This document shows positions 1-64,000 of a stretch of DNA of 64,000 bases, in pieces. How positions within the stretch are numbered: the first letter of the stretch is position 1; each line of letters opens with the position of its first letter. The notes beneath the pieces are model-generated. The model was not told the origin of the DNA. It did not search any database and saw only the letters and a list, made by a program, of their open reading frames with translations. Made by a program: the position numbers and the translations under genes. Location: NCBI GenBank assembly GCA_023078555.1, contig CM041196.1, positions 11,178,985 through 11,242,984 of the forward strand. The letters run 5' to 3'. The stretch comes from Ulva prolifera (taxonomy: Eukaryota; Chlorophyta; Ulvophyceae; Ulvales; Ulvaceae).

Positions 1-1538
1 TGCGCGTCCCGCGGGACGACACTCGTGCGGCCGCACAAGCCGTCCTTCCAGCGCGCCTCGGAGGCCTGGGCGTCACGTCCACGCCGCAGGAGGTCGCGGA
101 CGGAGCGTACCTCGCTGCAGCGGCGGTGAGCCAAAAGGCGTTCGCAGGAGGCCCCGAGTGCATGCAGCCGTACCGGGGGCCGCACGGGCAACAATTGCAG
201 GAAACCTGGCAGGCCCTCAACGTCGCTCAGCAGCTCCATCCGGAGCTGCCCGGGCCGGCGAGCGGCGACACCATCGCCAAGGTGTTACCTGGTATGCAGC
301 AGCGTATCACAAAGTTGGTTGCCCTGCGCCGCCGGGCAGCTCTGCTTGCCAGCCATGACGTCGCCACGCTCGAGGGTGCATGCAACTTGGCACGGCTTCG
401 CAGCTGTGCTTGCCGTGCAGCCACCCTTTGGTTGAGCACCCTGCCGCTCTCCCAGGCGCTGCGCATGACTGACATTGAGTTCATGCTGTGCATCAGGTAT
501 CTCCTGGGCATGTCCCCAGCCCCTCCCAATGCGGTCGGCTCGCGCTGCGAATGTGGCACTCTCATACAGCCGCATGATCTCGATCACGCGATGAATTGCA
601 CACACAATGCGGGGACCTGGACTTCGCGCCACAATATCGTTGAAAAACAATGGCGCGAGATCGGGTCCCACGCGTGTGTGGCATCCACGCGCATCCCGCG
701 CACAGCGCCGTTCGTCCGCGCGCGGCTCGCGGCCGCATCGAGGCAGATCCATGCTGGCCCGTTGGGCCCGCCCCCCCCTGCTCCGCCCCAGCCCGCCTCC
801 CAGGTCGCGGGCCCTTCGCGTGGGGCAGCCTTGCCCGCGGCGCCGATGCCTGCAGCCCCGCCGCCGCCGCCGACCGCGCGCGCGGACGAGGCGCCGGCAC
901 CTACGCCTGCTCCGGCCGCCGACGCCGATGCTGGACACAGCGCCCAGATGGGGCGCCACGCGCCAGACGCAGCGCAGGCTGCGGCCCTGGCGGCGGCGGC
1001 GGCGCCGGGTGGTCAGGATCCAGCGGGGCCTGGGGAGCAGGCCGCTGCCGCGCAGGCAACGGCGCTGGATGAGGTGTTCAGGGCAGTGGCCCAGGAGAAA
1101 CTGGGGGACATCATGTTTATGCCGCCGGGCGACCCTTTGTGCATAGGAGATGTGTCGGTTGTGAACCCCTGTGCTGGTTCCTATTGCGGCCGTGCGGCCC
1201 GCGAGGACGGGGGTGCTGCGGAGACGCGGGACGTGCAGAAACGCACTGCTTATCGTTTGTACGACCCTGATGCGTATAGTTTCGTGCCGTTGTCGCATGA
1301 GACGCATGGTCGCTTGGGGCGGCCTGCCATGAATCACTTGAATCGGCTGGCGGAGGTTGCGTCTCGGTGTGGTAAGGTGAACCGTGCTTTGTTTGTGACG
1401 AATGCTCTGCGCCGGTTGAGTGTGGCATTGTGCAAGGGGAATGCTCTTGTGCTCCGTGCGGGGCTTCAATCTTTGGCTGGCATCACCGGCCGAGCTGTGG
1501 TACGTGCTCGTGCCCGGCCTAGTGCCATGATTGCGTGA
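1..1538 (+). CDS. REL retrotransposon polyprotein, 3' part (cut by window edge)
   Basis: The reading frame is open from base 3 (codon CGC) to the TGA ending at 1538 and corresponds to the C-terminal ~512 residues of the 1191-residue protein seen whole at 9345 and 13615. Visible parts: the region after the reverse transcriptase, the CCHC-like knuckle (CECG...H...C...RH, near 548-640), an Ala/Pro-rich linker (about 770-1050) and the restriction-like endonuclease with IGDVSVVNP (near 1145) followed by KRTAYR and FVPLSHETHGRLG. Restriction-like endonucleases of this kind nick the target for target-primed reverse transcription in R2/NeSL-type elements. No stop or frameshift is seen in this part. 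The reverse transcriptase lies left of the window, so intactness of the copy is unknown. Confidence 0.85.
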   Translation, partial: RVPRDDTRAAAQAVLPARLGGLGVTSTPQEVADGAYLAAAAVSQKAFAGGPECMQPYRGPHGQQLQETWQALNVAQQLHPELPGPASGDTIAKVLPGMQQRITKLVALRRRAALLASHDVATLEGACNLARLRSCACRAATLWLSTLPLSQALRMTDIEFMLCIRYLLGMSPAPPNAVGSRCECGTLIQPHDLDHAMNCTHNAGTWTSRHNIVEKQWREIGSHACVASTRIPRTAPFVRARLAAASRQIHAGPLGPPPPAPPQPASQVAGPSRGAALPAAPMPAAPPPPPTARADEAPAPTPAPAADADAGHSAQMGRHAPDAAQAAALAAAAAPGGQDPAGPGEQAAAAQATALDEVFRAVAQEKLGDIMFMPPGDPLCIGDVSVVNPCAGSYCGRAAREDGGAAETRDVQKRTAYRLYDPDAYSFVPLSHETHGRLGRPAMNHLNRLAEVASRCGKVNRALFVTNALRRLSVALCKGNALVLRAGLQSLAGITGRAVVRARARPSAMIA

Positions 1539-1606
1539 GTGGATTTGCGTGTGTATTCCTAGCAACGGCTCGCTGCCCGGCCTCTGTCCTTTGTAACTAC
1601 ATACAT
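1..1606 (+). mobile_element. REL non-LTR retrotransposon, copy 0, 3' portion
   Basis: After the ORF stop comes a short 3' UTR (about 1539-1590) ending TCCTTTGTAACTACATACAT. The same end is found on every REL copy. The copy continues left of the window. It is followed without spacer by a 5'-truncated copy whose first bases match position ~766 of this one. Confidence 0.85.
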
Positions 1607-2379
1607 GCCCGCCCCCCCCTGCTCCGCCCCAGCCCGCCTCCCAGGTCGCGGGCCCTTCGCGTGGGGCAGCCTTGCCCGCGGCGCCGATGCCTGCAGCCCC
1701 GCCGCCGCCGCCGACCGCGCGCGCGGACGAGGCGCCGGCACCTACGCCTGCTCCGGCCGCCGACGCCGATGCTGGACACAGCGCCCAGATGGGGCGCCAC
1801 GCGCCAGACGCAGCGCAGGCTGCGGCCCTGGCGGCGGCGGCGGCGCCGGGTGGTCAGGATCCAGCGGGGCCTGGGGAGCAGGCCGCTGCCGCGCAGGCAA
1901 CGGCGCTGGATGAGGTGTTCAGGGCAGTGGCCCAGGAGAAACTGGGGGACATCATGTTTATGCCGCCGGGCGACCCTTTGTGCATAGGAGATGTGTCGGT
2001 TGTGAACCCCTGTGCTGGTTCCTATTGCGGCCGTGCGGCCCGCGAGGACGGGGGTGCTGCGGAGACGCGGGACGTGCAGAAACGCACTGCTTATCGTTTG
2101 TACGACCCTGATGCGTATAGTTTCGTGCCGTTGTCGCATGAGACGCATGGTCGCTTGGGGCGGCCTGCCATGAATCACTTGAATCGGCTGGCGGAGGTTG
2201 CGTCTCGGTGTGGTAAGGTGAACCGTGCTTTGTTTGTGACGAATGCTCTGCGCCGGTTGAGTGTGGCATTGTGCAAGGGGAATGCTCTTGTGCTCCGTGC
2301 GGGGCTTCAATCTTTGGCTGGCATCACCGGCCGAGCTGTGGTACGTGCTCGTGCCCGGCCTAGTGCCATGATTGCGTGA
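1607..2379 (+). pseudogene. REL endonuclease-domain fragment in T1
   Basis: The C-terminal ~236 codons of the REL protein (linker plus restriction-like endonuclease) with no reverse transcriptase and no native start. It is essentially identical to the same part of copy 0, which implies recent origin. It is not expected to make a functional retrotransposition protein. Confidence 0.75.
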
Positions 2380-2452
2380 GTGGATTTGCGTGTGTATTCC
2401 TAGCAACGGCTCGCTGCCCGGCCTCTGTCCTGTGTAACTACATACATACATA
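1607..2452 (+). mobile_element. 5'-truncated REL copy T1
   Basis: The sequence restarts inside the Pro-rich linker region (GCCCGCCCCCCCCTGCTCC) immediately after the ACATACAT tail of copy 0 and runs colinearly with it to the same 3' end. The endonuclease region stays open in the REL frame (1672-2379). 5' truncation is the usual outcome of incomplete target-primed reverse transcription. Confidence 0.85.
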
Positions 2453-2463
2453 TTGATTGATTG

Positions 2464-3373
2464 TATTGATTATCGTCGTTCGTTTCTTCACTCCATAGCT
2501 CGGGTCGGTCGTGCTGCGGTGCACGGCCGGCTCGTAATCGTTGATTCAAATGTCCATGCTGCTGTCTGATTCTTTCGCGCTCGTTCGTTTCATGTCGTTT
2601 CTGCTCTGCGCACCACAGGCTTGGCACGCTCTGGCCCGACTCAGCTGTGACGGCATGTCTGCTACTCCTGCCGCTATGTCCCTTGGCGGCGAAGGTCATA
2701 CGGTTGCACTACAAGTTACCTCTTTAATATTGTGCGGCGTTTGGCTCGCTTCTGGGCATGGCGGATTGCCAGCATGCTCCGTTCTGCGGGCCGGCTTGGG
2801 GCGGTACCGGCGAGGCACACATGTCTGCATGTTGCCTTCCGTTGTCAGCGGTCGCGCGGACGAGGTTCAGCGAGGCTTTTCATCTAGATTCACGTTTCAG
2901 TGGCGCCGCTATACCCTTTTATGGCGCCCTAGCGGCTTCGAGATGATCATGGCTTCAGCGGTCCCGCGTCCTGCTGCACTGCTGCGTGCAGCCAATTCTG
3001 TCGGCACCCAGCTGCTGCGTACAGGTTCCCAGTGTGGAAGTTATGATCCCATGTTCATCCGCTACGATACCCCGCTCTCTGAGCATTTGCGGTGCGTGCG
3101 AAGATGGCTTCCTGCTGGCTGTACGCCAGCGCTGTTTGCTGCAACGGCTTTGACGATCATGCGACGGGCTGCGTGGTTGATGACTAGCTGCTTCCTTGTG
3201 AAGCTGGATGCCTGTGTTTTTTCTAATTGTGACGACGCTTTTGAAGTTTCTCATGTGCAGTGCACTTGCCCGTAGTGGGCGTGCACTGGCCTGGTGAATG
3301 AGTGGATTTGCGTGTGAGTTCCTAGCGATGGCTCGATGCCCGGCCTCTGTCCTTTGTAACTACATACATACAT
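2464..3373 (+). mobile_element. Non-autonomous retroelement N1 with REL-type 3' tail
   Basis: This ~910 bp unit is unrelated to REL until its last ~75 bp, where it carries the REL 3' end (GAGTGGATTTGCGTGTG ... CCTTTGTAACTACATACATA). A second copy at 7853-8768 starts and ends at the same points, with scattered substitutions. The body encodes no reverse transcriptase. A shared 3' end with an autonomous LINE in the same array is how SINE-type parasites recruit LINE reverse transcriptase, so N is read as a REL-dependent element (inference). Confidence 0.7.
2541..3275 (+). CDS. Hypothetical ORF inside N1
   Basis: A 244-codon ORF covering most of N1; I do not recognise the protein. It has hydrophobic stretches near the start (SLILCGVWLASG) and several Cys and Arg residues, but no catalytic motif I can name. 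The N2 copy keeps the frame (242 codons) despite many substitutions and a 3-nt insertion (an added Trp in an ARR/RRW region near 8553), which mildly favours coding. The ORF could also be chance openness in GC-rich DNA. Confidence 0.35.
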   Translation: MIQMSMLLSDSFALVRFMSFLLCAPQAWHALARLSCDGMSATPAAMSLGGEGHTVALQVTSLILCGVWLASGHGGLPACSVLRAGLGRYRRGTHVCMLPSVVSGRADEVQRGFSSRFTFQWRRYTLLWRPSGFEMIMASAVPRPAALLRAANSVGTQLLRTGSQCGSYDPMFIRYDTPLSEHLRCVRRWLPAGCTPALFAATALTIMRRAAWLMTSCFLVKLDACVFSNCDDAFEVSHVQCTCP

Positions 3374-3482
3374 GCCCGGCCTAGTGCCATGACTGCGTGA
3401 GTGGATTTGCGTGTGTATTCCTGGCAACGGCTCGCTGCCCGGCCTCTGTCCTTTGTAACTACATACATACATAGACATACAT
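3374..3482 (+). repeat. REL 3'-end fragment F1
   Basis: Only the last ~100 bp of REL (from GCCCGGCCTAGTGCCATGAC to TTTGTAACTACATACATA) follow directly on the N1 tail. Then comes an imperfect ATAC/ATCAT stretch up to the start of copy A at about 3534. Confidence 0.8.
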
Positions 3483-3533
3483 ATCATCTATGTCATACAT
3501 ATCATTGTGATACTGTATACATCTTTGATCTTT

Positions 3534-6500
3534 GTCGTACGTCTGTCGTCTGTGCTGTGTCGTGGTCCCGATGTAGACGCATGCCAAAAGAACCCGGCTG
3601 CGGGAGGCAGCAAAAAGAAAACGAATAGGCCCTTAGTTGTGTTCTGTCGTCCGCTGTCGTGCAGCTGCAACGAATACGCGCGCCAGCTGCCAGTGTTCCG
3701 TCGTTCTGCAGCCCCACTAGAATGCCAGCGGACTGACCGCCAGTGGCCTGCAGCCTTGCCCATTTGGAACACCTAGATGTCTGTTCTATGTTTCGCCTGG
3801 CCTTCCTGGTGACCCGCTTGGCTGTGCAGCCGTCATGTCGGCGCGGGCCGCTGGCTGCCCGCGTGCCGTTGTCCGGCAGTCCCACTGGCAATCCTGCGGA
3901 CTAGCCGCAGGTGATCTGCAGATTTGATTCGTTAAAAGTGTTGTGTGTTTGTTGTTTTAGTTTTGTGCCGTCTGGCCGGTTCAATGGCCCGTTAGACTGC
4001 ACCGTTAGTGTGTCCGCTTTCAGCGGAACGAGTCCCTGCGTATGAGCTTTCAGTGTCCATATGACGGATGCAGCGCTAGTCTCTCCTCCCATTCAAGTCT
4101 GTTCACCCACATCCGAGGAATCCATCGCGACGGGCCGAGGCTGCCCACTGCGAAGCTGCACGAACTCAATGCCGCGTACTGCTCTCACTGTGGCATATTC
4201 GGCTCCACCAAGACCCCTAAGGCGCATAAATGTGTGGGAGGTCAGAACAGGAGCTTGAGGTCAGGTCACTGCGTGCTGCCCGCCACACATCCGGCCCGAC
4301 AGCCCGCCCCAGCCCAACCCGCCCCAGCCCAGCCCGCCCAGCCGCAGCCCGCCCAGCCGCAGCCTGCCCAGCCTGCCCAGCCGCACCCCCATCAGCCACC
4401 CCGTCACTTCACCGAAGCCCCCGCCGCCGCCCACAACACCGCCCAGCCCAGGCCCTCCCCGAAGGTCCCGGACACCGTCCATCCGGAGTTCGGCGACGCA
4501 ACGGCCGAGCTCCTCAGAGATTTCAACGATGCCAGCGACGCGTCAAACATCGACGGAGCACGACTGGCCCTGGGCCGCGTCCTCGACTTCCCTGGTAAGG
4601 TTCTGTCGCTGAAGGGAGGGGACGGCACGGCGCGCCGCGCTCGTACATGCATCACGCTGTTCATGGACGGCGAGGAGCCCAGGCTGGCGGAGCCCACTCC
4701 GAGCCAGAAGCGCAGAATGAATCAGAACCAGGATCGCCGCCTGGCGGGCTCCGTCCACAGGTCACTGAGCGACGGTAATGTCCGCAAAGGCGCGGAGAAA
4801 GTGGAGGCGCCGCCCATCGCCAGGTACACCCCGGAAGTGCATGAGACGCTGCGGCACCTGCATCCCGCAGAAGCGCTCCCCCCCGACACCCAGCCCGCCG
4901 AGCCCGCGCCCCCGCTGCAAATCGACGAGGCGACGCTCCGCGCACTGCTCGACAAGCTGCCGAAGGGCAGCGGCCCAGGCCTGTCGGGGTGGACGTATGA
5001 GCACATCCGGGCTGCTGGCACGGCCTCCACGGCCGCATTCACGGAGATTCACCGCTTCGTGAACGCGGCCCTCGCCGGCCGGCTGCCACACCTCCCGCGC
5101 TTGCTGGACTGCCGCCTCCTCCCGCAGGAGAAGCCACAGGGAGGCGTCCGCCCTATCGCCATTGCAGAGACGTGGCAGCGCCTGGTAAGCCTGTGCGCCA
5201 TGACCCTGTGCAGTGGCCTGGGTGCCTCCCTCGCGCCGCTGCAGGTGGGGGTCGGGGTGCCAGGGGGCGCGCAGAACCTGGGCCATGCTGCGCGCGCCGT
5301 GCTGCAAGCGTGGGACGATGTCGTGCTTGTGCAGCTGGACTGGAAGAATGCATTCAACATGATGTCCCGTGCAGCCATCTTGGAGGCCGTTGCGTCTCAC
5401 AAGCCTGCGCTGCTGCCCTTCGCCACCATGCTTTACAGGTTCCCCGCAAATCTCTACATCGAAGGCGCACCGCCCGGCACCGCTGCAATCACGTCGCAGC
5501 GCGGCGTGCGTCAAGGCGACCCCATCAGCCCGCTGCTCTTCGCCCTGGCCCTCCAGGGCCCCCTCCAGGCAGTGCAGGCCCAGCACCAGCCGCCCGGGAG
5601 GGAGGTCACGGCCGCCCTCATGGCGTATCATGACGACTGCACCATCGCCGGGCAGCGCGTGGACGCCGCCGCCGCATTCCGTGCGCTGGTCTCGGCAGCA
5701 GAGCCCCTCGGGCTGGAGCCCCAGCTGCACAAGTGCACGGCCTACTCGCGCGACCCCAGCATGCGGGATCCGTCGCGGCCGCGCTCGGCATAACGCATGC
5801 CACGGAGGGCACCGTCATCACCGGCACGCCCATCGGCACCCCGGCGTTCGAGTCGGCGCACGCGGAAGCGACGGCCGACAAGGTGTGCGCCACCATCGAA
5901 AAGATGATGCGCTTGCCCCTGAAAGCGCAAGACCAGTTCTTGCTGCTCACGATGTCCTGCCAACGCCGTATGCTGCACTACGCCAGGGCGGTGCCGTGGG
6001 CGCACATTTCCGATCACATGCGCCGGACGGAGGCGTCCGTCCTGGCTGCGGTGAATGAAATCATGCGCGTCCCGCGGGACGACACTCGTGCGGCCGCACA
6101 AGCCGTCCTTCCAGCGCGCCTCGGAGGCCTGGGCGTCACGTCCACGCCGCAGGAGGTCGCGGACGGAGCGTACCTCGCTGCAGCGGCGGTGAGCCAAAAG
6201 GCGTTCGCAGGAGGCCCCGAGTGCATGCAGCCGTACCGGGGGCCGCACGGGCAACAATTGCAGGAAACCTGGCAGGCCCTCAACGTCGCTCAGCAGCTCC
6301 ATCCGGAGCTGCCCGGGCCGGCGAGCGGCGACACCATCGCCAAGGTGTTACCTGGTATGCAGCAGCGTATCACAAAGTTGGTTGCCCTGCGCCGCCGGGC
6401 AGCTCTGCTTGCCAGCCATGACGTCGCCACGCTCGAGGGTGCATGCAACTTGGCACGGCTTCGCAGCTGTGCTTGCCGTGCAGCCACCCTTTGGTTGAGC

Positions 6501-7684
6501 ACCCTGCCGCTCTCCCAGGCGCTGCGCATGACTGACATTGAGTTCATGCTGTGCATCAGGTATCTCCTGGGCATGTCCCCAGCCCCTCCCAATGCGGTCG
6601 GCTCGCGCTGCGAATGTGGCACTCTCATACAGCCGCATGATCTCGATCACGCGATGAATTGCACACACAATGCGGGGACCTGGACTTCGCGCCACAATAT
6701 CGTTGAAAAACAATGGCGCGAGATCGGGTCCCACGCGTGTGTGGCATCCACGCGCATCCCGCGCACAGCGCCGTTCGTCCGCGCGCGGCTCGCGGCCGCA
6801 TCGAGGCAGATCCATGCTGGCCCGTTGGGCCCGCCCCCCCCTGCTCCGCCCCAGCCCGCCTCCCAGGTCGCGGGCCCTTCGCGTGGGGCAGCCTTGCCCG
6901 CGGCGCCGATGCCTGCAGCCCCGCCGCCGCCGCCGACCGCGCGCGCGGACGAGGCGCCGGCACCTACGCCTGCTCCGGCCGCCGACGCCGATGCTGGACA
7001 CAGCGCCCAGATGGGGCGCCACGCGCCAGACGCAGCGCAGGCTGCGGCCCTGGCGCCGGCGGCGGCGCCGGGTGGTCAGGATCCAGCGGGGCCTGGGGAG
7101 CAGGCCGCTGCCGCGCAGGCAACGGCGCTGGATGAGGTGTTCAGGGCAGTGGCCCAGGAGAAACTGGGGGACATCATGTTTATGCCGCCGGGCGACCCTT
7201 TGTGCATAGGAGATGTGTCGGTTGTGAACCCCTGTGCTGGTTCCTATTGCGGCCGTGCGGCCCGCGAGGACGGGGGTGCTGCGGAGACGCGGGACGTGCA
7301 GAAACGCACTGCTTATCGTTTGTACGACCCTGATGCGTATAGTTTCGTGCCGTTGTCGCATGAGACGCATGGTCGCTTGGGGCGGCCTGCCATGAATCAC
7401 TTGAATCGGCTGGCGGAGGTTGCGTCTCGGTGTGGTAAGGTGAACCGTGCTTTGTTTGTGACGAATGCTCTGCGCCGGTTGAGTGTGGCATTGTGCAAGG
7501 GGAATGCTCTTGTGCTCCGTGCGGGGCTTCAATCTTTGGCTGGCATCACCGGCCGAGCTGTGGTACGTGCTCGTGCCCGGCCTAGTGCCATGATTGCGTG
7601 AGTGGATTTGCGTGTGTATTCCTAGCAACGGCTCGCTGCCCGGCCTCTGTCCTTTGTAACTACATACATACATAGACATACATA
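3534..7684 (+). mobile_element. REL non-LTR retrotransposon, full-length copy A
   Basis: Begins GTCGTACGTCTGTCGTCTG, as do copies B (8837) and C (13107). A ~508-bp 5' leader, the ORF region 4042-7601 and a short 3' UTR with ACATACAT tail follow. The leader is nearly identical in all three copies. The ORF is broken by a one-base length change near 5757. Insertion downstream of a 3' fragment and an AT-rich ATAC stretch matches the pattern of the whole array. Confidence 0.88.
4042..7601 (+). pseudogene. REL polyprotein, copy A, split by a C-run frameshift
   Basis: Frame 1 (4042-5793) holds the C2H2 finger (CPYDGC...H...H), a second CCHC-like finger, a Pro/Gln/Ala-rich linker, and reverse transcriptase motifs A (QLDWKNAFN), B (RGVRQGDPISPLLFALAL) and C (AYHDDC). 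The second frame runs on to 7601 with the knuckle and endonuclease. At ~5754-5757 this copy has four C where copies B and C have five, moving translation out of frame shortly after the reverse transcriptase. The linker is also one PAQPA unit shorter than in B and C. The break may be a real mutation or a homopolymer sequencing error; everything else is as in the intact copies. Confidence 0.8.
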
Positions 7685-7832
7685 GGGGCTTCAATCTTTG
7701 GCTGGCATCACCGGCCGAGCTGTGGTACGTGCTCGTGCCCGGCCTAGTGCCATGACTGCGTGAGTGGATTTGCGTGTGTATTCCTGGCAACGGCTCGCTG
7801 CCCGGCCTCTGTCCTTTGTAACTACATACATA
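7685..7832 (+). repeat. REL 3'-end fragment F2
   Basis: About 148 bp from GGGGCTTCAATCTTTGGCTG to an ACTACATACATA tail, directly after the tail of copy A. It is a short 5'-truncated REL insertion. The next 20 bp before N2 are unassigned. Confidence 0.82.
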
Positions 7833-7852
7833 GACACGGTGGCTTGTTATTA

Positions 7853-8768
7853 TATTGATTATCGTCGTTCGTTTCTTCACTCCATAGCTCGGGTCGGTCG
7901 TGCTGCGGTGCACGGCCGGCTCGTAGTCGTTGATTTAAATGTCCATACTGCTGTCTGATTCTTTCGCGCTCGTTCGTTTCGTGTCGTCTCTGCTCTGCGC
8001 ACCACAGGATTGGCACGCTCTGGCCCGACTCAGCTGTGACGGCATGTCTGCTACTCCTGCCGCTATGTCCCTTGGCGGCGAAGGTCATACGGTTGCACTA
8101 CAAGTTATCACTTTAATATTGTGCGGCGTTTGGCTCGCTTCTGGGCATGGCGGATTGCCAGCATGCTCCGTTCTGCGGGTCGGCTTGGGGCGGTACCGGC
8201 GAGGCACACATGTCTGCATGTTGCCTTCCGTTGTCAGCGGTCGCGCGGACGAGGTTCAGCGAAGCTTTTCATCTAGGTTCACGTTTCAGTGGCGCCGCTA
8301 TACCCTTTTATGGCGCCCTAGCGGCTTCGAGATGATCATGGCTTCAGCGGTCCCGCGTCCTGCTGCACTGCTGCGTACAGCCAATTCTGTCGGCACCCAG
8401 CTGCTGCGTACAGGTTCCCAGGGTGGAAGTTATGATCCCATGTTCATCCGCTACGATACCCCGTTCTCTGAAAATTTGCGGTGCGTGAGGAGATGGTTTC
8501 CTGCTGGCTGTACGCCAGCGCTGTTTGCTGCAACGGCTTTGACGGTCATGCGACGATGGGCTGCGTGGTTGATGACTAGCTGCTTCCTTGTGAAGCTGGA
8601 TGCCTGTGTTTTTTCTAATTGTGAAGACGCTTTTGAAGTTTCTCATGTGCAGTGCACTTGCCCGTAGTGGGTGTGCACTGGCCTGGTGAATGAGTGGATT
8701 TGCGTGTGAGTTCCTGGCAATGGCTCGGTGCCCGGCCTCTGTCCTTTGTAACTACATACATACATACA
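7853..8768 (+). mobile_element. Non-autonomous retroelement N2 with REL-type 3' tail
   Basis: Second copy of N, starting at the same TATTGATTATCGTCGTTCG as N1 and ending with the same REL-type tail. Substitutions relative to N1 are spread along the unit, so N1 and N2 are older relative to each other than the near-identical REL copies. N2 sits in the array exactly as a REL copy would, supporting mobilisation by REL enzymes. Confidence 0.7.
7939..8667 (+). CDS. Hypothetical ORF inside N2
   Basis: A 242-codon ORF homologous to that at 2541-3275. The start ATG at 7939 aligns with an internal ATG of the N1 ORF. No family recognised. Its only claim to be coding is conservation of the frame between the two copies, including an in-frame 3-nt indel. 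Confidence 0.35.
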   Translation: MSILLSDSFALVRFVSSLLCAPQDWHALARLSCDGMSATPAAMSLGGEGHTVALQVITLILCGVWLASGHGGLPACSVLRVGLGRYRRGTHVCMLPSVVSGRADEVQRSFSSRFTFQWRRYTLLWRPSGFEMIMASAVPRPAALLRTANSVGTQLLRTGSQGGSYDPMFIRYDTPFSENLRCVRRWFPAGCTPALFAATALTVMRRWAAWLMTSCFLVKLDACVFSNCEDAFEVSHVQCTCP

Positions 8769-8836
8769 TACATCTTTGTCGTACATTATACATACATTAT
8801 ACATACATCTATCTCTTACATTATACATACATCTTT
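8759..8836 (+). repeat. ACAT/TTATAC microsatellite between N2 and REL copy B
   Basis: About 80 bp of imperfect ACATAC units with TTATACATAC and CATCTTTGTCGTAC interruptions. It is the largest stretch of the repeat that forms the REL junctions, and REL copy B begins at its right edge. Confidence 0.8.
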
Positions 8837-11800
8837 GTCGTACGTCTGTCGTCTGTGCTGTGTCGTGGTCCCGATGTAGACGCATGCCAAAAGAACCCGG
8901 CTGCGGGAGGCAGCAAAAAGAAAACGAATAGGCCCTTAGTTGTGTTCTGTCGTCCGCTGTCGTGCAGCTGCAACGAATACGCGCGCCAGCTGCCAGTGTT
9001 CCGTCGTTCTGCAGCCCCACTAGAATGCCAGCGGACTAACCGCCAGTGGCCTGCAGCCTTGCCCATTTGGAACACCTAGATGTCTGTTCTATGTTTCGCC
9101 TGGCCTTCCTGGTGACCCGCTTGGCTGTGCAGCCGTCATGTCGGCGCGGGCCGCTGGCTGCCCGCGTGCCGTTGTCCGGCAGTCCCACTGGCAATCCTGC
9201 GGACTAGCCGCAGGTGATCTGCAGATTTGATTCGTTAAAAGTGTTGTGTGTTTGTTGTTTTAGTTTTGTGCCGTCTGGCCGGTTCAATGGCCCGTTAGAC
9301 TGCACCGTTAGTGTGTCCGCTTTCAGCGGAACGAGTCCCTGCGTATGAGCTTTCAGTGTCCATATGACGGATGCAGCGCTAGTCTCTCCTCCCATTCAAG
9401 TCTGTTCACCCACATCCGAGGAATCCACCGCGACGGGCCGAGGCTGCCTACTGCGAAGCTGCACGAACTCAATGCCGCATACTGCTCTCACTGTGGCATA
9501 TTCGGCTCCACCAAGACCCCTAAGGCGCATAAATGTGTGGGAGGTCAGAACAGGAGCTTGAGGTCAGGTCACTGCGTGCTGCCCGCCACACATCCGGCCC
9601 GACAGCCCGCCCCAGCCCAACCCGCCCCAGCCCAGCCCGCCCCAGCCCAGCCCGCCCAGCCGCAGCCCGCCCAGCCGCAGCCTGCCCAGCCTGCCCAGCC
9701 GCACCCCCATCAGCCACCCCGTCACTTCACCGAAGCCCCCGCCGCCGCCCACAACATCGCCCAGCCCAGGCCCTCCCCGAAGGTCCCGGACACCGTCCAT
9801 CCGGAGTTCGGCGACGCAACGGCCGAGCTCCTCAGAGATTTCAACGATGCCAGCGACGCGTCAAACATCGACGGAGCACGACTGGCCCTGGGCCGCGGCC
9901 TCGACTTCCCTGGTAAGGTTCTGTCGCTGAAGGGAGGGGACGGCACGGCGCGCCGCGCTCGTACATGCATCACGCTGTTCATGGACGGCGAGGAGCCCAG
10001 GCTGGCGGAGCCCACTCCGAGCCAGAAGCGCAGAATGAATCAGAACCAGGATCGCCGCCTGGCGGGCTCCGTCCACAGGTCACTGAGCGACGGTAATGTC
10101 CGCAAAGGCGCGGAGAAAGTGGAGGCGCCGCCCATCGCCAGGTACACCCCGGAAGTGCATGAGGCGCTGCGGCACCTGCATCCCGCAGAAGCGCTCCCCC
10201 CCGACACCCAGCCCGCCGAGCCCGCGCCCCCGCTGCAAATCGACGAGGCGACGCTCCGCGCACTGCTCGACAAGCTGCCGAAGGGCAGCGGCCCAGGCCT
10301 GTCGGGGTGGACGTATGAGCACATCCGGGCTGCTGGCACGGCCTCCACGGCCGCATTCACGGAGATTCACCGCTTCGTGAACGCGGCCCTCGCCGGCCGG
10401 CTGCCACACCTCCCGCGCTTGCTGGACTGCCGCCTCCTCCCGCAGGAGAAGCCACAGGGAGGCGTCCGCCCTATCGCCATTGCAGAGACGTGGCAGCGCC
10501 TGGTAAGCCTGTGCGCCATGACCCTGTGCAGTGGCCTGGGTGCCTCCCTCGCGCCGCTGCAGGTGGGGGTCGGGGTGCCAGGGGGCGCGCAGAACCTGGG
10601 CCATGCTGCGCGCGCCGTGCTGCAAGCGTGGGACGATGTCGTGCTTGTGCAGCTGGACTGGAAGAATGCATTCAACATGATGTCCCGTGCAGCCATCTTG
10701 GAGGCCGTTGCGTCTCACAAGCCTGCGCTGCTGCCCTTCGCCACCATGCTTTACAGGTTCCCCGCAAATCTCTACATCGAAGGCGCACCGCCCGGCACCG
10801 CTGCAATCACGTCGCAGCGCGGCGTGCGTCAAGGCGACCCCATCAGCCCGCTGCTCTTCGCCCTGGCCCTCCAGGGCCCCCTCCAGGCAGTGCAGGCCCA
10901 GCACCAGCCACCCGGGAGGGAGGTCACGGCCGCCCTCATGGCGTATCATGACGACTGCACCATCGCCGGGCAGCGCGTGGACGCCGCTGCCGCATTCCGT
11001 GCGCTGGTCTCGGCAGCAGAGCCCCTCGGGCTGGAGCCCCAGCTGCACAAGTGCACGGCCTACTCGCGCGACCCCCAGCATGCGGGATCCGTCGCGGCCG
11101 CGCTCGGCATAACGCATGCCACGGAGGGCACCGTCATCACCGGCACGCCCATCGGCACCCCGGCGTTCGAGTCGGCGCACGCGGAAGCGACGGCCGACAA
11201 GGTGTGCGCCACCATCGAAAAGATGATGCGCTTGCCCCTGAAAGCGCAAGACCAGTTCTTGCTGCTCACGATGTCCTGCCAACGCCGTATGCTGCACTAC
11301 GCCAGGGCGGTGCCGTGGGCGCACATTTCCGATCACATGCGCCGGACGGAGGCGTCCGTCCTGGCTGCGGTGAATGAAATCATGCGCGTCCCGCGGGACG
11401 ACACTCGTGCGGCCGCACAAGCCGTCCTTCCAGCGCGCCTCGGAGGCCTGGGCGTCACGTCCACGCCGCAGGAGGTCGCGGACGGAGCGTACCTCGCTGC
11501 GGCGGCGGTGAGCCAAAAGGCGTTCGCAGGAGGCCCCGAGTGCATGCAGACGTACCGGGGGCCGCACGGGCAACAATTGCAGGAAACCTGGCAGGCCCTC
11601 AACGTCGCTCAGCAGCTCCATCCGGAGCTGCCCGGGCCGGCGAGCGACGACACCATCGCCAAGGTGTTACCTGGTATGCAGCAGCGTATCACAAAGTTGG
11701 TTGCCCTGCGCCGCCGGGCAGCTCTGCTTGCCAGCCATGACGTCGCCACGCTCGAGGGTGCATGCAACTTGGCACGGCTTCGCAGCTGTGCTTGCCGTGC

Positions 11801-12987
11801 AGCCACCCTTTGGTTGAGCACCCTGCCGCTCTCCCAGGCGCTGCGCATGACTGACATTGAGTTCATGCTGTGCATCAGGTATCTCCTGGGCATGTCCCCA
11901 GCCCCTCCCAATGCGGTCGGCTCGCGCTGCGAATGTGGCACTCTCATACAGCCGCATGATCTCGATCACGCGATGAATTGCACACACAATGCGGGGACCT
12001 GGACTTCGCGCCACAATATCGTTGAAAAACAATGGCGCGAGATCGGGTCCCACGCGTGTGTGGCATCCACGCGCATCCCGCGCACAGCGCCGTTCGTCCG
12101 CGCGCGGCTCGCGGCCGCATCGAGGCAGATCCATGCTGGCCCGTTGGGCCCGCCCCCCCCTGCTCCGCCCCAGCCCGCCTCCCAGGTCGCGGGCCCTTCG
12201 CGTGGGGCAGCCTTGCCCGCGGCGCCGATGCCTGCAGCCCCGCCGCCGCCGCCGACCGCGCGCGCGGACGAGGCGCCGGCACCTACGCCTGCTCCGGCCG
12301 CCGACGCCGATGCTGGACACAGCGCCCACATGGGGCGCCACGCGCCAGACGCAGCGCAGGCTGCGGCCCTGGCGGCGGCGGCGGCGCCGGGTGGTCAGGA
12401 TCCGGCGGGGCCTGGGGAGCAGGCCGCTGCCGCGCAGGCAACGGCGCTGGATGAGGTGTTCAGGGCAGTGGCCCAGGAGAAACTGGGGGACATCATGTTT
12501 ATGCCGCCGGGCGACCCTTTGTGCATAGGAGATGTGTCGGTTGTGAACCCCTGTGCTGGTTCCTATTGCGGCCGTGCGGCCCGCGAGGACGGGGGTGCTG
12601 CGGAGACGCGGGACGTGCAGAAACGCACTGCTTATCGTTTGTACGACCCTGATGCGTATAGTTTCGTGCCGTTGTCGCATGAGACGCATGGTCGCTTGGG
12701 GCGGCCTGCCATGAATCACTTGAATCGGCTGGCGGAGGTTGCGTCTCGGTGTGGTAAGGTGAACCGTGCTTTGTTTGTGACGAATGCTCTGCGCCGGTTG
12801 AGTGTGGCGTTGTGCAAGGGGAATGCTCTTGTGCTCCGTGCGGGGCTTCAATCTTTGGCTGGCATCACCGGCCGAGCTGTGGTACGTGCTCGTGCCCGGC
12901 CTAGTGCCATGACTGCGTGAGTGGATTTGCGTGTGTATTCCTGGCAACGGCTCGCTGCCCGGCCTCTGTCCTTTGTAACTACATACA
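8837..12987 (+). mobile_element. REL non-LTR retrotransposon, full-length copy B
   Basis: Complete unit of ~4.15 kb: leader 8837-9344, one uninterrupted ORF, 3' UTR and ACATACA tail. The 5' end abuts the ACAT microsatellite. Because leader, ORF and tail are intact, this copy could be active. Confidence 0.9.
9345..12920 (+). CDS. REL retrotransposon polyprotein (zinc fingers, reverse transcriptase, restriction-like endonuclease)
   Basis: 1191 residues, uninterrupted. Residues 5-28 form a C2H2 finger (C5, C10, H23, H28); 47-64 a CCHC-type finger (C47, C50, H62, C64); ~80-150 a Pro/Gln/Ala-rich linker with PAQPA repeats. The reverse transcriptase spans roughly 330-560: LPKGSGPGLSGWTYEH at its start, motif A QLDWKNAFN (~438), motif B RGVRQGDPISPLLFALAL, motif C AYHDDC (~533; His replaces the usual Ala/Val before DD). 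A CECG...H...C...RH knuckle lies near 862. The C-terminal restriction-like endonuclease has GDVSVVNP (~1063), KRTAYR and FVPLSHETHGRLGRPA. This order matches R2/NeSL-type LINEs, which nick a target and prime cDNA from it. Start chosen at the ATG that places the finger at residue 5, shared by all copies. Confidence 0.9.
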   Translation: MSFQCPYDGCSASLSSHSSLFTHIRGIHRDGPRLPTAKLHELNAAYCSHCGIFGSTKTPKAHKCVGGQNRSLRSGHCVLPATHPARQPAPAQPAPAQPAPAQPAQPQPAQPQPAQPAQPHPHQPPRHFTEAPAAAHNIAQPRPSPKVPDTVHPEFGDATAELLRDFNDASDASNIDGARLALGRGLDFPGKVLSLKGGDGTARRARTCITLFMDGEEPRLAEPTPSQKRRMNQNQDRRLAGSVHRSLSDGNVRKGAEKVEAPPIARYTPEVHEALRHLHPAEALPPDTQPAEPAPPLQIDEATLRALLDKLPKGSGPGLSGWTYEHIRAAGTASTAAFTEIHRFVNAALAGRLPHLPRLLDCRLLPQEKPQGGVRPIAIAETWQRLVSLCAMTLCSGLGASLAPLQVGVGVPGGAQNLGHAARAVLQAWDDVVLVQLDWKNAFNMMSRAAILEAVASHKPALLPFATMLYRFPANLYIEGAPPGTAAITSQRGVRQGDPISPLLFALALQGPLQAVQAQHQPPGREVTAALMAYHDDCTIAGQRVDAAAAFRALVSAAEPLGLEPQLHKCTAYSRDPQHAGSVAAALGITHATEGTVITGTPIGTPAFESAHAEATADKVCATIEKMMRLPLKAQDQFLLLTMSCQRRMLHYARAVPWAHISDHMRRTEASVLAAVNEIMRVPRDDTRAAAQAVLPARLGGLGVTSTPQEVADGAYLAAAAVSQKAFAGGPECMQTYRGPHGQQLQETWQALNVAQQLHPELPGPASDDTIAKVLPGMQQRITKLVALRRRAALLASHDVATLEGACNLARLRSCACRAATLWLSTLPLSQALRMTDIEFMLCIRYLLGMSPAPPNAVGSRCECGTLIQPHDLDHAMNCTHNAGTWTSRHNIVEKQWREIGSHACVASTRIPRTAPFVRARLAAASRQIHAGPLGPPPPAPPQPASQVAGPSRGAALPAAPMPAAPPPPPTARADEAPAPTPAPAADADAGHSAHMGRHAPDAAQAAALAAAAAPGGQDPAGPGEQAAAAQATALDEVFRAVAQEKLGDIMFMPPGDPLCIGDVSVVNPCAGSYCGRAAREDGGAAETRDVQKRTAYRLYDPDAYSFVPLSHETHGRLGRPAMNHLNRLAEVASRCGKVNRALFVTNALRRLSVALCKGNALVLRAGLQSLAGITGRAVVRARARPSAMTA

Positions 12988-13106
12988 GAGCTGTGGTACG
13001 TGCTCGTGCCCGGCCTAGTGCCATGACTGCGTGAGTGGATTTGCGTGTGTATTCCTGGCAACGGCTCGCTGCCCGGCCTCTGTCCTTTGTAACTACATAC
13101 ATACAT
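12988..13106 (+). repeat. REL 3'-end fragment F3
   Basis: About 119 bp from GAGCTGTGGTACGTGCTCG to ACTACATACATACAT, inserted in the tail of copy B. Copy C begins directly after it. Confidence 0.82.
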
Positions 13107-16100
13107 GTCGTACGTCTGTCGTCTGTGCTGTGTCGTGGTCCCGATGTAGACGCATGCCAAAAGAACCCGGCTGCGGGAGGCAGCAAAAAGAAAACGAATA
13201 GGCCCTTAGTTGTGTTCTGTCGTCCGCTGTCGTGCAGCTGCAACGAATACGCGCGCCAGCTGCCAGTGTTCCGTCGTTCTGCAGCCCCACTAGAATGCCA
13301 GCGGACTAACCGCCAGTGGCCTGCAGCCTTGCCCATTTGGAACACCTAGATGTCTGTTGTATGTTTCGCCTGGCCTTCCTGGTGACCCGCTTGGCTGTGC
13401 AGCCGTCATGTCGGCGCGGGCCGCTGGCTGCCCGCGTGCCGTTGTCCGGCAGTCCCACTGGCAATCCTGCGGACTAGCCGCAGGTGATCTGCAGATTTGA
13501 TTCGTTAAAAGTGTTGTGTGTTTGTTGTTTTAGTTTTGTGCCGTCTGGCCGGTTCAATGGCCCGTTAGACCGCACCGTTAGTGTGTCCGCTTTCAGCGGA
13601 ACGAGTCCCTGCGTATGAGCTTTCAGTGTCCATATGACGGATGCAGCGCTAGTCTCTCCTCCCATTCAAGTCTGTTCACCCACATCCGAGGAATCCATCG
13701 CGACGGGCCGAGGCTGCCTACTGCGAAGCTGCACGAACTCAATGCCGCGTACTGCTCTCACTGTGGCATATTCGGCTCCACCAAGACCCCTAAGGCGCAT
13801 AAATGTGTGGGAGGTCAGAACAGGAGCTTGAGGTCAGGTCACTGCGTGCTGCCCGCCACACATCCGGCCCGACAGCCCGCCCCAGCCCAACCCGCCCCAG
13901 CCCAGCCCGCCCCAGCCCAGCCCGCCCAGCCGCAGCCCGCCCAGCCGCAGCCTGCCCAGCCTGCCCAGCCGCACCCCCATCAGCCACCCCGTCACTTCAC
14001 CGAAGCCCCCGCCGCCGCCCACAACACCGCCCAGCCCAGGCCCTCCCCGAAGGTCCCGGACACCGTCCATCCGGAGTTCGGCGACGCAACGGCCGAGCTC
14101 CTCAGAGATTTCAACGATGCCAGCGACGCGTCCAACATCGACGGAGCACGACTGGCCCTGGGCCGCGTCCTCGACTTCCCTGGTAAGGTTCTGTCGCTGA
14201 AGGGAGGGGACGGCACGGCGCGCCGCGCTCGTACATGCATCACGCTGTTCATGGACGGCGAGGAGCCCAGGCTGGCGGAGCCCACTCCGAGCCAGAAGCG
14301 CAGAATGAATCAGAACCAGGATCGCCGCCTGGCGGGCTCCGTCCACAGGTCACTGAGCGACGGTAATGTCCGCAAAGGCGCGGAGAAAGTGGAGGCGCCG
14401 CCCATCGCCAGGTACACCCCGGAAGTGCATGAGGCGCTGCGGCACCTGCATCCCGCAGAAGCGCTCCCCCCCGACACCCAGCCCGCCGAGCCCGCGCCCC
14501 CGCTGCAAATCGACGAGGCGACGCTCCGCGCACTGCTCGACAAGCTGCCGAAGGGCAGCGGCCCAGGCCTGTCGGGGTGGACGTATGAGCACATCCGGGC
14601 TGCTGGCACGGCCTCCACGGCCGCATTCACGGAGATTCACCGCTTCGTGAACGCGGCCCTCGCCGGCCGGCTGCCACACCTCCCGCGCTTGCTGGACTGC
14701 CGCCTCCTCCCGCAGGAGAAGCCACAGGGAGGCGTCCGCCCTATCGCCATTGCAGAGACGTGGCAGCGCCTGGTAAGCCTGTGCGCCATGACCCTGTGCA
14801 GTGGCCTGGGTGCCTCCCTCGCGCCGCTGCAGGTGGGGGTCGGGGTGCCAGGGGGCGCGCAGAACCTGGGCCATGCTGCGCGCGCCGTGCTGCAAGCGTG
14901 GGACGATGTCGTGCTTGTGCAGCTGGACTGGAAGAATGCATTCAACATGATGTCCCGTGCAGCCATCTTGGAGGCCGTTGCGTCTCACAAGCCTGCGCTG
15001 CTGCCCTTCGCCACCATGCTTTACAGGTTCCCCGCAAATCTCTACATCGAAGGCGCACCGCCCGGCACCGCTGCAATCACGTCGCAGCGCGGCGTGCGTC
15101 AAGGCGACCCCATCAGCCCGCTGCTCTTCGCCCTGGCCCTCCAGGGCCCCCTCCAGGCAGTGCAGGCCCAGCACCAGCCACCCGGGAGGGAGGTCACGGC
15201 CGCCCTCATGGCGTATCATGACGACTGCACCATCGCCGGGCAGCGCGTGGACGCCGCCGCCGCATTCCGTGCGCTGGTCTCGGCAGCAGAGCCCCTCGGG
15301 CTGGAGCCCCAGCTGCACAAGTGCACGGCCTACTCGCGCGACCCCCAGCATGCGGGATCCGTCGCGGCCGCGCTCGGCATAACGCATGCCACGGAGGGCA
15401 CCGTCATCACCGGCACGCCCATCGGCACCCCGGCGTTCGAGTCGGCGCACGCGGAAGCGACGGCCGACAAGGTGTGCGCCACCATCGAAAAGATGATGCG
15501 CTTGCCCCTGAAAGCGCAAGACCAGTTCTTGCTGCTCACGATGTCCTGCCAACGCCGTATGCTGCACTACGCCAGGGCGGTGCCGTGGGCGCACATTTCC
15601 GATCACATGCGCCGGACGGAGGCGTCCGTCCTGGCTGCGGTGAATGAAATCATGCGCGTCCCGCGGGACGACACTCGTGCGGCCGCACAAGCCGTCCTTC
15701 CAGCGCGCCTCGGAGGCCTGGGCGTCACGTCCACGCCGCAGGAGGTCGCGGACGGAGCGTACCTCGCTGCGGCGGCGGTGAGCCAAAAGGCGTTCGCAGG
15801 AGGCCCCGAGTGCATGCAGCCGTACCGGGGGCCGCACGGGCAACAATTGCAGGAAACTTGGCAGGCCCTCAACGTCGCTCAGCAGCTCCATCCGGAGCTG
15901 CCCGGGCCGGCGAGCGGCGACACCATCGCCAAGGTGTTACCTGGTATGCAGCAGCGTATCACAAAGTTGGTTGCCCTGCGCCGCCGGGCAGCTCTGCTTG
16001 CCAGCCATGACGTCGCCACGCTCGAGGGTGCATGCAACTTGGCACGGCTTCGCAGCTGTGCTTGCCGTGCAGCCACCCTTTGGTTGAGCACCCTGCCGCT

Positions 16101-17262
16101 CTCCCAGGCGCTGCGCATGACTGACATTGAGTTCATGCTGTGCATCAGGTATCTCCTGGGCATGTCCCCAGCCCCTCCCAATGCGGTCGGCTCGCGCTGC
16201 GAATGTGGCACTCTCATACAGCCGCATGATCTCGATCACGCGATGAATTGCACACACAATGCGGGGACCTGGACTTCGCGCCACAATATCGTTGAAAAAC
16301 AATGGCGCGAGATCGGGTCCCACGCGTGTGTGGCATCCACGCGCATCCCGCGCACAGCGCCGTTCGTCCGCGCGCGGCTCGCGGCCGCATCGAGGCAGAT
16401 CCATGCTGGCCCGTTGGGCCCGCCCCCCCCTGCTCCGCCCCAGCCCGCCTCCCAGGTCGCGGGCCCTTCGCGTGGGGCAGCCTTGCCCGCGGCGCCGATG
16501 CCTGCAGCCCCGCCGCCGCCGCCGACCGCGCGCGCGGACGAGGCGCCGGCACCTACGCCTGCTCCGGCCGCCGACGCCGATGCTGGACACAGCGCCCAGA
16601 TGGGGCGCCACGCGCCAGACGCAGCGCAGGCTGCGGCCCTGGCGGCGGCGGCGGCGCCGGGTGGTCAGGATCCAGCGGGGCCTGGGGAGCAGGCCGCTGC
16701 CGCGCAGGCAACGGCGCTGGATGAGGTGTTCAGGGCAGTGGCCCAGGAGAAACTGGGGGACATCATGTTTATGCCGCCGGGCGACCCTTTGTGCATAGGA
16801 GATGTGTCGGTTGTGAACCCCTGTGCTGGTTCCTATTGCGGCCGTGCGGCCCGCGAGGACGGGGGTGCTGCGGAGACGCGGGACGTGCAGAAACGCACTG
16901 CTTATCGTTTGTACGACCCTGATGCGTATAGTTTCGTGCCGTTGTCGCATGAGACGCATGGTCGCTTGGGGCGGCCTGCCATGAATCACTTGAATCGGCT
17001 GGCGGAGGTTGCGTCTCGGTGTGGTAAGGTGAACCGTGCTTTGTTTGTGGCGAATGCTCTGCGCCGGTTGAGTGTGGCATTGTGCAAGGGGAATGCTCTT
17101 GTGCTCCGTGCGGGGCTTCAATCTTTGGCTGGCATCACCGGCCGAGCTGTGGTACGTGCTCGTGCCCGGCCTAGTGCCATGATTGCGTGAGTGGATTTGC
17201 GTGTGTATTCCTAGCAACGGCTCGCTGCCCGGCCTCTGTCCTTTGTAACTACATACATACAT
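13107..17262 (+). mobile_element. REL non-LTR retrotransposon, full-length copy C
   Basis: Complete unit starting at GTCGTACGTCTG with no base between it and the TACATACAT tail of F3, with an intact ORF and tail. It is nearly identical to copy B, so transposition or gene conversion within the array is recent. Confidence 0.9.
13615..17190 (+). CDS. REL retrotransposon polyprotein, copy C (intact)
   Basis: 1191 residues with the domain order of copy B: two N-terminal zinc fingers, PAQPA linker, reverse transcriptase with AYHDDC catalytic motif, CCHC knuckle, restriction-like endonuclease. It differs from copy B by only a few residues (for example Val for Gly in the LALGR region after the linker, Ala for Thr near the C-terminus). 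Two intact ORFs in one array suggest the family is active or was until very recently. Confidence 0.9.
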   Translation: MSFQCPYDGCSASLSSHSSLFTHIRGIHRDGPRLPTAKLHELNAAYCSHCGIFGSTKTPKAHKCVGGQNRSLRSGHCVLPATHPARQPAPAQPAPAQPAPAQPAQPQPAQPQPAQPAQPHPHQPPRHFTEAPAAAHNTAQPRPSPKVPDTVHPEFGDATAELLRDFNDASDASNIDGARLALGRVLDFPGKVLSLKGGDGTARRARTCITLFMDGEEPRLAEPTPSQKRRMNQNQDRRLAGSVHRSLSDGNVRKGAEKVEAPPIARYTPEVHEALRHLHPAEALPPDTQPAEPAPPLQIDEATLRALLDKLPKGSGPGLSGWTYEHIRAAGTASTAAFTEIHRFVNAALAGRLPHLPRLLDCRLLPQEKPQGGVRPIAIAETWQRLVSLCAMTLCSGLGASLAPLQVGVGVPGGAQNLGHAARAVLQAWDDVVLVQLDWKNAFNMMSRAAILEAVASHKPALLPFATMLYRFPANLYIEGAPPGTAAITSQRGVRQGDPISPLLFALALQGPLQAVQAQHQPPGREVTAALMAYHDDCTIAGQRVDAAAAFRALVSAAEPLGLEPQLHKCTAYSRDPQHAGSVAAALGITHATEGTVITGTPIGTPAFESAHAEATADKVCATIEKMMRLPLKAQDQFLLLTMSCQRRMLHYARAVPWAHISDHMRRTEASVLAAVNEIMRVPRDDTRAAAQAVLPARLGGLGVTSTPQEVADGAYLAAAAVSQKAFAGGPECMQPYRGPHGQQLQETWQALNVAQQLHPELPGPASGDTIAKVLPGMQQRITKLVALRRRAALLASHDVATLEGACNLARLRSCACRAATLWLSTLPLSQALRMTDIEFMLCIRYLLGMSPAPPNAVGSRCECGTLIQPHDLDHAMNCTHNAGTWTSRHNIVEKQWREIGSHACVASTRIPRTAPFVRARLAAASRQIHAGPLGPPPPAPPQPASQVAGPSRGAALPAAPMPAAPPPPPTARADEAPAPTPAPAADADAGHSAQMGRHAPDAAQAAALAAAAAPGGQDPAGPGEQAAAAQATALDEVFRAVAQEKLGDIMFMPPGDPLCIGDVSVVNPCAGSYCGRAAREDGGAAETRDVQKRTAYRLYDPDAYSFVPLSHETHGRLGRPAMNHLNRLAEVASRCGKVNRALFVANALRRLSVALCKGNALVLRAGLQSLAGITGRAVVRARARPSAMIA

Positions 17263-17411
17263 GGGCTTCAATCTTTGGCTGGCATCACCGGCCGAGCTGT
17301 GGTACGTGCTCGTGCCCGGCCTAGTGCCATGATTGCGTGAGTGGATTTGCGTGTGTATTCCTAGCAACGGCTCGCTGCCCGGCCTCTGTCCTTTGTAACT
17401 ACATACATACA
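17263..17411 (+). repeat. REL 3'-end fragment F4, end of the array
   Basis: About 149 bp (GGGCTTCAATCTTTGGCTG to ACTACATACATAC) following the tail of copy C. The array ends here. Confidence 0.82.
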
Positions 17412-18660
17412 GGTGTGGTGTCCTCTAGCTGACATGCATGGATATGTGGTTGGTTTGTGCTTGTGGACACATAGTCTGCTGAGTTGGTATAACTCAGCAT
17501 GTTGAATGCAGGCTGCATGAATCTGTGAGTACTCTAGAGGGAGACACTCACAGCAGCTGTGTTCTTTCACAGGTATACTTCTACTGAGTGTATACCTCTG
17601 TAATCTTGTCTATTGGAGTTAAACACAGGCTGCATGAATCTGTGAGTACTCTAGAGGGAGACACTCACAGCAGCTGTGTTCTTTCACACTGGGTAAATTT
17701 GCATCCAGTTCACAAAAGCAAAGGCTGGTGGGTCTCAACAAGTGTATCACAAACTCCATGTCTGTTTGTGTGGAGTTTCTCAAGCTGTTTGTCGAGAGGT
17801 TCTTGTCATGTGTTTGTTGTGTCCGTAGCGAATCTTCTAGCATATACACAGGCCCTCGCCTGTCGAACAACGACTCACCTCCTCAGTTCTTCGCTCTTCG
17901 GTAACAAATCTTCTCTGATATACAGACCCCCATGGCCACGTGCATCAAACAGTGCACCAGGGCTCTGGATCCAATCTCGAGATTTTATTCTGATAATCAG
18001 ATCGATCTGATATCATCATCTGTTCTATTCAAGCTGCATCATGACAGGGCGAAGTACCACTGCTTGCAGCACAACATCCGTGCAGGTGGGCCTGTGTTAA
18101 TTCATGATGATAACATGATCTGTGCTGTTTGGCCACGGTCTAGGCAAGCAGCTGTGGAAACTTCCGGAACCCCCATCCACGGGCCCAGGGCGTGCATATG
18201 GTCCCGCAACACATGCGACGCATGCATGCATCGGGGCCAAGGCAAGCTTGGCAATGCTCAAGTTGGCATGCAGATTCGTTGCCCCGGCGGGGCTACCGGC
18301 CTCTCCGACTTTGTCCTCGCAACACACAGGCGACGCCTACGCGTAGCTACGCCTGTGTCGGAGCTCAGAGATTTCGTTCGATTCGTCCAGCGGCAGACTC
18401 CGGCCGCTGATATGCATGGGTGTTAACAATTGCCATGGCACAGGGGAAGGTAGCCGGTACATATACACGTTTGCACGCCGGCGCCATGACCACTGCTATT
18501 CGTATGCCCACAGCCAAGGGCATACAGAGTCAGGCTGCTACAAGCAGGATGCATAGACAGTGGTGTACACACCATTTTGGTTTGCCCCGGGCTGTCGGGG
18601 CCACTCTGAATTTCACATCAGAGTATCCGCTCTGTCTTTTCAATCTGCTCGGGGTGCACA
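17412..18660. other. Non-coding stretch without recognised gene
   Basis: Several short ORFs occur, but none has a recognisable domain or coherent splice partners. Contents seen: the 63-bp direct duplication listed separately, CA/TG-rich sequence and a small inverted repeat (ACACAGGCG / CGCCTGTGT, about 18325-18358). Confidence 0.5.
17509..17688. repeat. 63-bp direct duplication (17509-17571 and 17626-17688)
   Basis: CAGGCTGCATGAATCTGTGA... to ...GTTCTTTCACA occurs twice, 117 bp apart, without a seen difference. The 54 bp between are unrelated. Mechanism unknown. Confidence 0.85.
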
Positions 18661-18692
18661 TTGTTTGTTTTCTCCCGTTCACTCTTTTGTAA
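18661..18692 (+). repeat. S-family insert S1 (partial)
   Basis: TTGTTTGTTTTCTCCCGTTC then ACTCTTTTGTAA, the 3' half of the S consensus. A GGTGCACATTG / GGTGCACTTTG pair flanks it, the right one after a ~12-nt tail, suggesting a degraded target duplication. Confidence 0.6.
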
Positions 18693-20930
18693 TACGAGCA
18701 TTCAGGTGCACTTTGTGTTGGTGCGCGGAGTGAGGGGCTCCTCGTAAACGCGCGCCTTACGCCGCGCATTCGCTTACGTATGGTATACCATACATGTATG
18801 TACACGGAAGATTGTTACAAAACCATGCTTACCATAAATGTGTGTACACGGAAGAAACTTGAAGGCTATCACATGCAACAGCTCTCGGAAAAAGCAAAAT
18901 GCATATGCCTAAACCTTACACCAACTCTACGTATACGCGCGGTGCATCACACCCCTGTTGCAAGCAGGTCGGTCAAGCGCTCCACTTCAGCCTCCATCTC
19001 AGCCCTATTGGCATGTCACATCATCCAGGTGTGTCATTGGTGCAAGCCCACAATAATTTCGCACTCCGCGCAGACTGCTGGGCGCGCGCCATCCCAGCAA
19101 ACTGCGCGGAATTTTCTCAAAAGAATTTTTTTTTCCCTGACTTGCAGGCGGACTGTAGATCGCTGCGTATAGATCCAAACGTCTTGATGTGCTGTGCTGA
19201 AGCTGCGCGGAGACAGCGGTCTGGCGGCGCTTCCGATCAGTCCGCGGCCGGCCGAATTCGAATTAAACAACGTTGTCAACACCGAGCATCTGATTCGGAT
19301 GAGATTCGGTTTTGGTGTTTGTCTTCTTCCGTGCACTTTTTTGTAAACACCGAGCATCTGAACCACGAGCGAAGGATCGACGTACTACATCGAATTTGAC
19401 ATGCCGGCTCAGAGCTTCGATTCTCTGACTGTGCAGCGCTAGGCAAGAGCCTAGGTTGGCCAACCTGGGATCTGACAGATGGGATCTGACAGATCTGCAG
19501 CTGAGTCAAACCATATTCAAGTTCACACCTGTGATTTCGAGTGCTCATCCCTTGAGATCGACCGAAAAAAGCTCCGACCTGGAGGTTGCCGGGCTCGCCG
19601 TGAGCTGTTCGACACACTCAAAAAAAAAACCATTGACGCATCTTGACCTCGCGGCTCGGGCAGAGGCAGAAAGCACGCAGGTTGCAGCACTACTTCCGCC
19701 CTGAAGACATCCATCTGCGCCCGTTCACGCTTCGAATTCATGCCAGGAACGATATCCAGGTTGTATTCCTGCGTCCGCGTCAGACCCGTGCTCCATCTCG
19801 GACACATCATCATGCGGTATCGGAATCATCCCCCCCCCCCCCCCCCACCCCCTCCCCTGGCAAGGCGCGGGCTATCACTCTATCCCACGCCGCAGCGCAG
19901 TGCGCTCTTTCGCACCTCATCGACAAATCTCAACCCAGAATGACAGCAGTGAGGCATTACCGTCCATGCATGTGCGTCGTGTCTGCGTACGCGTGCCGCT
20001 GGTAGTCACCGACCGCTTCAGCTTCAACAAGTTGTGGATGCCGCTGGCGCCGGCAGGCATGCGTGCGGGCTGCGTCGGCTGCGGGGCAAGCTGGCAGGGC
20101 AGTGCGCCACAGGATAGACGCATGTGCCGGAAAAAGATGCGGCGGCGGATCGAACCGACCACGATTTCTGAGGCGGCGGCGCGCGTGTTTCTGCCCGAAC
20201 GCTCACTCTGTCGCCTCGCCGAGCAAACGAGCTCGAAGACTGCATGCACCCTTGCGTCCGTGCCATATATATGTTCGCTTCACAAGAGATCGTGTTACAG
20301 ATCCTCATGGCCCATCTGCTTCGGCCCCTCTGCTGCTATATGGTGCGTGGGCGCTTATGTGTCGATTGTGCTCGTTCTCTGTGTAACACGGTCATCCTTT
20401 GACCTGCAAGGTCCCGATCCTGCCCTTGTCACACACGGACGACGCCCAGAGCCCCTCCGCCTCTGCTGAAGAATCCAAGCCGCAGAGACGGCCCTTGTGA
20501 ACATCCAGTCTTCAATTTGGCTGCAACAGATCCAGGCAGGTTCGTCGCATCTGCTTATGTTCACTGAGTTCGGTCTGGAGTAGCGCGCGCAGTGCCTCGA
20601 CCCCACGTCGCGACGTCTCGCGGTGGATATACACACCTCGCGCCAGCGTCACCTGGCTTTGTAGCGTTGCTAATGGTGTTGCGCAAAATCGAGCACAGTG
20701 CACGCGGCTCCCGCAGTCAGTAACCGCAGCCCAGCAACACGGAGATATCTCGATAGCCCTGATCCAGGCACGCAGGTGCAAGCTGCGGTGGCCCGCGGCA
20801 ACGATGCCATGGTGTAAGCGCACGCGAGGTTTGTCAAAGACTACTCCAGCGATGCAGTGTGCGCGGGCAAAGTTGTTGAACATGAAGAACTGTGGCTGCG
20901 GAGTGTTCTGATTAGTGCGTGTGTGGCAAT
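18693..20930. other. Non-coding stretch with one S insert and a poly-C run
   Basis: No convincing gene. Small ORFs (for example 18899-19399, 19900-20469) have no domain I recognise and overlap S2 or low-complexity sequence. A 17-base C run sits at 19830-19846. Confidence 0.45.
19294..19346 (+). mobile_element. S-family insert S2 with 15-bp target duplication
   Basis: 53 bp from TTCGGATGAGATTCGG to TTTTTTGTAA. ACACCGAGCATCTGA occurs at 19279-19293 and again at 19347-19361. A perfect flanking duplication of this length is a hallmark of retroposition. Confidence 0.85.
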
Positions 20931-20933
20931 ATT

Positions 20934-20985
20934 ACAAAAGAGTGAACGGGAGAAAACAAACACTGAAACCGAATCTCATCCGAAT
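20934..20985 (-). mobile_element. S-family insert S6 with 11-bp target duplication
   Basis: 52 bp, reverse orientation (ACAAAAGAGTGAACGGGAG ... CTCATCCGAAT). GTGGCAATATT flanks it at 20923-20933 and 20986-20996. Confidence 0.85.
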
Positions 20986-21542
20986 GTGGCAATATTGGTA
21001 CCAATCCCATGGCCGAGCCTAGGCCTGTGGCAGATGCAGCTAGATGAGACCAGGAGATTGAGGGTTCGAGCGTGCGTGTTGCACAAGTGCATGGGAGACG
21101 GGGTTGAAAAAAAATCGGCTTGAACTGATGTGATGAGCGTGCATCAAGATGTGTATTTGATGAGTTCGTGATGCCCCACCGCCAATTTGCGATATTCCCA
21201 CCCGATGTCTCCGAACCATGCGCAAACGCATCGTCGGGATCATTGCCGCCGGACGTCGACGCAGGTCTTAAGGAGCTAGCAGTGACTCTTTTGTGATCAT
21301 TTTAGCAGTGCTGCACAAGACGGTGTGTATCACGAGTGTGCCAGCTTTAACCGAGTGTCTCTCTTCTCTTTCTGTGATTTCAGGGTAAATGTATTGGTGT
21401 TGCAGGCTGCCGGTGTGGCGCTCGTTCGGCCTGCGGTCATGTTGACTTTGATTTTGCTAGATCCAACATGATCACGTGGCCGAATGATGTCTCTCCCGAA
21501 AGTCAGGCATTGGGACTTCTGACCGAGATCCATTTGTTGTGC

Positions 21543-21599
21543 TTTGTTGTTTTGGCCTTCTCCGGTTTACTCTTGTGTAATATATGTCTACATCTTTAG
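21543..21599 (+). mobile_element. S-family insert S17, diverged, 11-bp target duplication
   Basis: CCTTCTCCGGTTTACTCTTG then TGTAA matches the S core with changes and is followed by an extra ~19-nt tail. ATTTGTTGTGC flanks the whole at 21532-21542 and 21600-21610. Confidence 0.7.
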
Positions 21600-21966
21600 A
21601 TTTGTTGTGCCTGCGCGCGCCCGTTCAATCCTCCGCCGTTGCGCAAGATGCAGGGACAGGCGACGGCACAGCGATCCGCGCTCGCGTTTTTGTTTATGTT
21701 CTCCTGATTCTTTATTTAGTCTACGTTTTTTGGCTATGACGTTTTGGATATTACGTTATATTCGCCAGAGCGTCGGCGCGCCGTGGCGATTGGCCCCCGC
21801 CATCGAAGCTGCCAATGGCCGTATGGATATTGCAATTGCGCCACTGTCAGCGTCACGCGACGCCCAGTTAAATTTTGAGCATGCACGTGTTTTATCCCAT
21901 GGCTCTGGCAGCCATGTGGGTCCTCAACTTTTCGACTCTTCGTCTGGTTTGACATGCGCTGTTGTG

Positions 21967-22050
21967 GTGTGATAGTGTGTGCATGTGTAGGTATCGATTC
22001 GGATGAGTTTCGGATTCAGTGTTTGTCTTCTTACGTTCACTCATTTGTAA
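21967..22050 (+). mobile_element. S-family insert S3, long form
   Basis: A GTGTGATAGTGTGTGCATGT leader precedes GATTCGGATGAG and ends CTCATTTGTAA. The leader matches the longer copy S15 at 49917. No clear flanking duplication. Confidence 0.7.
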
Positions 22051-22154
22051 CCTATCAGCCTTGCAAACTGGATGCTCCTCTCCAGACAGAGCTCTGTCTT
22101 GAAAAATAAACAATTATTCCGGTGCTTGCCCACTGCACTTGCACGACCTTAAGG

Positions 22155-22370
22155 TCCGCCAACTCCGTATACGTATGGACCTCCGTATAACGTATGATAA
22201 TGACATTCCGTATTATTTGAATCCGTTCCACATACGGTTATACGGTGCTGATTATACGACACATACGGTGGTTATATACGGCTCTATACGGTGGTCATAT
22301 ACGGTTAAATATGGTCATATACGGTCCTATACGGTGGCCATGTACGGTCATGTACGTATGCATGAGGCGC
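22155..22370. repeat. Degenerate ATACGG repeat island, left
   Basis: CGTATACGTATGG, CATACGGTTATACGG, TATACGGTGGTCATATACGG and similar words recur every 10-20 bp for ~210 bp. No constant period. A related island lies at 23088-23260. Confidence 0.7.
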
Positions 22371-22398
22371 TTCGTACGCCTGCTTGACCACTGCACTG

Positions 22399-22455
22399 TT
22401 GATTCGGATGAGATTCGGTTTCAGTGTTTGTTTTCTCCCGTTCACTCTTTTGTAA
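22399..22455 (+). mobile_element. S-family insert S4, consensus-like, 11-bp target duplication
   Basis: 57 bp from TTGATTCGGATGAGATTCGG to CACTCTTTTGTAA. CCACTGCACTG flanks it at 22388-22398 and 22456-22466. This is the cleanest copy in the window. Confidence 0.9.
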
Positions 22456-22466
22456 CCACTGCACTG

Positions 22467-23085
22467 CGGCAGCAGCCCGTGGCCAAGCTCGATCAGAACC
22501 CTTATATGTATGCTGTTGTTGGGCACATTGAGCTGGTTTCAGGAACGTTGCGCGTTCTTTGCCGTCAGTGTCTTCCGTGCATGATGTCATCTCCTGCATC
22601 CGAATCCGCTGCTGAATCAGCAGTGCTGATAGCAGTGCGGTTGTGCCTCAGCATGATTACGTCAGCGGACCAGATGAGGAAGGCTATCGCAAGACCAGGA
22701 GAGATCAGACTTAAGAATGGACGGACAAGACGGCAGACGAAGTCTACAAAACGTTGCGAATGCGCCAGGCCGCAATAGGTGCAGGTGCAGCTGCCTGGTG
22801 GAAGCACATGCTCATCAAGAAAGAGTGGAAGACGGATGTTTGCATGTTTAAACAGTGAACGCTGTGCAGCGACGCCATGTCGCATTCGTCATGACCACAA
22901 TCCTCACAATGTTCATCTGCCACGATGTGTTGTTTATATTCAAGTGGCATTACCTCAAATAACAAAACGTATTAAACAAGTCAAAGATCTTGTGTATGCT
23001 GCTTTGCTCACACCAGGGATGAGAACGCTCTTAAACCATCAAGCGGCCTAGTTCGTGCCCTCAGTATGCCATCAAACAGGCGTAT
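22467..23085. other. Non-coding stretch between the two ATACGG islands
   Basis: No recognised gene. If the two islands are the subterminal ends of one element, this would be its interior. No terminal inverted repeat was found. Confidence 0.4.
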
Positions 23086-23087
23086 AT

Positions 23088-23260
23088 GAACATCGTATGG
23101 GTCATCAGGGGCATGTACGGCACATCATACGGCTATACGGTGCATTGTACGCCTTATACGGCAGTTTATACGCCATACGGCGACATATACGGCAATATTG
23201 GAGATTCAGATATTATACGACGTAAGAAACGTATACGACCTGAGATTATACGTTTTCGGC
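23088..23260. repeat. Degenerate ATACGG repeat island, right
   Basis: ATCATACGGCTATACGG, TTATACGGCAG, CATACGGCGACATATACGG and TATACGACG words over ~170 bp, resembling the island at 22155-22370. Confidence 0.7.
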
Positions 23261-23379
23261 GGACCTTACACGACCTTGCGCAACGCACAGGTGGCTGTGC
23301 GCCATCGTTCGGGTCTCCTGTGCGGGGCTTGCATGCATGTCTGCAGGCATGCGCTGCTGCCGAACGGAGACCCTCGAAC

Positions 23380-23419
23380 ATTGTTTCTGATGAGATTCGG
23401 TTTTGGTACCCTTTTGTAA
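23380..23419 (+). mobile_element. S-family insert S5, internally shortened, 11-bp target duplication
   Basis: 40 bp: CTGATGAGATTCGGTTTTGG joined to CCCTTTTGTAA. GACCCTCGAAC flanks it at 23369-23379 and 23420-23430. Confidence 0.85.
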
Positions 23420-23669
23420 GACCCTCGAACCGTACGCATGTCTAAGGATGATAGTGCCGAACGTGTATGCATGATGTACAGTGCACGTAACGCCGACCCG
23501 AACAGCCGCATAGCCTTTCCTCACGGCAGTGGCTCTGAATAGCCGCCGCTGCAGCATCGCCAGCCCCCGGTGAACGCACATAGTGTGGCTGTAGCGTGTG
23601 CCAAGTACATGCGTGGCCGATCACCGACCCCAGGCTCGACCGGGCGAAATTCCCACGTAGCGCATAAAC

Positions 23670-23754
23670 TGGATACAAAAGAGTCAACGGAAGAAGAAAA
23701 TCACCAAAACCGAACCCCATCCGATTCAACATCAACACATACACACACACACGC
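23670..23754 (-). mobile_element. S-family insert S7, long form with CA repeat, 11-bp target duplication
   Basis: 85 bp; includes the S core in reverse and a CAACATCAACACATACACAC stretch corresponding to the TG-rich 5' part of long copies. AGCGCATAAAC flanks it at 23659-23669 and 23755-23765. Confidence 0.85.
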
Positions 23755-23779
23755 AGCGCATAAACCGCTTTTGCGAATG

Positions 23780-23810
23780 TCTTCTCCCATTCACTCTTCT
23801 GTAATATCAT
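23780..23810 (+). mobile_element. S-family insert S8, 31 bp, 13-bp target duplication
   Basis: Only TCTTCTCCCATTCACTCTTC, TGTAA and a TATCAT tail. GCTTTTGCGAATG flanks it at 23767-23779 and 23811-23823. It lies two bases after the right duplication of S7. Confidence 0.8.
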
Positions 23811-24410
23811 GCTTTTGCGAATGCGTCGTATGCACGCTCGCCTGCCAGTGTCCACAGGCTGCGGCGTCACTCGCGTGTCGCATCATCGACGATTGCGTCG
23901 TGCTCTACGCGTCTTACTGTGCGTCGTACGCAGCATAACATGTGCATAATTTTTCGGCATCATACTACGTGGTAACCCCCCCCCAGAATGGCACTTTTCG
24001 GTGGACAACGTCATACCCCCGCATTCCCGCGGCGACCGCCGATTTAACACGCCTACGCATCCAATATTACCTTTCTGAAGGGCCGAATGGATTCGGTCAC
24101 GCGGCATCTGGACGGACGATTCAAATTCGGACGCATGAACCGCACCGCGGAGGCACTGCAGGAACGCGCAGCTGCAGCCCACACCCACACGCGGAAGTGC
24201 GGGCAAAACTATACACTAATCACCTGTTTACTTAACATCCATTTGCTTTGAGCTTACTCGCACGCGTTGCATCCTGTGATCGGTGCGGATGTGTTGCCGA
24301 CTGTACCTGAACTCAGCTGAGGCGCGCTGCTGTCGCCAGCGTGCGACTCCTAATTGCGATCAGATACCGGAAATATATTAAATGATGCCTATGAGGGTCG
24401 AGCAGCGGCG

Positions 24411-27400
24411 ATGGCCAGCGCTGCGAGGAAGAAGCACTTGAAGAAGATCTCCAAACTAGGAGCGACAGCGAGGAAGAGCCTGGCAGCACGGCCACCGACC
24501 CCTCTGCCCGGTACGCATGAATGACTGTTGAGAACATAGTGTCATGAGTGGGCTGCTACCAAGCAGTGGCTCAGCTGATCTCTGCAGAGCTCTGTACAAA
24601 TCTGGCGAGGGGCTGAGTGCTAGCTGCTACCGACTGGGCTACGATTCTGGCATGATATGCAGGAGTAGTTTGCATCAGAATGTAACAAGCATACTCTGTC
24701 CTTGCATATTCCCGATTGACAAATAGGTCGATGCAGAGCCCGAGTCCCCAAGGGTGACCCGAGCAGACTTAAAGCTTAAAAGACAAGGAAGGGAGGCAGA
24801 TGGGCTCCCCGAGGTTGGTACCCCTGAGCTACGGGAGGAGGTCTGCCAGGAAAAGAGGCACATCGAGCTGTGTAAAGCCCGGGCTCGTGCACATGAGCAG
24901 AAGCTTGCGAAGAAGAGAGAGGAGCACATAAAGAAGTGCCATGATGCCAGGCGCAAGCTTAAGTCGAAGGAGAAGTGCAAACGGCGTGCCCTCACGACTG
25001 CTGCAGCCTTCAACGACCTCAGACAGCTCGTGTCTGGATACAAGGGCACCACTGCATCGCAACCGAATGACTACAGAGATCTCAGCGAAGATCACCGTGG
25101 ATTGGTGGACCATGCAGCCTATCAATTCTTTATGCCAGGAGGGGACTACGACTTCCTCAAGCAGCTATGGCGTCTGCTCCCAGCCTCTGGCAAGAAGGAC
25201 TTCCTGATGGAGGTGTCGCCCGTGTGTCAGCTCTTTGTCTGTGAATTGCGCACAGATCGTAGAATGAATCAGAGCCTGTCTGTTCTAAACAATGGGACGC
25301 CATGCAGGCCCTCCTTGAGAATGAACGAGACGCCCGTGCTATTCTCTTTGACGAATCAATTCAAACGAAGTTCAAACTGGGAGCCATCAGGTTAGATGTC
25401 GCAAGAGCTGCTTGCCTGTTTCTCCGTGTGAACATTCCAGTGGCAGCATGGGACATGATTGCAGCTGAGGTCAACTATGGCATGTCAATTTATGATAAGC
25501 ATGGAGCTGCTGGAGGAATATTCCCTCCTTACAAGCGCATTCACAAAGAGTACGCGCCATGTGCAATTCCAATTCGTGACTCGACCTATCAGAACAGCTA
25601 GTGATGGACATGCGAAACACGAGCTTCGCGTGCAGACTTTTGAGGATTGGCGTGTGGCTGAAGCCAGAAGATGTGGGCATCGAGCAGATCAGAACCCGTC
25701 TGCAGGCTGATGATATGTCGCCCAGTGGCGTGGAGAATCCTCTGACTGTGGATGATATTGACACGATCTACTGCTCCACAATGACTGGGGCACCTGGCGA
25801 GTCCTTGGCAGTGTATATCAAAGATGTGATGAACACGCAGCTACTCCCAGAGTTGTCATTGCTGCACGAAAACGCCTGCCCCATTTGGGACCAGATCGTT
25901 GCTTCGGGCACTGTGCACATGTTGATTGCTGCCGACAATCATTCCCGACCTCTGTTTAGTGGCAAGTCTGCAAAAGTTGAGATGGGCAGCATTAAGCTGT
26001 TGCTGCCCAACGGAGACACTTCGCAACAGGCTGCTCACCTGGCCATCCCCATATTCATGCATGAAGGTACGCCGAGCCTTCAAACATGGCGGGCTACTGG
26101 TCTGTGTCGCTGAGATCAGGTGGCCTATCGTCATGCCGTTTTGCAGGTGATGAGACATATGATGCTCTGCAATTGGTTCTGACAAGGATGCTGGAGTGCG
26201 GCAGCCTCAAGCGTGACATCACAGTGCCAGTATCAGACGGTGTGAGCATCAGTTTGAATGTGGAATGGCATCTGGGAGGCGACCTGAAGCTGGTCCTACT
26301 GTTGCGTGGCCACAGCGGCTGCAGTAGCAATAAGCCGTGTCCGATGTGTACATGGAATCGCAGTGACCCCTGGGCGGATGCTCCAGAGCGCACAGAGTCT
26401 TCAACTGACGATGCAACAGAATTAGCTGCAAAGTGTGTGCCGCTGTGGCGGGCTCTCAAGGAGCTACAAGACCTACGGGCTATGAAGAGAGAAGTGGTCC
26501 GTGTGAACAATGCTGTGTCTTCGGAAACCGAGCAGCGCATACAACAGGCGTCAGACGAGCGAGATACTAGGTTTAACGACTTAAAGGCATACATGTCGGG
26601 GTCTGAGTTGCCACCGTCATTGCGGAACCGCCTCAATGATGCCTCCTTGATCCAGAGACTGAACACACCACTTCCTAGGCTCTGCCTCATTGATCCAACA
26701 CAAACTGGAGAGTTCTACGATCCGCGGGCACACGCCATGAACACATGGCTAACGGAGCTGCAGACGGCCATAGACAGTCGGAATGCACACGTCACGTGCC
26801 TAAGGCAGGCAGTGCAGATCGGTGAGGCCGATCAACGCCGTCCTTCACCCCTCCCGCAAGAATTTACTGAGAGCAACAATGCAGCTATCGAGTCAACACA
26901 AAGACTGCTAGACCAAGGTATAGCCCGCACCTGTTGCTCGGGAACAAGGCTGCTGTCGCGTTTGTATACTTCAATCACATTATAAGCCACTCTCCTGAAC
27001 CTACGACCCCACCACTGACTGTCACTCCATGCCTGCAGCGGAAGAAGCCGCGTACGAGGCATGTCAGTCTTTGAAAGGGGCCATCACAGAACTAAATGAG
27101 GAGCGGAACTATGTGTGGCTTGCGCCCCGGGGCGCCAAGGCACCACGTGTGTGGTTGCTCAGACTGGACTGCAATGCAATGTCGAGAACACAACTGCTCC
27201 ACCTTGTGACACTCGTGTGTGATGGAATTCAAATGCCTGATCTGCTAAAGGTAATACTCCCCTCGCACCCGGAGATGTAGGAGTTCACCTTGACTCTGAG
27301 AGTCGCTGACAGTGTATTCTTACCTGACAACGACCCGTTGCATGTGCAGAAGCTGGTGCCATTCGGAAATGTCCATATTGAGGTGCTGCATGCCGTTCTG

Positions 27401-28384
27401 AACCAAGGCAATGCAATTTACGAACTCACTCGCAACTGCTTTCACTATATGCTGGATCCACAAGGAGAAGTCAGAGATACTGTGGCACATCCACCTGCAA
27501 CGTGGCCTGGCCCACAGCCCGGGTCAGTGCAACCGCACGCGTGGCTGCTCCTGGGGTACAACTTTCAGTCTGTGATTGAAAGTGTGCACCCTGGACGCGG
27601 TATGGTCCGCCCACTGACGAAGTATCACGGTGAGCAAATTGTGCTACTATTTACAAAGCAGCACCTGTTGTGGGATGCAATGGAGACAGAGCTAAACAAG
27701 CTACGAGCACACCCAGAGTTCAGATGCATTGTCGACGAGCTGCAGAGATTGTGGGCTGCAATGGGGGAGTGCCATCGCCAGATTCACCTACCACCCTCTC
27801 AGCTTAGTCGGGAGGTGTTGGAAACAAACATTGGGGAGGTTGAAGTGTGCCTGCGCTTCTTTGAAGAGAATGTCCTTAGGCCGTGCAGCTACAAGCTGAA
27901 GGCTTACGACCACATTCTCATCAAGCATATGCTCAGCGAGGTAGACAAGCTAGCTCCACTGAAGCTCTCCCCGGTCAGTGTCTCGAGCCGCTTCATTGAA
28001 GCTGGCAACAAGCACGCCAAGGCTATGTTCCGGAGGATGCCAGGTGGTGGGAAGGAGTATCCAGACAAAAGAAATCGACCCGTTGTACAAGTGTTTAGAA
28101 AGCTAGTGGCCCGGTACAAGATGGAGAGAGTGGTGTACTACCAAGACTTAGGCATGAGCGTCACTGAACACGCAGATGCAGAGCAGCCAGGTACACCAGT
28201 CATGAGCGCCGAAGATGAACCCAGCGGAGGACACGATGTCACGACTGATTCGGTGAGTGCCTGTTCCAGCTTGAATGAGCTGGAATCCACATGGCCTGAC
28301 CCTCTATGTGGAGATGGCCACGATGCGAGACCAGCCAGAGCACCTAAGGTGCTACCAGCTGTGCACAGCCATACTCCGTATTGA
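24411..28384 (+). CDS. Transposon A gene, multi-exon, transposase-like (family not identified)
   Basis: Exons supported by GT-AG sites with matching phase: 24411-24510, 24737-25212, 25308-~25590, ~25598-26066, 26147-26917, 27039-27250, 27281-28384. The exon 3/4 junction is unresolved because the two sides are in different frames. Exon 2 is Lys/Arg/Glu-rich and probably helical or DNA-binding. Exon 5 carries DGVSISLNVEWHLGGDLKLV followed by CSSNKPCPMCTW, a GGDLK plus CxxC arrangement I associate with large transposon-encoded proteins; catalytic residues cannot be assigned. The terminal exon has no named domain and a Ser/Asp/Glu-rich tail. Between exons 6 and 7 are only 30 nt ending in TAG, so this is either a tiny intron or an in-frame stop. 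Placement between perfect inverted ends makes a mobile-element function likely. Confidence 0.6.
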
Positions 28385-29107
28385 AAACATAAATTGTATG
28401 TATAGTATGTACATAGCAGCGGCATTGTGCTGATGCTTGAAGTGAGAGATCCGCACTTGCAACAGCAATGTCCAGACTAGAACAGTGTGGGGGAAAAAAG
28501 CCACACCCTCTGCTGCAAGAGAGCTGCCAGTAAACAGATTCCCTACTAGGAAGTATGCTGTCGCTGCCAACTCGACGAGTGTCCACAGACACTCATCAGG
28601 AGCAGTAGCCCACCTACCGCACACCGCAACACAGACACCAGGCTTGACACACCCCACGAGGCCCAATCCACCGCAAATAAACGAGACAAAGATCACATAC
28701 GTCCAGTGATGATGCTGTGTTGTGTTCTGATTCACTCCGCTGCACGTTGGCCTGATTTGCGGGCACCTCGTGACAGTGCAATGACCTGACTGATCACCCC
28801 CTTCCGCGGCGCGGGAGCCGACCAAACAGCGCGAACGATGCAGCATAGCATCATTCAGATCATGTTGATAATTAATTGTGGCGTTTGGCAGGTTTCCGCC
28901 GCGACTTTGGGTCTTGTACCCATGGCGCATCGCGATGCACCCGGCACTCGCAGCATGCACATGCCGAGCCGTCATGCACCCAACGGAATCCATTCACCGC
29001 CACAAAATGTCGATAGCTGACGCATGGCGAGGGCCGCATGCCGTCATGGCGCGTGGTGCCGGCGCGTTAGGCTGTCCAGCCCCTGGGGGGGGGGTTACCA
29101 CGTAGTA
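28385..29107. other. 3' non-coding part of transposon A
   Basis: About 700 bp from the gene stop to the right inverted end. No further gene recognised; ORFs on both strands here lack domains. Confidence 0.5.
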
Positions 29108-29947
29108 CATCATTGTGCTCCTCTCTAAAGTCACCTCCCTCAGCCTGACCCACGTGACCGAAACCCTCATCCCTCGTGCTTTACGAATTGCTCCTGACCG
29201 CATGCGTCAGCGACGCGGCACAACCAATGCATGGACACCTCCCCCGCCGCAGGCGCACCGGCGTACGCCCCGCCACGCTGCAACGAAGCCCGTCGCTGCC
29301 TGCGATATGGAAACTGGACCGCGAATGCCATGGTAATGATTAGTGCTTTGCTTGAAGGCTGTTCATAAGTGCCGAGCAACCTGGGTAGACTTCCCGGTGT
29401 TAACTAGCGCATGCAGCTTGACATGATCTGCTAGCGAAGAACGGAGAATTTAAGCTTGGTTGAATAAATGAACTTATTGTGATTTAGTGTTTCCGGTGAA
29501 CAAGCCAGCGCTGGACAACGGCAAGAATCTTTCACGCGAACGTCAACAATAGCCAGCCAGCCAACTGCTCCCCGCCTGAAACGTTTCGTTAAACAGCTGG
29601 CAGCGGATCAGACGATTGAACATGGACGAAGAGCATTTACTGATCGTTGATGATCGTACTTCGCAGGTGCGACCATTTCCCACGTCGGCAGCACGAGTAC
29701 CGCCATCAGCCTCAACTGGGATCAGGCTCTTATCGCCTGACAACACTTGCAACAATTAAGTAAATTTGCGTCGCGAGCACAGCCGCGATCCGGTGATTAT
29801 AACAAATGGTCACGCTTGTTACCCAGCACACTACGAACCTGAACAAACCTTCCGACAGATCAGAGTACATTTCAGAACAGCAAGCAGCTGCAGTAGCAGA
29901 GGACTGCGAAAAGATCCACACAGGCCAACAGAAACCAGGCTGCAAAG

Positions 29948-30331
29948 GTGCCGAATCAGACGACAGTTCAGAACAGCGAGCCAACGAGACCACCCACGCT
30001 GCAGCAAAATCTCCAGCCACAATATCAAATGACGCAGCTGGCAGCAGATGGCCAGATATACCAGGCCCAGATGCTACAATATGAGCAGTGGCAGCTACAG
30101 CAGCAACTGCACCTGCAGAGATTGCAGCCACAACAGCAACAGCAGTATCAGCAGCTACAACTGCTGCATCAAATGCAGCCACAACAGCAACAGCAGTATC
30201 AGCAGCTACAACTGCTGCATCAAATGCAGCCACAACAGCAACAGCAGTATCAGCAGCTACAACCGCTGCATCAAATGCAGCCACAACAGCTGCATCAACC
30301 ATTTCAGCAGCAGCGGCTCCGTGAGCTTTAG
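29948..30331 (+). CDS. Hypothetical Gln-rich ORF inside B1
   Basis: 127 codons; the second half is made of a 17-residue, 51-bp tandem unit rich in Gln, Leu and Met (QPQQQQQYQQLQLLHQM) repeated about three times. It lies wholly in the segment missing from B2, so it is not needed for mobility in cis. It could be a captured host-gene fragment or a chance frame through a CAG-rich minisatellite. Alternative frames over the same DNA are equally open, which lowers confidence. Confidence 0.3.
   Translation: MPNQTTVQNSEPTRPPTLQQNLQPQYQMTQLAADGQIYQAQMLQYEQWQLQQQLHLQRLQPQQQQQYQQLQLLHQMQPQQQQQYQQLQLLHQMQPQQQQQYQQLQPLHQMQPQQLHQPFQQQRLREL
30110..30300. repeat. 51-bp CAG-rich minisatellite in B1
   Basis: CAGCCACAACAGCAACAGCA ... 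CTGCTGCATCAAAT recurs at a 51-bp period about three times plus a partial unit. Confidence 0.8.
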
Positions 30332-31349
30332 CAGCTGCCTCAGCTACAGCTACAAGAGTTGCAACAGAAACCTTGATGACGTCAGCTACCATTCCTGTTG
30401 CCATTATACATTTCTTTGAGGCATTTGCAGCTGGCTGGCGTGGACAACAGCCCAGGCATGCTCGTTAGGCTCGGCTCCCGCACACTTGTCTGCCCAGGCA
30501 AGTGAGGCAAGGTTCAATTATTATTTTCAAAAACTAGGTGGTGTATCATTGTGTATGAGTGTTAGGTGTGAGTGTGTCGCTTGTCAGATTTTTAATGTGT
30601 TCCCAAAAGCGTGCCTTGCGTGATAGAACATGGCTTGTAAGAAATTGAGCAGCACACCCCTAATGCTGGCTAAATTATTCTTCTCGTCTGGCACTGAACT
30701 GCAGCTGATTGCTGATTTCTGGCTGCTTTGCGTTCAGCCCTGATTATTACGCAACAGCTGAGCAGGTCTCTGCAGTGGATTATTGCCAACGTCCGAAGAC
30801 ACTGCAGTGCTGGCAAGCAAGCACACCCACACTACGCTAAAAAAACATTTTGAATCAAAGCTTGCGTTGCTGCTCAGCTGTAGGCCAGCCAAGGCAGCTC
30901 GCAGAGACACGCTTTTGGCGAAAGGCACTTTGTTTTGCAGCGGGCTGCCCCACATCGTAGGCATGCATGCATCGCAGCGCTGCCTCTTTGAACGCTTTTC
31001 AAGCTCTTTGTTGTGGAACGCCAGACAGCAGTCGTTCGTCTTCACGGTGCATGGCTGGGCAGTTGCGGTGACTGCTTGTGGCAGGCGTCATATCCGCCTA
31101 CAGGCGGTCGTCATATGCGCATAACACGCCCACCCACGTGGGGTGGCGTGACCTGAGGGAGGTGTACCTAAAAATGACCATCATTGTGGTGTGCGGGTGT
31201 TCGCTGATTCAGAGGCGCTCCTCTTGCCGTGAGTGTCTCCGCGCACGCCTCCGTAACACATCTGCCACGTGTTTCGGCAGTCAATCCTTCTCCTGCAGGA
31301 CGACACGCCATGTGCCGTGCACGCTAATCGTGCTGCATGTGTCATGCAC

Positions 31350-31424
31350 GCTGTGGTTTGGATGAGATTTTGTTTTGGTTTTAGTCTGCTTCCGTGCACT
31401 CTTTTGTTGGTAGTGCTGCTTGTG
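31350..31424 (+). mobile_element. S-family insert S10 with 11-bp target duplication
   Basis: 75 bp: TTTGGATGAGATTTTG ... CCGTGCACTCTTTTGTTGG plus a ~20-nt tail. GTGTCATGCAC flanks it at 31339-31349 and 31425-31435. Confidence 0.75.
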
Positions 31425-31490
31425 GTGTCATGCACTGCGTGGCACGTGGTGTGGCAATCCCGTGATGCGGGCGGCGTGACGCTCAACAGT

Positions 31491-31535
31491 ACATTACAAA
31501 AAAATGAACGGAGAAAACAAACACTGAAACCGCAT
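31491..31535 (-). mobile_element. S-family insert S9 with 9-bp target duplication
   Basis: 45 bp reverse copy (ACAAAAAAATGAACGGAG ... AACCGCAT). CTCAACAGT flanks it at 31482-31490 and 31536-31544. Confidence 0.8.
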
Positions 31536-32194
31536 CTCAACAGTTGTCGAGGGCGGGGTTGTAGTGGTGGAGCACATACGCTCTCTGCTGATACCAGAGA
31601 GATTGTCATGCCATTCAGTGAAGCAGCACACAAATGCTTCCTGTTCTTGTTCCCGCAGTCATGAGGCATCGCAACCAAGTGCAACCCCAGCATGAAATGT
31701 CAGCACACACACAGCCACTGTGAGTGGCTGTGGCTGTGGCTGTGGCACCCACGTCACTCTCAATGACGCAATGACAGCACAGGGAGTGCACTGCACTGAG
31801 GCAACAACTGGCTCTCCCACCAACTGCCCCACCCAACGCAGTGAACATGCAGTGAACGTGAACATGCAGTGAACATGCGGTTGACACTTCATGTGTCTGA
31901 GAATGGAGTGTGCCAGGCATGGGCAACAGTTTCAGGGACAAAGACAGATAAAGTCATGCGAATGCAGAGCTAGCTGCCTCTCCAATATATTCTTGCATCT
32001 TATCCTTGCATATGAGCACACCATGTGAGCCAGGCTGTCAGCTCTGTTTCTGTTGGTGGTGGTTGCCTCCGTGGAAGTTGCCTGTTGCCTGCGTTTGCCT
32101 GTGGAAGTATATGTTTCAAATGCAAGGATCATGCATCAGAGGAAAGGACAACACAAGTATGAATCCCCGTACATGGCAAGGTCATCCATCATCT

Positions 32195-32284
32195 TAGTTA
32201 TTTACAGAAGGGTGGCACGGGGAAGACAAGCACCATAACCGAATCTCCGAATCAACAGCAACAAATGCACACACTACAACAGCA
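32195..32284 (-). mobile_element. S-family insert S11, long form, 12-bp target duplication
   Basis: 90 bp reverse copy including AATCAACAGCAACAAATGC. CATCCATCATCT flanks it at 32183-32194 and 32285-32296. Confidence 0.8.
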
Positions 32285-33175
32285 CATCCATCATCTGACC
32301 AAGGATATCTGCGTCTGCAGTCTGCATGGTGACACTTTGGGACCCATTCAGACCTGGCTCCCCTCATTTGCAGCCACATGCATGCAAGGCAGCTGCATGC
32401 TAGTATACATTGGACAGAGTGAGGGTCATCACACCATCCCATGGTAACTGCAGCTCTTGCTGCATGCCACTGCAGGGTACCCGTGCAGCGGATTTGTTGC
32501 CAGGTTTGAAATGCAACCTGGTGGTGCACCACAAGTCTAACTGCCACCCTTTGAGCACAGTCTAGCTGCCACCCTGTGAGCATAGTCATGGCAGTCAGTG
32601 CCATTCCCAGTGCCCTTGACACCCATGACATGCATGCATGCATGCGACTGCCTTGACACACCTCCTCCCATTGACAGCCTGTGACTACCTCCTGGAACAT
32701 GACAACGGCAGCCCTCTCATTCTGCCCCCTGAGAAGGTGGTCCCCAAATTGTAGCACATGTACAGATTTCATGTGCATGTGAAAGGGCAATCCAGTGACC
32801 TTTGCTGCTCATACACGTGCACATGGACCTGCACACATGCTGAAGCAGTAGGCTGCTGGAAACCCCTCAGACAGGCCCGGCCTGAGCAACCCACACCGCC
32901 GATCACACCCTCCTCCTGTGTGCCTCCTGATGTGCCCCCCCAGTGCCCCGCCAGTACGATCGTCTGAGGGGGGCTTCCAGGTTGATTACCCCTTCGACAG
33001 CTGTGGTCCTGTGCACTCACGGGGTTGTCAATGTCCAATATGATACAGCTCAGCAAATGCAGATTTACTTGACTTTCCCCCGGTGGCGTTAGTGGGTGTC
33101 CAGAGGCACTTTGTGCACCACAGGGTGCATGCATGCAGGTGTTCGAGTGACAGGCAGGCCCTCCTGGCGACGTTG

Positions 33176-36100
33176 ATGGCCAGCCCACGGCGTTGTGGAC
33201 CCTGGCGTACGGCCAGCAGCATGCTGCTGGCCGTGTTGCTGGCAACCTGCGCATTCTCCGGCGGTGTGCTCTCTAACAACCACCGATTTCCGAGACAACA
33301 AAGTGTTGCAGTAGCTTCTGCTGTCCCATGTTACACGATCTGACGGTGGGGCCTGACGAATAGCCCCCACTATATGATTGCCGCTGCCGCCTGATGCATA
33401 GGCGCACAAACATGTACCTTCTTAAGTTTGTGGCCTGTCACATCTGGTGCTGGTTGCCGGTGCTGGTTGCTGGTGTCAGGAGTGTTGTCAGATACTGAGG
33501 CCCAGTGTGAGCCGTACGGTCAGCACATGTGACACGCAACTTCGCAGCTGTCCACGTCCTCATCAGGGTTCAGCTCGATACATTCAGAATGTCTGCTCTT
33601 TTGTAAAGAGGTGGTCCTTAACAAGTGTGTAGGAGAGGCTACGACGAAGAGCTCCACCCCGCCGGCAACAGGCAAGACCGGCACTGGCACCGTCCAGGCG
33701 ACACAGTCCTCCACGACGACAGTAACGGTGACGGACAAGGGCTCCAAGGGCTCCGTCCCGGTACCGGTGGTCTTCCCATGCGAGCACCTGCAGCTCGGGG
33801 TGTGTGAGAAGTGCGAACACGGCCAGGTACCCCCCCCCCCCCCCCCCCCCCCCCCTGTTTCCGCAGGCTTGAAAGTGAAGTAGGAACCTGTCCGATCCCA
33901 GACCTAGAACAGCAGTAGCCTGCATTGCCATGACGAGGCAGTGGCAGCTGCCAATGCGCTGCTGTATACTACAGAAGAGGCTCAAGCATCGTGGTTGAAT
34001 GGCTGACACGTCGGGCATGGTGCTGCAGGTTGTTGTCCGCTCTGGCACCTGTGACGATGGCAACAAGTGCACGCAGCACGACACCTGCAAGGCAGACGGC
34101 TCCTGCAGCGGCACCCCCGTAGCCTGCTCAGCATGCAGCACGTGCAACCCTGCCACAGGGGTATGCGGCGGCGGCTGCCCCCACCCCCAGGTCTGCGGCA
34201 AAGACGGCAAGTGTTCCGGCACCGCTCCTCCGGCCCCTGCGGCCGGCTGCGGTGCACGTGTGTGCATCAACGGCGTTTGTGACAACTTTGAGTCATGTGG
34301 GGCCTGCGAGGAGTGCCGGGATAACGCATGCGTGTCGTCATGTGGGGCTGGCCAGACGTGCCAGGGCGGGAAGTGTGTTTCTGCGCCAGTCCCAACCCCC
34401 CCAGCCACCCCCGCTCCAGCCCTTGGAGGACAGTGCTCAGTCGTCATTTGCACAAACGGCGTCTGCTCTGGGAATGCTTGCCCGACGTGCCAAGTCTGCT
34501 CGGGCGGAGTGTGTGTGCCGAGGACTTGCGCCGCCGGAAGGGTGTGCGTGAATGATGTGTGCCAGGCTACCACGACCCCGGTGCCCACCACACCCCCTGC
34601 CACAACACCCCCTCCGGCCACCGTTTCTCCTCCAGCCACCTGCGGAGCTGTCATTTGCACCAACGGTGTCTGCACTGGGGGCACGTGCCCAACCTGCCAA
34701 GTCTGCTCAGGGGGCTCATGTGTGCCGAGGACCTGTGCCGCCGGGCGGGTTTGTGTGAACGATGTGTGTCAGGTGGTTACGACACCTTTGCAGCCCACCC
34801 CTCCTGCTCCAACAGTTCCGACCCCAGTGCCATCCCCAACCCCCCCCGCGATTGTGCCACCCCCAGTCACACCCCCTCCAGCCACTGTTTCCCCTCCAGC
34901 CACCTGCGGAGCTGTCATTTGCACCAACGGCGTCTGCACTGGAGGCACGTGCCCAACCTGCCAAGTCTGCTCTGGGGGGACCTGTGTGCCGAGGACTTGT
35001 GCCGCCGGGCGGGTATGTGTGAACGATGTGTGTGAGGTGGTATCGACACCCGTGCCGCCGGCCCCCTCCACACCTGCCGTTCCAGTCGTCCCGCCCTCAA
35101 CACCTCCCGTCGTTCCACCCCCGGCCCCGGTCCCATCCCCTCCAACCTCCTGCGGAGCCATCATTTGCCGCAATGGTGTCTGTACCGGAGCATGTGCCGC
35201 CTGTGAGGACTGCTTGAACGGAGTGTGTGTACCCTGTGCCGCCGGCACGGACTGCGTGAATGATGTGTGTGTGGGAAGCCCAACACCACTTCCCGTCCCT
35301 CCGCCCCCAGTGCCGCCCCCAGTGGCGCCACCAGTGACACCTCCGGTGGTACCCCCCGTGCCACCCACGCCGGACCCCGTGCCGCCGCCCACGTCGGACC
35401 CCGTGCCGCCGCCCACGCCGGACCCCGTGCCGCCGCCCACGCCGGACCCCGTGCCGCCGCCCACGCCGGACCCCGTGCCGCCGCCCACGCCGGACCCCGT
35501 GCCGCCGCCCACGCCGGACCCCGTGCCGCCGCCCACGCCGGACCCCGTGCCGCCGCCCACGCCGGACCCCGTGCCGCCGCCCCCGCCCGACCCCGTGGCG
35601 CCGCCCCCGCCCGACCCCGTTGCGCCACCCCCGCCCGCCCCCGTGGCGCCACCCCCGCCCGCCCCCGTGGCGCCACCCCCGCCCGCCCCCGTGGCGCCAC
35701 CCCCGCCCGCCCCCGTGGCGCCACCCCCTCCCGACCCCGTTGCGCCACCCCCTCCCGACCCCGTTGCGCCACCCCCTCCCGACCCCGTTGCGCCACCCCC
35801 TCCCGACCCCGTTGCGCCACCCCCTCCCGATCCCGTGGCGCCACCCCCGCCCGCCCCCGTGGCGCCACCCCCGCCCGACCCCGTTGCGCCACCCCCTCCC
35901 GACCCCGTTGCGCCACCCCCTCCCGACCCCGTTGCGCCACCCCCTCCCGACCCCGTTGCGCCACCCCCTCCCGATCCCGTGGCGCCACCCCCGCCCGCCC
36001 CCGTGGCGCCACCCCCGCCCGACCCCGTTGCGCCACCCCCTCCCGACCCCGTTGCGCCACCCCCTCCCGACCCCGTTGCGCCACCCCCTCCCGACCCCGT

Positions 36101-37596
36101 TGCGCCACCCCCTCCCGATCCCGTGGCGCCACCCCCTCCCGACCCCGTTGCGCCACCCCCTCCCGACCCCGTTGCGCCGCCCCCACCCCCTCCCGACCCG
36201 GTGGCGCCGCCCCCACCCCCTCCCGACCCCGTGGCGCCACCCCCACCCCCACCTGACCCCGTGGCGCCGCCCCCACCCCCACCTGACCCCGTGGCGCCGC
36301 CCCCATCCCCACCTGACCCCGTGGCGCCGCCCCCACCCCCACCTGACCCCGTGGCGCCGCCCCCACCCCCACCTGACCCCGTGGCGCCGCCCCCACCCCC
36401 ACCTGACCCCGTGGCGCCGCCCCCACCCCCACCTGACCCGGTGGCGCCGCCCCCACCCCCACCTGACCCCGTGGCGCCGCCCCCACCCCCACCTGACCCC
36501 GTGGCGCCGGCGCCGCCCCCACCCCCACCTGATCCGATGGCGCCGCCCCCACCCCCACCAGATATGCCACCCCCACCTGACCCGATGATGCCGCCTCCAC
36601 CTCCTCCTGACGCACCCCCACCACCTCCTCCAGACTCACCCCCACCACCTTCTCCAGACTCACCACCTCCTCCCCCTCCCGATACGCCGCCTCCCCCACC
36701 TCCTGACGCACCCCCACCACCTCCTCCTGACTCACCGCCCCCACCACCGCCGGACTTGCCGCCTCCTCCCCCTCCCGACATGCCGCCACCTCCGCCAGAG
36801 TCGCCACCCCCACCTCCTCCTCCTCCACCTTTCACTGCCTGCCTATCTGACGCCGCCTGCGGCCAATGCGAGACATGCACGGAAGGTTTCTGCATCCCCG
36901 ACTGCAACGAATGCCAGCAATGCGTGAACGACGTGTGCGAGGTGCGCCCTCTCCTTGTCAACACCCTGTACCCCGCACCAACCCAACTCAACGTATCAAG
37001 ACCATGGTCATGAGGGTGTATGGTGAATGCATGTAGACCCACACTGTGCCAGTGACAAGGGTTGTAGTAATTGTCATGGCCCCCTCGCGGTGGCAGAGGT
37101 TGCGCTGCAGCATGTCGTAACCCTGGGTGGGTAGCTTCTGCGGTAGTCTACACTGGCAGCATAGACGAGTCATACAACACCTCATACAACACCGTCTCTC
37201 ATGCCTCTCTGTTTACAGTTTATACCCTGTGTACAGGCAAACGCGACCGCGGTGTCCAATCCGTGCACTCGCCCTACTGGTGGAATGTGCGCCTGCTCGG
37301 CCACCGGGACATGCGATTTCTGCAGCCAAGATTGCGCCAACGATGATCCAACCGTCCAACCAGACCTGTTCCGCGCCTGCGCTGAGATCGAATCAAGCCC
37401 TGCGAGCTCCAACTGTGGTAACAGGTGCACGGAGCTGTGTGGCTTGAAGTGCGGCAGGACGTTTAACTTTCCCAACAACGCCTGCAGTAATTTCATGGGC
37501 GGGAACTGCATGGGAGTGACATCGGTGTTTGAACCGACAGAAACCTTCACCGGCCCATGCTGTTCATGCAACTTTGAGTGCTCCCTGATACCGTAG
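33176..37596 (+). CDS. Gene 1: secreted Cys-rich, proline-rich glycoprotein (cell wall/extracellular matrix type)
   Basis: Four exons: 33176-33263 (or -33302; both GT sites keep phase 1), 33633-33826, 34029-36941, 37237-37596; ~1184 residues. Exon 1 gives a signal peptide ([14 protein letters not shown]). Exon 2 is Ser/Thr-rich and ends with a CEKCEHGQ motif. Exon 3 starts with a CDDGNKCT...DTC...C motif, then Cys-rich modules ([20 protein letters not shown] ... [12 protein letters not shown]) joined by Pro/Thr linkers, then a ~400-residue array of [16 protein letters not shown] and longer [10 protein letters not shown] units, then [13 protein letters not shown]. Exon 4 is a 119-residue Cys-rich C-terminal domain ([21 protein letters not shown]). 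The plan resembles hydroxyproline-rich wall and matrix glycoproteins of volvocine algae; I do not recognise the C-terminal domain as a named family. Gene 2 at 53620 is a paralogue with the same splice phases, the best evidence for the model. Confidence 0.78.
33830..33855 (+). repeat. 26-base poly-C run just inside a 5' splice site (gene 1)
   Basis: Intron 2 starts GTA and then runs straight into 26 C. The paralogous intron of gene 2 has 21 C at the same place (54493-54513). If the intron were retained, the run would encode a polyproline tract in frame. Confidence 0.85.
35370..36560 (+). repeat. Proline-repeat coding minisatellite of gene 1
   Basis: 24-bp units first (PPPTPDPV, then PPPPDPVA or PPPPAPVA), changing to 30-bp units ([10 protein letters not shown]) from about 36180. 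Runs of identical units imply expansion by slippage or unequal exchange. The frame stays open throughout, unlike in gene 2. Confidence 0.85.
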
Positions 37597-37682
37597 GCAG
37601 GTGTGACATCCTCCTACATCCGTTGCCAGTAGGCAAGCTCCGTGTATGCCAGGCATGCATGATATGTCTTGGCAGCTCACTC

Positions 37683-37726
37683 TTATATATGTAGTTACAA
37701 TGGACAGAGGCTGGGCATCGAGATGT
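37683..37726 (-). repeat. Old REL 3'-end remnant, minus strand
   Basis: GTAGTTACAATGGACAGAGG then CTGGGCATCGAGATG is the inverse of the REL 3' end with several changes. It lies between TATATATG and TTATGTATGCATG, an ATGT-type repeat, as expected of the REL target on this strand. Confidence 0.7.
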
Positions 37727-39032
37727 TTCTTATGTATGCATGTGCCAGGGCATGCGGGTGCATGCTCCAACAATCGGTACTCCCAACACTGTAGGCCCAC
37801 ACCAGTTCTGCACCATTTTTAGCACTGCCACCCAGAAATTACGTTCTGAATATTCCGAATTGTTACATATGGTCAGGCTGGCGACATATGGTCAGGCTGG
37901 CCCACGCAGTAGGCACTACCTGGCATCCAATCTATCCTTCTGGTCACTCAAGATGTCGACACCCTGCCTCTTGGGAAGGTCCATAATGTCAATCTGAGTT
38001 GTCCATAGGCCCAATGCACAGGCACAGGATGCATCCTCCTGCGGACACAGGCGATGTGCACCCGCAGCCACTCGTAGCCACCGGGCAGCTTCAAAGGGTG
38101 CCAGCAACTCACGTTTCCCTCGAAGGGCCCCTCCCAGCATCAACTGCTTGTTTGCATGGCTGAGGCATGGGATGCACATGCGTGTGGCATTCATGCAGGT
38201 CCACGGATCAGCTACATGTGGTTGCCCGGGCGACACGTCTGCGTTCCGGGCCACACGAGAAATGTTGACGGACCACCCGGAGCAACCCGGCATCCAGGGT
38301 GATGTGGCGTCTGTCAGCTGCCGATGCAGCTGTCCAGAATCGCCATGCTCACCAGTCTGTGATCCGGCATCCGTTTACACTACTGAAGATCCCTCATCAT
38401 CATCTGAGACGCACTGTAGGTGCCATATGCATGCCAGGCGAGCCATGCTAGAAGGTCCAGCTTATGGTCCCGCCTGAGGGTGCAGGATTGGCAGGGCTGA
38501 TAGCAAGCTTGGCAGGGGTGACGTGGGTCGACCCCACTGCTTGAGTAGTGTGGACTGGCTGCAGAGTGCCTTGCCTGCCAGTGTTCGCCAGGTCGGCGTG
38601 CATGCATGAGGCTCTTATCCGGCCATTGCATAGCGCCTACTGAGCTGACGCGGATGGCACACTCCACCTACGCTGATAGGTGTATGCAACAGTGTCTTTG
38701 TTCTGAATGATTGAATCCGTTTGTGCGGGGTTGTTTCTGGGCCCCCCAGAGTGTGTGTTCTGGTGTTTGTTCTTATGTACACGGTCAGGCCACTGGCAGT
38801 GGTTACCGTGCCTTCTGTATCTTTCTGTGAGAAGCTGAGAGTCGGCTGCCTGTACCCTGGTGAAGCTTGCCCGTTACAGCTCTTGCTGGGGTCTGGGATA
38901 GCCCGAATCCAGCTTTGGCCACACACCACATAACACATCTGTGTGCTAGGGCATCTTTTTTGTAATTCTTCACCTGCCATTTCTGTCGTGTCTCGTAATT
39001 CATCAACAATCTGTAAGAATCTGCGCAGCCTG

Positions 39033-39058
39033 GGCTATCCCTCCCTGCAGGGATAGCC
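39033..39058. repeat. Small perfect hairpin
   Basis: GGCTATCCCT / AGGGATAGCC with a 6-nt loop. Function unknown. Confidence 0.6.
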
Positions 39059-40153
39059 ACATGTATGCACCTCATGTTCATGTTTGTACTATACTCTCCC
39101 AAATATAAATGCCTGTATACAAAACAATATACACCTGTGTACATGTGATACGTCAGGTGACGTCATATGATTCTCCTGCTACAGCTGTGTGGACAATCAC
39201 GCTGGCATCGCACTCCACCGGTCATTGCACTCCAGACAGATCACCAGGGGAAAAAAATGCCTGTAACATGATGCCTGTAAAATGCCTGTAACGTGATGCG
39301 GTCAACGTTGACATGTCCTGAACACGTATCTCTGAAGAACTATAGTTCTATATATACCTCTATATACCTCATGCCTGAGGTGCCCGCATGTTACAAGGAC
39401 TCAGCATGGAATGAAGCTTACCGGCTGCCCTTTGCTTCCCTCAAGTTTTTCAAGATTACGTAGTGATGATGGGGTTGAGCTGCATGTGGCGATGCAGTGA
39501 TGTGGATGCAATGCCACTGGATGCTTTCAAGCAGTGGCCTGCATACTAGTAGTCATGAGACCCATTCGGAGCAACCAGTGTTGAAGTCGCGTTGCAGCAT
39601 TTCCAGGTCTGCCACTCAGAAATAAGACCTGAACATTCGGAATTGGTGCACTCCCGCTGCAACCATGGTTGGTGCACTGGCAGGTTGCAGCTGTTGGAAC
39701 ACTGTGGGATTCAGCCGCATTGTAGCTTTCAGTGTTGCGTCGACGGGCCTGATCATATGTAACAATGCATTCCCACATGCAGGCCAATTGTGTTCTGCAA
39801 AACACACAGCCACAACACACAACATTGCTACATGAGCGCAGCTGATTGTGCCTGCTAGGTCAAGCCATAGCGGCTACACAGGAGTTGGCTCAGAGATCAT
39901 GCATAGAAACATCCATCCAGTGTGTGGGACAGAATTCTGTTGGTCAAAAGACATTTCTCTTGAAGATTCGCCACCACTGGCAGAAGAGGATGAGGTGGGC
40001 CCAGGGCGCTGTACATGCATCAGCACTGCCAGTGGCCTGCCGTATTCTGGGATCTGGAGTGTGTGTTGTTTCAAGGATCAAGGCGACAACTAGAAGGCGG
40101 GTATCCTGGGAGCTGGCGGGCGAGGATCCTGGCAGAGTGTGTGGGAGCTTAAG

Positions 40154-40183
40154 TAGGCTGTGTGCGGCACCGCACACAGCCTA
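40154..40183. repeat. Perfect palindrome, 14-bp arms, 2-nt centre
   Basis: TAGGCTGTGTGCGG and its inverse around CA. It lies 8 bp before a larger palindrome and upstream of the Penelope-like reverse transcriptase. Confidence 0.85.
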
Positions 40184-40191
40184 TCACTGTC

Positions 40192-40271
40192 ACAGATATC
40201 TCACACAGGGATTTGAACCATGCACCACTGGTGGTGCATGGTTGCTTCAAATCTCTGTGTGAGATATCTGT
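40192..40271. repeat. 80-bp near-perfect palindrome
   Basis: ACAGATATCTCACACAGGG ... ACCATGCACCAC pairs with its inverse around TG. The right arm has 3 extra bases and one substitution. It may be an inverted terminal duplication of the retroelement that follows, or an independent foldback element. Confidence 0.8.
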
Positions 40272-40288
40272 AACAAGACTGCCAGAGA

Positions 40289-41356
40289 GTGTATCCAGCT
40301 GGAGCTTGTATGCACCATCATGATGCATGGTGCACATGGCCATGTGATTTCATCGGCCGCCTCCCGGACCATTTCAACGGCACCAGCACGCAGGAGCTGA
40401 AGAGCACGCTCGCTGCAGCGACGCAACGGTTGCAACACACACCCGGACACAGACGTGCCTTTGCTTTCGACGTGAAGAACATGTTCACAGAACTGCCGCA
40501 TGATGCAATTGCCGCCGCAGCCGATCAAGGCCTCTCCATCTACACCACCACCTGCGACACCACAGCCTGGGACGTCCACCTGCGTCGACGCGCCGTGGTA
40601 CCGTCCACTGGCTGCTCCGCCACCCCCCCTGAATGCACCCGCGTCACCCTCCCCCTCCTCCTCCCTGCCCTCCTCTTCGAACTACGCCACACACTCATCA
40701 CGGTCGGCGACCAGGTACTGAAGCAGACCCGTGGCGCCGCTATGGGTGGGTACATGTCTCCGGCAATGGCCATGCTTGTGTGCATCGCTGCTGAACGGTG
40801 CATGCATGCTCGTCTTGGGCCGCATGTGACTCAACACATTGCAGGTTTCAGATACGTCGATGATGGGGTTGTCGTCGTTTGTTTTGAGGAACCTGCTTTG
40901 TACACCGCCGTGAAAACCGCTGTTTACGCCGCGTATCCCGCTGGCATGATATGCGAAGAGACCGCTGACGGCCGCATCATCGACATCCTGGAGCACCGGA
41001 TCATCCTCGACACCACCGACATCCACCTGCTCTTCCGCCCGAAGAATTTCACCGCCCACCTACAACATCTCCCACCTCCGCGAGTCACCTTCTTCCCCTC
41101 TGTGGTCCGCACCGGCCGTGTCTACTTCCGTGCATGGGTGATGGGCGTGTGTGCGCGGCTTCGCGACAACACCTCCGCCACCCTAGACGGTCTTCTCCAC
41201 GCTACCGGCTTCCTCGCCATCTGGCTCGACGCGTCGCATCTCGGCTATTCAATTGCGCACACGCGCAGAGCAATACTGGCCTTCCACCCTGGCATCCTGG
41301 AGGATGACTTCTACGCGGGCAGGGATCTGTTTCTGCGCCTCTTAACGGCTGTGTGA
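40289..41356 (+). CDS. Penelope-like reverse transcriptase, 5'-truncated
   Basis: The frame is open from before 40289; the first ATG is at 40310 and the stop at 41356. Reverse transcriptase motifs: A, FAFDVKNMFTELP (~40460); B, QTRGAAMGGYMSPAMA (~40722); C, FRYVDDGVVV (~40848). This DV.NMFT / AMGG..SP / YVDD set fits Penelope-like retroelements rather than the REL family. Sequence N-terminal to motif A is only ~60 residues, shorter than usual, so the 5' part is lost or in an unseen exon. No GIY-YIG endonuclease is visible before the stop. A hammerhead ribozyme fold lies 387 bp downstream, as is known for Penelope-like elements. Probably a remnant copy. Confidence 0.75.
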   Translation: MYPAGACMHHHDAWCTWPCDFIGRLPDHFNGTSTQELKSTLAAATQRLQHTPGHRRAFAFDVKNMFTELPHDAIAAAADQGLSIYTTTCDTTAWDVHLRRRAVVPSTGCSATPPECTRVTLPLLLPALLFELRHTLITVGDQVLKQTRGAAMGGYMSPAMAMLVCIAAERCMHARLGPHVTQHIAGFRYVDDGVVVVCFEEPALYTAVKTAVYAAYPAGMICEETADGRIIDILEHRIILDTTDIHLLFRPKNFTAHLQHLPPPRVTFFPSVVRTGRVYFRAWVMGVCARLRDNTSATLDGLLHATGFLAIWLDASHLGYSIAHTRRAILAFHPGILEDDFYAGRDLFLRLLTAV

Positions 41357-41742
41357 TGTAGTGGCCGTGTGTCTCTCATGCAGCTGTTTGTAGTCTACTG
41401 TGATTGTCTGTCATTGTCACTGATAAGTTTGTTGTGTTTGGCTGTCCTCCTGACACGGACATAGCCACCTAGGCTTCTCTTTCTTTTCCTGCGTTTTTTG
41501 GGCAATTGGCCTGATTTGTCGTGCGGCTGCTTCCACACGAGCTGGAGGTGCTGCTGAGGTGCGTTTGCGTGCCTCTGCATGCATTGCCCACATTTGCGGG
41601 TGGCGTGATGTGCCTTATCTCGTTATCTTATCTCGTGTCGGTTTTTCTGGGTTCTGGACTTTTCTTCCAGTCTCAGTCAGTCTCGCTCTAGAGGACTGAA
41701 TATTAGGGAATTTGCGAGCTGGTTCGGTGTTGGTTGCTTGAC

Positions 41743-41802
41743 TCACGTAGGCGTCTGATGAGGCCCTTTGGCAAGGCCGAAACATGTTATGCCGGTCCGT
41801 GA
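41743..41802 (+). ncRNA. Type I hammerhead ribozyme
   Basis: All conserved parts fold by hand. Core CTGATGA 41755-41761; stem II GGCC/GGCC within 41762-41778; GAAA 41779-41782; stem III of two pairs (A-U, C-G) with an AT loop; cleavage triplet GTT ending at 41788; stem I GGCGT/ATGCC (41750-41754 with 41789-41793), a short internal loop, then TCACG/CGTGA (41743-41747 with 41798-41802). The very short stem III is typical of ribozymes in Penelope-like elements, which this one follows. Expected to self-cleave RNA after base 41788 (prediction from the fold). Confidence 0.85.
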
Positions 41803-43533
41803 TGTTCATGTAATACAGCATCAACCAGTGAACTTTCTACCTCAGTTAGTACATGTGATTTGCTGTACATGCACTCACAGAGCTGGCGAAGAGTCGTCAT
41901 CGTTATCGCGAGCCACAGGCAGCTGCATGCCGGCCCAGCAGTCGGGCCTCCAGGTTATCCCCTCTGACATGTTCGCAAAAGCCGAGATCCCGGTGGCCGT
42001 GGCGGCGTCCATCAGCGACATGCACGACACAACCGTTTGATCAGAGATGCGAGTGTGAGGACTGGTGAAAGCTTGGGGTCAAAGTCATGCATGTGCGCAG
42101 ATACCCACGCGCTGTCGGCACCTTCTCACGCGCTTCCTTGCATGTGCACAGCGCAGGCCGCCTACTACACGAGACGAGGTGGCACGCAGCATGGCAGGCA
42201 AAGCGCCGCAGCACGCTTTGCGTCAGATCTGTCCAGGTGACGCATGTTTATTTTTTTTTTATGGACATTGTAGGTGAGAGGGCTCTGAATGTGGAGCAGA
42301 GCTGCAGAGACCGGGCCTGGAAAAACGGTTGGGAACACAGCACGAGCTTCAGCAGCACGCTCGATACCTGCCTCTGCCACACACGGCCGGCCAAAGTGCG
42401 TGCAGCAGTGTCACTCAGACGTACCCCTGCACGTCGACGTCTCGCCGCCTTGAACCTGTAACACACAAGCACTCCGTGCATCACCCGCGCACCCGGCCCC
42501 GTCGCGCGGGATCCCTTATGACTAGCCCGGCCGGACTGCCCGGGCCATGGCCATGGACATGCCATGTGGCAGCCCGGATCGAGTCACAGAAGATGGACCG
42601 CGAGCACATGGAGACGTGGGCGCGGCTGTAGTGTGATCGCCGACGTGTGTATGTGGCTGTTTATTCGGATGAGAGTCTTTTCTGGTGCTCGGGTTACAAA
42701 AGAGTGAACGGGAGAAAACAAACACTGAAACCGAATCTAGTGCTTGTCTCCTCCCGTTTACTCTTTTGTAAACACGGCGACATGTGGCCACATTCTACAG
42801 AGTTCGCAGTGCACCATGGCCAAATGCAAGGCCCTGTAAAGTGAGTACAGCAAACCTGGATCCACAAGCCATGTGTGGCGATGCAACACGATGCCTAATT
42901 ATGTGCCCGTCGAAATTTGACAGCCCGGGACAAACGGGGGCCATCATGCCGCAGCCTGCGTTAACTGCCCAAGCACCACTGGCCAGCGGGACGGCCGTAC
43001 GAAGAGCTCCGAGCCTCGCCGAGATCGTATGCTAAATTTAACGTGCTGATCACGCAAGGCTGTTCAACTTCCCCACAGCTAGGTGCATGCAGAACGTGGT
43101 TTGTGTATAGAACGTGAAAATGGCGGATCCAATCCGCGGGCACGCCCGGACGGAAGTTGTTTTACAAAAGAGTGGACGGAGGTGCTCAGATCCCTGGACG
43201 TCTCGTGCATCTCCCGAGGATCACTCGACACATTTGCTGTAGATCTGAGTCTTCAATTAGCTTCTACATACGTATGTATCTGGTGTGGACGTGAGCGTGG
43301 CAGATCACCCGTGAAATATTCCTGCGATGTGTTTGTTGCATGTTGGTGCGCAGATCTGCAACGCAGAACCTGAGGGGGATGTTCGACGCGACGAGGCGCA
43401 CCGCCCTCGAGGCCGTGCCGGCCACATCTAGCCACACCACGGTGAATTCCATCCGGAACGAGGTGCCGCGGAGCGGAATCGAGATATCGCGGTATGATCA
43501 CACATGTGCAACGTGAGAACCGGAGCCTCAATC
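41803..43533. other. Non-coding stretch between the Penelope-like remnant and element D
   Basis: No gene recognised. Contains nested S copies (42629-42773) and a 3'-end S remnant near 43163-43185 (TTTTACAAAAGAGTGGACGG). Confidence 0.5.
42629..42773 (+). mobile_element. S-family insert S12 interrupted by an antisense S copy
   Basis: The outer + strand long-form copy starts TGTAGTGTGATCG and ends TTTACTCTTTTGTAA at 42773. It is split after GGTGCTCGG by a minus-strand copy (~42694-42738, TTACAAAAGAGTGAACGGG ... CCGAATCT). GTGCT near both inner junctions may be a short target duplication. The two copies form a long imperfect hairpin. Confidence 0.75.
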
Positions 43534-44170
43534 CAGTCGGTTCGAATCACATTAGCTGTCCATGCGTCAGCATCCATGCATCATGCCGCACGCCGAAACT
43601 CCGCTCAATCGCACAGAGCGCAGAAATATTCAGCTCGGCGCGGGATCAGCTGCGATGGATTTCACGGAAATGACTGCTGCCTTAGTTGAGATCTGGAGAT
43701 GCGTCTGTAACTTTTCGCGTAACGAATGAGCGATCAGACAGCATGCGCACGGAGATGAGAGATGAATTGATGGGATCACGGGAATTGGGGATGCGAGGTG
43801 ATAAATGTGCTGATTGACAGGACATGAAACACATATGCTGGTGGTGTTGGCAGAGGCTGCACATGCCAGAACCGACATTGCTGCGGCCCCACAACCGCCT
43901 GAAATTATCAGACAAGTGCAGTGGGCGCAATCGTGGCGGGCATGAGTGCCCGGCAGTTTCTTGCTGAGGCTCAACAGGCCATTTTGGACCTCACCTTTGG
44001 CACAAACACACAAAACATGCCTCGACTTCAAGGCTCCAGCCTTTCACAGTCACAAATCAACCGTATTGGCTGCCACTTTTTGCCGCCAGGTGGCCATGTA
44101 TCTCACACAGTAATCAATCACTCTCTCTCAAAGTCGGCCTTCACACGGCTAATGTAATTCAGAGGGACAG
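43534..44170 (+). repeat. Element D terminal direct repeat, left copy
   Basis: No difference from the copy at 48479-49115 was noticed in the stretches compared, and translated frames across both are the same. Inverted blocks at 43544-43556 and 44148-44160 lie 10 bp from each end. Small ORFs inside show no domain. Confidence 0.88.
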
Positions 44171-44258
44171 AAGGCATTTATGTGACCTGCTGAGCCATTG
44201 GTGGCGTAGGGGGAACGAGCGTGACGTAACACTAGCGGATGGTAAAAGCAAGAGTCTA

Positions 44259-47200
44259 TCATGACCATTTTGCCTCCGGAAACTTCCCACCCGAACCCAC
44301 AACTTCGAAATTTCCATGCCTCCATTCTGTTGGATGCCCTCCCCTGTCTTCGTAGTATCCGGGTGGCAGCAACGGCTTGAACTTCTCGCCCGCGTCCGCA
44401 GCCACAATCTGCGCGGTGATGTAAAGGCGCCTGGTAGACTTTGTGATAGAACTCTGATTCTTGGGAGGTGCGCCGTCGTCGCCTGCTTCGTTCCTCTTTT
44501 CGCATTCCGAGTGCATGACTTCGTCGTAGCTCTTCGAGAGCAGCAAAGCCTGGGAGTCTGGGGGCTGATCTAGAGTCCAGGCTCTCGCTACACCTTTATA
44601 TGTGCCGACCTGCATCTCGGCTGGCTGGTGCAGGTCCGGAGTCGTATTTCCGAGCGGCAGGAACTGCTCGCCGACCAAGCACAACCATCGCCGGGGGTCG
44701 TTGAAGGCCATCTCCCTTCGGAAAACAGCCTCCCATGGTGCGCCATCATCAGCATTTGCAGCTTGGAAGTAGTCTGCCAGCATGTCGTCGTGAATCGCTT
44801 GTGCATGCTTCGTCTGTGCCTGCTTGTACCTTTCGAACTTGACGTCCGTAAGGAATTGAAACTTGGATGACTTGACCGCTCGCTTTCTTGCGCGGCGCAA
44901 GGCTTGCAGTTCCGCGTCTGCGTTCTGCCTGCCGTGTGCGTCGCCGGCAGGCAATCTGCGCTTTGCTGCCAGCAGCTTGTCTTTGTACTTGTCGAAAGAT
45001 TCAGCCACGCCGGGGATCGTGATTCCCAGCTGCTGCTCGGCGGCAGTCAGGATGGTGTTGTACTCCTCGATCGGTGTCACTCGCGGAGTGAGCATCGCGA
45101 TGGCAGCTCCGTGATGAATCGGGGCATTGTCCTGGCTCAGGCCAAAGGGCACATGAATGCTGTGCCATGTGATGCTCACTTCGTCTGACATGCAGTCGTA
45201 GTACTCCTTGCATTTTTGGTCCCACACCTCTCTTGAGCCTGGGTCGCCCAACTGCATACCGAGCCATCGCTTGATGCACCACGGCAGCACGTAGAACAGC
45301 ATCATCATCTTGTACTCTGTTCCGTTGATCGCCCGTGCGATCATGTTGCCTGCTTTCGACTTTGCACTGTTCTGCAAACACCACTAAGTCTGAGTCTTCA
45401 ATGCAGGCATCCCAAGATGTATGTGGAGAAAGAGGGAGTCAAGAGTGTAATATGGAGTGCATCACTGAACACAGGTAATGTCCATGCACCTTCTGTGTGC
45501 TGTATTGAGTCCAGCTGCCTCTCTGCAGTGTTGGACACAAGCATTGCATACTCAGACTGTTCATGGATGTGTGCTGTTGACTGCAGCTGCCTCTCTGCAG
45601 TGTTGGACACAAGCATTGCATACTCAGACTGTTCATGGATGTGTGCTGTTGACTGCAGCTGCCTCTCTGCAGTGTTGCACCCAAGCATTGCATACTCAGA
45701 CTGTTCATGGATGTGTGCTGTTGACTGCAGCTGCCTCTCTGCAGTGTTGCACCCAAGCATTGCATACTCAGACTGTTCATGGATGTGTGCTGTTGACTGC
45801 AGCTGCCTCTCTGCAGTGTTGGACACAAGCATTGCATACTCAGACTGTTCATGGATGTGTGCTGTTGACTGCAGCTGCCTCTCTGCAGTGTTGCACCCAA
45901 GCATTGCATACTCAGACTGTTCATGGATGTGTGCTGTTGACTGCAGCTGCCTCTCTGCAGTGTTGCACCCAAGCATTGCATACTCAGACTGTTCATGGAT
46001 GTGTGCTGTTGACTGCAGCTGCCTCTCTGCAGTGTTGCACCCAAGCATTGCATACTCAGACTGTTCATGGATGTGTGCTGTTGACTGCAGCTGCCTCTCT
46101 GCAGTGTTGCACCCAAGCATTGCATACTCAGACTGTTCATGGATGTGTGCTGTTGACTGCAGCTGCCTCTCTGCAGTGTTGCACCCAAGCATTGCATACT
46201 CAGACTGTTCATGGATGTGTGCTGTTGACTGCAGCTGCCTCTCTGCAGTGTTGCACCCAAGCATTGCATACACTTCATGGTGTGTGACTTCATTGTGTCT
46301 ATCACGTGCAGTTGCCACAAGGCCAGTCAAGTCAGGGACGCAGTGCACAAGCTGATAACTAAGACGGTAGTGATCACACAGTATACTAGTTGCTCATGTT
46401 TGCATGCTCAATGGCGCCGCGGGGTCCCCCCACTGTGTTCATTGCATAGGCCAGGGCATAAGACCACGCAGCATGACTGTGTCGTTAGACAAGTTATACA
46501 AATAGTGTGCCATGTTGATGTTGATGCTGCCGTTCTGCCCTCCTTCGGCATGAAGGCCCATGGTGTAAGTAAGAAAGGTGGCCCTGCGTTTCACCTCGAT
46601 GTATTGTTTGTCTTGTGCAACAGTATGCTTGTAGCTGTGGAAGTGGACGGACGTAGCCACAAAAATGCTCGCAACCGAAAGCATGACACTTTGAAAGAGA
46701 ACAAGCTCAGTCGATGTGGTGTAAGATTGTTTCGAATTGATCTGAGCCAGTCAATACCAGATCAACTGTACGAGATAGAGCATATGATTAAAGGCCTAGT
46801 GTAATTCATACCAGGAAACCCTCATCTGTGAACTTCTGCGGGACAAGCTCACTCTGGTCCACAGGGAAGATCTTGGCAGCCTCCTGTGGAGAGGCCTTCC
46901 TGAATTTCTGGACAGCTTTCTCGCTCGAGCCGTAGTGCATCTTCATGATGGCCAGCTTGGTCTCATCATCAATCTTGTCTGTCCAACGTTGCAGCCCAGC
47001 TTGCACGCTGTCCGCTGCCTTGCTGCCGTTGGCAGCAGTGACCAGAAGGGTCCCTGTCACCGCTGAGGCAAAGATGTAGAACATGACTTTTGGGGCCATG
47101 CCAACCTGCACCATGGCTGCATCATGAAAACAATGTGTCAACGGTGAGCAGCAGCAGCAGGCAGTGGTGTCACTCACCGTTTTCATCAGTAGGTTGTAGC

Positions 47201-48216
47201 AGATGGGGGTACGCGCTGCGCCGAGCTGAGTAATGCCCTTCTGAGACTTCACCCATGCTTGAGGATCAACTTTCCCACCATCCAAGAACACATTCCGTTG
47301 TACTTGTTGCCATGTGAAGGTGTACTCGTACGCTGGGTCCATCACCCTCCTGGTGAGGGGGTGGCCCTGGTGGATCTTTGGATTGAAGTACATAGGCTCT
47401 CTCCCCAGAATACGCCTTGCTGCTTTCCTTGCTTGCCCTGCTTCTCTTGTGCCCTTCACGTTCAGAGCTGTTTTCTTCAGGCCAGGAAAAGCCGTTCGCA
47501 GATTAGACCACAAGGATGCATGTGTCTTGACATTCAAGGACGCCATTGCTTCCTCGATGATTGGGCTGTACTTGGCTGCCTGCTCCAAGCTCCTGAATGG
47601 CAAACACTCAATACCTCCTTCGCTTCTGCCCTCCAGAAGGAATAATCGGACGTTTTGGAGGAGCGGGAAGTGCTGGCTTGCTTTCTCTGCAGGCTGATGT
47701 GGGGGCAGAGGCAGTACTGACCCTGTGGTCACAAGGTGCTTCGCTTGCCTGCAAGCATGGCATTGGCATTGTGAGGATACCAAGACGCACGCCACCCACG
47801 GACACAGTGCACACATACAGAGCGTACGTTGATGCGTGCTTGATCAGGGACGCGCGGTCTCTGACATATTCTGGCTTGTTGGCAATTTGATCTGATGCAC
47901 ATGGGACTGCAGCACCATCTGGTTGCATGCGTTTCTTGGGTGCATTATGATGCAGGAAGTTTCTTGCCTTTCGGGCTCTCGCTGATGCTGTGTACGCACT
48001 CTCTGAAGTGCGCAGCAGTCTGTTGAGTGCTTCGAAGTTGGCGACAACTGGGCCGTAGATCACCTTCTCCCCCTCCTCTCGCTGTACAGAACCATCGATA
48101 CAGAGCTGAACCAAGTTTGCTTCACTGAGCGAACGCACGTACTCGAAAGACAGCAACAGCCTCTGCTCGACGGACAAGCGGAAGTCGCTCCCGCAAGTCC
48201 CTGCGGACAGCGTCAC
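44259..48216 (-). CDS. Element D DDE-transposase-like protein, spliced
   Basis: Minus-strand exons with GT-AG borders and consistent phase: 48216-47796, 47686-47178, 47105-46812, 45371-44259; ~780 residues. The first coding exon may begin further upstream: an ATG near 48274 opens MRIDNFEHNPDPLGYMLLT in another frame, so the true start is unsettled. Exon 4 carries SQDNAPIHHGAA, the second-aspartate motif of IS630/Tc1-like DDE integrases, and ~150 residues later TPDLHQPAEMQVGTYK, where the glutamate would be the third catalytic residue. The first aspartate is not assigned with confidence. Exons 1-2 are Arg/Lys-rich in places and may bind DNA. The predicted role is excision and integration of element D. 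Intron 3 (46811-45372, 1440 bp) is far larger than the others and holds a minisatellite and an antisense nuclease ORF. Confidence 0.65.
45510..46272. repeat. 72-bp minisatellite, ~10.6 units
   Basis: Unit GCTGCCTCTCTGCAGTGTTG ... GTGTGCTGTTGACTGCA repeats at a 72-bp period with two variants (GGACACAAG or GCACCCAAG). Because 72 is divisible by three and no stop occurs, several frames on both strands are open through the array. It lies in intron 3 of the element D gene. Confidence 0.9.
46277..46804 (+). CDS. PD-(D/E)XK nuclease-like ORF (DUF559/Vsr-like fold), antisense inside element D
   Basis: 175 codons from ATG at 46277; the frame is also open leftward through the minisatellite, so the start is uncertain. 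The C-terminal ~75 residues carry FHLDVLFVL, then VAVEVDGRSHKNARNRKHD, K, and RLFRIDLSQ. A D followed by ExD, a His, a DxxKEN-like segment and a final RxxR strand is the pattern of DUF559 and very-short-patch-repair-type PD-(D/E)XK endonucleases. The N-terminal half is His/Cys-rich and unassigned. It ends 8 bp short of the minus-strand splice donor of the DDE-like gene, wholly within that gene's third intron. It may be an accessory nuclease of the transposon or a captured host ORF. Confidence 0.6.
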   Translation: MVCDFIVSITCSCHKASQVRDAVHKLITKTVVITQYTSCSCLHAQWRRGVPPLCSLHRPGHKTTQHDCVVRQVIQIVCHVDVDAAVLPSFGMKAHGVSKKGGPAFHLDVLFVLCNSMLVAVEVDGRSHKNARNRKHDTLKENKLSRCGVRLFRIDLSQSIPDQLYEIEHMIKGLV

Positions 48217-48478
48217 GGGTCAGCAACATGTAGCCGAGCGGATCTGGGTTGTGTTCGAAATTATCAATTCTCATGTGCACGGAACCGCGGAGTGCTGCAT
48301 CTCACCTTCCATTCTGGACGTGTGACACCGACCGGCATCACACAGCGCAAGAGTAGTGCTTTAGATGCACCCAGGCACGATCAGACGGCCACTGGTTCAT
48401 CACAAAGTATGTACGAGTAGTTGTTACTCGTCTGCATGCCCATTTGAATCCTAAACGTGCAGGCCAACTTGGCTCCTT

Positions 48479-49115
48479 CAGTCGGTTCGAATCACATTAG
48501 CTGTCCATGCGTCAGCATCCATGCATCATGCCGCACGCCGAAACTCCGCTCAATCGCACAGAGCGCAGAAATATTCAGCTCGGCGCGGGATCAGCTGCGA
48601 TGGATTTCACGGAAATGACTGCTGCCTTAGTTGAGATCTGGAGATGCGTCTGTAACTTTTCGCGTAACGAATGAGCGATCAGACAGCATGCGCACGGAGA
48701 TGAGAGATGAATTGATGGGATCACGGGAATTGGGGATGCGAGGTGATAAATGTGCTGATTGACAGGACATGAAACACATATGCTGGTGGTGTTGGCAGAG
48801 GCTGCACATGCCAGAACCGACATTGCTGCGGCCCCACAACCGCCTGAAATTATCAGACAAGTGCAGTGGGCGCAATCGTGGCGGGCATGAGTGCCCGGCA
48901 GTTTCTTGCTGAGGCTCAACAGGCCATTTTGGACCTCACCTTTGGCACAAACACACAAAACATGCCTCGACTTCAAGGCTCCAGCCTTTCACAGTCACAA
49001 ATCAACCGTATTGGCTGCCACTTTTTGCCGCCAGGTGGCCATGTATCTCACACAGTAATCAATCACTCTCTCTCAAAGTCGGCCTTCACACGGCTAATGT
49101 AATTCAGAGGGACAG
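48479..49115 (+). repeat. Element D terminal direct repeat, right copy
   Basis: Same orientation and length as 43534-44170 and preceded by CTCCTT. It ends GGGACAG before the AATC duplication. Confidence 0.88.
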
Positions 49116-49915
49116 AATCGTGGTGCCCCGCATGCATACGCCGACGCCGGTGGCACGCTTCGACCATCCGGCTCGCCGTTACGACAGCACTCGTATAAAT
49201 GCGAAATCTGCCCAGCCACAATGTACACTTGTGTAATCCCAACTGCACTGCGCCATTGCGGTGCTGCTTTGAATATTCGCTGCCAGCGTGCATGCTTAGA
49301 GCCGTTCCGCGTGGCTCGGGTCTCAATCGCTACGTCCTGCTAGCAGCAGCGCTGCTGACACACATGTACACGGCGCCGTTTCGGAACACGATCTGGTCTG
49401 AAGGCCCGCTCATCAGGCTACAGTCCTCAGCACTACCAACACGACCTGGCAGCAGGTACTTCCCCTTCATCTGTCTGGGATTGATGAAGTATGGATGCAG
49501 CATGAGCTAGCTTGCAGTTGATGTGCGCGCCCACAGACCGCTGAAATGTGCGCTGCCGCTTCGCGGCTTTATGTGTGTGACTGTTGATACGGAAGAAAAT
49601 ATTTTGCTGTGTATTGTGTATGCTCGATTAGTGGCCTTCAACGTATCCTTGCAAAGCCCGGGCCCGGTCTCGCCGGGCCGGCCGGAGCACATGCATATGG
49701 GTGTGCACCTCTGCGTAGGCATGCCGTGGCCGCTGCGATTGCGTTGCCTGAATATCTCGATGAGGTCATCTAGGTATGCACACCTGTGAGTTCATGTGGT
49801 TGGGGCATGGTAAAGCTGAACTGAGGCATCGCTATCCTGTCTTTGGTATGGCCCGTTCATGTCCCTGCGACGGGCCTGGAGGACGCGATCCTGCCGGACT
49901 GAGGTGTGAGTGTGG

Positions 49916-50003
49916 TTGTAGTGTGATCGTGTGTGTGTGTATGTTGCTGTTGGTTCGGAATGGATTCGGTGTTGGTGTTTGTCGCTCTTTGAAATTTTGT
50001 AAT
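49916..50003 (+). mobile_element. S-family insert S15, longest form
   Basis: TTGTAGTGTGATCG, a TG microsatellite, ATGTTGCTGTTGGTTCGG, then a diverged core ending GAAATTTTGTAA. It shares its 5' end with S12, so this may be close to full length. A further 3'-end fragment (TTCCCGTTCACTCTTCTGCAA) follows at about 50037. Confidence 0.7.
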
Positions 50004-50091
50004 ACCCATGCTGCAGCTGGTGGTCTGTATTTGTCTATTCCCGTTCACTCTTCTGCAAGCCCGCGCTGGCTGCCCGTATACTATATAAATA

Positions 50092-50158
50092 TTACAAACG
50101 AGTGAACGAGAGAAAACAAGCACTGAAACCGAATCTCATCCGAATCAACAGCAACACA
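50092..50158 (-). mobile_element. S-family insert S16
   Basis: Reverse copy, TTACAAACGAGTGAACGAG ... CATCCGAATCAACAGCAACA. No flanking duplication recognised. Confidence 0.75.
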
Positions 50159-50401
50159 TCGTGCTGCTCTGGTTCTGCTGCCGTTACTGTCACGCAACTT
50201 GTGCACACACGCACAGCTTACCTAGATGCGTCGAAAGACGCAGCACGGGATTCAGGAAACAAATGACGACTTCCCGTGAAAGACGCAGCACGGGGCTGAT
50301 CGCCGCACAGTCCTTCGACGGTGGGCCGCCGGCCGGCGTTCGTGGCCACCGGTGCCACGCCACTGCGTTGCAGCTGTACAAGAGTACATATGTTTACAAA
50401 A

Positions 50402-50442
50402 GTTTGCGAACGGCCGGCTGCTCAGTCCGGCCGTTCGCAAAC
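50402..50442. repeat. Perfect hairpin, 16-bp arms
   Basis: GTTTGCGAACGGCCGG / CCGGCCGTTCGCAAAC around a 9-nt loop. Very GC-rich; function unknown. Confidence 0.8.
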
Positions 50443-51126
50443 ATGTGCGCTCCGATGCCTGTATCTGGGTCATTTTAATCCGGTCCTCAGGTTTCGATCC
50501 GTCGCTTGTGCGACTGTCACTGCCGACTGCCACGTAGGCACCGGTTGAAGCGCGCCGTGCGTGCAACTGTGATACCTCGGAGCTTTGAACACTTTTTGAA
50601 GTAACATGACAAAAGCTATTACTTGCTTGCGTCAAAGCTACATGGCGAAGGCTGAAACGAGCGGAACGTCTGTTTCCGGGGCGTTTGCAACTGCGCCGGC
50701 TTTGGTCACCAACCTGTTGTCGCCGACGACTCCAGCTCTGAGCAGATGACCGTCTCTGCGTTCGCAACTGGACATTCTATCATCATACAATGCTAGAGCT
50801 TTGTAAAGAATGCGTGGTTGAGACCGCGTGAGCGTAGCAGCGTCAGGCGCACTCTGCAGCCTTGTTAACGCAGTGATATCCTCACAACAATACCGAAGCT
50901 CGCTACAGCACGGCAGTAAAACCAAGTGGCTCACATTGAAGCAAACAGCGTCGCGTTATGCGTGACTGTATGTGCCCTGGCATCGGGAGATGACAGACAG
51001 CACTCGCAACGCAATGCATTTACCCATACAGCATGCTCCCGCAAAGTGATAATAACGTTGACATTGTGTCTGCTTGATAAAGTCGGCAGGGCTGTGGCAA
51101 CGGTCGGGCTTGTTATAGACAGACGT

Positions 51127-51154
51127 GCCTTGGCGATACCTCCATCGCCAAGGC
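51127..51154. repeat. Perfect hairpin, 11-bp arms
   Basis: GCCTTGGCGAT / ATCGCCAAGGC around ACCTCC. No gene context. Confidence 0.65.
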
Positions 51155-51829
51155 TACAGAACCGCTGCAATCCCAACTTCTTCACGCTATTATACAGATG
51201 GAGATTGTATCTACATTGAGTTCTCACAGTTGCAGATGCGTGCTGCCTCCGGCGCGCAGCGTTACGGCCGTAACAATCGAGCGGCATGACGGCAGCTCTC
51301 AGCGTGCACGCAGCATCGTTAGCCAGGTTGTTTACGCTAAAACCTCACTGATGCTAAAACTTCACGCCTTCGAACCTATTAGCACTGTCGGGGGCAAGTA
51401 GCGCGCAAATCCGGTGGTGGCACCAGTCTGGCTGCATAGGCTCCATGCATGATGAATATTGCGGTGCTGACGACGTGAGCCATGAGACCAGTCGAGACTT
51501 GAGGACCGGTTACTCAAGACCTGTATCTGTGCGTAATACTTGTGGCCCGAGAGAGTGAACCGGGCTGCGAACGGGAGACATGCATGTGTCGCAGCAGCCG
51601 TAAATATGTGCATGGCTTTCGGCAGCAATGTGTAGATTGTAAGGAGGATGCCGCGACATGCCGGCGAGTTCAAAAAAAAAAATGCACAACAGCGCATCGA
51701 CATCGCAGCCAGCCCGATTTTCTTATTTGGAGCATCGAAACCGCGAGGTTGCGACCTCACTAGTGTGAGCCTTAAGCTTGGCTCGCTGCTTTGTTGACCG
51801 GTCCAGGGGTTTGCGAGCCCGGTTTGACG

Positions 51830-52822
51830 CTGCTCTCTAAAGTTACCTCCCTCAGCCTGACCCACGTGACCGAAACCATCATCCCTCGTGCTTTACGAAT
51901 TGCTCCTGACCGCATGCGTCAGCGACGCGGCACAACCAATGCATGGACACCTCCCCCGCCGCAGGCGCACCGGCGTACGCCCCGCCACGCTGCAACGAAG
52001 CCCGTCGCTGCCTGCGATATGGAAACTGGACCGCGAATGCCATGGTAATGATTAGTGCTTTGCTTGAAGGCTGTTCATAAGTGCCGAGCAACCTGGGTAG
52101 ACTTCCCGGTGTTACCTAGCGCATGCAGCTTGACATGATCTGCTAGCGAAGAACGGAGAATTTAAGCTTGGTTGAATAAATGAACTTATTGTGATTTAGT
52201 GTTTCCGGTGAACAAGCCAGCGCTGGGCAACGGCAAGAATCTTTCACGCGAACGTCAACAATAGCCAGCCAGCCAACTGCTCCCCGCCTGAAACGTTTCG
52301 TTAAACAGCTGGCAGCGGATCAGACGATTGAACATGGACGAAGAGCATTTGCGATTGCTGATTTCTGGCTGCTTTGCGTTCAGCCCTGATTATTACGCAA
52401 CAGCTGAGCAGGTCTCTGCAGTGGATTATTGCCAACGTCCGAAGACACTGCAGTGCTGGCAAGCAAGCACACCCACACTACGCTAAAAAAACATTTTGAA
52501 TCAAAGCTTGCGTTGCTGCTCAGCTGTAGGCCAGCCAAGGCAGCTCGCAGAGACACGCTTTTGGCGAAAGGCACTTCGTTTGCAGCGGGCTGCCCCACAT
52601 CGTAGGCATGCATGCATCGCAGCGCTGCCTCTTTGAACGCTTTTCAAGCTCTTTGTTGTGGAACGCCAGACAGCAGTCGTTCGTCTTCACGGTGCATGGC
52701 TGGGCAGTTGCGGTGACTGCTCGTGGCAGGCGTCATATCCGCCTACAGGCGGTCGTCATATGCGCATAACACGCCCACCCACGTGGGGTGGCGTGACCTG
52801 AGGGAGGTATACCTAAAACCAT
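51830..52822. mobile_element. DNA transposon B2, internally deleted relative of B1
   Basis: The left arm (51830-52350) matches 29118-29638 and the right arm (~52353-52822) matches ~30707-31178, nearly base for base. The ~1.07 kb in between, including the Gln-rich ORF, is replaced by two bases. The inverted ends are as in B1. No clear target duplication (only TTGAC shared by the flanks). Confidence 0.8.
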
Positions 52823-53031
52823 GTTGACTATCACTCTCACAAACACTCATGCTGCTGCACGACGGTCATAGAGCGTATGTGTTTGTGAACCGTTTCGCCT
52901 TCCCTGTGCAGCTGCAGCTGTGGCCACATGTCCCGTCTGTTCGATCAGCCTAGGCCTGTTGTCCATCGGAAACGTGACGCCATCCATGGCACTGCTCGTG
53001 GCTCGTGGTTGACGTTTGCCTGAGCTCAGTT

Positions 53032-53167
53032 GAGCCAGATGCGGTCAAGCCGCCGCCCCGCTCTGTGGATACAGTATACTACGTAATATATATATGGACG
53101 TTGGCCAGTTGGCCTCCGGAGCTACTGTGTCCACAGAGCGGGGCGGCGGCGTGACCGCATCTGGCTC
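53032..53167. repeat. 136-bp foldback element, ~45-bp arms
   Basis: GAGCCAGATGCGGTCAAGCC ... CTGTGGATACAGTA pairs with its inverse with two mismatches around an AT-rich centre (ACTACGTAATATATATATGG). No flanking duplication seen. It resembles a miniature inverted-repeat element. Confidence 0.75.
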
Positions 53168-53295
53168 GCATGCAGAGGCTGGCTCATATGCATATGCAGA
53201 GCATGGATCCGAACTCTCACTAAATGCGCATCATCTGCTCGGCAGGACCCGTGGCGGTCTGGTATCCTTGTGATCAGATGATGTTATCAGATGAT

Positions 53296-53348
53296 ACTAC
53301 AAAAGAGTGAACGGGTGAAGACAGACACCAAAACGAATCTCATCCGAC
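53296..53348 (-). mobile_element. S-family insert S14 with 9-bp target duplication
   Basis: Reverse copy ACAAAAGAGTGAACGGGTG ... AATCTCATCCGAC. TCAGATGAT occurs at 53287-53295 and 53349-53357. The region is rich in ATCAGATGAT words, so the duplication is less decisive than elsewhere. Confidence 0.75.
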
Positions 53349-53619
53349 TCAGATGATGTCATCAGATGAGTGCCATCAGATGAGTGCGGTGACAGTGGCA
53401 GTGATGTAGTGTGACAGTGTTGGAGTGCTTCAAGAGTTGTTATCTGCATCTGTTCATGGGAAACTAGTCATCCTGTGTACCTGCCCTGTCGTGGACATGC
53501 TGAACACCTGACTGGTCTTAGCTGCAGGCACCCCAACTTGGGTTGCGGGTTTCGCATCACTGCCCCTACTGATGGCTCTAATGTTCCTGCTTGCATGCAG
53601 GACAGCCTGAGGCGCCATT

Positions 53620-56600
53620 ATGGCCCCTGCAGCACGGCTGCCACTTCCAGCTCTGGCAATGCTCTACCTCTTCACCATCTTCGTGGCACTGTCAGGCCTC
53701 CAGCTTGGTATGACCACACCAATCCACCCTGGACATCTGCCCTGGATGAATGTTGAAAATTCCACGGCGATGAATCGCCTAGTCAGGATTAGTAAGTGGG
53801 CTCATGTTCATTGCTGTGTTGAATGACAGAATCATGGCACAGGCATATGTGGCTCAATGTCCTGTTCGGGATCCAGCTCAGTAAACTCAGATTCAGATTT
53901 GCTGGACACAGTGAGGTTGACAATCCATGCATCATGCATCAGGCCATGGCCTGGTTCGGCCATGCTCTAAGCCCAGCTCCTTGATTGCCTGTGGCCCGGT
54001 ACACACGGGGTACATATGCCTCAGGTGCCACATGTTCTATTGGCATGCACCACCTGGTCTAGCCTCTCTGTACCACTCATTCCTGGCCACATCTATCTCA
54101 CAACTGACCTGGTCAGAACTGATGATCATGTTGCAGCACTCATGATCATGTCTGTATCTGAATTCGAGGCGTAGCCCCATGACTGTTTTTTTGACATGGT
54201 GAGCAGTATACATCATGTGTGCATGCAATGTTTACAGGCTCCGCCACCTTCCCCAAATCCCCCCCGCCGCTCAAGGCCGGCACGCCAGTAAAGGTCAGCG
54301 AACCAGCTCCGACCGGCAAGTCACATCCCACAGGGACACCTGCCATTTCGTCTACATCGATGAGCTCCACCACTGTGGGTGGCCTTGACCCGGTCGCCAG
54401 CGGCGCCCCCACAAGCCACAACCCCTCCACCGTCACCACTTCGTGTGTGAATCTTGGAGTGTGCCAGAAGTGTGTGAATGGCCAGGTGAGGACCCCCCCC
54501 CCCCCCCCCCCCCTCCAAGGAACGATGATCCCCCTCCCAAGTCTGGCAGGGATGGGGACCACTGAGTGGCCCAGTTTCAGAGGTGGCAGTGTCCAAGTGA
54601 ACATGGCTATGACGTCATGCACACGCACACAACCAATGGTGCTACTAGGATTTTCGTGCGCGGAACAAAGCTCCACATTGGATGCATGAGATCCCGCAAG
54701 CACAGACGAATCATGCACAATTGTTGCAATTGCAAGCGGGATGCCTCCGCCGTGGATGCGTTGACATGCATAGATCATGCTCTCATTGCCAATGGCCGTG
54801 CATTAATGGTTGCTATTGGCGTGGCGCGGTCACGCGATCTCGTAACGTAAGTGAATGTCCTGTGCCGCGGCGGCATCGATTTCAGGTCACGAGTTCACCT
54901 GCTCGACAACACAAGACAGTCTAACCCACCGCCAGTGTACATGTTGCTTGAACTAAAGCAGAGGTGAGATCTGAACCTCGCGCCGCTGATACAGCGAGTA
55001 ACCCTAGAAAACAGTTGATCTGCCTGGTGTCCACCTCACTGGTGTGTGTACTTGCAGAGCGTGCCGGACATTGGCAAGTCGTGCTCCGACGGAGTCTTCT
55101 GCAATGGAGAGGAGACGTGTAACGCGAGCGGGCAGTGTGCCCCTGGTGCCGCAGTGGCCTGCAGCGGTGCTACCTTTGGCGGTATTCACCCTCAGTGTGG
55201 CCGTGCCTTCTGCAGCGAACAAGAGAAGGCCTGCAAGGCGTGTACCCTTGTGAAATTGCAGTCTTCCCCGAATCTAGAGAGGGTAATGCGTGCCCTGGCG
55301 CTAGGAACATGACTTGTCCTGCGCCAGACACTATCGTGTTCGCCGTAGTAGTCATGCTGACACAGTGTGCGCAGGGGTGTTCGAACCCACACTGATTTAG
55401 ATGGCTACCGGCACTTCCGTTTTGGCTGCGTCTCTACGGCATCACTGCTTTCCAATTCCGGGTCTTACGGGGTCTGACCTCATGCTCTGGGGCCCAAATG
55501 AGAGTTGCACTTCGAGTGGCAGGACCTACGCAGTCCAGCGGGAATCATGCACAAGTCGAGGGGCATTACCATGACACATGCAACGTGGAATGCCCACATG
55601 CCCGGGTGGCGGCTGTCTCGCACACACCTCTGTCGCGGCACTGAGTAGACATGCAACGGCAGTGGCCGCTGTATCATCGGCCCCATGATAGCCCCATGGC
55701 CTATGCTGCATCAATTGACAGCTGTCACTAGGCACTCACAGGCGTACCTGAGGACCTGCACATTTATGGACTCATCTCACGCGTTGCAAGTCTGCAGGTT
55801 GACATCATTCCAGGCAACTGCGACGACGGGAACAAGTGCACTGTGGATGACACGTGCGACCCCTGGGACGGGGCCTGCGTCGGCGTCCCGAAGTCATGCG
55901 CGGGCTGCTCGAGTTGCAGCCCCGCGACCGGGGTGTGTGAGGACGGCTGCACTTCTTCGCAGACATGCACCGGCGGCGTGTGCGTTGGTGGCAGCCCGGC
56001 GGCCGCCAGCCCGGCGGCCCCGGCCACCGGCTGCGGCGCGCGCGTTTGCATCAACGGCGTATGCAACGAATACGCCGGCTGCTCCGCGTGCGAGGAGTGT
56101 GCGGACAATACATGCGTGGCAAAGGCATGCCCGCCGTGTGCTGTGTGCTCCGGTGGCGTGTGCGAGACGACATGTGCGGCCGGGCAGACCTGCGTCAATG
56201 GTGCCTGCACCAGCGCGGCTGCGACGAGTCAGCCGGGCGCCAGCGGCTGCGGCCCCCGCGTCTGCATCAACGGCGTGTGCACAGGTGGGGAGGAGGCATG
56301 TGGGGCATGTGAGGAATGCCAGAACGGCGCGTGTGTGGCTAAGGTGTGCCCGGCGTGCACGACGTGCGCTGGCGGCACCTGCGTGGCTGACTGTGCTGCG
56401 GGCCAAGTCTGCAGCGGAGGCGGCTGTGTTGCCGCGCCGACGCGGCCTGCTGGCTGCGGCGCCGTGATCTGCAGAAACGGCGTCTGCACGGACGACTGCG
56501 GAGACGTCACCGCTGCGGCCAACCCCGTGCCTTCACCGACACCACCTTCGTCAGGCTGCGGAGTTGTGACCTGCGTCAATGGTGTGTGCACGGATGACTG

Positions 56601-59600
56601 TGGCAACCCGGCCCCACCAGCCCCCTCCGGAACCCCTCCCCCCGCTGCGACCCCGGCTACACCGGTCCTGCCGGCCCCGACCCCCGTCCCCCAGCCACCG
56701 ACCACACCATCCTCCGGCTGCGGTGTTGTCACCTGCATCAACGGCGTGTGCACAGATGACTGTGGCAACCCAGGCCCACCAGCCACCTCCGGACCCCCTT
56801 CTCCCACTCCCACACCAGCCCCTCTAGCACCATCCTCAGGCTGCGGTGTTGTCACCTGCATCAACGGCGTGTGCACAGATGACTGTGGCAACCCAGGCCC
56901 ACCAGCCACCTCCGGACCCCCTTCTCCCACTCCCACACCAACCCCTCAAGCACCATCCTCAGGCTGCGGTGTTGTCACCTGCATCAACGGCGTGTGCACA
57001 GATGACTGTGGCAACCCAGGCCCACCAGCCACCTCCGGACCGCCCGTCCCCACTCCAACCCCGTCAACACCGGCCCCGCCGGTCCCCACCCCAGCCCCTC
57101 AGCCACCGTTGACACCAGTATCCGGCTGTGGAGTTGTGACCTGTGTGAATGGGGTTTGTTCTGACGATTGCGGTCAGACAGCCCCAGACCCACCGACCGC
57201 AGTCCTTCCTCCCCCGTTGCCACCCCCATCAGTTCCGGCGCTCCCAGCCCCCGTCCCCGCCGCACCGCAGCCGGTCCCGCCAGTCCCGGCTCCGTCCCCC
57301 CCACCCCCAACGCCACAGCCAGTACCAGAGGCTCCCGGGGGGTGTAGGTCGGTCGTCACTTGCACGAATGGTGTGTGCGCTGAAACATGCGGCGGCAGCC
57401 AGAACCCTCGGGGGAACGAGCCAGAACAGGTGGACCCTGTTCCGCCTCTGACACCCCCACCCCCAGCAGCCCCAACCTCGCCACCAGCTGCCACCCCCGC
57501 GCCTCCAGCAGCAGTGACCCCTCCACCCGCTCCGCCGGTAGTGGAAGCCATCCCCGCCCCTCCAGAAGTGGTCCAACCACCCTCCTCCCCACCCACTCCA
57601 GAGCCTGCCAGCGGGTGCAGGTCGGTTGTGACGTGCACCAACGGCATTTGCCTGGATAGCTGTGGAGGCGGCAGCCAGACGCCTCGAGAGAACGAGCCAG
57701 AACAGGTGAACCCTAACCCGCCTCTGGCACCACCTCCCTCAACCCCGCCGCCGCCTGTGGAAGACAGCCCCCCCCCTCCAGCACAGGTGACTCCTCCACC
57801 CACGCCACCAGCAGTGGAAGTGACTCCTCCAACCACGCCACCAGCGGTGGAAGTCACCCCCCCCCCCTCCAGCACAGGTGACTCCTCCACCCACGCCACC
57901 AGCAGTGGAAGTGACTCCTCCAACCACGCCACCAGCGGTGGAAGTCACCCCCCCCCCTCCAGCACAGGTGACTCCTCCACCCACGCCACCAGCAGTGGAC
58001 GTGACTCCTCCAACCACGCCACCAGCGGTGGAAGTCACCCCCCCCCCCTCCAGCACAGGTGACTCCTCCACCCACGCCACCAGCAGTGGAAGTGACTCCT
58101 CCAACCACGCCACCAGTGGTGGAAATCACTCCCCCCCCTCCAGCACAGGTGACTCCTCCACCCACGCCACCAGCAGTGGAAGTGACTCCTCCGACCACGC
58201 CACCAGTGGTGGAAATCACTCCCCCCCCTCCAGCACAGGTGACTCCTCCACCCACGCCACCAGCAGTGGAAGTGACTCCTCCGACCACGCCACCAGTGGT
58301 GGAAGTCACTCCCCCCCCTCCAGCGGAGGTGACTCCTCCACCCACGCCACCAGCAGTGGAAGTGACTCCCCCACCCACGCCACCGGCGGTGGACGTCACC
58401 CCTCCCCCTCCAGCGGAGGTGACTCCCCCACCCACGCCACCAGCAGTGGAAGTCACCCCCCCCCCTCCGGCGGAAGTATCCCCACCACCCCCCTCACCCC
58501 CCACGCAAGGCCCTGCCACAGGGTGCAGAGGCATTGTGAGGTGCATTAATGGTGTGTGCACTGACGGGTGTGGCGACGCAACTGTTCCACCGCCACCGCC
58601 TGCTCTGCCAGGTCCTCCTCCGTCCCCCACAGTTAATCCACCACCACCGGTAGTGGAAACCACCCCACCGCCTCCTGTGGAAGTGGTTCCGCCGCCCGTG
58701 CCACCTCCTGTGGAAGTGACCCCCCCGCCCCCTGCAGAAGTGACCCCCCCTCCTCCTGTGGAAGTGGTTCCGCCGCCCGTGCCACCTCCTGTGGAAGTGA
58801 TCCCCCCACCCCCTGCAGAAGTGACCCCCCCTCCTCCTGTGGAAGTGGTTCCGCCGCCCGTGCCACCTCCTGTGGAAGTGACCCCCCCGCCCCCTGCAGA
58901 AGTGACCCCCCCTCCTCCTGTGGAAGTGGTTCCGCCGCCCGTGCCACCTCCTGTGGAAGTGACCCCCCCACCCCCTGCAGAAGTGACCCCCCCTCCTCCT
59001 GTGGAAGTGGTTCCGCCGCCCGTGCCACCTCCTGTGGAAGTGACCCCCCCACCCCCTGCAGAAGTGACCCCCCCCTCCTCCTGTGGAAGTGGTTCCGCCG
59101 CCCGTGCCACCTCCTGTGGAAGTGATCCCCCCACCCCCTGCAGAAGTGACCCCCCCTCCTCCTGTGGAAGTGGTTCCGCCGCCCGTGCCACCTCCTGTGG
59201 AAGTGACCCCCCCCCCCCCCTGCAGAAGTGACCCCCCCTCCTCCTGTGGAAGTGGTTCCGCCGCCCGTGCCACCTCCTGTGGAAGTGACCCCCCCACCCC
59301 CTGCAGAAGTGACCCCCCCTCCTCCTGTGGAAGTGGTTCCGCCGCCCGTGCCACCTCCTGTGGAAGTGACCCCCCCACCCCCTGCAGAAGTGACCCCCCC
59401 TCCTCCTGTGGAAGTGGTTCCGCCGCCCGTGCCACCTCCTGTGGAAGTGACCCCCCCACCCCCTGCAGAAGTGACCCCCCCCCCCTCCTGTGGAAGTGGT
59501 TCCGCCGCCCGTGCCACCTCCTGTGGAAGTGACCCCCTCACCCCCTGCAGAAGTGACCCCCCCTCCCCCTTTCCCACCTCCAACAGTGGAAGTCACCCCG

Positions 59601-61568
59601 CCTCCTCCTGAGGAAGTGACTCCACCTCCTCCACCCCCACCCAACCTAGAGGTCGGTGGGTGCAGGCCCTCGGCGACTGGAGGCTGTGGCGGTGATCCAG
59701 AGACGTTACCCCCACCCCCTCCCGAGGTAACTCCCCAACTGCCACTGGAGGAGACACCCCCACCACCTCCCCCTGAGGTGACTCCCCCACCACCACTGGA
59801 GGAGACACCCCCAACGCCACCGGAGGAGACACCCCCACCACCTTCCCCTGAGGTGACTCCCCCACCGCCACCGGAGGAGACGCCCCCACCACCTCTCCCT
59901 GAGGAGACACCCCCGCCACCCCCTGATGTGACACCCCCGCCGCCCCCTCCCGAGGTGACACCCCCACCACCTCCTCCTGAGGTGACTCCCCCACCGCCAC
60001 CGGAGGAGACGCCCCCACCACCCCCTGAGGAGACACCCCCACCAGCTTCCCCTGAGGTGACTCCCCCACCGCCGCCGGAGGAGACGCCCCCACCACCTCC
60101 CCCTGAGGAGACACCCCCGCCACCCCCTGATGTGACACCCCCGCCGCCCCCTCCCGAGGTGACACCCCCACCACCTCCTGAGGTGACTCCCCCACCTCCC
60201 CCTGAGGAGACACCCCCACCGCCGCCGGAGGAGACGCCCCCACCACCTCCCCCTGAGGAGACACCCCCGCCACCCCCTGATGTGACACCCCCGCCGCCCC
60301 CTCCCGAGGTGACACCCCCACCACCTCCTCCTGAGGTGACTCCCCCACCGCCACCGGAGGAGGCGCCCCCACCACCTCCCCCTGAGGAGACACCCCCGCC
60401 ACCCCCTGATGTGACACCCCCGCCGCCCCCTCCCGAGGTGACACCCCCACCACCTGAGGTGACTCCCCCACCTCCCCCTGAGGAGACACCCCCACCGCCG
60501 CCGGAGGAGACGCCCCCACCACCTCCCCCTGAGGAGACACCCCCGCCACCCCCTGATGTGACACCCCCGCCGCCCCCTCCCGAGGTGACACCCCCACCAC
60601 CTCCTCCTGAGGTGACTCCCCCACCGCCACCGGAGGAGACACCCCCACCGCCGCCGGAGGAGACGCCCCCGCCACCCCCTCCTGAGGTGACTCCGCCACC
60701 CCCTCCAGTGTCGCTGCCCCCACCTCCGCCACCCGAATGTGTCGTTGACGGCGATTGTGGAGGTTGCGAGACATGCACTGGTGGCTCCTGCGTCTCTGCC
60801 TGCAACGAATGCCAGGAATGCCAGAACGACGTGTGCGTGGTGCGCTCCCCTGATCCACTCCAGGTCATACAGTGAAAGAACCTTTGCCTGGAAATGCATG
60901 TGGCCGAACTGAGTTATTCACAGACATATCTTCGCATGCACTTTGTACTTTGACGTGGACAGATGCTGGAACATGCGCAGACCAATCGACGTGATGTCTC
61001 AGCTTTTAAGCCACCATACGCTGTCATTCTTCGGTTGCCCTCGCAATTGCTGTCACACGGTACCTGTTGCCTCTAATTAGAGGTTAACCCTGACTCGTCA
61101 CGCCATGCGTTAGCCAGGGCCCCGATCATATGGAGCAAACCTGAATATTCATGTCCAGTTTCTGGGTGGTAGCCCTGGAAATGCTGCACCGTGACCCAAC
61201 ACTGGTACCTTGTGTAGGCCAATGCGGGTGCGGTGGGCTCACCGTGCGTTGGCCCGGGCGGCCTGGAAACGTGCAGCTGCTCGACCGAGGGCACCTGCGA
61301 CTTCTGCCGTCAGGAATGCATCTTCTCGGGGGCCGTCCCAGGCGCCGACATCTTCCGCGGCTGTGCCGAGCTCGCCTCCAACGCGGCCCAGTCCAACTGC
61401 GGCGGCAGGTGCACCGAGCTGTGTCGCCAGAAGTGTGGCGGGACGGACACCTTCTCGCCGAGCGACTGCAGCAATGTGCGGGGAGCGACGTGCATGGGCG
61501 TGGTCTCGGCGTTTGATCCGAGCGACACGTTCACCGGCCCCTGCTGCCAATGCGAGGCTACCTGTTAG
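53620..61568 (+). CDS. Gene 2: secreted Cys-rich, proline-rich glycoprotein, paralogue of gene 1
   Basis: Five exons with matching phases: 53620-53791, 54238-54485, 55058-55282, 55798-60839, 61218-61568; ~2010 residues if C-run length changes are ignored. Exon 1: signal peptide (MLYLFTIFVALSGLQLG). Exon 2: Pro/Ser/Thr-rich, ending CVNLGVCQKCVNGQ. Exon 3, absent from gene 1: SCSDGVFCNGEETC...GQC Cys motif. Exon 4: CDDGNKCT motif, Cys modules (CGVVTCINGVCTDDCGNP units), long proline arrays, CNECQECQNDVCV. Exon 5: C-terminal Cys-rich domain like gene 1 (CDFC, CGGRCTELC, FTGPCCQC). Inside exon 4 the proline frame shifts +1 at five C runs (57857, 58038, 59068, 59207, 59475). The shifted frames stay open locally but would end early (58062, 58549). 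Either the assembly miscounts C or this allele is broken. Confidence 0.75.
54493..54513 (+). repeat. 21-base poly-C run just inside a 5' splice site (gene 2)
   Basis: Intron 2 starts GTGAGGA followed by 21 C, paralogous to the run at 33830-33855. Both follow an exon ending in a Gly-Gln codon pair. Confidence 0.85.
56540..57150 (+). repeat. Tandem Cys-module repeats of gene 2
   Basis: SGCGVVTCINGVCTDDCGNP modules joined by Pro/Thr linkers recur about five times. Three central ones (about 56720-57040) are nearly identical at a ~126-bp period. Confidence 0.8.
57770..58480 (+). repeat. ~90-bp proline-coding repeat of gene 2 with C-run length changes
   Basis: Units reading VEVTPP...PPPPAQVTPPP. 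The C run is 10 in one unit but 11 at 57857-57867 and 58038-58048, each adding +1. Read in the shifted frame the unit becomes Ser/Thr/His-rich. Confidence 0.8.
58660..59560 (+). repeat. 81-bp proline-coding repeat of gene 2
   Basis: 27-residue unit [19 protein letters not shown] plus AEVTPPPP, about eleven times. Three further +1 changes lie in C runs at 59068-59075, 59207-59220 and 59475-59485. Confidence 0.85.
59700..60720 (+). repeat. Pro-Glu-Thr coding repeats of gene 2
   Basis: PPPEVTPPPPPEETPPPP-type units with a higher-order period that repeats blocks of several units. Open in the final gene 2 frame throughout. Confidence 0.8.
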
Positions 61569-61727
61569 CGGACTGGGCGCTTCCCGCCGAAGTCATGAGC
61601 CACAGGTGCGGGGGGACCCTCTGGCCTACCACTGACGGGTCGCTCCCTGCATGCAACCGCAATTGCAAGCAGGCATGAACATGGTGAAACCAGCGCTGGT
61701 TGTGTGTATGTCATAATTATAATTAAT

Positions 61728-61795
61728 GGACAGATCTACAGGCTGGGCATGCAACCGGTTCTCAGAATGCACTTGCAAACCCATTCACTGTTTCA
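61728..61795 (-). repeat. Diverged REL 3'-end remnant, minus strand
   Basis: TGGACAGATCTACAGGCTGG then GCATGCAACCGGTTCTCAG corresponds to the inverse of the REL 3' UTR with many changes. Confidence 0.55.
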
Positions 61796-61804
61796 TGGAG
61801 GAGT

Positions 61805-61935
61805 GTGTGTATGTAGTTACAAGGGGCACAGGTCGGGCATCGAGCCGTTCCGCGGAATCCACTCGGGCATCCACTCACTCATCCATGGCACTAGGCCGGG
61901 CGCGAGCGCGTACCACAGCCCTGCCGGTGTTTCCA
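61805..61935 (-). repeat. REL 3'-end remnant, minus strand
   Basis: GTAGTTACAAGGGGCACAGG ... GGCACTAGGCCGGGCGCGAG ... GTACCACAGC is the inverse of the last ~125 bp of REL. It lies between GTGTGTGTATG and GTATGTGTGTAGG, again a TG/ATGT-type target. Confidence 0.75.
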
Positions 61936-64000
61936 ACAGTGTATGTGTGTAGGCACGTAGGTAGGTTTGCACTTGTCTGTGGCCATTCATATCTATCATC
62001 CAATGGCTGTGTGTATGTATATGGCCATATAATCCCATGCGTTAGGCGTTAGGACATATTGACAGCTCCAAATCCCGGGATTGAAAGGTGCGTCATGAGG
62101 TTCAACACAGTGCAGAAGCGTTGCAGATGCGAGGTTGATTTTGAGATCTAGATGTACATGTGTGAGCACTTGTCTCCTGTCGGTGGCGGATGTGGCCATC
62201 CAGCGGTATAGCGGCCATATCACCAGAGCATGCATGCGCAACACAGTGTCACAACGGTTGCAAGGTTCCTGTCATGTTTCACATGTGAGGGAGCTCCGGA
62301 GGAGTCCCCTTGCGGTGTCAACATGCATCACATACATGCATACCATAATGCAGGGTGGTTGTGCAGGGAGGACTTGATTGTCCAGGGAAGGCCATACCAG
62401 ATCATCACCACCACAAAGCAGGCTCAGGATGTTGCGTGAGCACAGCTTCACGTACGTTGCTGCTGCAGCGAGGCGAAGACGCCTGCAGCTTGCTGCTGCA
62501 GCGAGGGTATCCGAAGGGGCAGGGCCGATGTACTGATTCTGGTGTGGCCATGGCTGTGGGAGCGGCGCCTGATCGGACCTTCTGGCTCATGGATCGGAAC
62601 TATCCGGTCATCTCGTGTACATCTTGTTGGGGGCTCTGTTTTGTATCACACCCTGCGTGTACAAAGCGAGATCTATCTGGGAAGAGGAATGACGGCTGCT
62701 CATGCATGGCGTCCTCACCACGCATGGCACCAATAGCTCTGTCGATGACAAGCGTGCGGATGAATATACACTGGATGTTGCGTTTTACCCATCCCCCATT
62801 GAAGTAGTGCCGGACTGTGTAGCGGTAGCCTGGAATCTGTATGCAAAATCTGTGGCCAAGCCTCGTGAACTGCGCAAATCTTTTTTGAGCAGCTGCGGAA
62901 GGTCTACACGTACTGCTACGATCTTCGCTTCCTAATCATGGGTTGAGTCGAAGGCTTGCAAGGCACGCCGCCTCGTGGTCTACTAGTGATTTTTTTAATG
63001 CGTAGATAAGTGTAAATGTGTTATTGCTTTGCTCGTGTGTGGTACAACCGGAAATGTCGACGCCGATGCCTTAACGTGCTGCAGCACCAATGAAATGCTG
63101 CGGAATCGCCGCCCAGGTGGTTTGTAGTTGGGTGAAGGCAGCACTATGAGGATCAGCACGGCAGGTAGGTCCAAGTCCTATGCAGAACGGTACCGTGCGT
63201 TCCAAGGCCCTTCAGGGTGGAAGAGCAGCCGCAATGGGCCCATACCCATAGCACTTCTCAGGACTCATTCCTGCTCACAACTGTTCATGGCAACCTGAGG
63301 GAAGCACAGACACTCAAGCGTGCTTGTAACATAGATGCTGACACACTTGACAGCTTCTTCAAGTATGATGGGATTGCATCCACTGTGTCTCTGGGCTTGC
63401 GGCGAGTGTGCACACACTACCCCACAAGCAACCGGTGTAAAACGTGAAGGGGGCTTGTGGACACGAATGACATCATTGCGCCACCTCCTCCCCTACACAG
63501 CCATCCCGATGCCCCACAGTTCACCTTGAGAGGTATGCCAGCTTACATACAAGTTTGGCAGGGTCCAACTGGTGCAACCGAGATTGGGGACATAATCGCA
63601 ACATGAGTCTTGTATGGTGAAGCCATTTGCTTCGAGGTGTCCGGGATGCGCAGACGGCATGCATTGGGCCCCGCTGGTAGGTTTGTCAGGAGAGGGCACC
63701 ACATACGCACGCAGCTGCTGTCGAATGCACGATTCTGCATTGTGCCATGCGCAAATTCTAGAAGCTTCGGCACACCCTGCTGCCTTGTACTTGTCCTTGT
63801 GTGTCAGACATGCTCATGGGGCGTGCACGCCGGATCTCGTGGCTGTCGGTTACGTACGCTGCAGGTACATGTTGCCAAACAACACCGCAACTTTTCTCAC
63901 TGCAGAATCGGCGCAGGCACCGGCTACTCCTGTCTACTGCCCAAAAACACACCTAAAGCCGGCAGCAGACACAGCATTCTGCTAGTTGGCTCGTGCCGGG

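What the first reader, a model, noticed from the sequence alone, without database searches (positions are those of the whole stretch)
18661..53348. Swarm of 30-90 bp retroposed inserts (S family) sharing the 3' end TTCACTCTTTTGTAA
About 17 copies in both orientations between 18.6 and 53.4 kb. At least ten carry 8-15 bp flanking duplications (for example CCACTGCACTG around 22399-22455, ACACCGAGCATCTGA around 19294-19346, CATCCATCATCT around 32195-32284). They share the 3' end but vary at the 5' end, as expected of target-primed reverse transcription of a very short RNA. The longest forms (49916, 42629) add a TG repeat and a GTAGTGTGATCG start. Mobile units this small and dense are unusual, and no internal pol III box is evident.
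Basis: partly seen in the sequence, partly recalled or inferred. Interest (0 to 1): 0.85.

Follow-up and report, generated by a model that had tools for sequence, protein, structure and literature searches.

The report
Tiny truncated copies of a LINE
The swarm of short inserts is the debris of a long jumping element (a LINE) that copies itself from its tail end and usually stops after a few dozen bases, so it is a known kind of process with unusually short products.

Summary
A profile finds 17 copies in the window (E<1e-3), all between 18.66 and 53.35 kb, none in the reversed window. Ten of 17 have flanking duplications against 0.6 expected, filler of 0-20 nt allowed. The 57-bp copy at 22399-22455 has a clean empty site elsewhere, 157 of 160 bases identical.

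The inserts are target-primed retroposition products, but not of a very short RNA: they are 5'-truncated copies of a LINE. Longer copies run through a ~106-nt 3' UTR into an open frame of 1199-1201 codons; the window's longest copy begins in its last codons (49876). Genome-wide, 24-mers at -24, -51, -131 and -1780 from the 3' end count 1122, 721, 359 and 40. Among 73 copies not chosen by length the median is 61 bp. The protein carries motifs of a restriction-like-endonuclease (RLE) LINE; no zinc finger was seen in its first 297 residues, but 334 residues, with most of the RT, were not read.

Unusual are the shortness (down to 21-26 bp), the microhomology at 5' joints, and dispersed insertion by an RLE-type element.

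The parts
18659..18692 (+). S copy, 34 bp; possible duplication 18653-18664 / 18705-18716 (12 bp, 1 mismatch, 12-nt filler)
19286..19346 (+). S copy, ~53-61 bp; 15-bp duplication ACACCGAGCATCTGA 19279-19293 / 19347-19361
20932..20985 (-). S copy, 54 bp; 10-bp duplication 20985-20994 / 20922-20931
21956..22050 (+). S copy, 95 bp; no duplication found
22399..22455 (+). S copy, 57 bp; 11-bp duplication CCACTGCACTG 22388-22398 / 22456-22466; empty site at C1:862299-862458 (L045), 157 of 160 identical, no gaps
23674..23770 (-). S copy, ~98 bp; 9-bp duplication, 3-nt filler
23768..23804 (+). S copy, ~27-37 bp; 13-bp duplication GCTTTTGCGAATG, 6-nt filler; lies against the copy 23674-23770
31348..31407 (+). 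older S copy, ~62 bp; 11-bp duplication with 15-nt filler
31494..31540 (-). S copy, 47 bp; 9-bp duplication, 3-nt filler
32202..32286 (-). S copy, 85 bp; 12-bp duplication 32183-32194 / 32285-32296 (CATCCATCATCT), 7-nt filler
42608..42771 (+). older, longer S copy (3' UTR) split by the inserted copy 42694-42739; found as two profile hits, 42608-42689 and 42736-42771
42694..42739 (-). S copy inserted into the copy 42608-42771; imperfect 9-bp duplication (tctggtgct 42681-42689 / tctagtgct 42736-42744) read by eye; automatic score only 5
49876..50002 (+). longest S copy; begins with the last codons and stop of the LINE frame (LEDAILPD*), then the 3' UTR; no duplication found
50024..50058 (+). short S copy, ~35 bp, no duplication found
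50092..50158 (-). S copy, 67 bp, no duplication found
53298..53352 (-). S copy, 56 bp; 21-bp duplication with 1 mismatch (inside a TCATCTGA-rich repeat, so weaker evidence)
1..17410 (+). head-to-tail array of a sister RLE-type LINE (1191-codon frames at 9345-12920 and 13615-17190); 11 3' ends CCT(T/G)TGTAACTACA on the + strand; related to the S LINE, not its source
3170..3304 (-). empty-site paralogue (86%, no gap at the joint) of a 26-bp S insert at C1:1634963 (L056)

Best explanation
The S family is the set of severely 5'-truncated copies of one LINE (non-LTR retrotransposon), most likely of the restriction-like-endonuclease type, the 'S-LINE'. Shown: copies share its 3' terminus; longer copies are collinear with its 3' UTR and then its reading frame; many insertions carry flanking duplications, variable short filler at the 3' joint and microhomology at the 5' joint; empty sites exist. 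Inferred: the S-LINE protein nicks scattered sites, primes at the end of its RNA (...UUUUGUAA), usually stops after 20-100 nt, and the short cDNA is joined to upstream target DNA by microhomology-assisted end joining; rarely it runs on to 0.5-4 kb.
For: Continuity with a LINE: L021 holds a 340-codon open frame ending ...LEDAILPD* directly upstream of the S 3' UTR; 121 matches to that C-terminus (119 of 1469 candidates scored), 10 of them in open frames of 1199-1201 codons; one such locus read at both ends, the C-terminal 568 residues with YLDD and an N-terminal 297 residues. 24-mers (<=1 mismatch) at -24, -51, -131, -1780: 1122, 721, 359, 40. Insertion marks: duplications scoring >=8 in 56 of 115 copies against 0.45 expected with 0-4 nt filler, 71 of 115 against 2.0 with 0-20 nt filler; median length 14. 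Overlap of >=2 nt at 24 of 56 5' joints against 8.9 expected, p 1.5e-6; >=1 nt at 34 of 56 against 24.7, p 0.009. Empty sites: window 22399-22455 against L045, and a 26-bp insert in L056 against window 3170-3304. RLE motifs in order in both S-LINE and sister: CCHC, RH, GD...D, KxxxF/Y, compared with PMC5678591 (passages); the sister's RT is nearest to R2 proteins among solved structures.
Against: 44 of 115 copies have no duplication by the wider test. RT is inferred from YLDD and 37% identity to the sister LINE. The RLE has GD where PD is usual and CxC where CX2-3C is usual. 24-mer counts are lowered upstream by subfamily divergence, so the decline is approximate. The copies are not all independent: at least 4 of the 56 are segmental duplicates. 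17 of 56 5' joints show a gap, not an overlap.
Confidence: 0.9

Rival explanations
1. S is an independent short element (SINE-like or a very short RNA) mobilised in trans by a LINE that shares its 3' end.
For: Most copies are short: 54 of 73 copies not chosen by length are <=100 bp, and of the 34 of these with a duplication 20 start 43-71 nt from the 3' end, which could hint at a preferred short form.
Against: 5' ends are scattered with no common start (21 to 71 nt and beyond). Longer copies continue into LINE coding sequence with no junction. No tRNA or Rfam match in the window.
Confidence: 0.06
2. The short copies were once longer LINE copies shortened by deletion, or were copied by DNA-level events such as gene conversion or segmental duplication.
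For: At least 4 of the 56 copies with duplications repeat another copy with the same joint (three flagged; L009 and L010 share their upstream sequence).
Against: Duplications abut or lie within a few nt of the short copies; the two clean empty sites contain only the target; deletion would not leave a duplication next to a truncated 5' end.
Confidence: 0.03
3. The parent LINE is an ordinary APE-type (L1/RTE) LINE rather than an RLE type.
For: Insertion is dispersed and with duplications, as in APE-type LINEs; the genome holds many other RT matches (150 scored of 452 candidates), not typed here. 334 residues of the S-LINE were not seen.
Against: No endonuclease match in the 297 N-terminal residues; CCHC-RH-GD..D-KxxxF in order after YLDD; 37% identity to a sister whose RT is nearest to R2.
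Confidence: 0.1

Closest known systems
RLE-encoding LINEs: R2, R4/Dong, NeSL, CRE, HERO, Utopia
   Same: Single long frame, CCHC knuckle, RH, D...D and a displaced catalytic K at the C-terminus; defined 3' end; 5' truncation (PMC5678591, PMC4640811, PMC7650587: passages read)
   Different: Dispersed targets with 8-31 bp duplications, no zinc finger in the first 297 residues, very short copies. HERO is said to hold many non-specific families (PMC4640811); clade not tested here
Non-site-specific R2-like elements of Blattella (BLAG)
   Same: R2-like without the rDNA target (PMC7650587, title and passages)
   Different: Insect; very short copies are not mentioned in the passages I read
Zepp / ZeppL LINEs of green algae
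   Same: Tandem arrays made mostly of 3' ends through nested insertion (PMC8226300, passages); like the sister array in this window
   Different: L1 clade; Zepp ends in poly(A) (PMC3747384, table). The S-LINE is dispersed and ends in TTTTGTAA
Green-algal RTEX LINEs with (CTTGTAA)n tails; UnaL2 with TGTAA repeats
   Same: 3' end built on TGTAA (PMC3747384, passages)
   Different: Other clades; there a repeated tail, here a single terminal TTTTGTAA
SINEX elements of Chlamydomonas
   Same: Short, share 3' ends with LINEs (PMC3747384, passages and table)
   Different: Distinct elements; the S copies are only LINE 3' ends

Membership tests
LINE, 5'-truncated copies | Common 3' end and variable 5' end collinear with an autonomous element | tested here: met
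LINE, 5'-truncated copies | Flanking target-site duplications of variable length | tested here: met
   71 of 115 against 2.0 expected; two clean empty sites
LINE, 5'-truncated copies | Reverse transcriptase in the autonomous copy | tested here: inconclusive
   YLDD and homology to a sister with RVT_1; no Pfam match in the pieces read; not among the RT matches listed; most of the RT not read
RLE-type LINE | CCHC knuckle followed by RH, (P)D...D and KX2KY | tested here: met
   All in order in S-LINE and sister, with PD->GD, CxC and KxxxF variants; nuclease activity not tested
RLE-type LINE | Position in an RT phylogeny with R2/NeSL/CRE/HERO | not tested
   S-LINE RT not read; the sister's best solved-structure match is R2Tg, E 1.1e-5
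RLE-type LINE | N-terminal zinc finger(s) | tested here: inconclusive
   None in the first 297 residues of the S-LINE; one starting at residue 5 of the sister; 334 residues not seen
SINE | Fixed 5' end | tested here: not met
   5' ends scattered
SINE | RNA polymerase III promoter | not tested
   Only tRNA and Rfam scans of the window were run, both empty

The most novel reading that the evidence does not exclude
This LINE's normal product is a 'micro-insertion': reverse transcription is routinely captured after 20-70 nt by microhomology-guided joining, with a second stop zone near 125-165 nt and few stops between (0 of 34 copies not chosen by length; 5 of 67 in the wider set), so that the machine mainly scatters short cassettes ending in UGUAA, the poly(A) signal of derived green algae, through the genome.
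Probability: 0.2. Interest if true: 0.6.

Novelty: new variant of a known kind. Interest (0 to 1): 0.42.

Why it matters
5' truncation of LINEs is common and its cause is unclear (PMC2666801, passages). A family with over a thousand 3' ends, mostly very short copies, many with readable joints and some with empty sites, is a good natural data set for that question. Inserts this small are probably missed by repeat annotation and add short duplications and UGUAA signals to a compact genome (inference). It also points to an RLE-type LINE that inserts at dispersed sites.

Tried and rejected
SINE reading: rejected because copies continue into LINE coding sequence and share no 5' end. Single-sequence structure model of the sister LINE: mean pLDDT 37.2, not used. 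Profile search of solved structures with the two C-terminal halves: three weak matches to proline- and alanine-rich stretches. Pfam on eight other window frames: nothing at E<=0.001. My first alignment under-extended some diverged copies across the TG repeat; a looser one over-extended copies whose 5' end is fixed by a duplication, so lengths use the first alignment where there is a duplication and the longer value elsewhere. Target-site consensus: only a weak preference for A at the joint (32 of 55), not pursued. Organism: not tested; 'green alga' is an inference from UGUAA and base composition.
Full report
Checking the observation. The 15-mer TTCACTCTTTTGTAA occurs 19 times in the window with up to 3 mismatches, against 0.49 in shuffles. 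A profile made from copies outside the window finds 17 copies at E<1e-3, from 18659 to 53352, on both strands; the best match in the reversed window has E 5.8. Two of the 17 hits (42608-42689 and 42736-42771) are halves of one split copy. Allowing 0-20 nt of filler after the 3' end, 10 of the 17 have a flanking duplication scoring >=8; swapping flanks among the copies gives 0.59. With 0-4 nt of filler it is 6 of 17. In the whole genome (88.9 Mb, 44 contigs) the 15-mer occurs 1201 times exactly (reversed pattern 0) and 1904 times with up to one mismatch (reversed pattern 1).

What the copies are. Most of the 30 loci fetched with an 89-nt query continue upstream with a shared sequence reading ...GAG GAC GCG ATC CTG CCG GAC TGA, then a 3' UTR of about 106 nt; a few (for example L028, L033) stop earlier. 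In L021 this is the end of a 340-codon open frame. A genome search with that frame gives 121 matches (119 of 1469 candidates scored); ten lie in uninterrupted frames of 1199 or 1201 codons, 96-97% identical over the matched part. One of these (C1:1592296-1595892) was read in two pieces: the C-terminal 568 residues, starting just before a YLDD motif and followed by the S 3' end, and an N-terminal 297 residues. The window's own longest copy, at 49876, starts inside the last codons of this frame. The S family is therefore the 3' end of a LINE.

How the copies were made. From 300 kb of fetched loci and the window I found 155 hits, 135 after removing overlaps of loci, 115 with an alignment score >=18 (20 dropped). 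With 0-4 nt filler, 56 of 115 have a duplication scoring >=8 against 0.45 when flanks are swapped; with 0-20 nt filler, 71 of 115 against 2.0. So 44 of 115 have none that I can detect. At least 4 of the 56 are segmental duplicates of others (three flagged; L009 and L010 share their upstream sequence). Duplication length is 8-31, median 14. Between TGTAA and the duplication, 51 of 67 copies (score >=9) have 0-4 nt of varying sequence and the rest 5-19 nt, as if untemplated bases were added at the start of synthesis (inference). At the 5' joint, 24 of 56 copies have an overlap of 2 or more nt against 8.9 expected from chance extension on both sides (p 1.5e-6), and 34 of 56 an overlap of 1 or more against 24.7 (p 0.009). 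Seventeen of the 56 have a gap rather than an overlap.

Empty sites. Joining the flanks of each of 109 testable copies (of 115) and searching the fetched sequence gave nine with a match across the joint at another place. Two are clean. The 57-bp copy at window 22399-22455 has an uninterrupted counterpart at C1:862299-862458 (L045): 157 of 160 bases identical, no gap, one CCACTGCACTG. A 26-bp insert at C1:1634963 (L056) with a 13-bp duplication has a counterpart in the window at 3170-3304 (86%, no gap at the joint). The other seven are weaker: lower identity, gaps near the joint, or flanks that are themselves S copies. One of these, window 42694-42739, is an S copy inserted in an older S copy 42608-42771.

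How short. A set not chosen by length (exact 15-mer hits in C1:1-1.76 Mb, bystander copies, and the window; 73 of the 115) has median 61 nt; 54 of 73 are <=100 nt and 5 are >200 nt. Among the 34 of these with a duplication (0-4 nt filler), where the 5' end is fixed best, the median is 58 nt: 5 start below 43, 20 at 43-71, none at 72-124, 6 at 125-165 and 3 beyond 200 (one of the 34 is a segmental duplicate). The gap at 72-124 is not absolute: in the wider set, 5 of 67 copies with a duplication start there. One search gave a slightly different first estimate before the alignment was revised. Genome-wide counts of matched 24-mers (<=1 mismatch) are 1122 at -24, 721 at -51, 359 at -131 and 40 at -1780 (reversed controls 0). 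These fall partly from subfamily divergence. The shortest copies with duplications are 21-26 nt.

What kind of LINE. Both the S-LINE and its sister have, in order after the YxDD motif, a CCHC knuckle, RH, GD...D and KxxxF/Y. PMC5678591 (passages) describes the RLE of LINEs by a CCHC knuckle, RH, a PD-(D/E) core and a catalytic K in KX2KY; here PD is GD and the first cysteines are CxC. The sister LINE, arrayed in the first 17.4 kb of the window, has RVT_1 (E 9e-11), its RT is nearest among solved structures to R2 proteins (E 1.1e-5; human LINE-1 at 0.6), and its C-terminal half is 37% identical to the S-LINE. Its frame starts with a C2H2-like finger, while the first 297 residues of the S-LINE have none. 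That the lack of fingers accounts for dispersed insertion is an inference. An AlphaFold model of the sister failed (pLDDT 37).

Mechanism proposed. The S-LINE protein nicks scattered sites and primes at the RNA end UUUUGUAA; the cDNA is usually joined to upstream target DNA after 20-100 nt. For ZfL2-2 in DT40 cells, loss of Ku70 gives longer insertions, so end joining can create truncation; the same paper finds template jumping a likely alternative (PMC2666801, passages). Strong early end joining, template jumping or a poorly processive RT would all fit here; I cannot separate them. UGUAA is the poly(A) signal of late-branching chlorophytes (PMC1868727, abstract), so sense copies may supply such a signal; that the host is such an alga was not tested.

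Comparison and novelty. LINE truncation, microhomology at 5' joints and RLE LINEs are all known. PMC4640811 (passages) says four RLE clades are mostly target-specific while HERO holds many non-specific families. PMC8226300 (passages) names L1 and Dualen LINEs in Chlamydomonas relatives. Searches requiring 'restriction-like endonuclease' together with 'green algae' (and two more terms) or with 'Chlamydomonas' and 'non-LTR retrotransposon' found no paper, nor did the 15-mer; one search for ultra-short LINE insertions gave four papers, none with the word 'ultra-short'. The library lacks most subscription papers, so this is not proof of absence. I rate it a new variant of a known kind.

Noticed in passing
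window 1-17410: Head-to-tail array of a sister RLE-type LINE; 11 3' ends on the + strand, CCT(T/G)TGTAACTACA, 8 of 11 running on into TACATACA; full units near 4.27 kb, with truncated units, 96-99.9% identical. It looks like nested insertion at a (TACA)n site or at its own 3' end, as in Zepp arrays but in an RLE-type element.
   Followed up: partly
G000 genome-wide, e.g. C1:4491261-4491368: The sister's 3' terminal 24-mer occurs 821 times (<=1 mismatch; first 100 places seen); some lie only 40-44 or 72-78 bp apart in the same orientation, so this LINE also seems to make very short copies.
   Followed up: partly
S-LINE and sister 3' ends: Two LINEs 37% identical in their C-terminal halves share the terminus TCYTTTGTAA, suggesting a conserved start for reverse transcription; UGUAA is also the algal poly(A) signal.
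   Followed up: partly
L056, C1:1634938-1634963: A 26-bp insert with a 13-bp duplication and 6 bp of microhomology: about 20 bp of net new element sequence.
   Followed up: yes
window 33999-37013 and 55685-60875: Very long proline-rich repeat frames on strongly C-skewed strands, like hydroxyproline-rich cell-wall proteins (recalled); no Pfam match for four frames tried there.
   Followed up: partly
window 45494-46271: 72-bp tandem repeat, 10.8 copies, 98% matches, open in several frames on both strands.
   Followed up: no
L052, after the S-LINE 3' end at C1:1592187: The intact S-LINE copy is followed within 15 nt by a run of about 55 A; whether it is a tail or an old tract is unclear.
   Followed up: no
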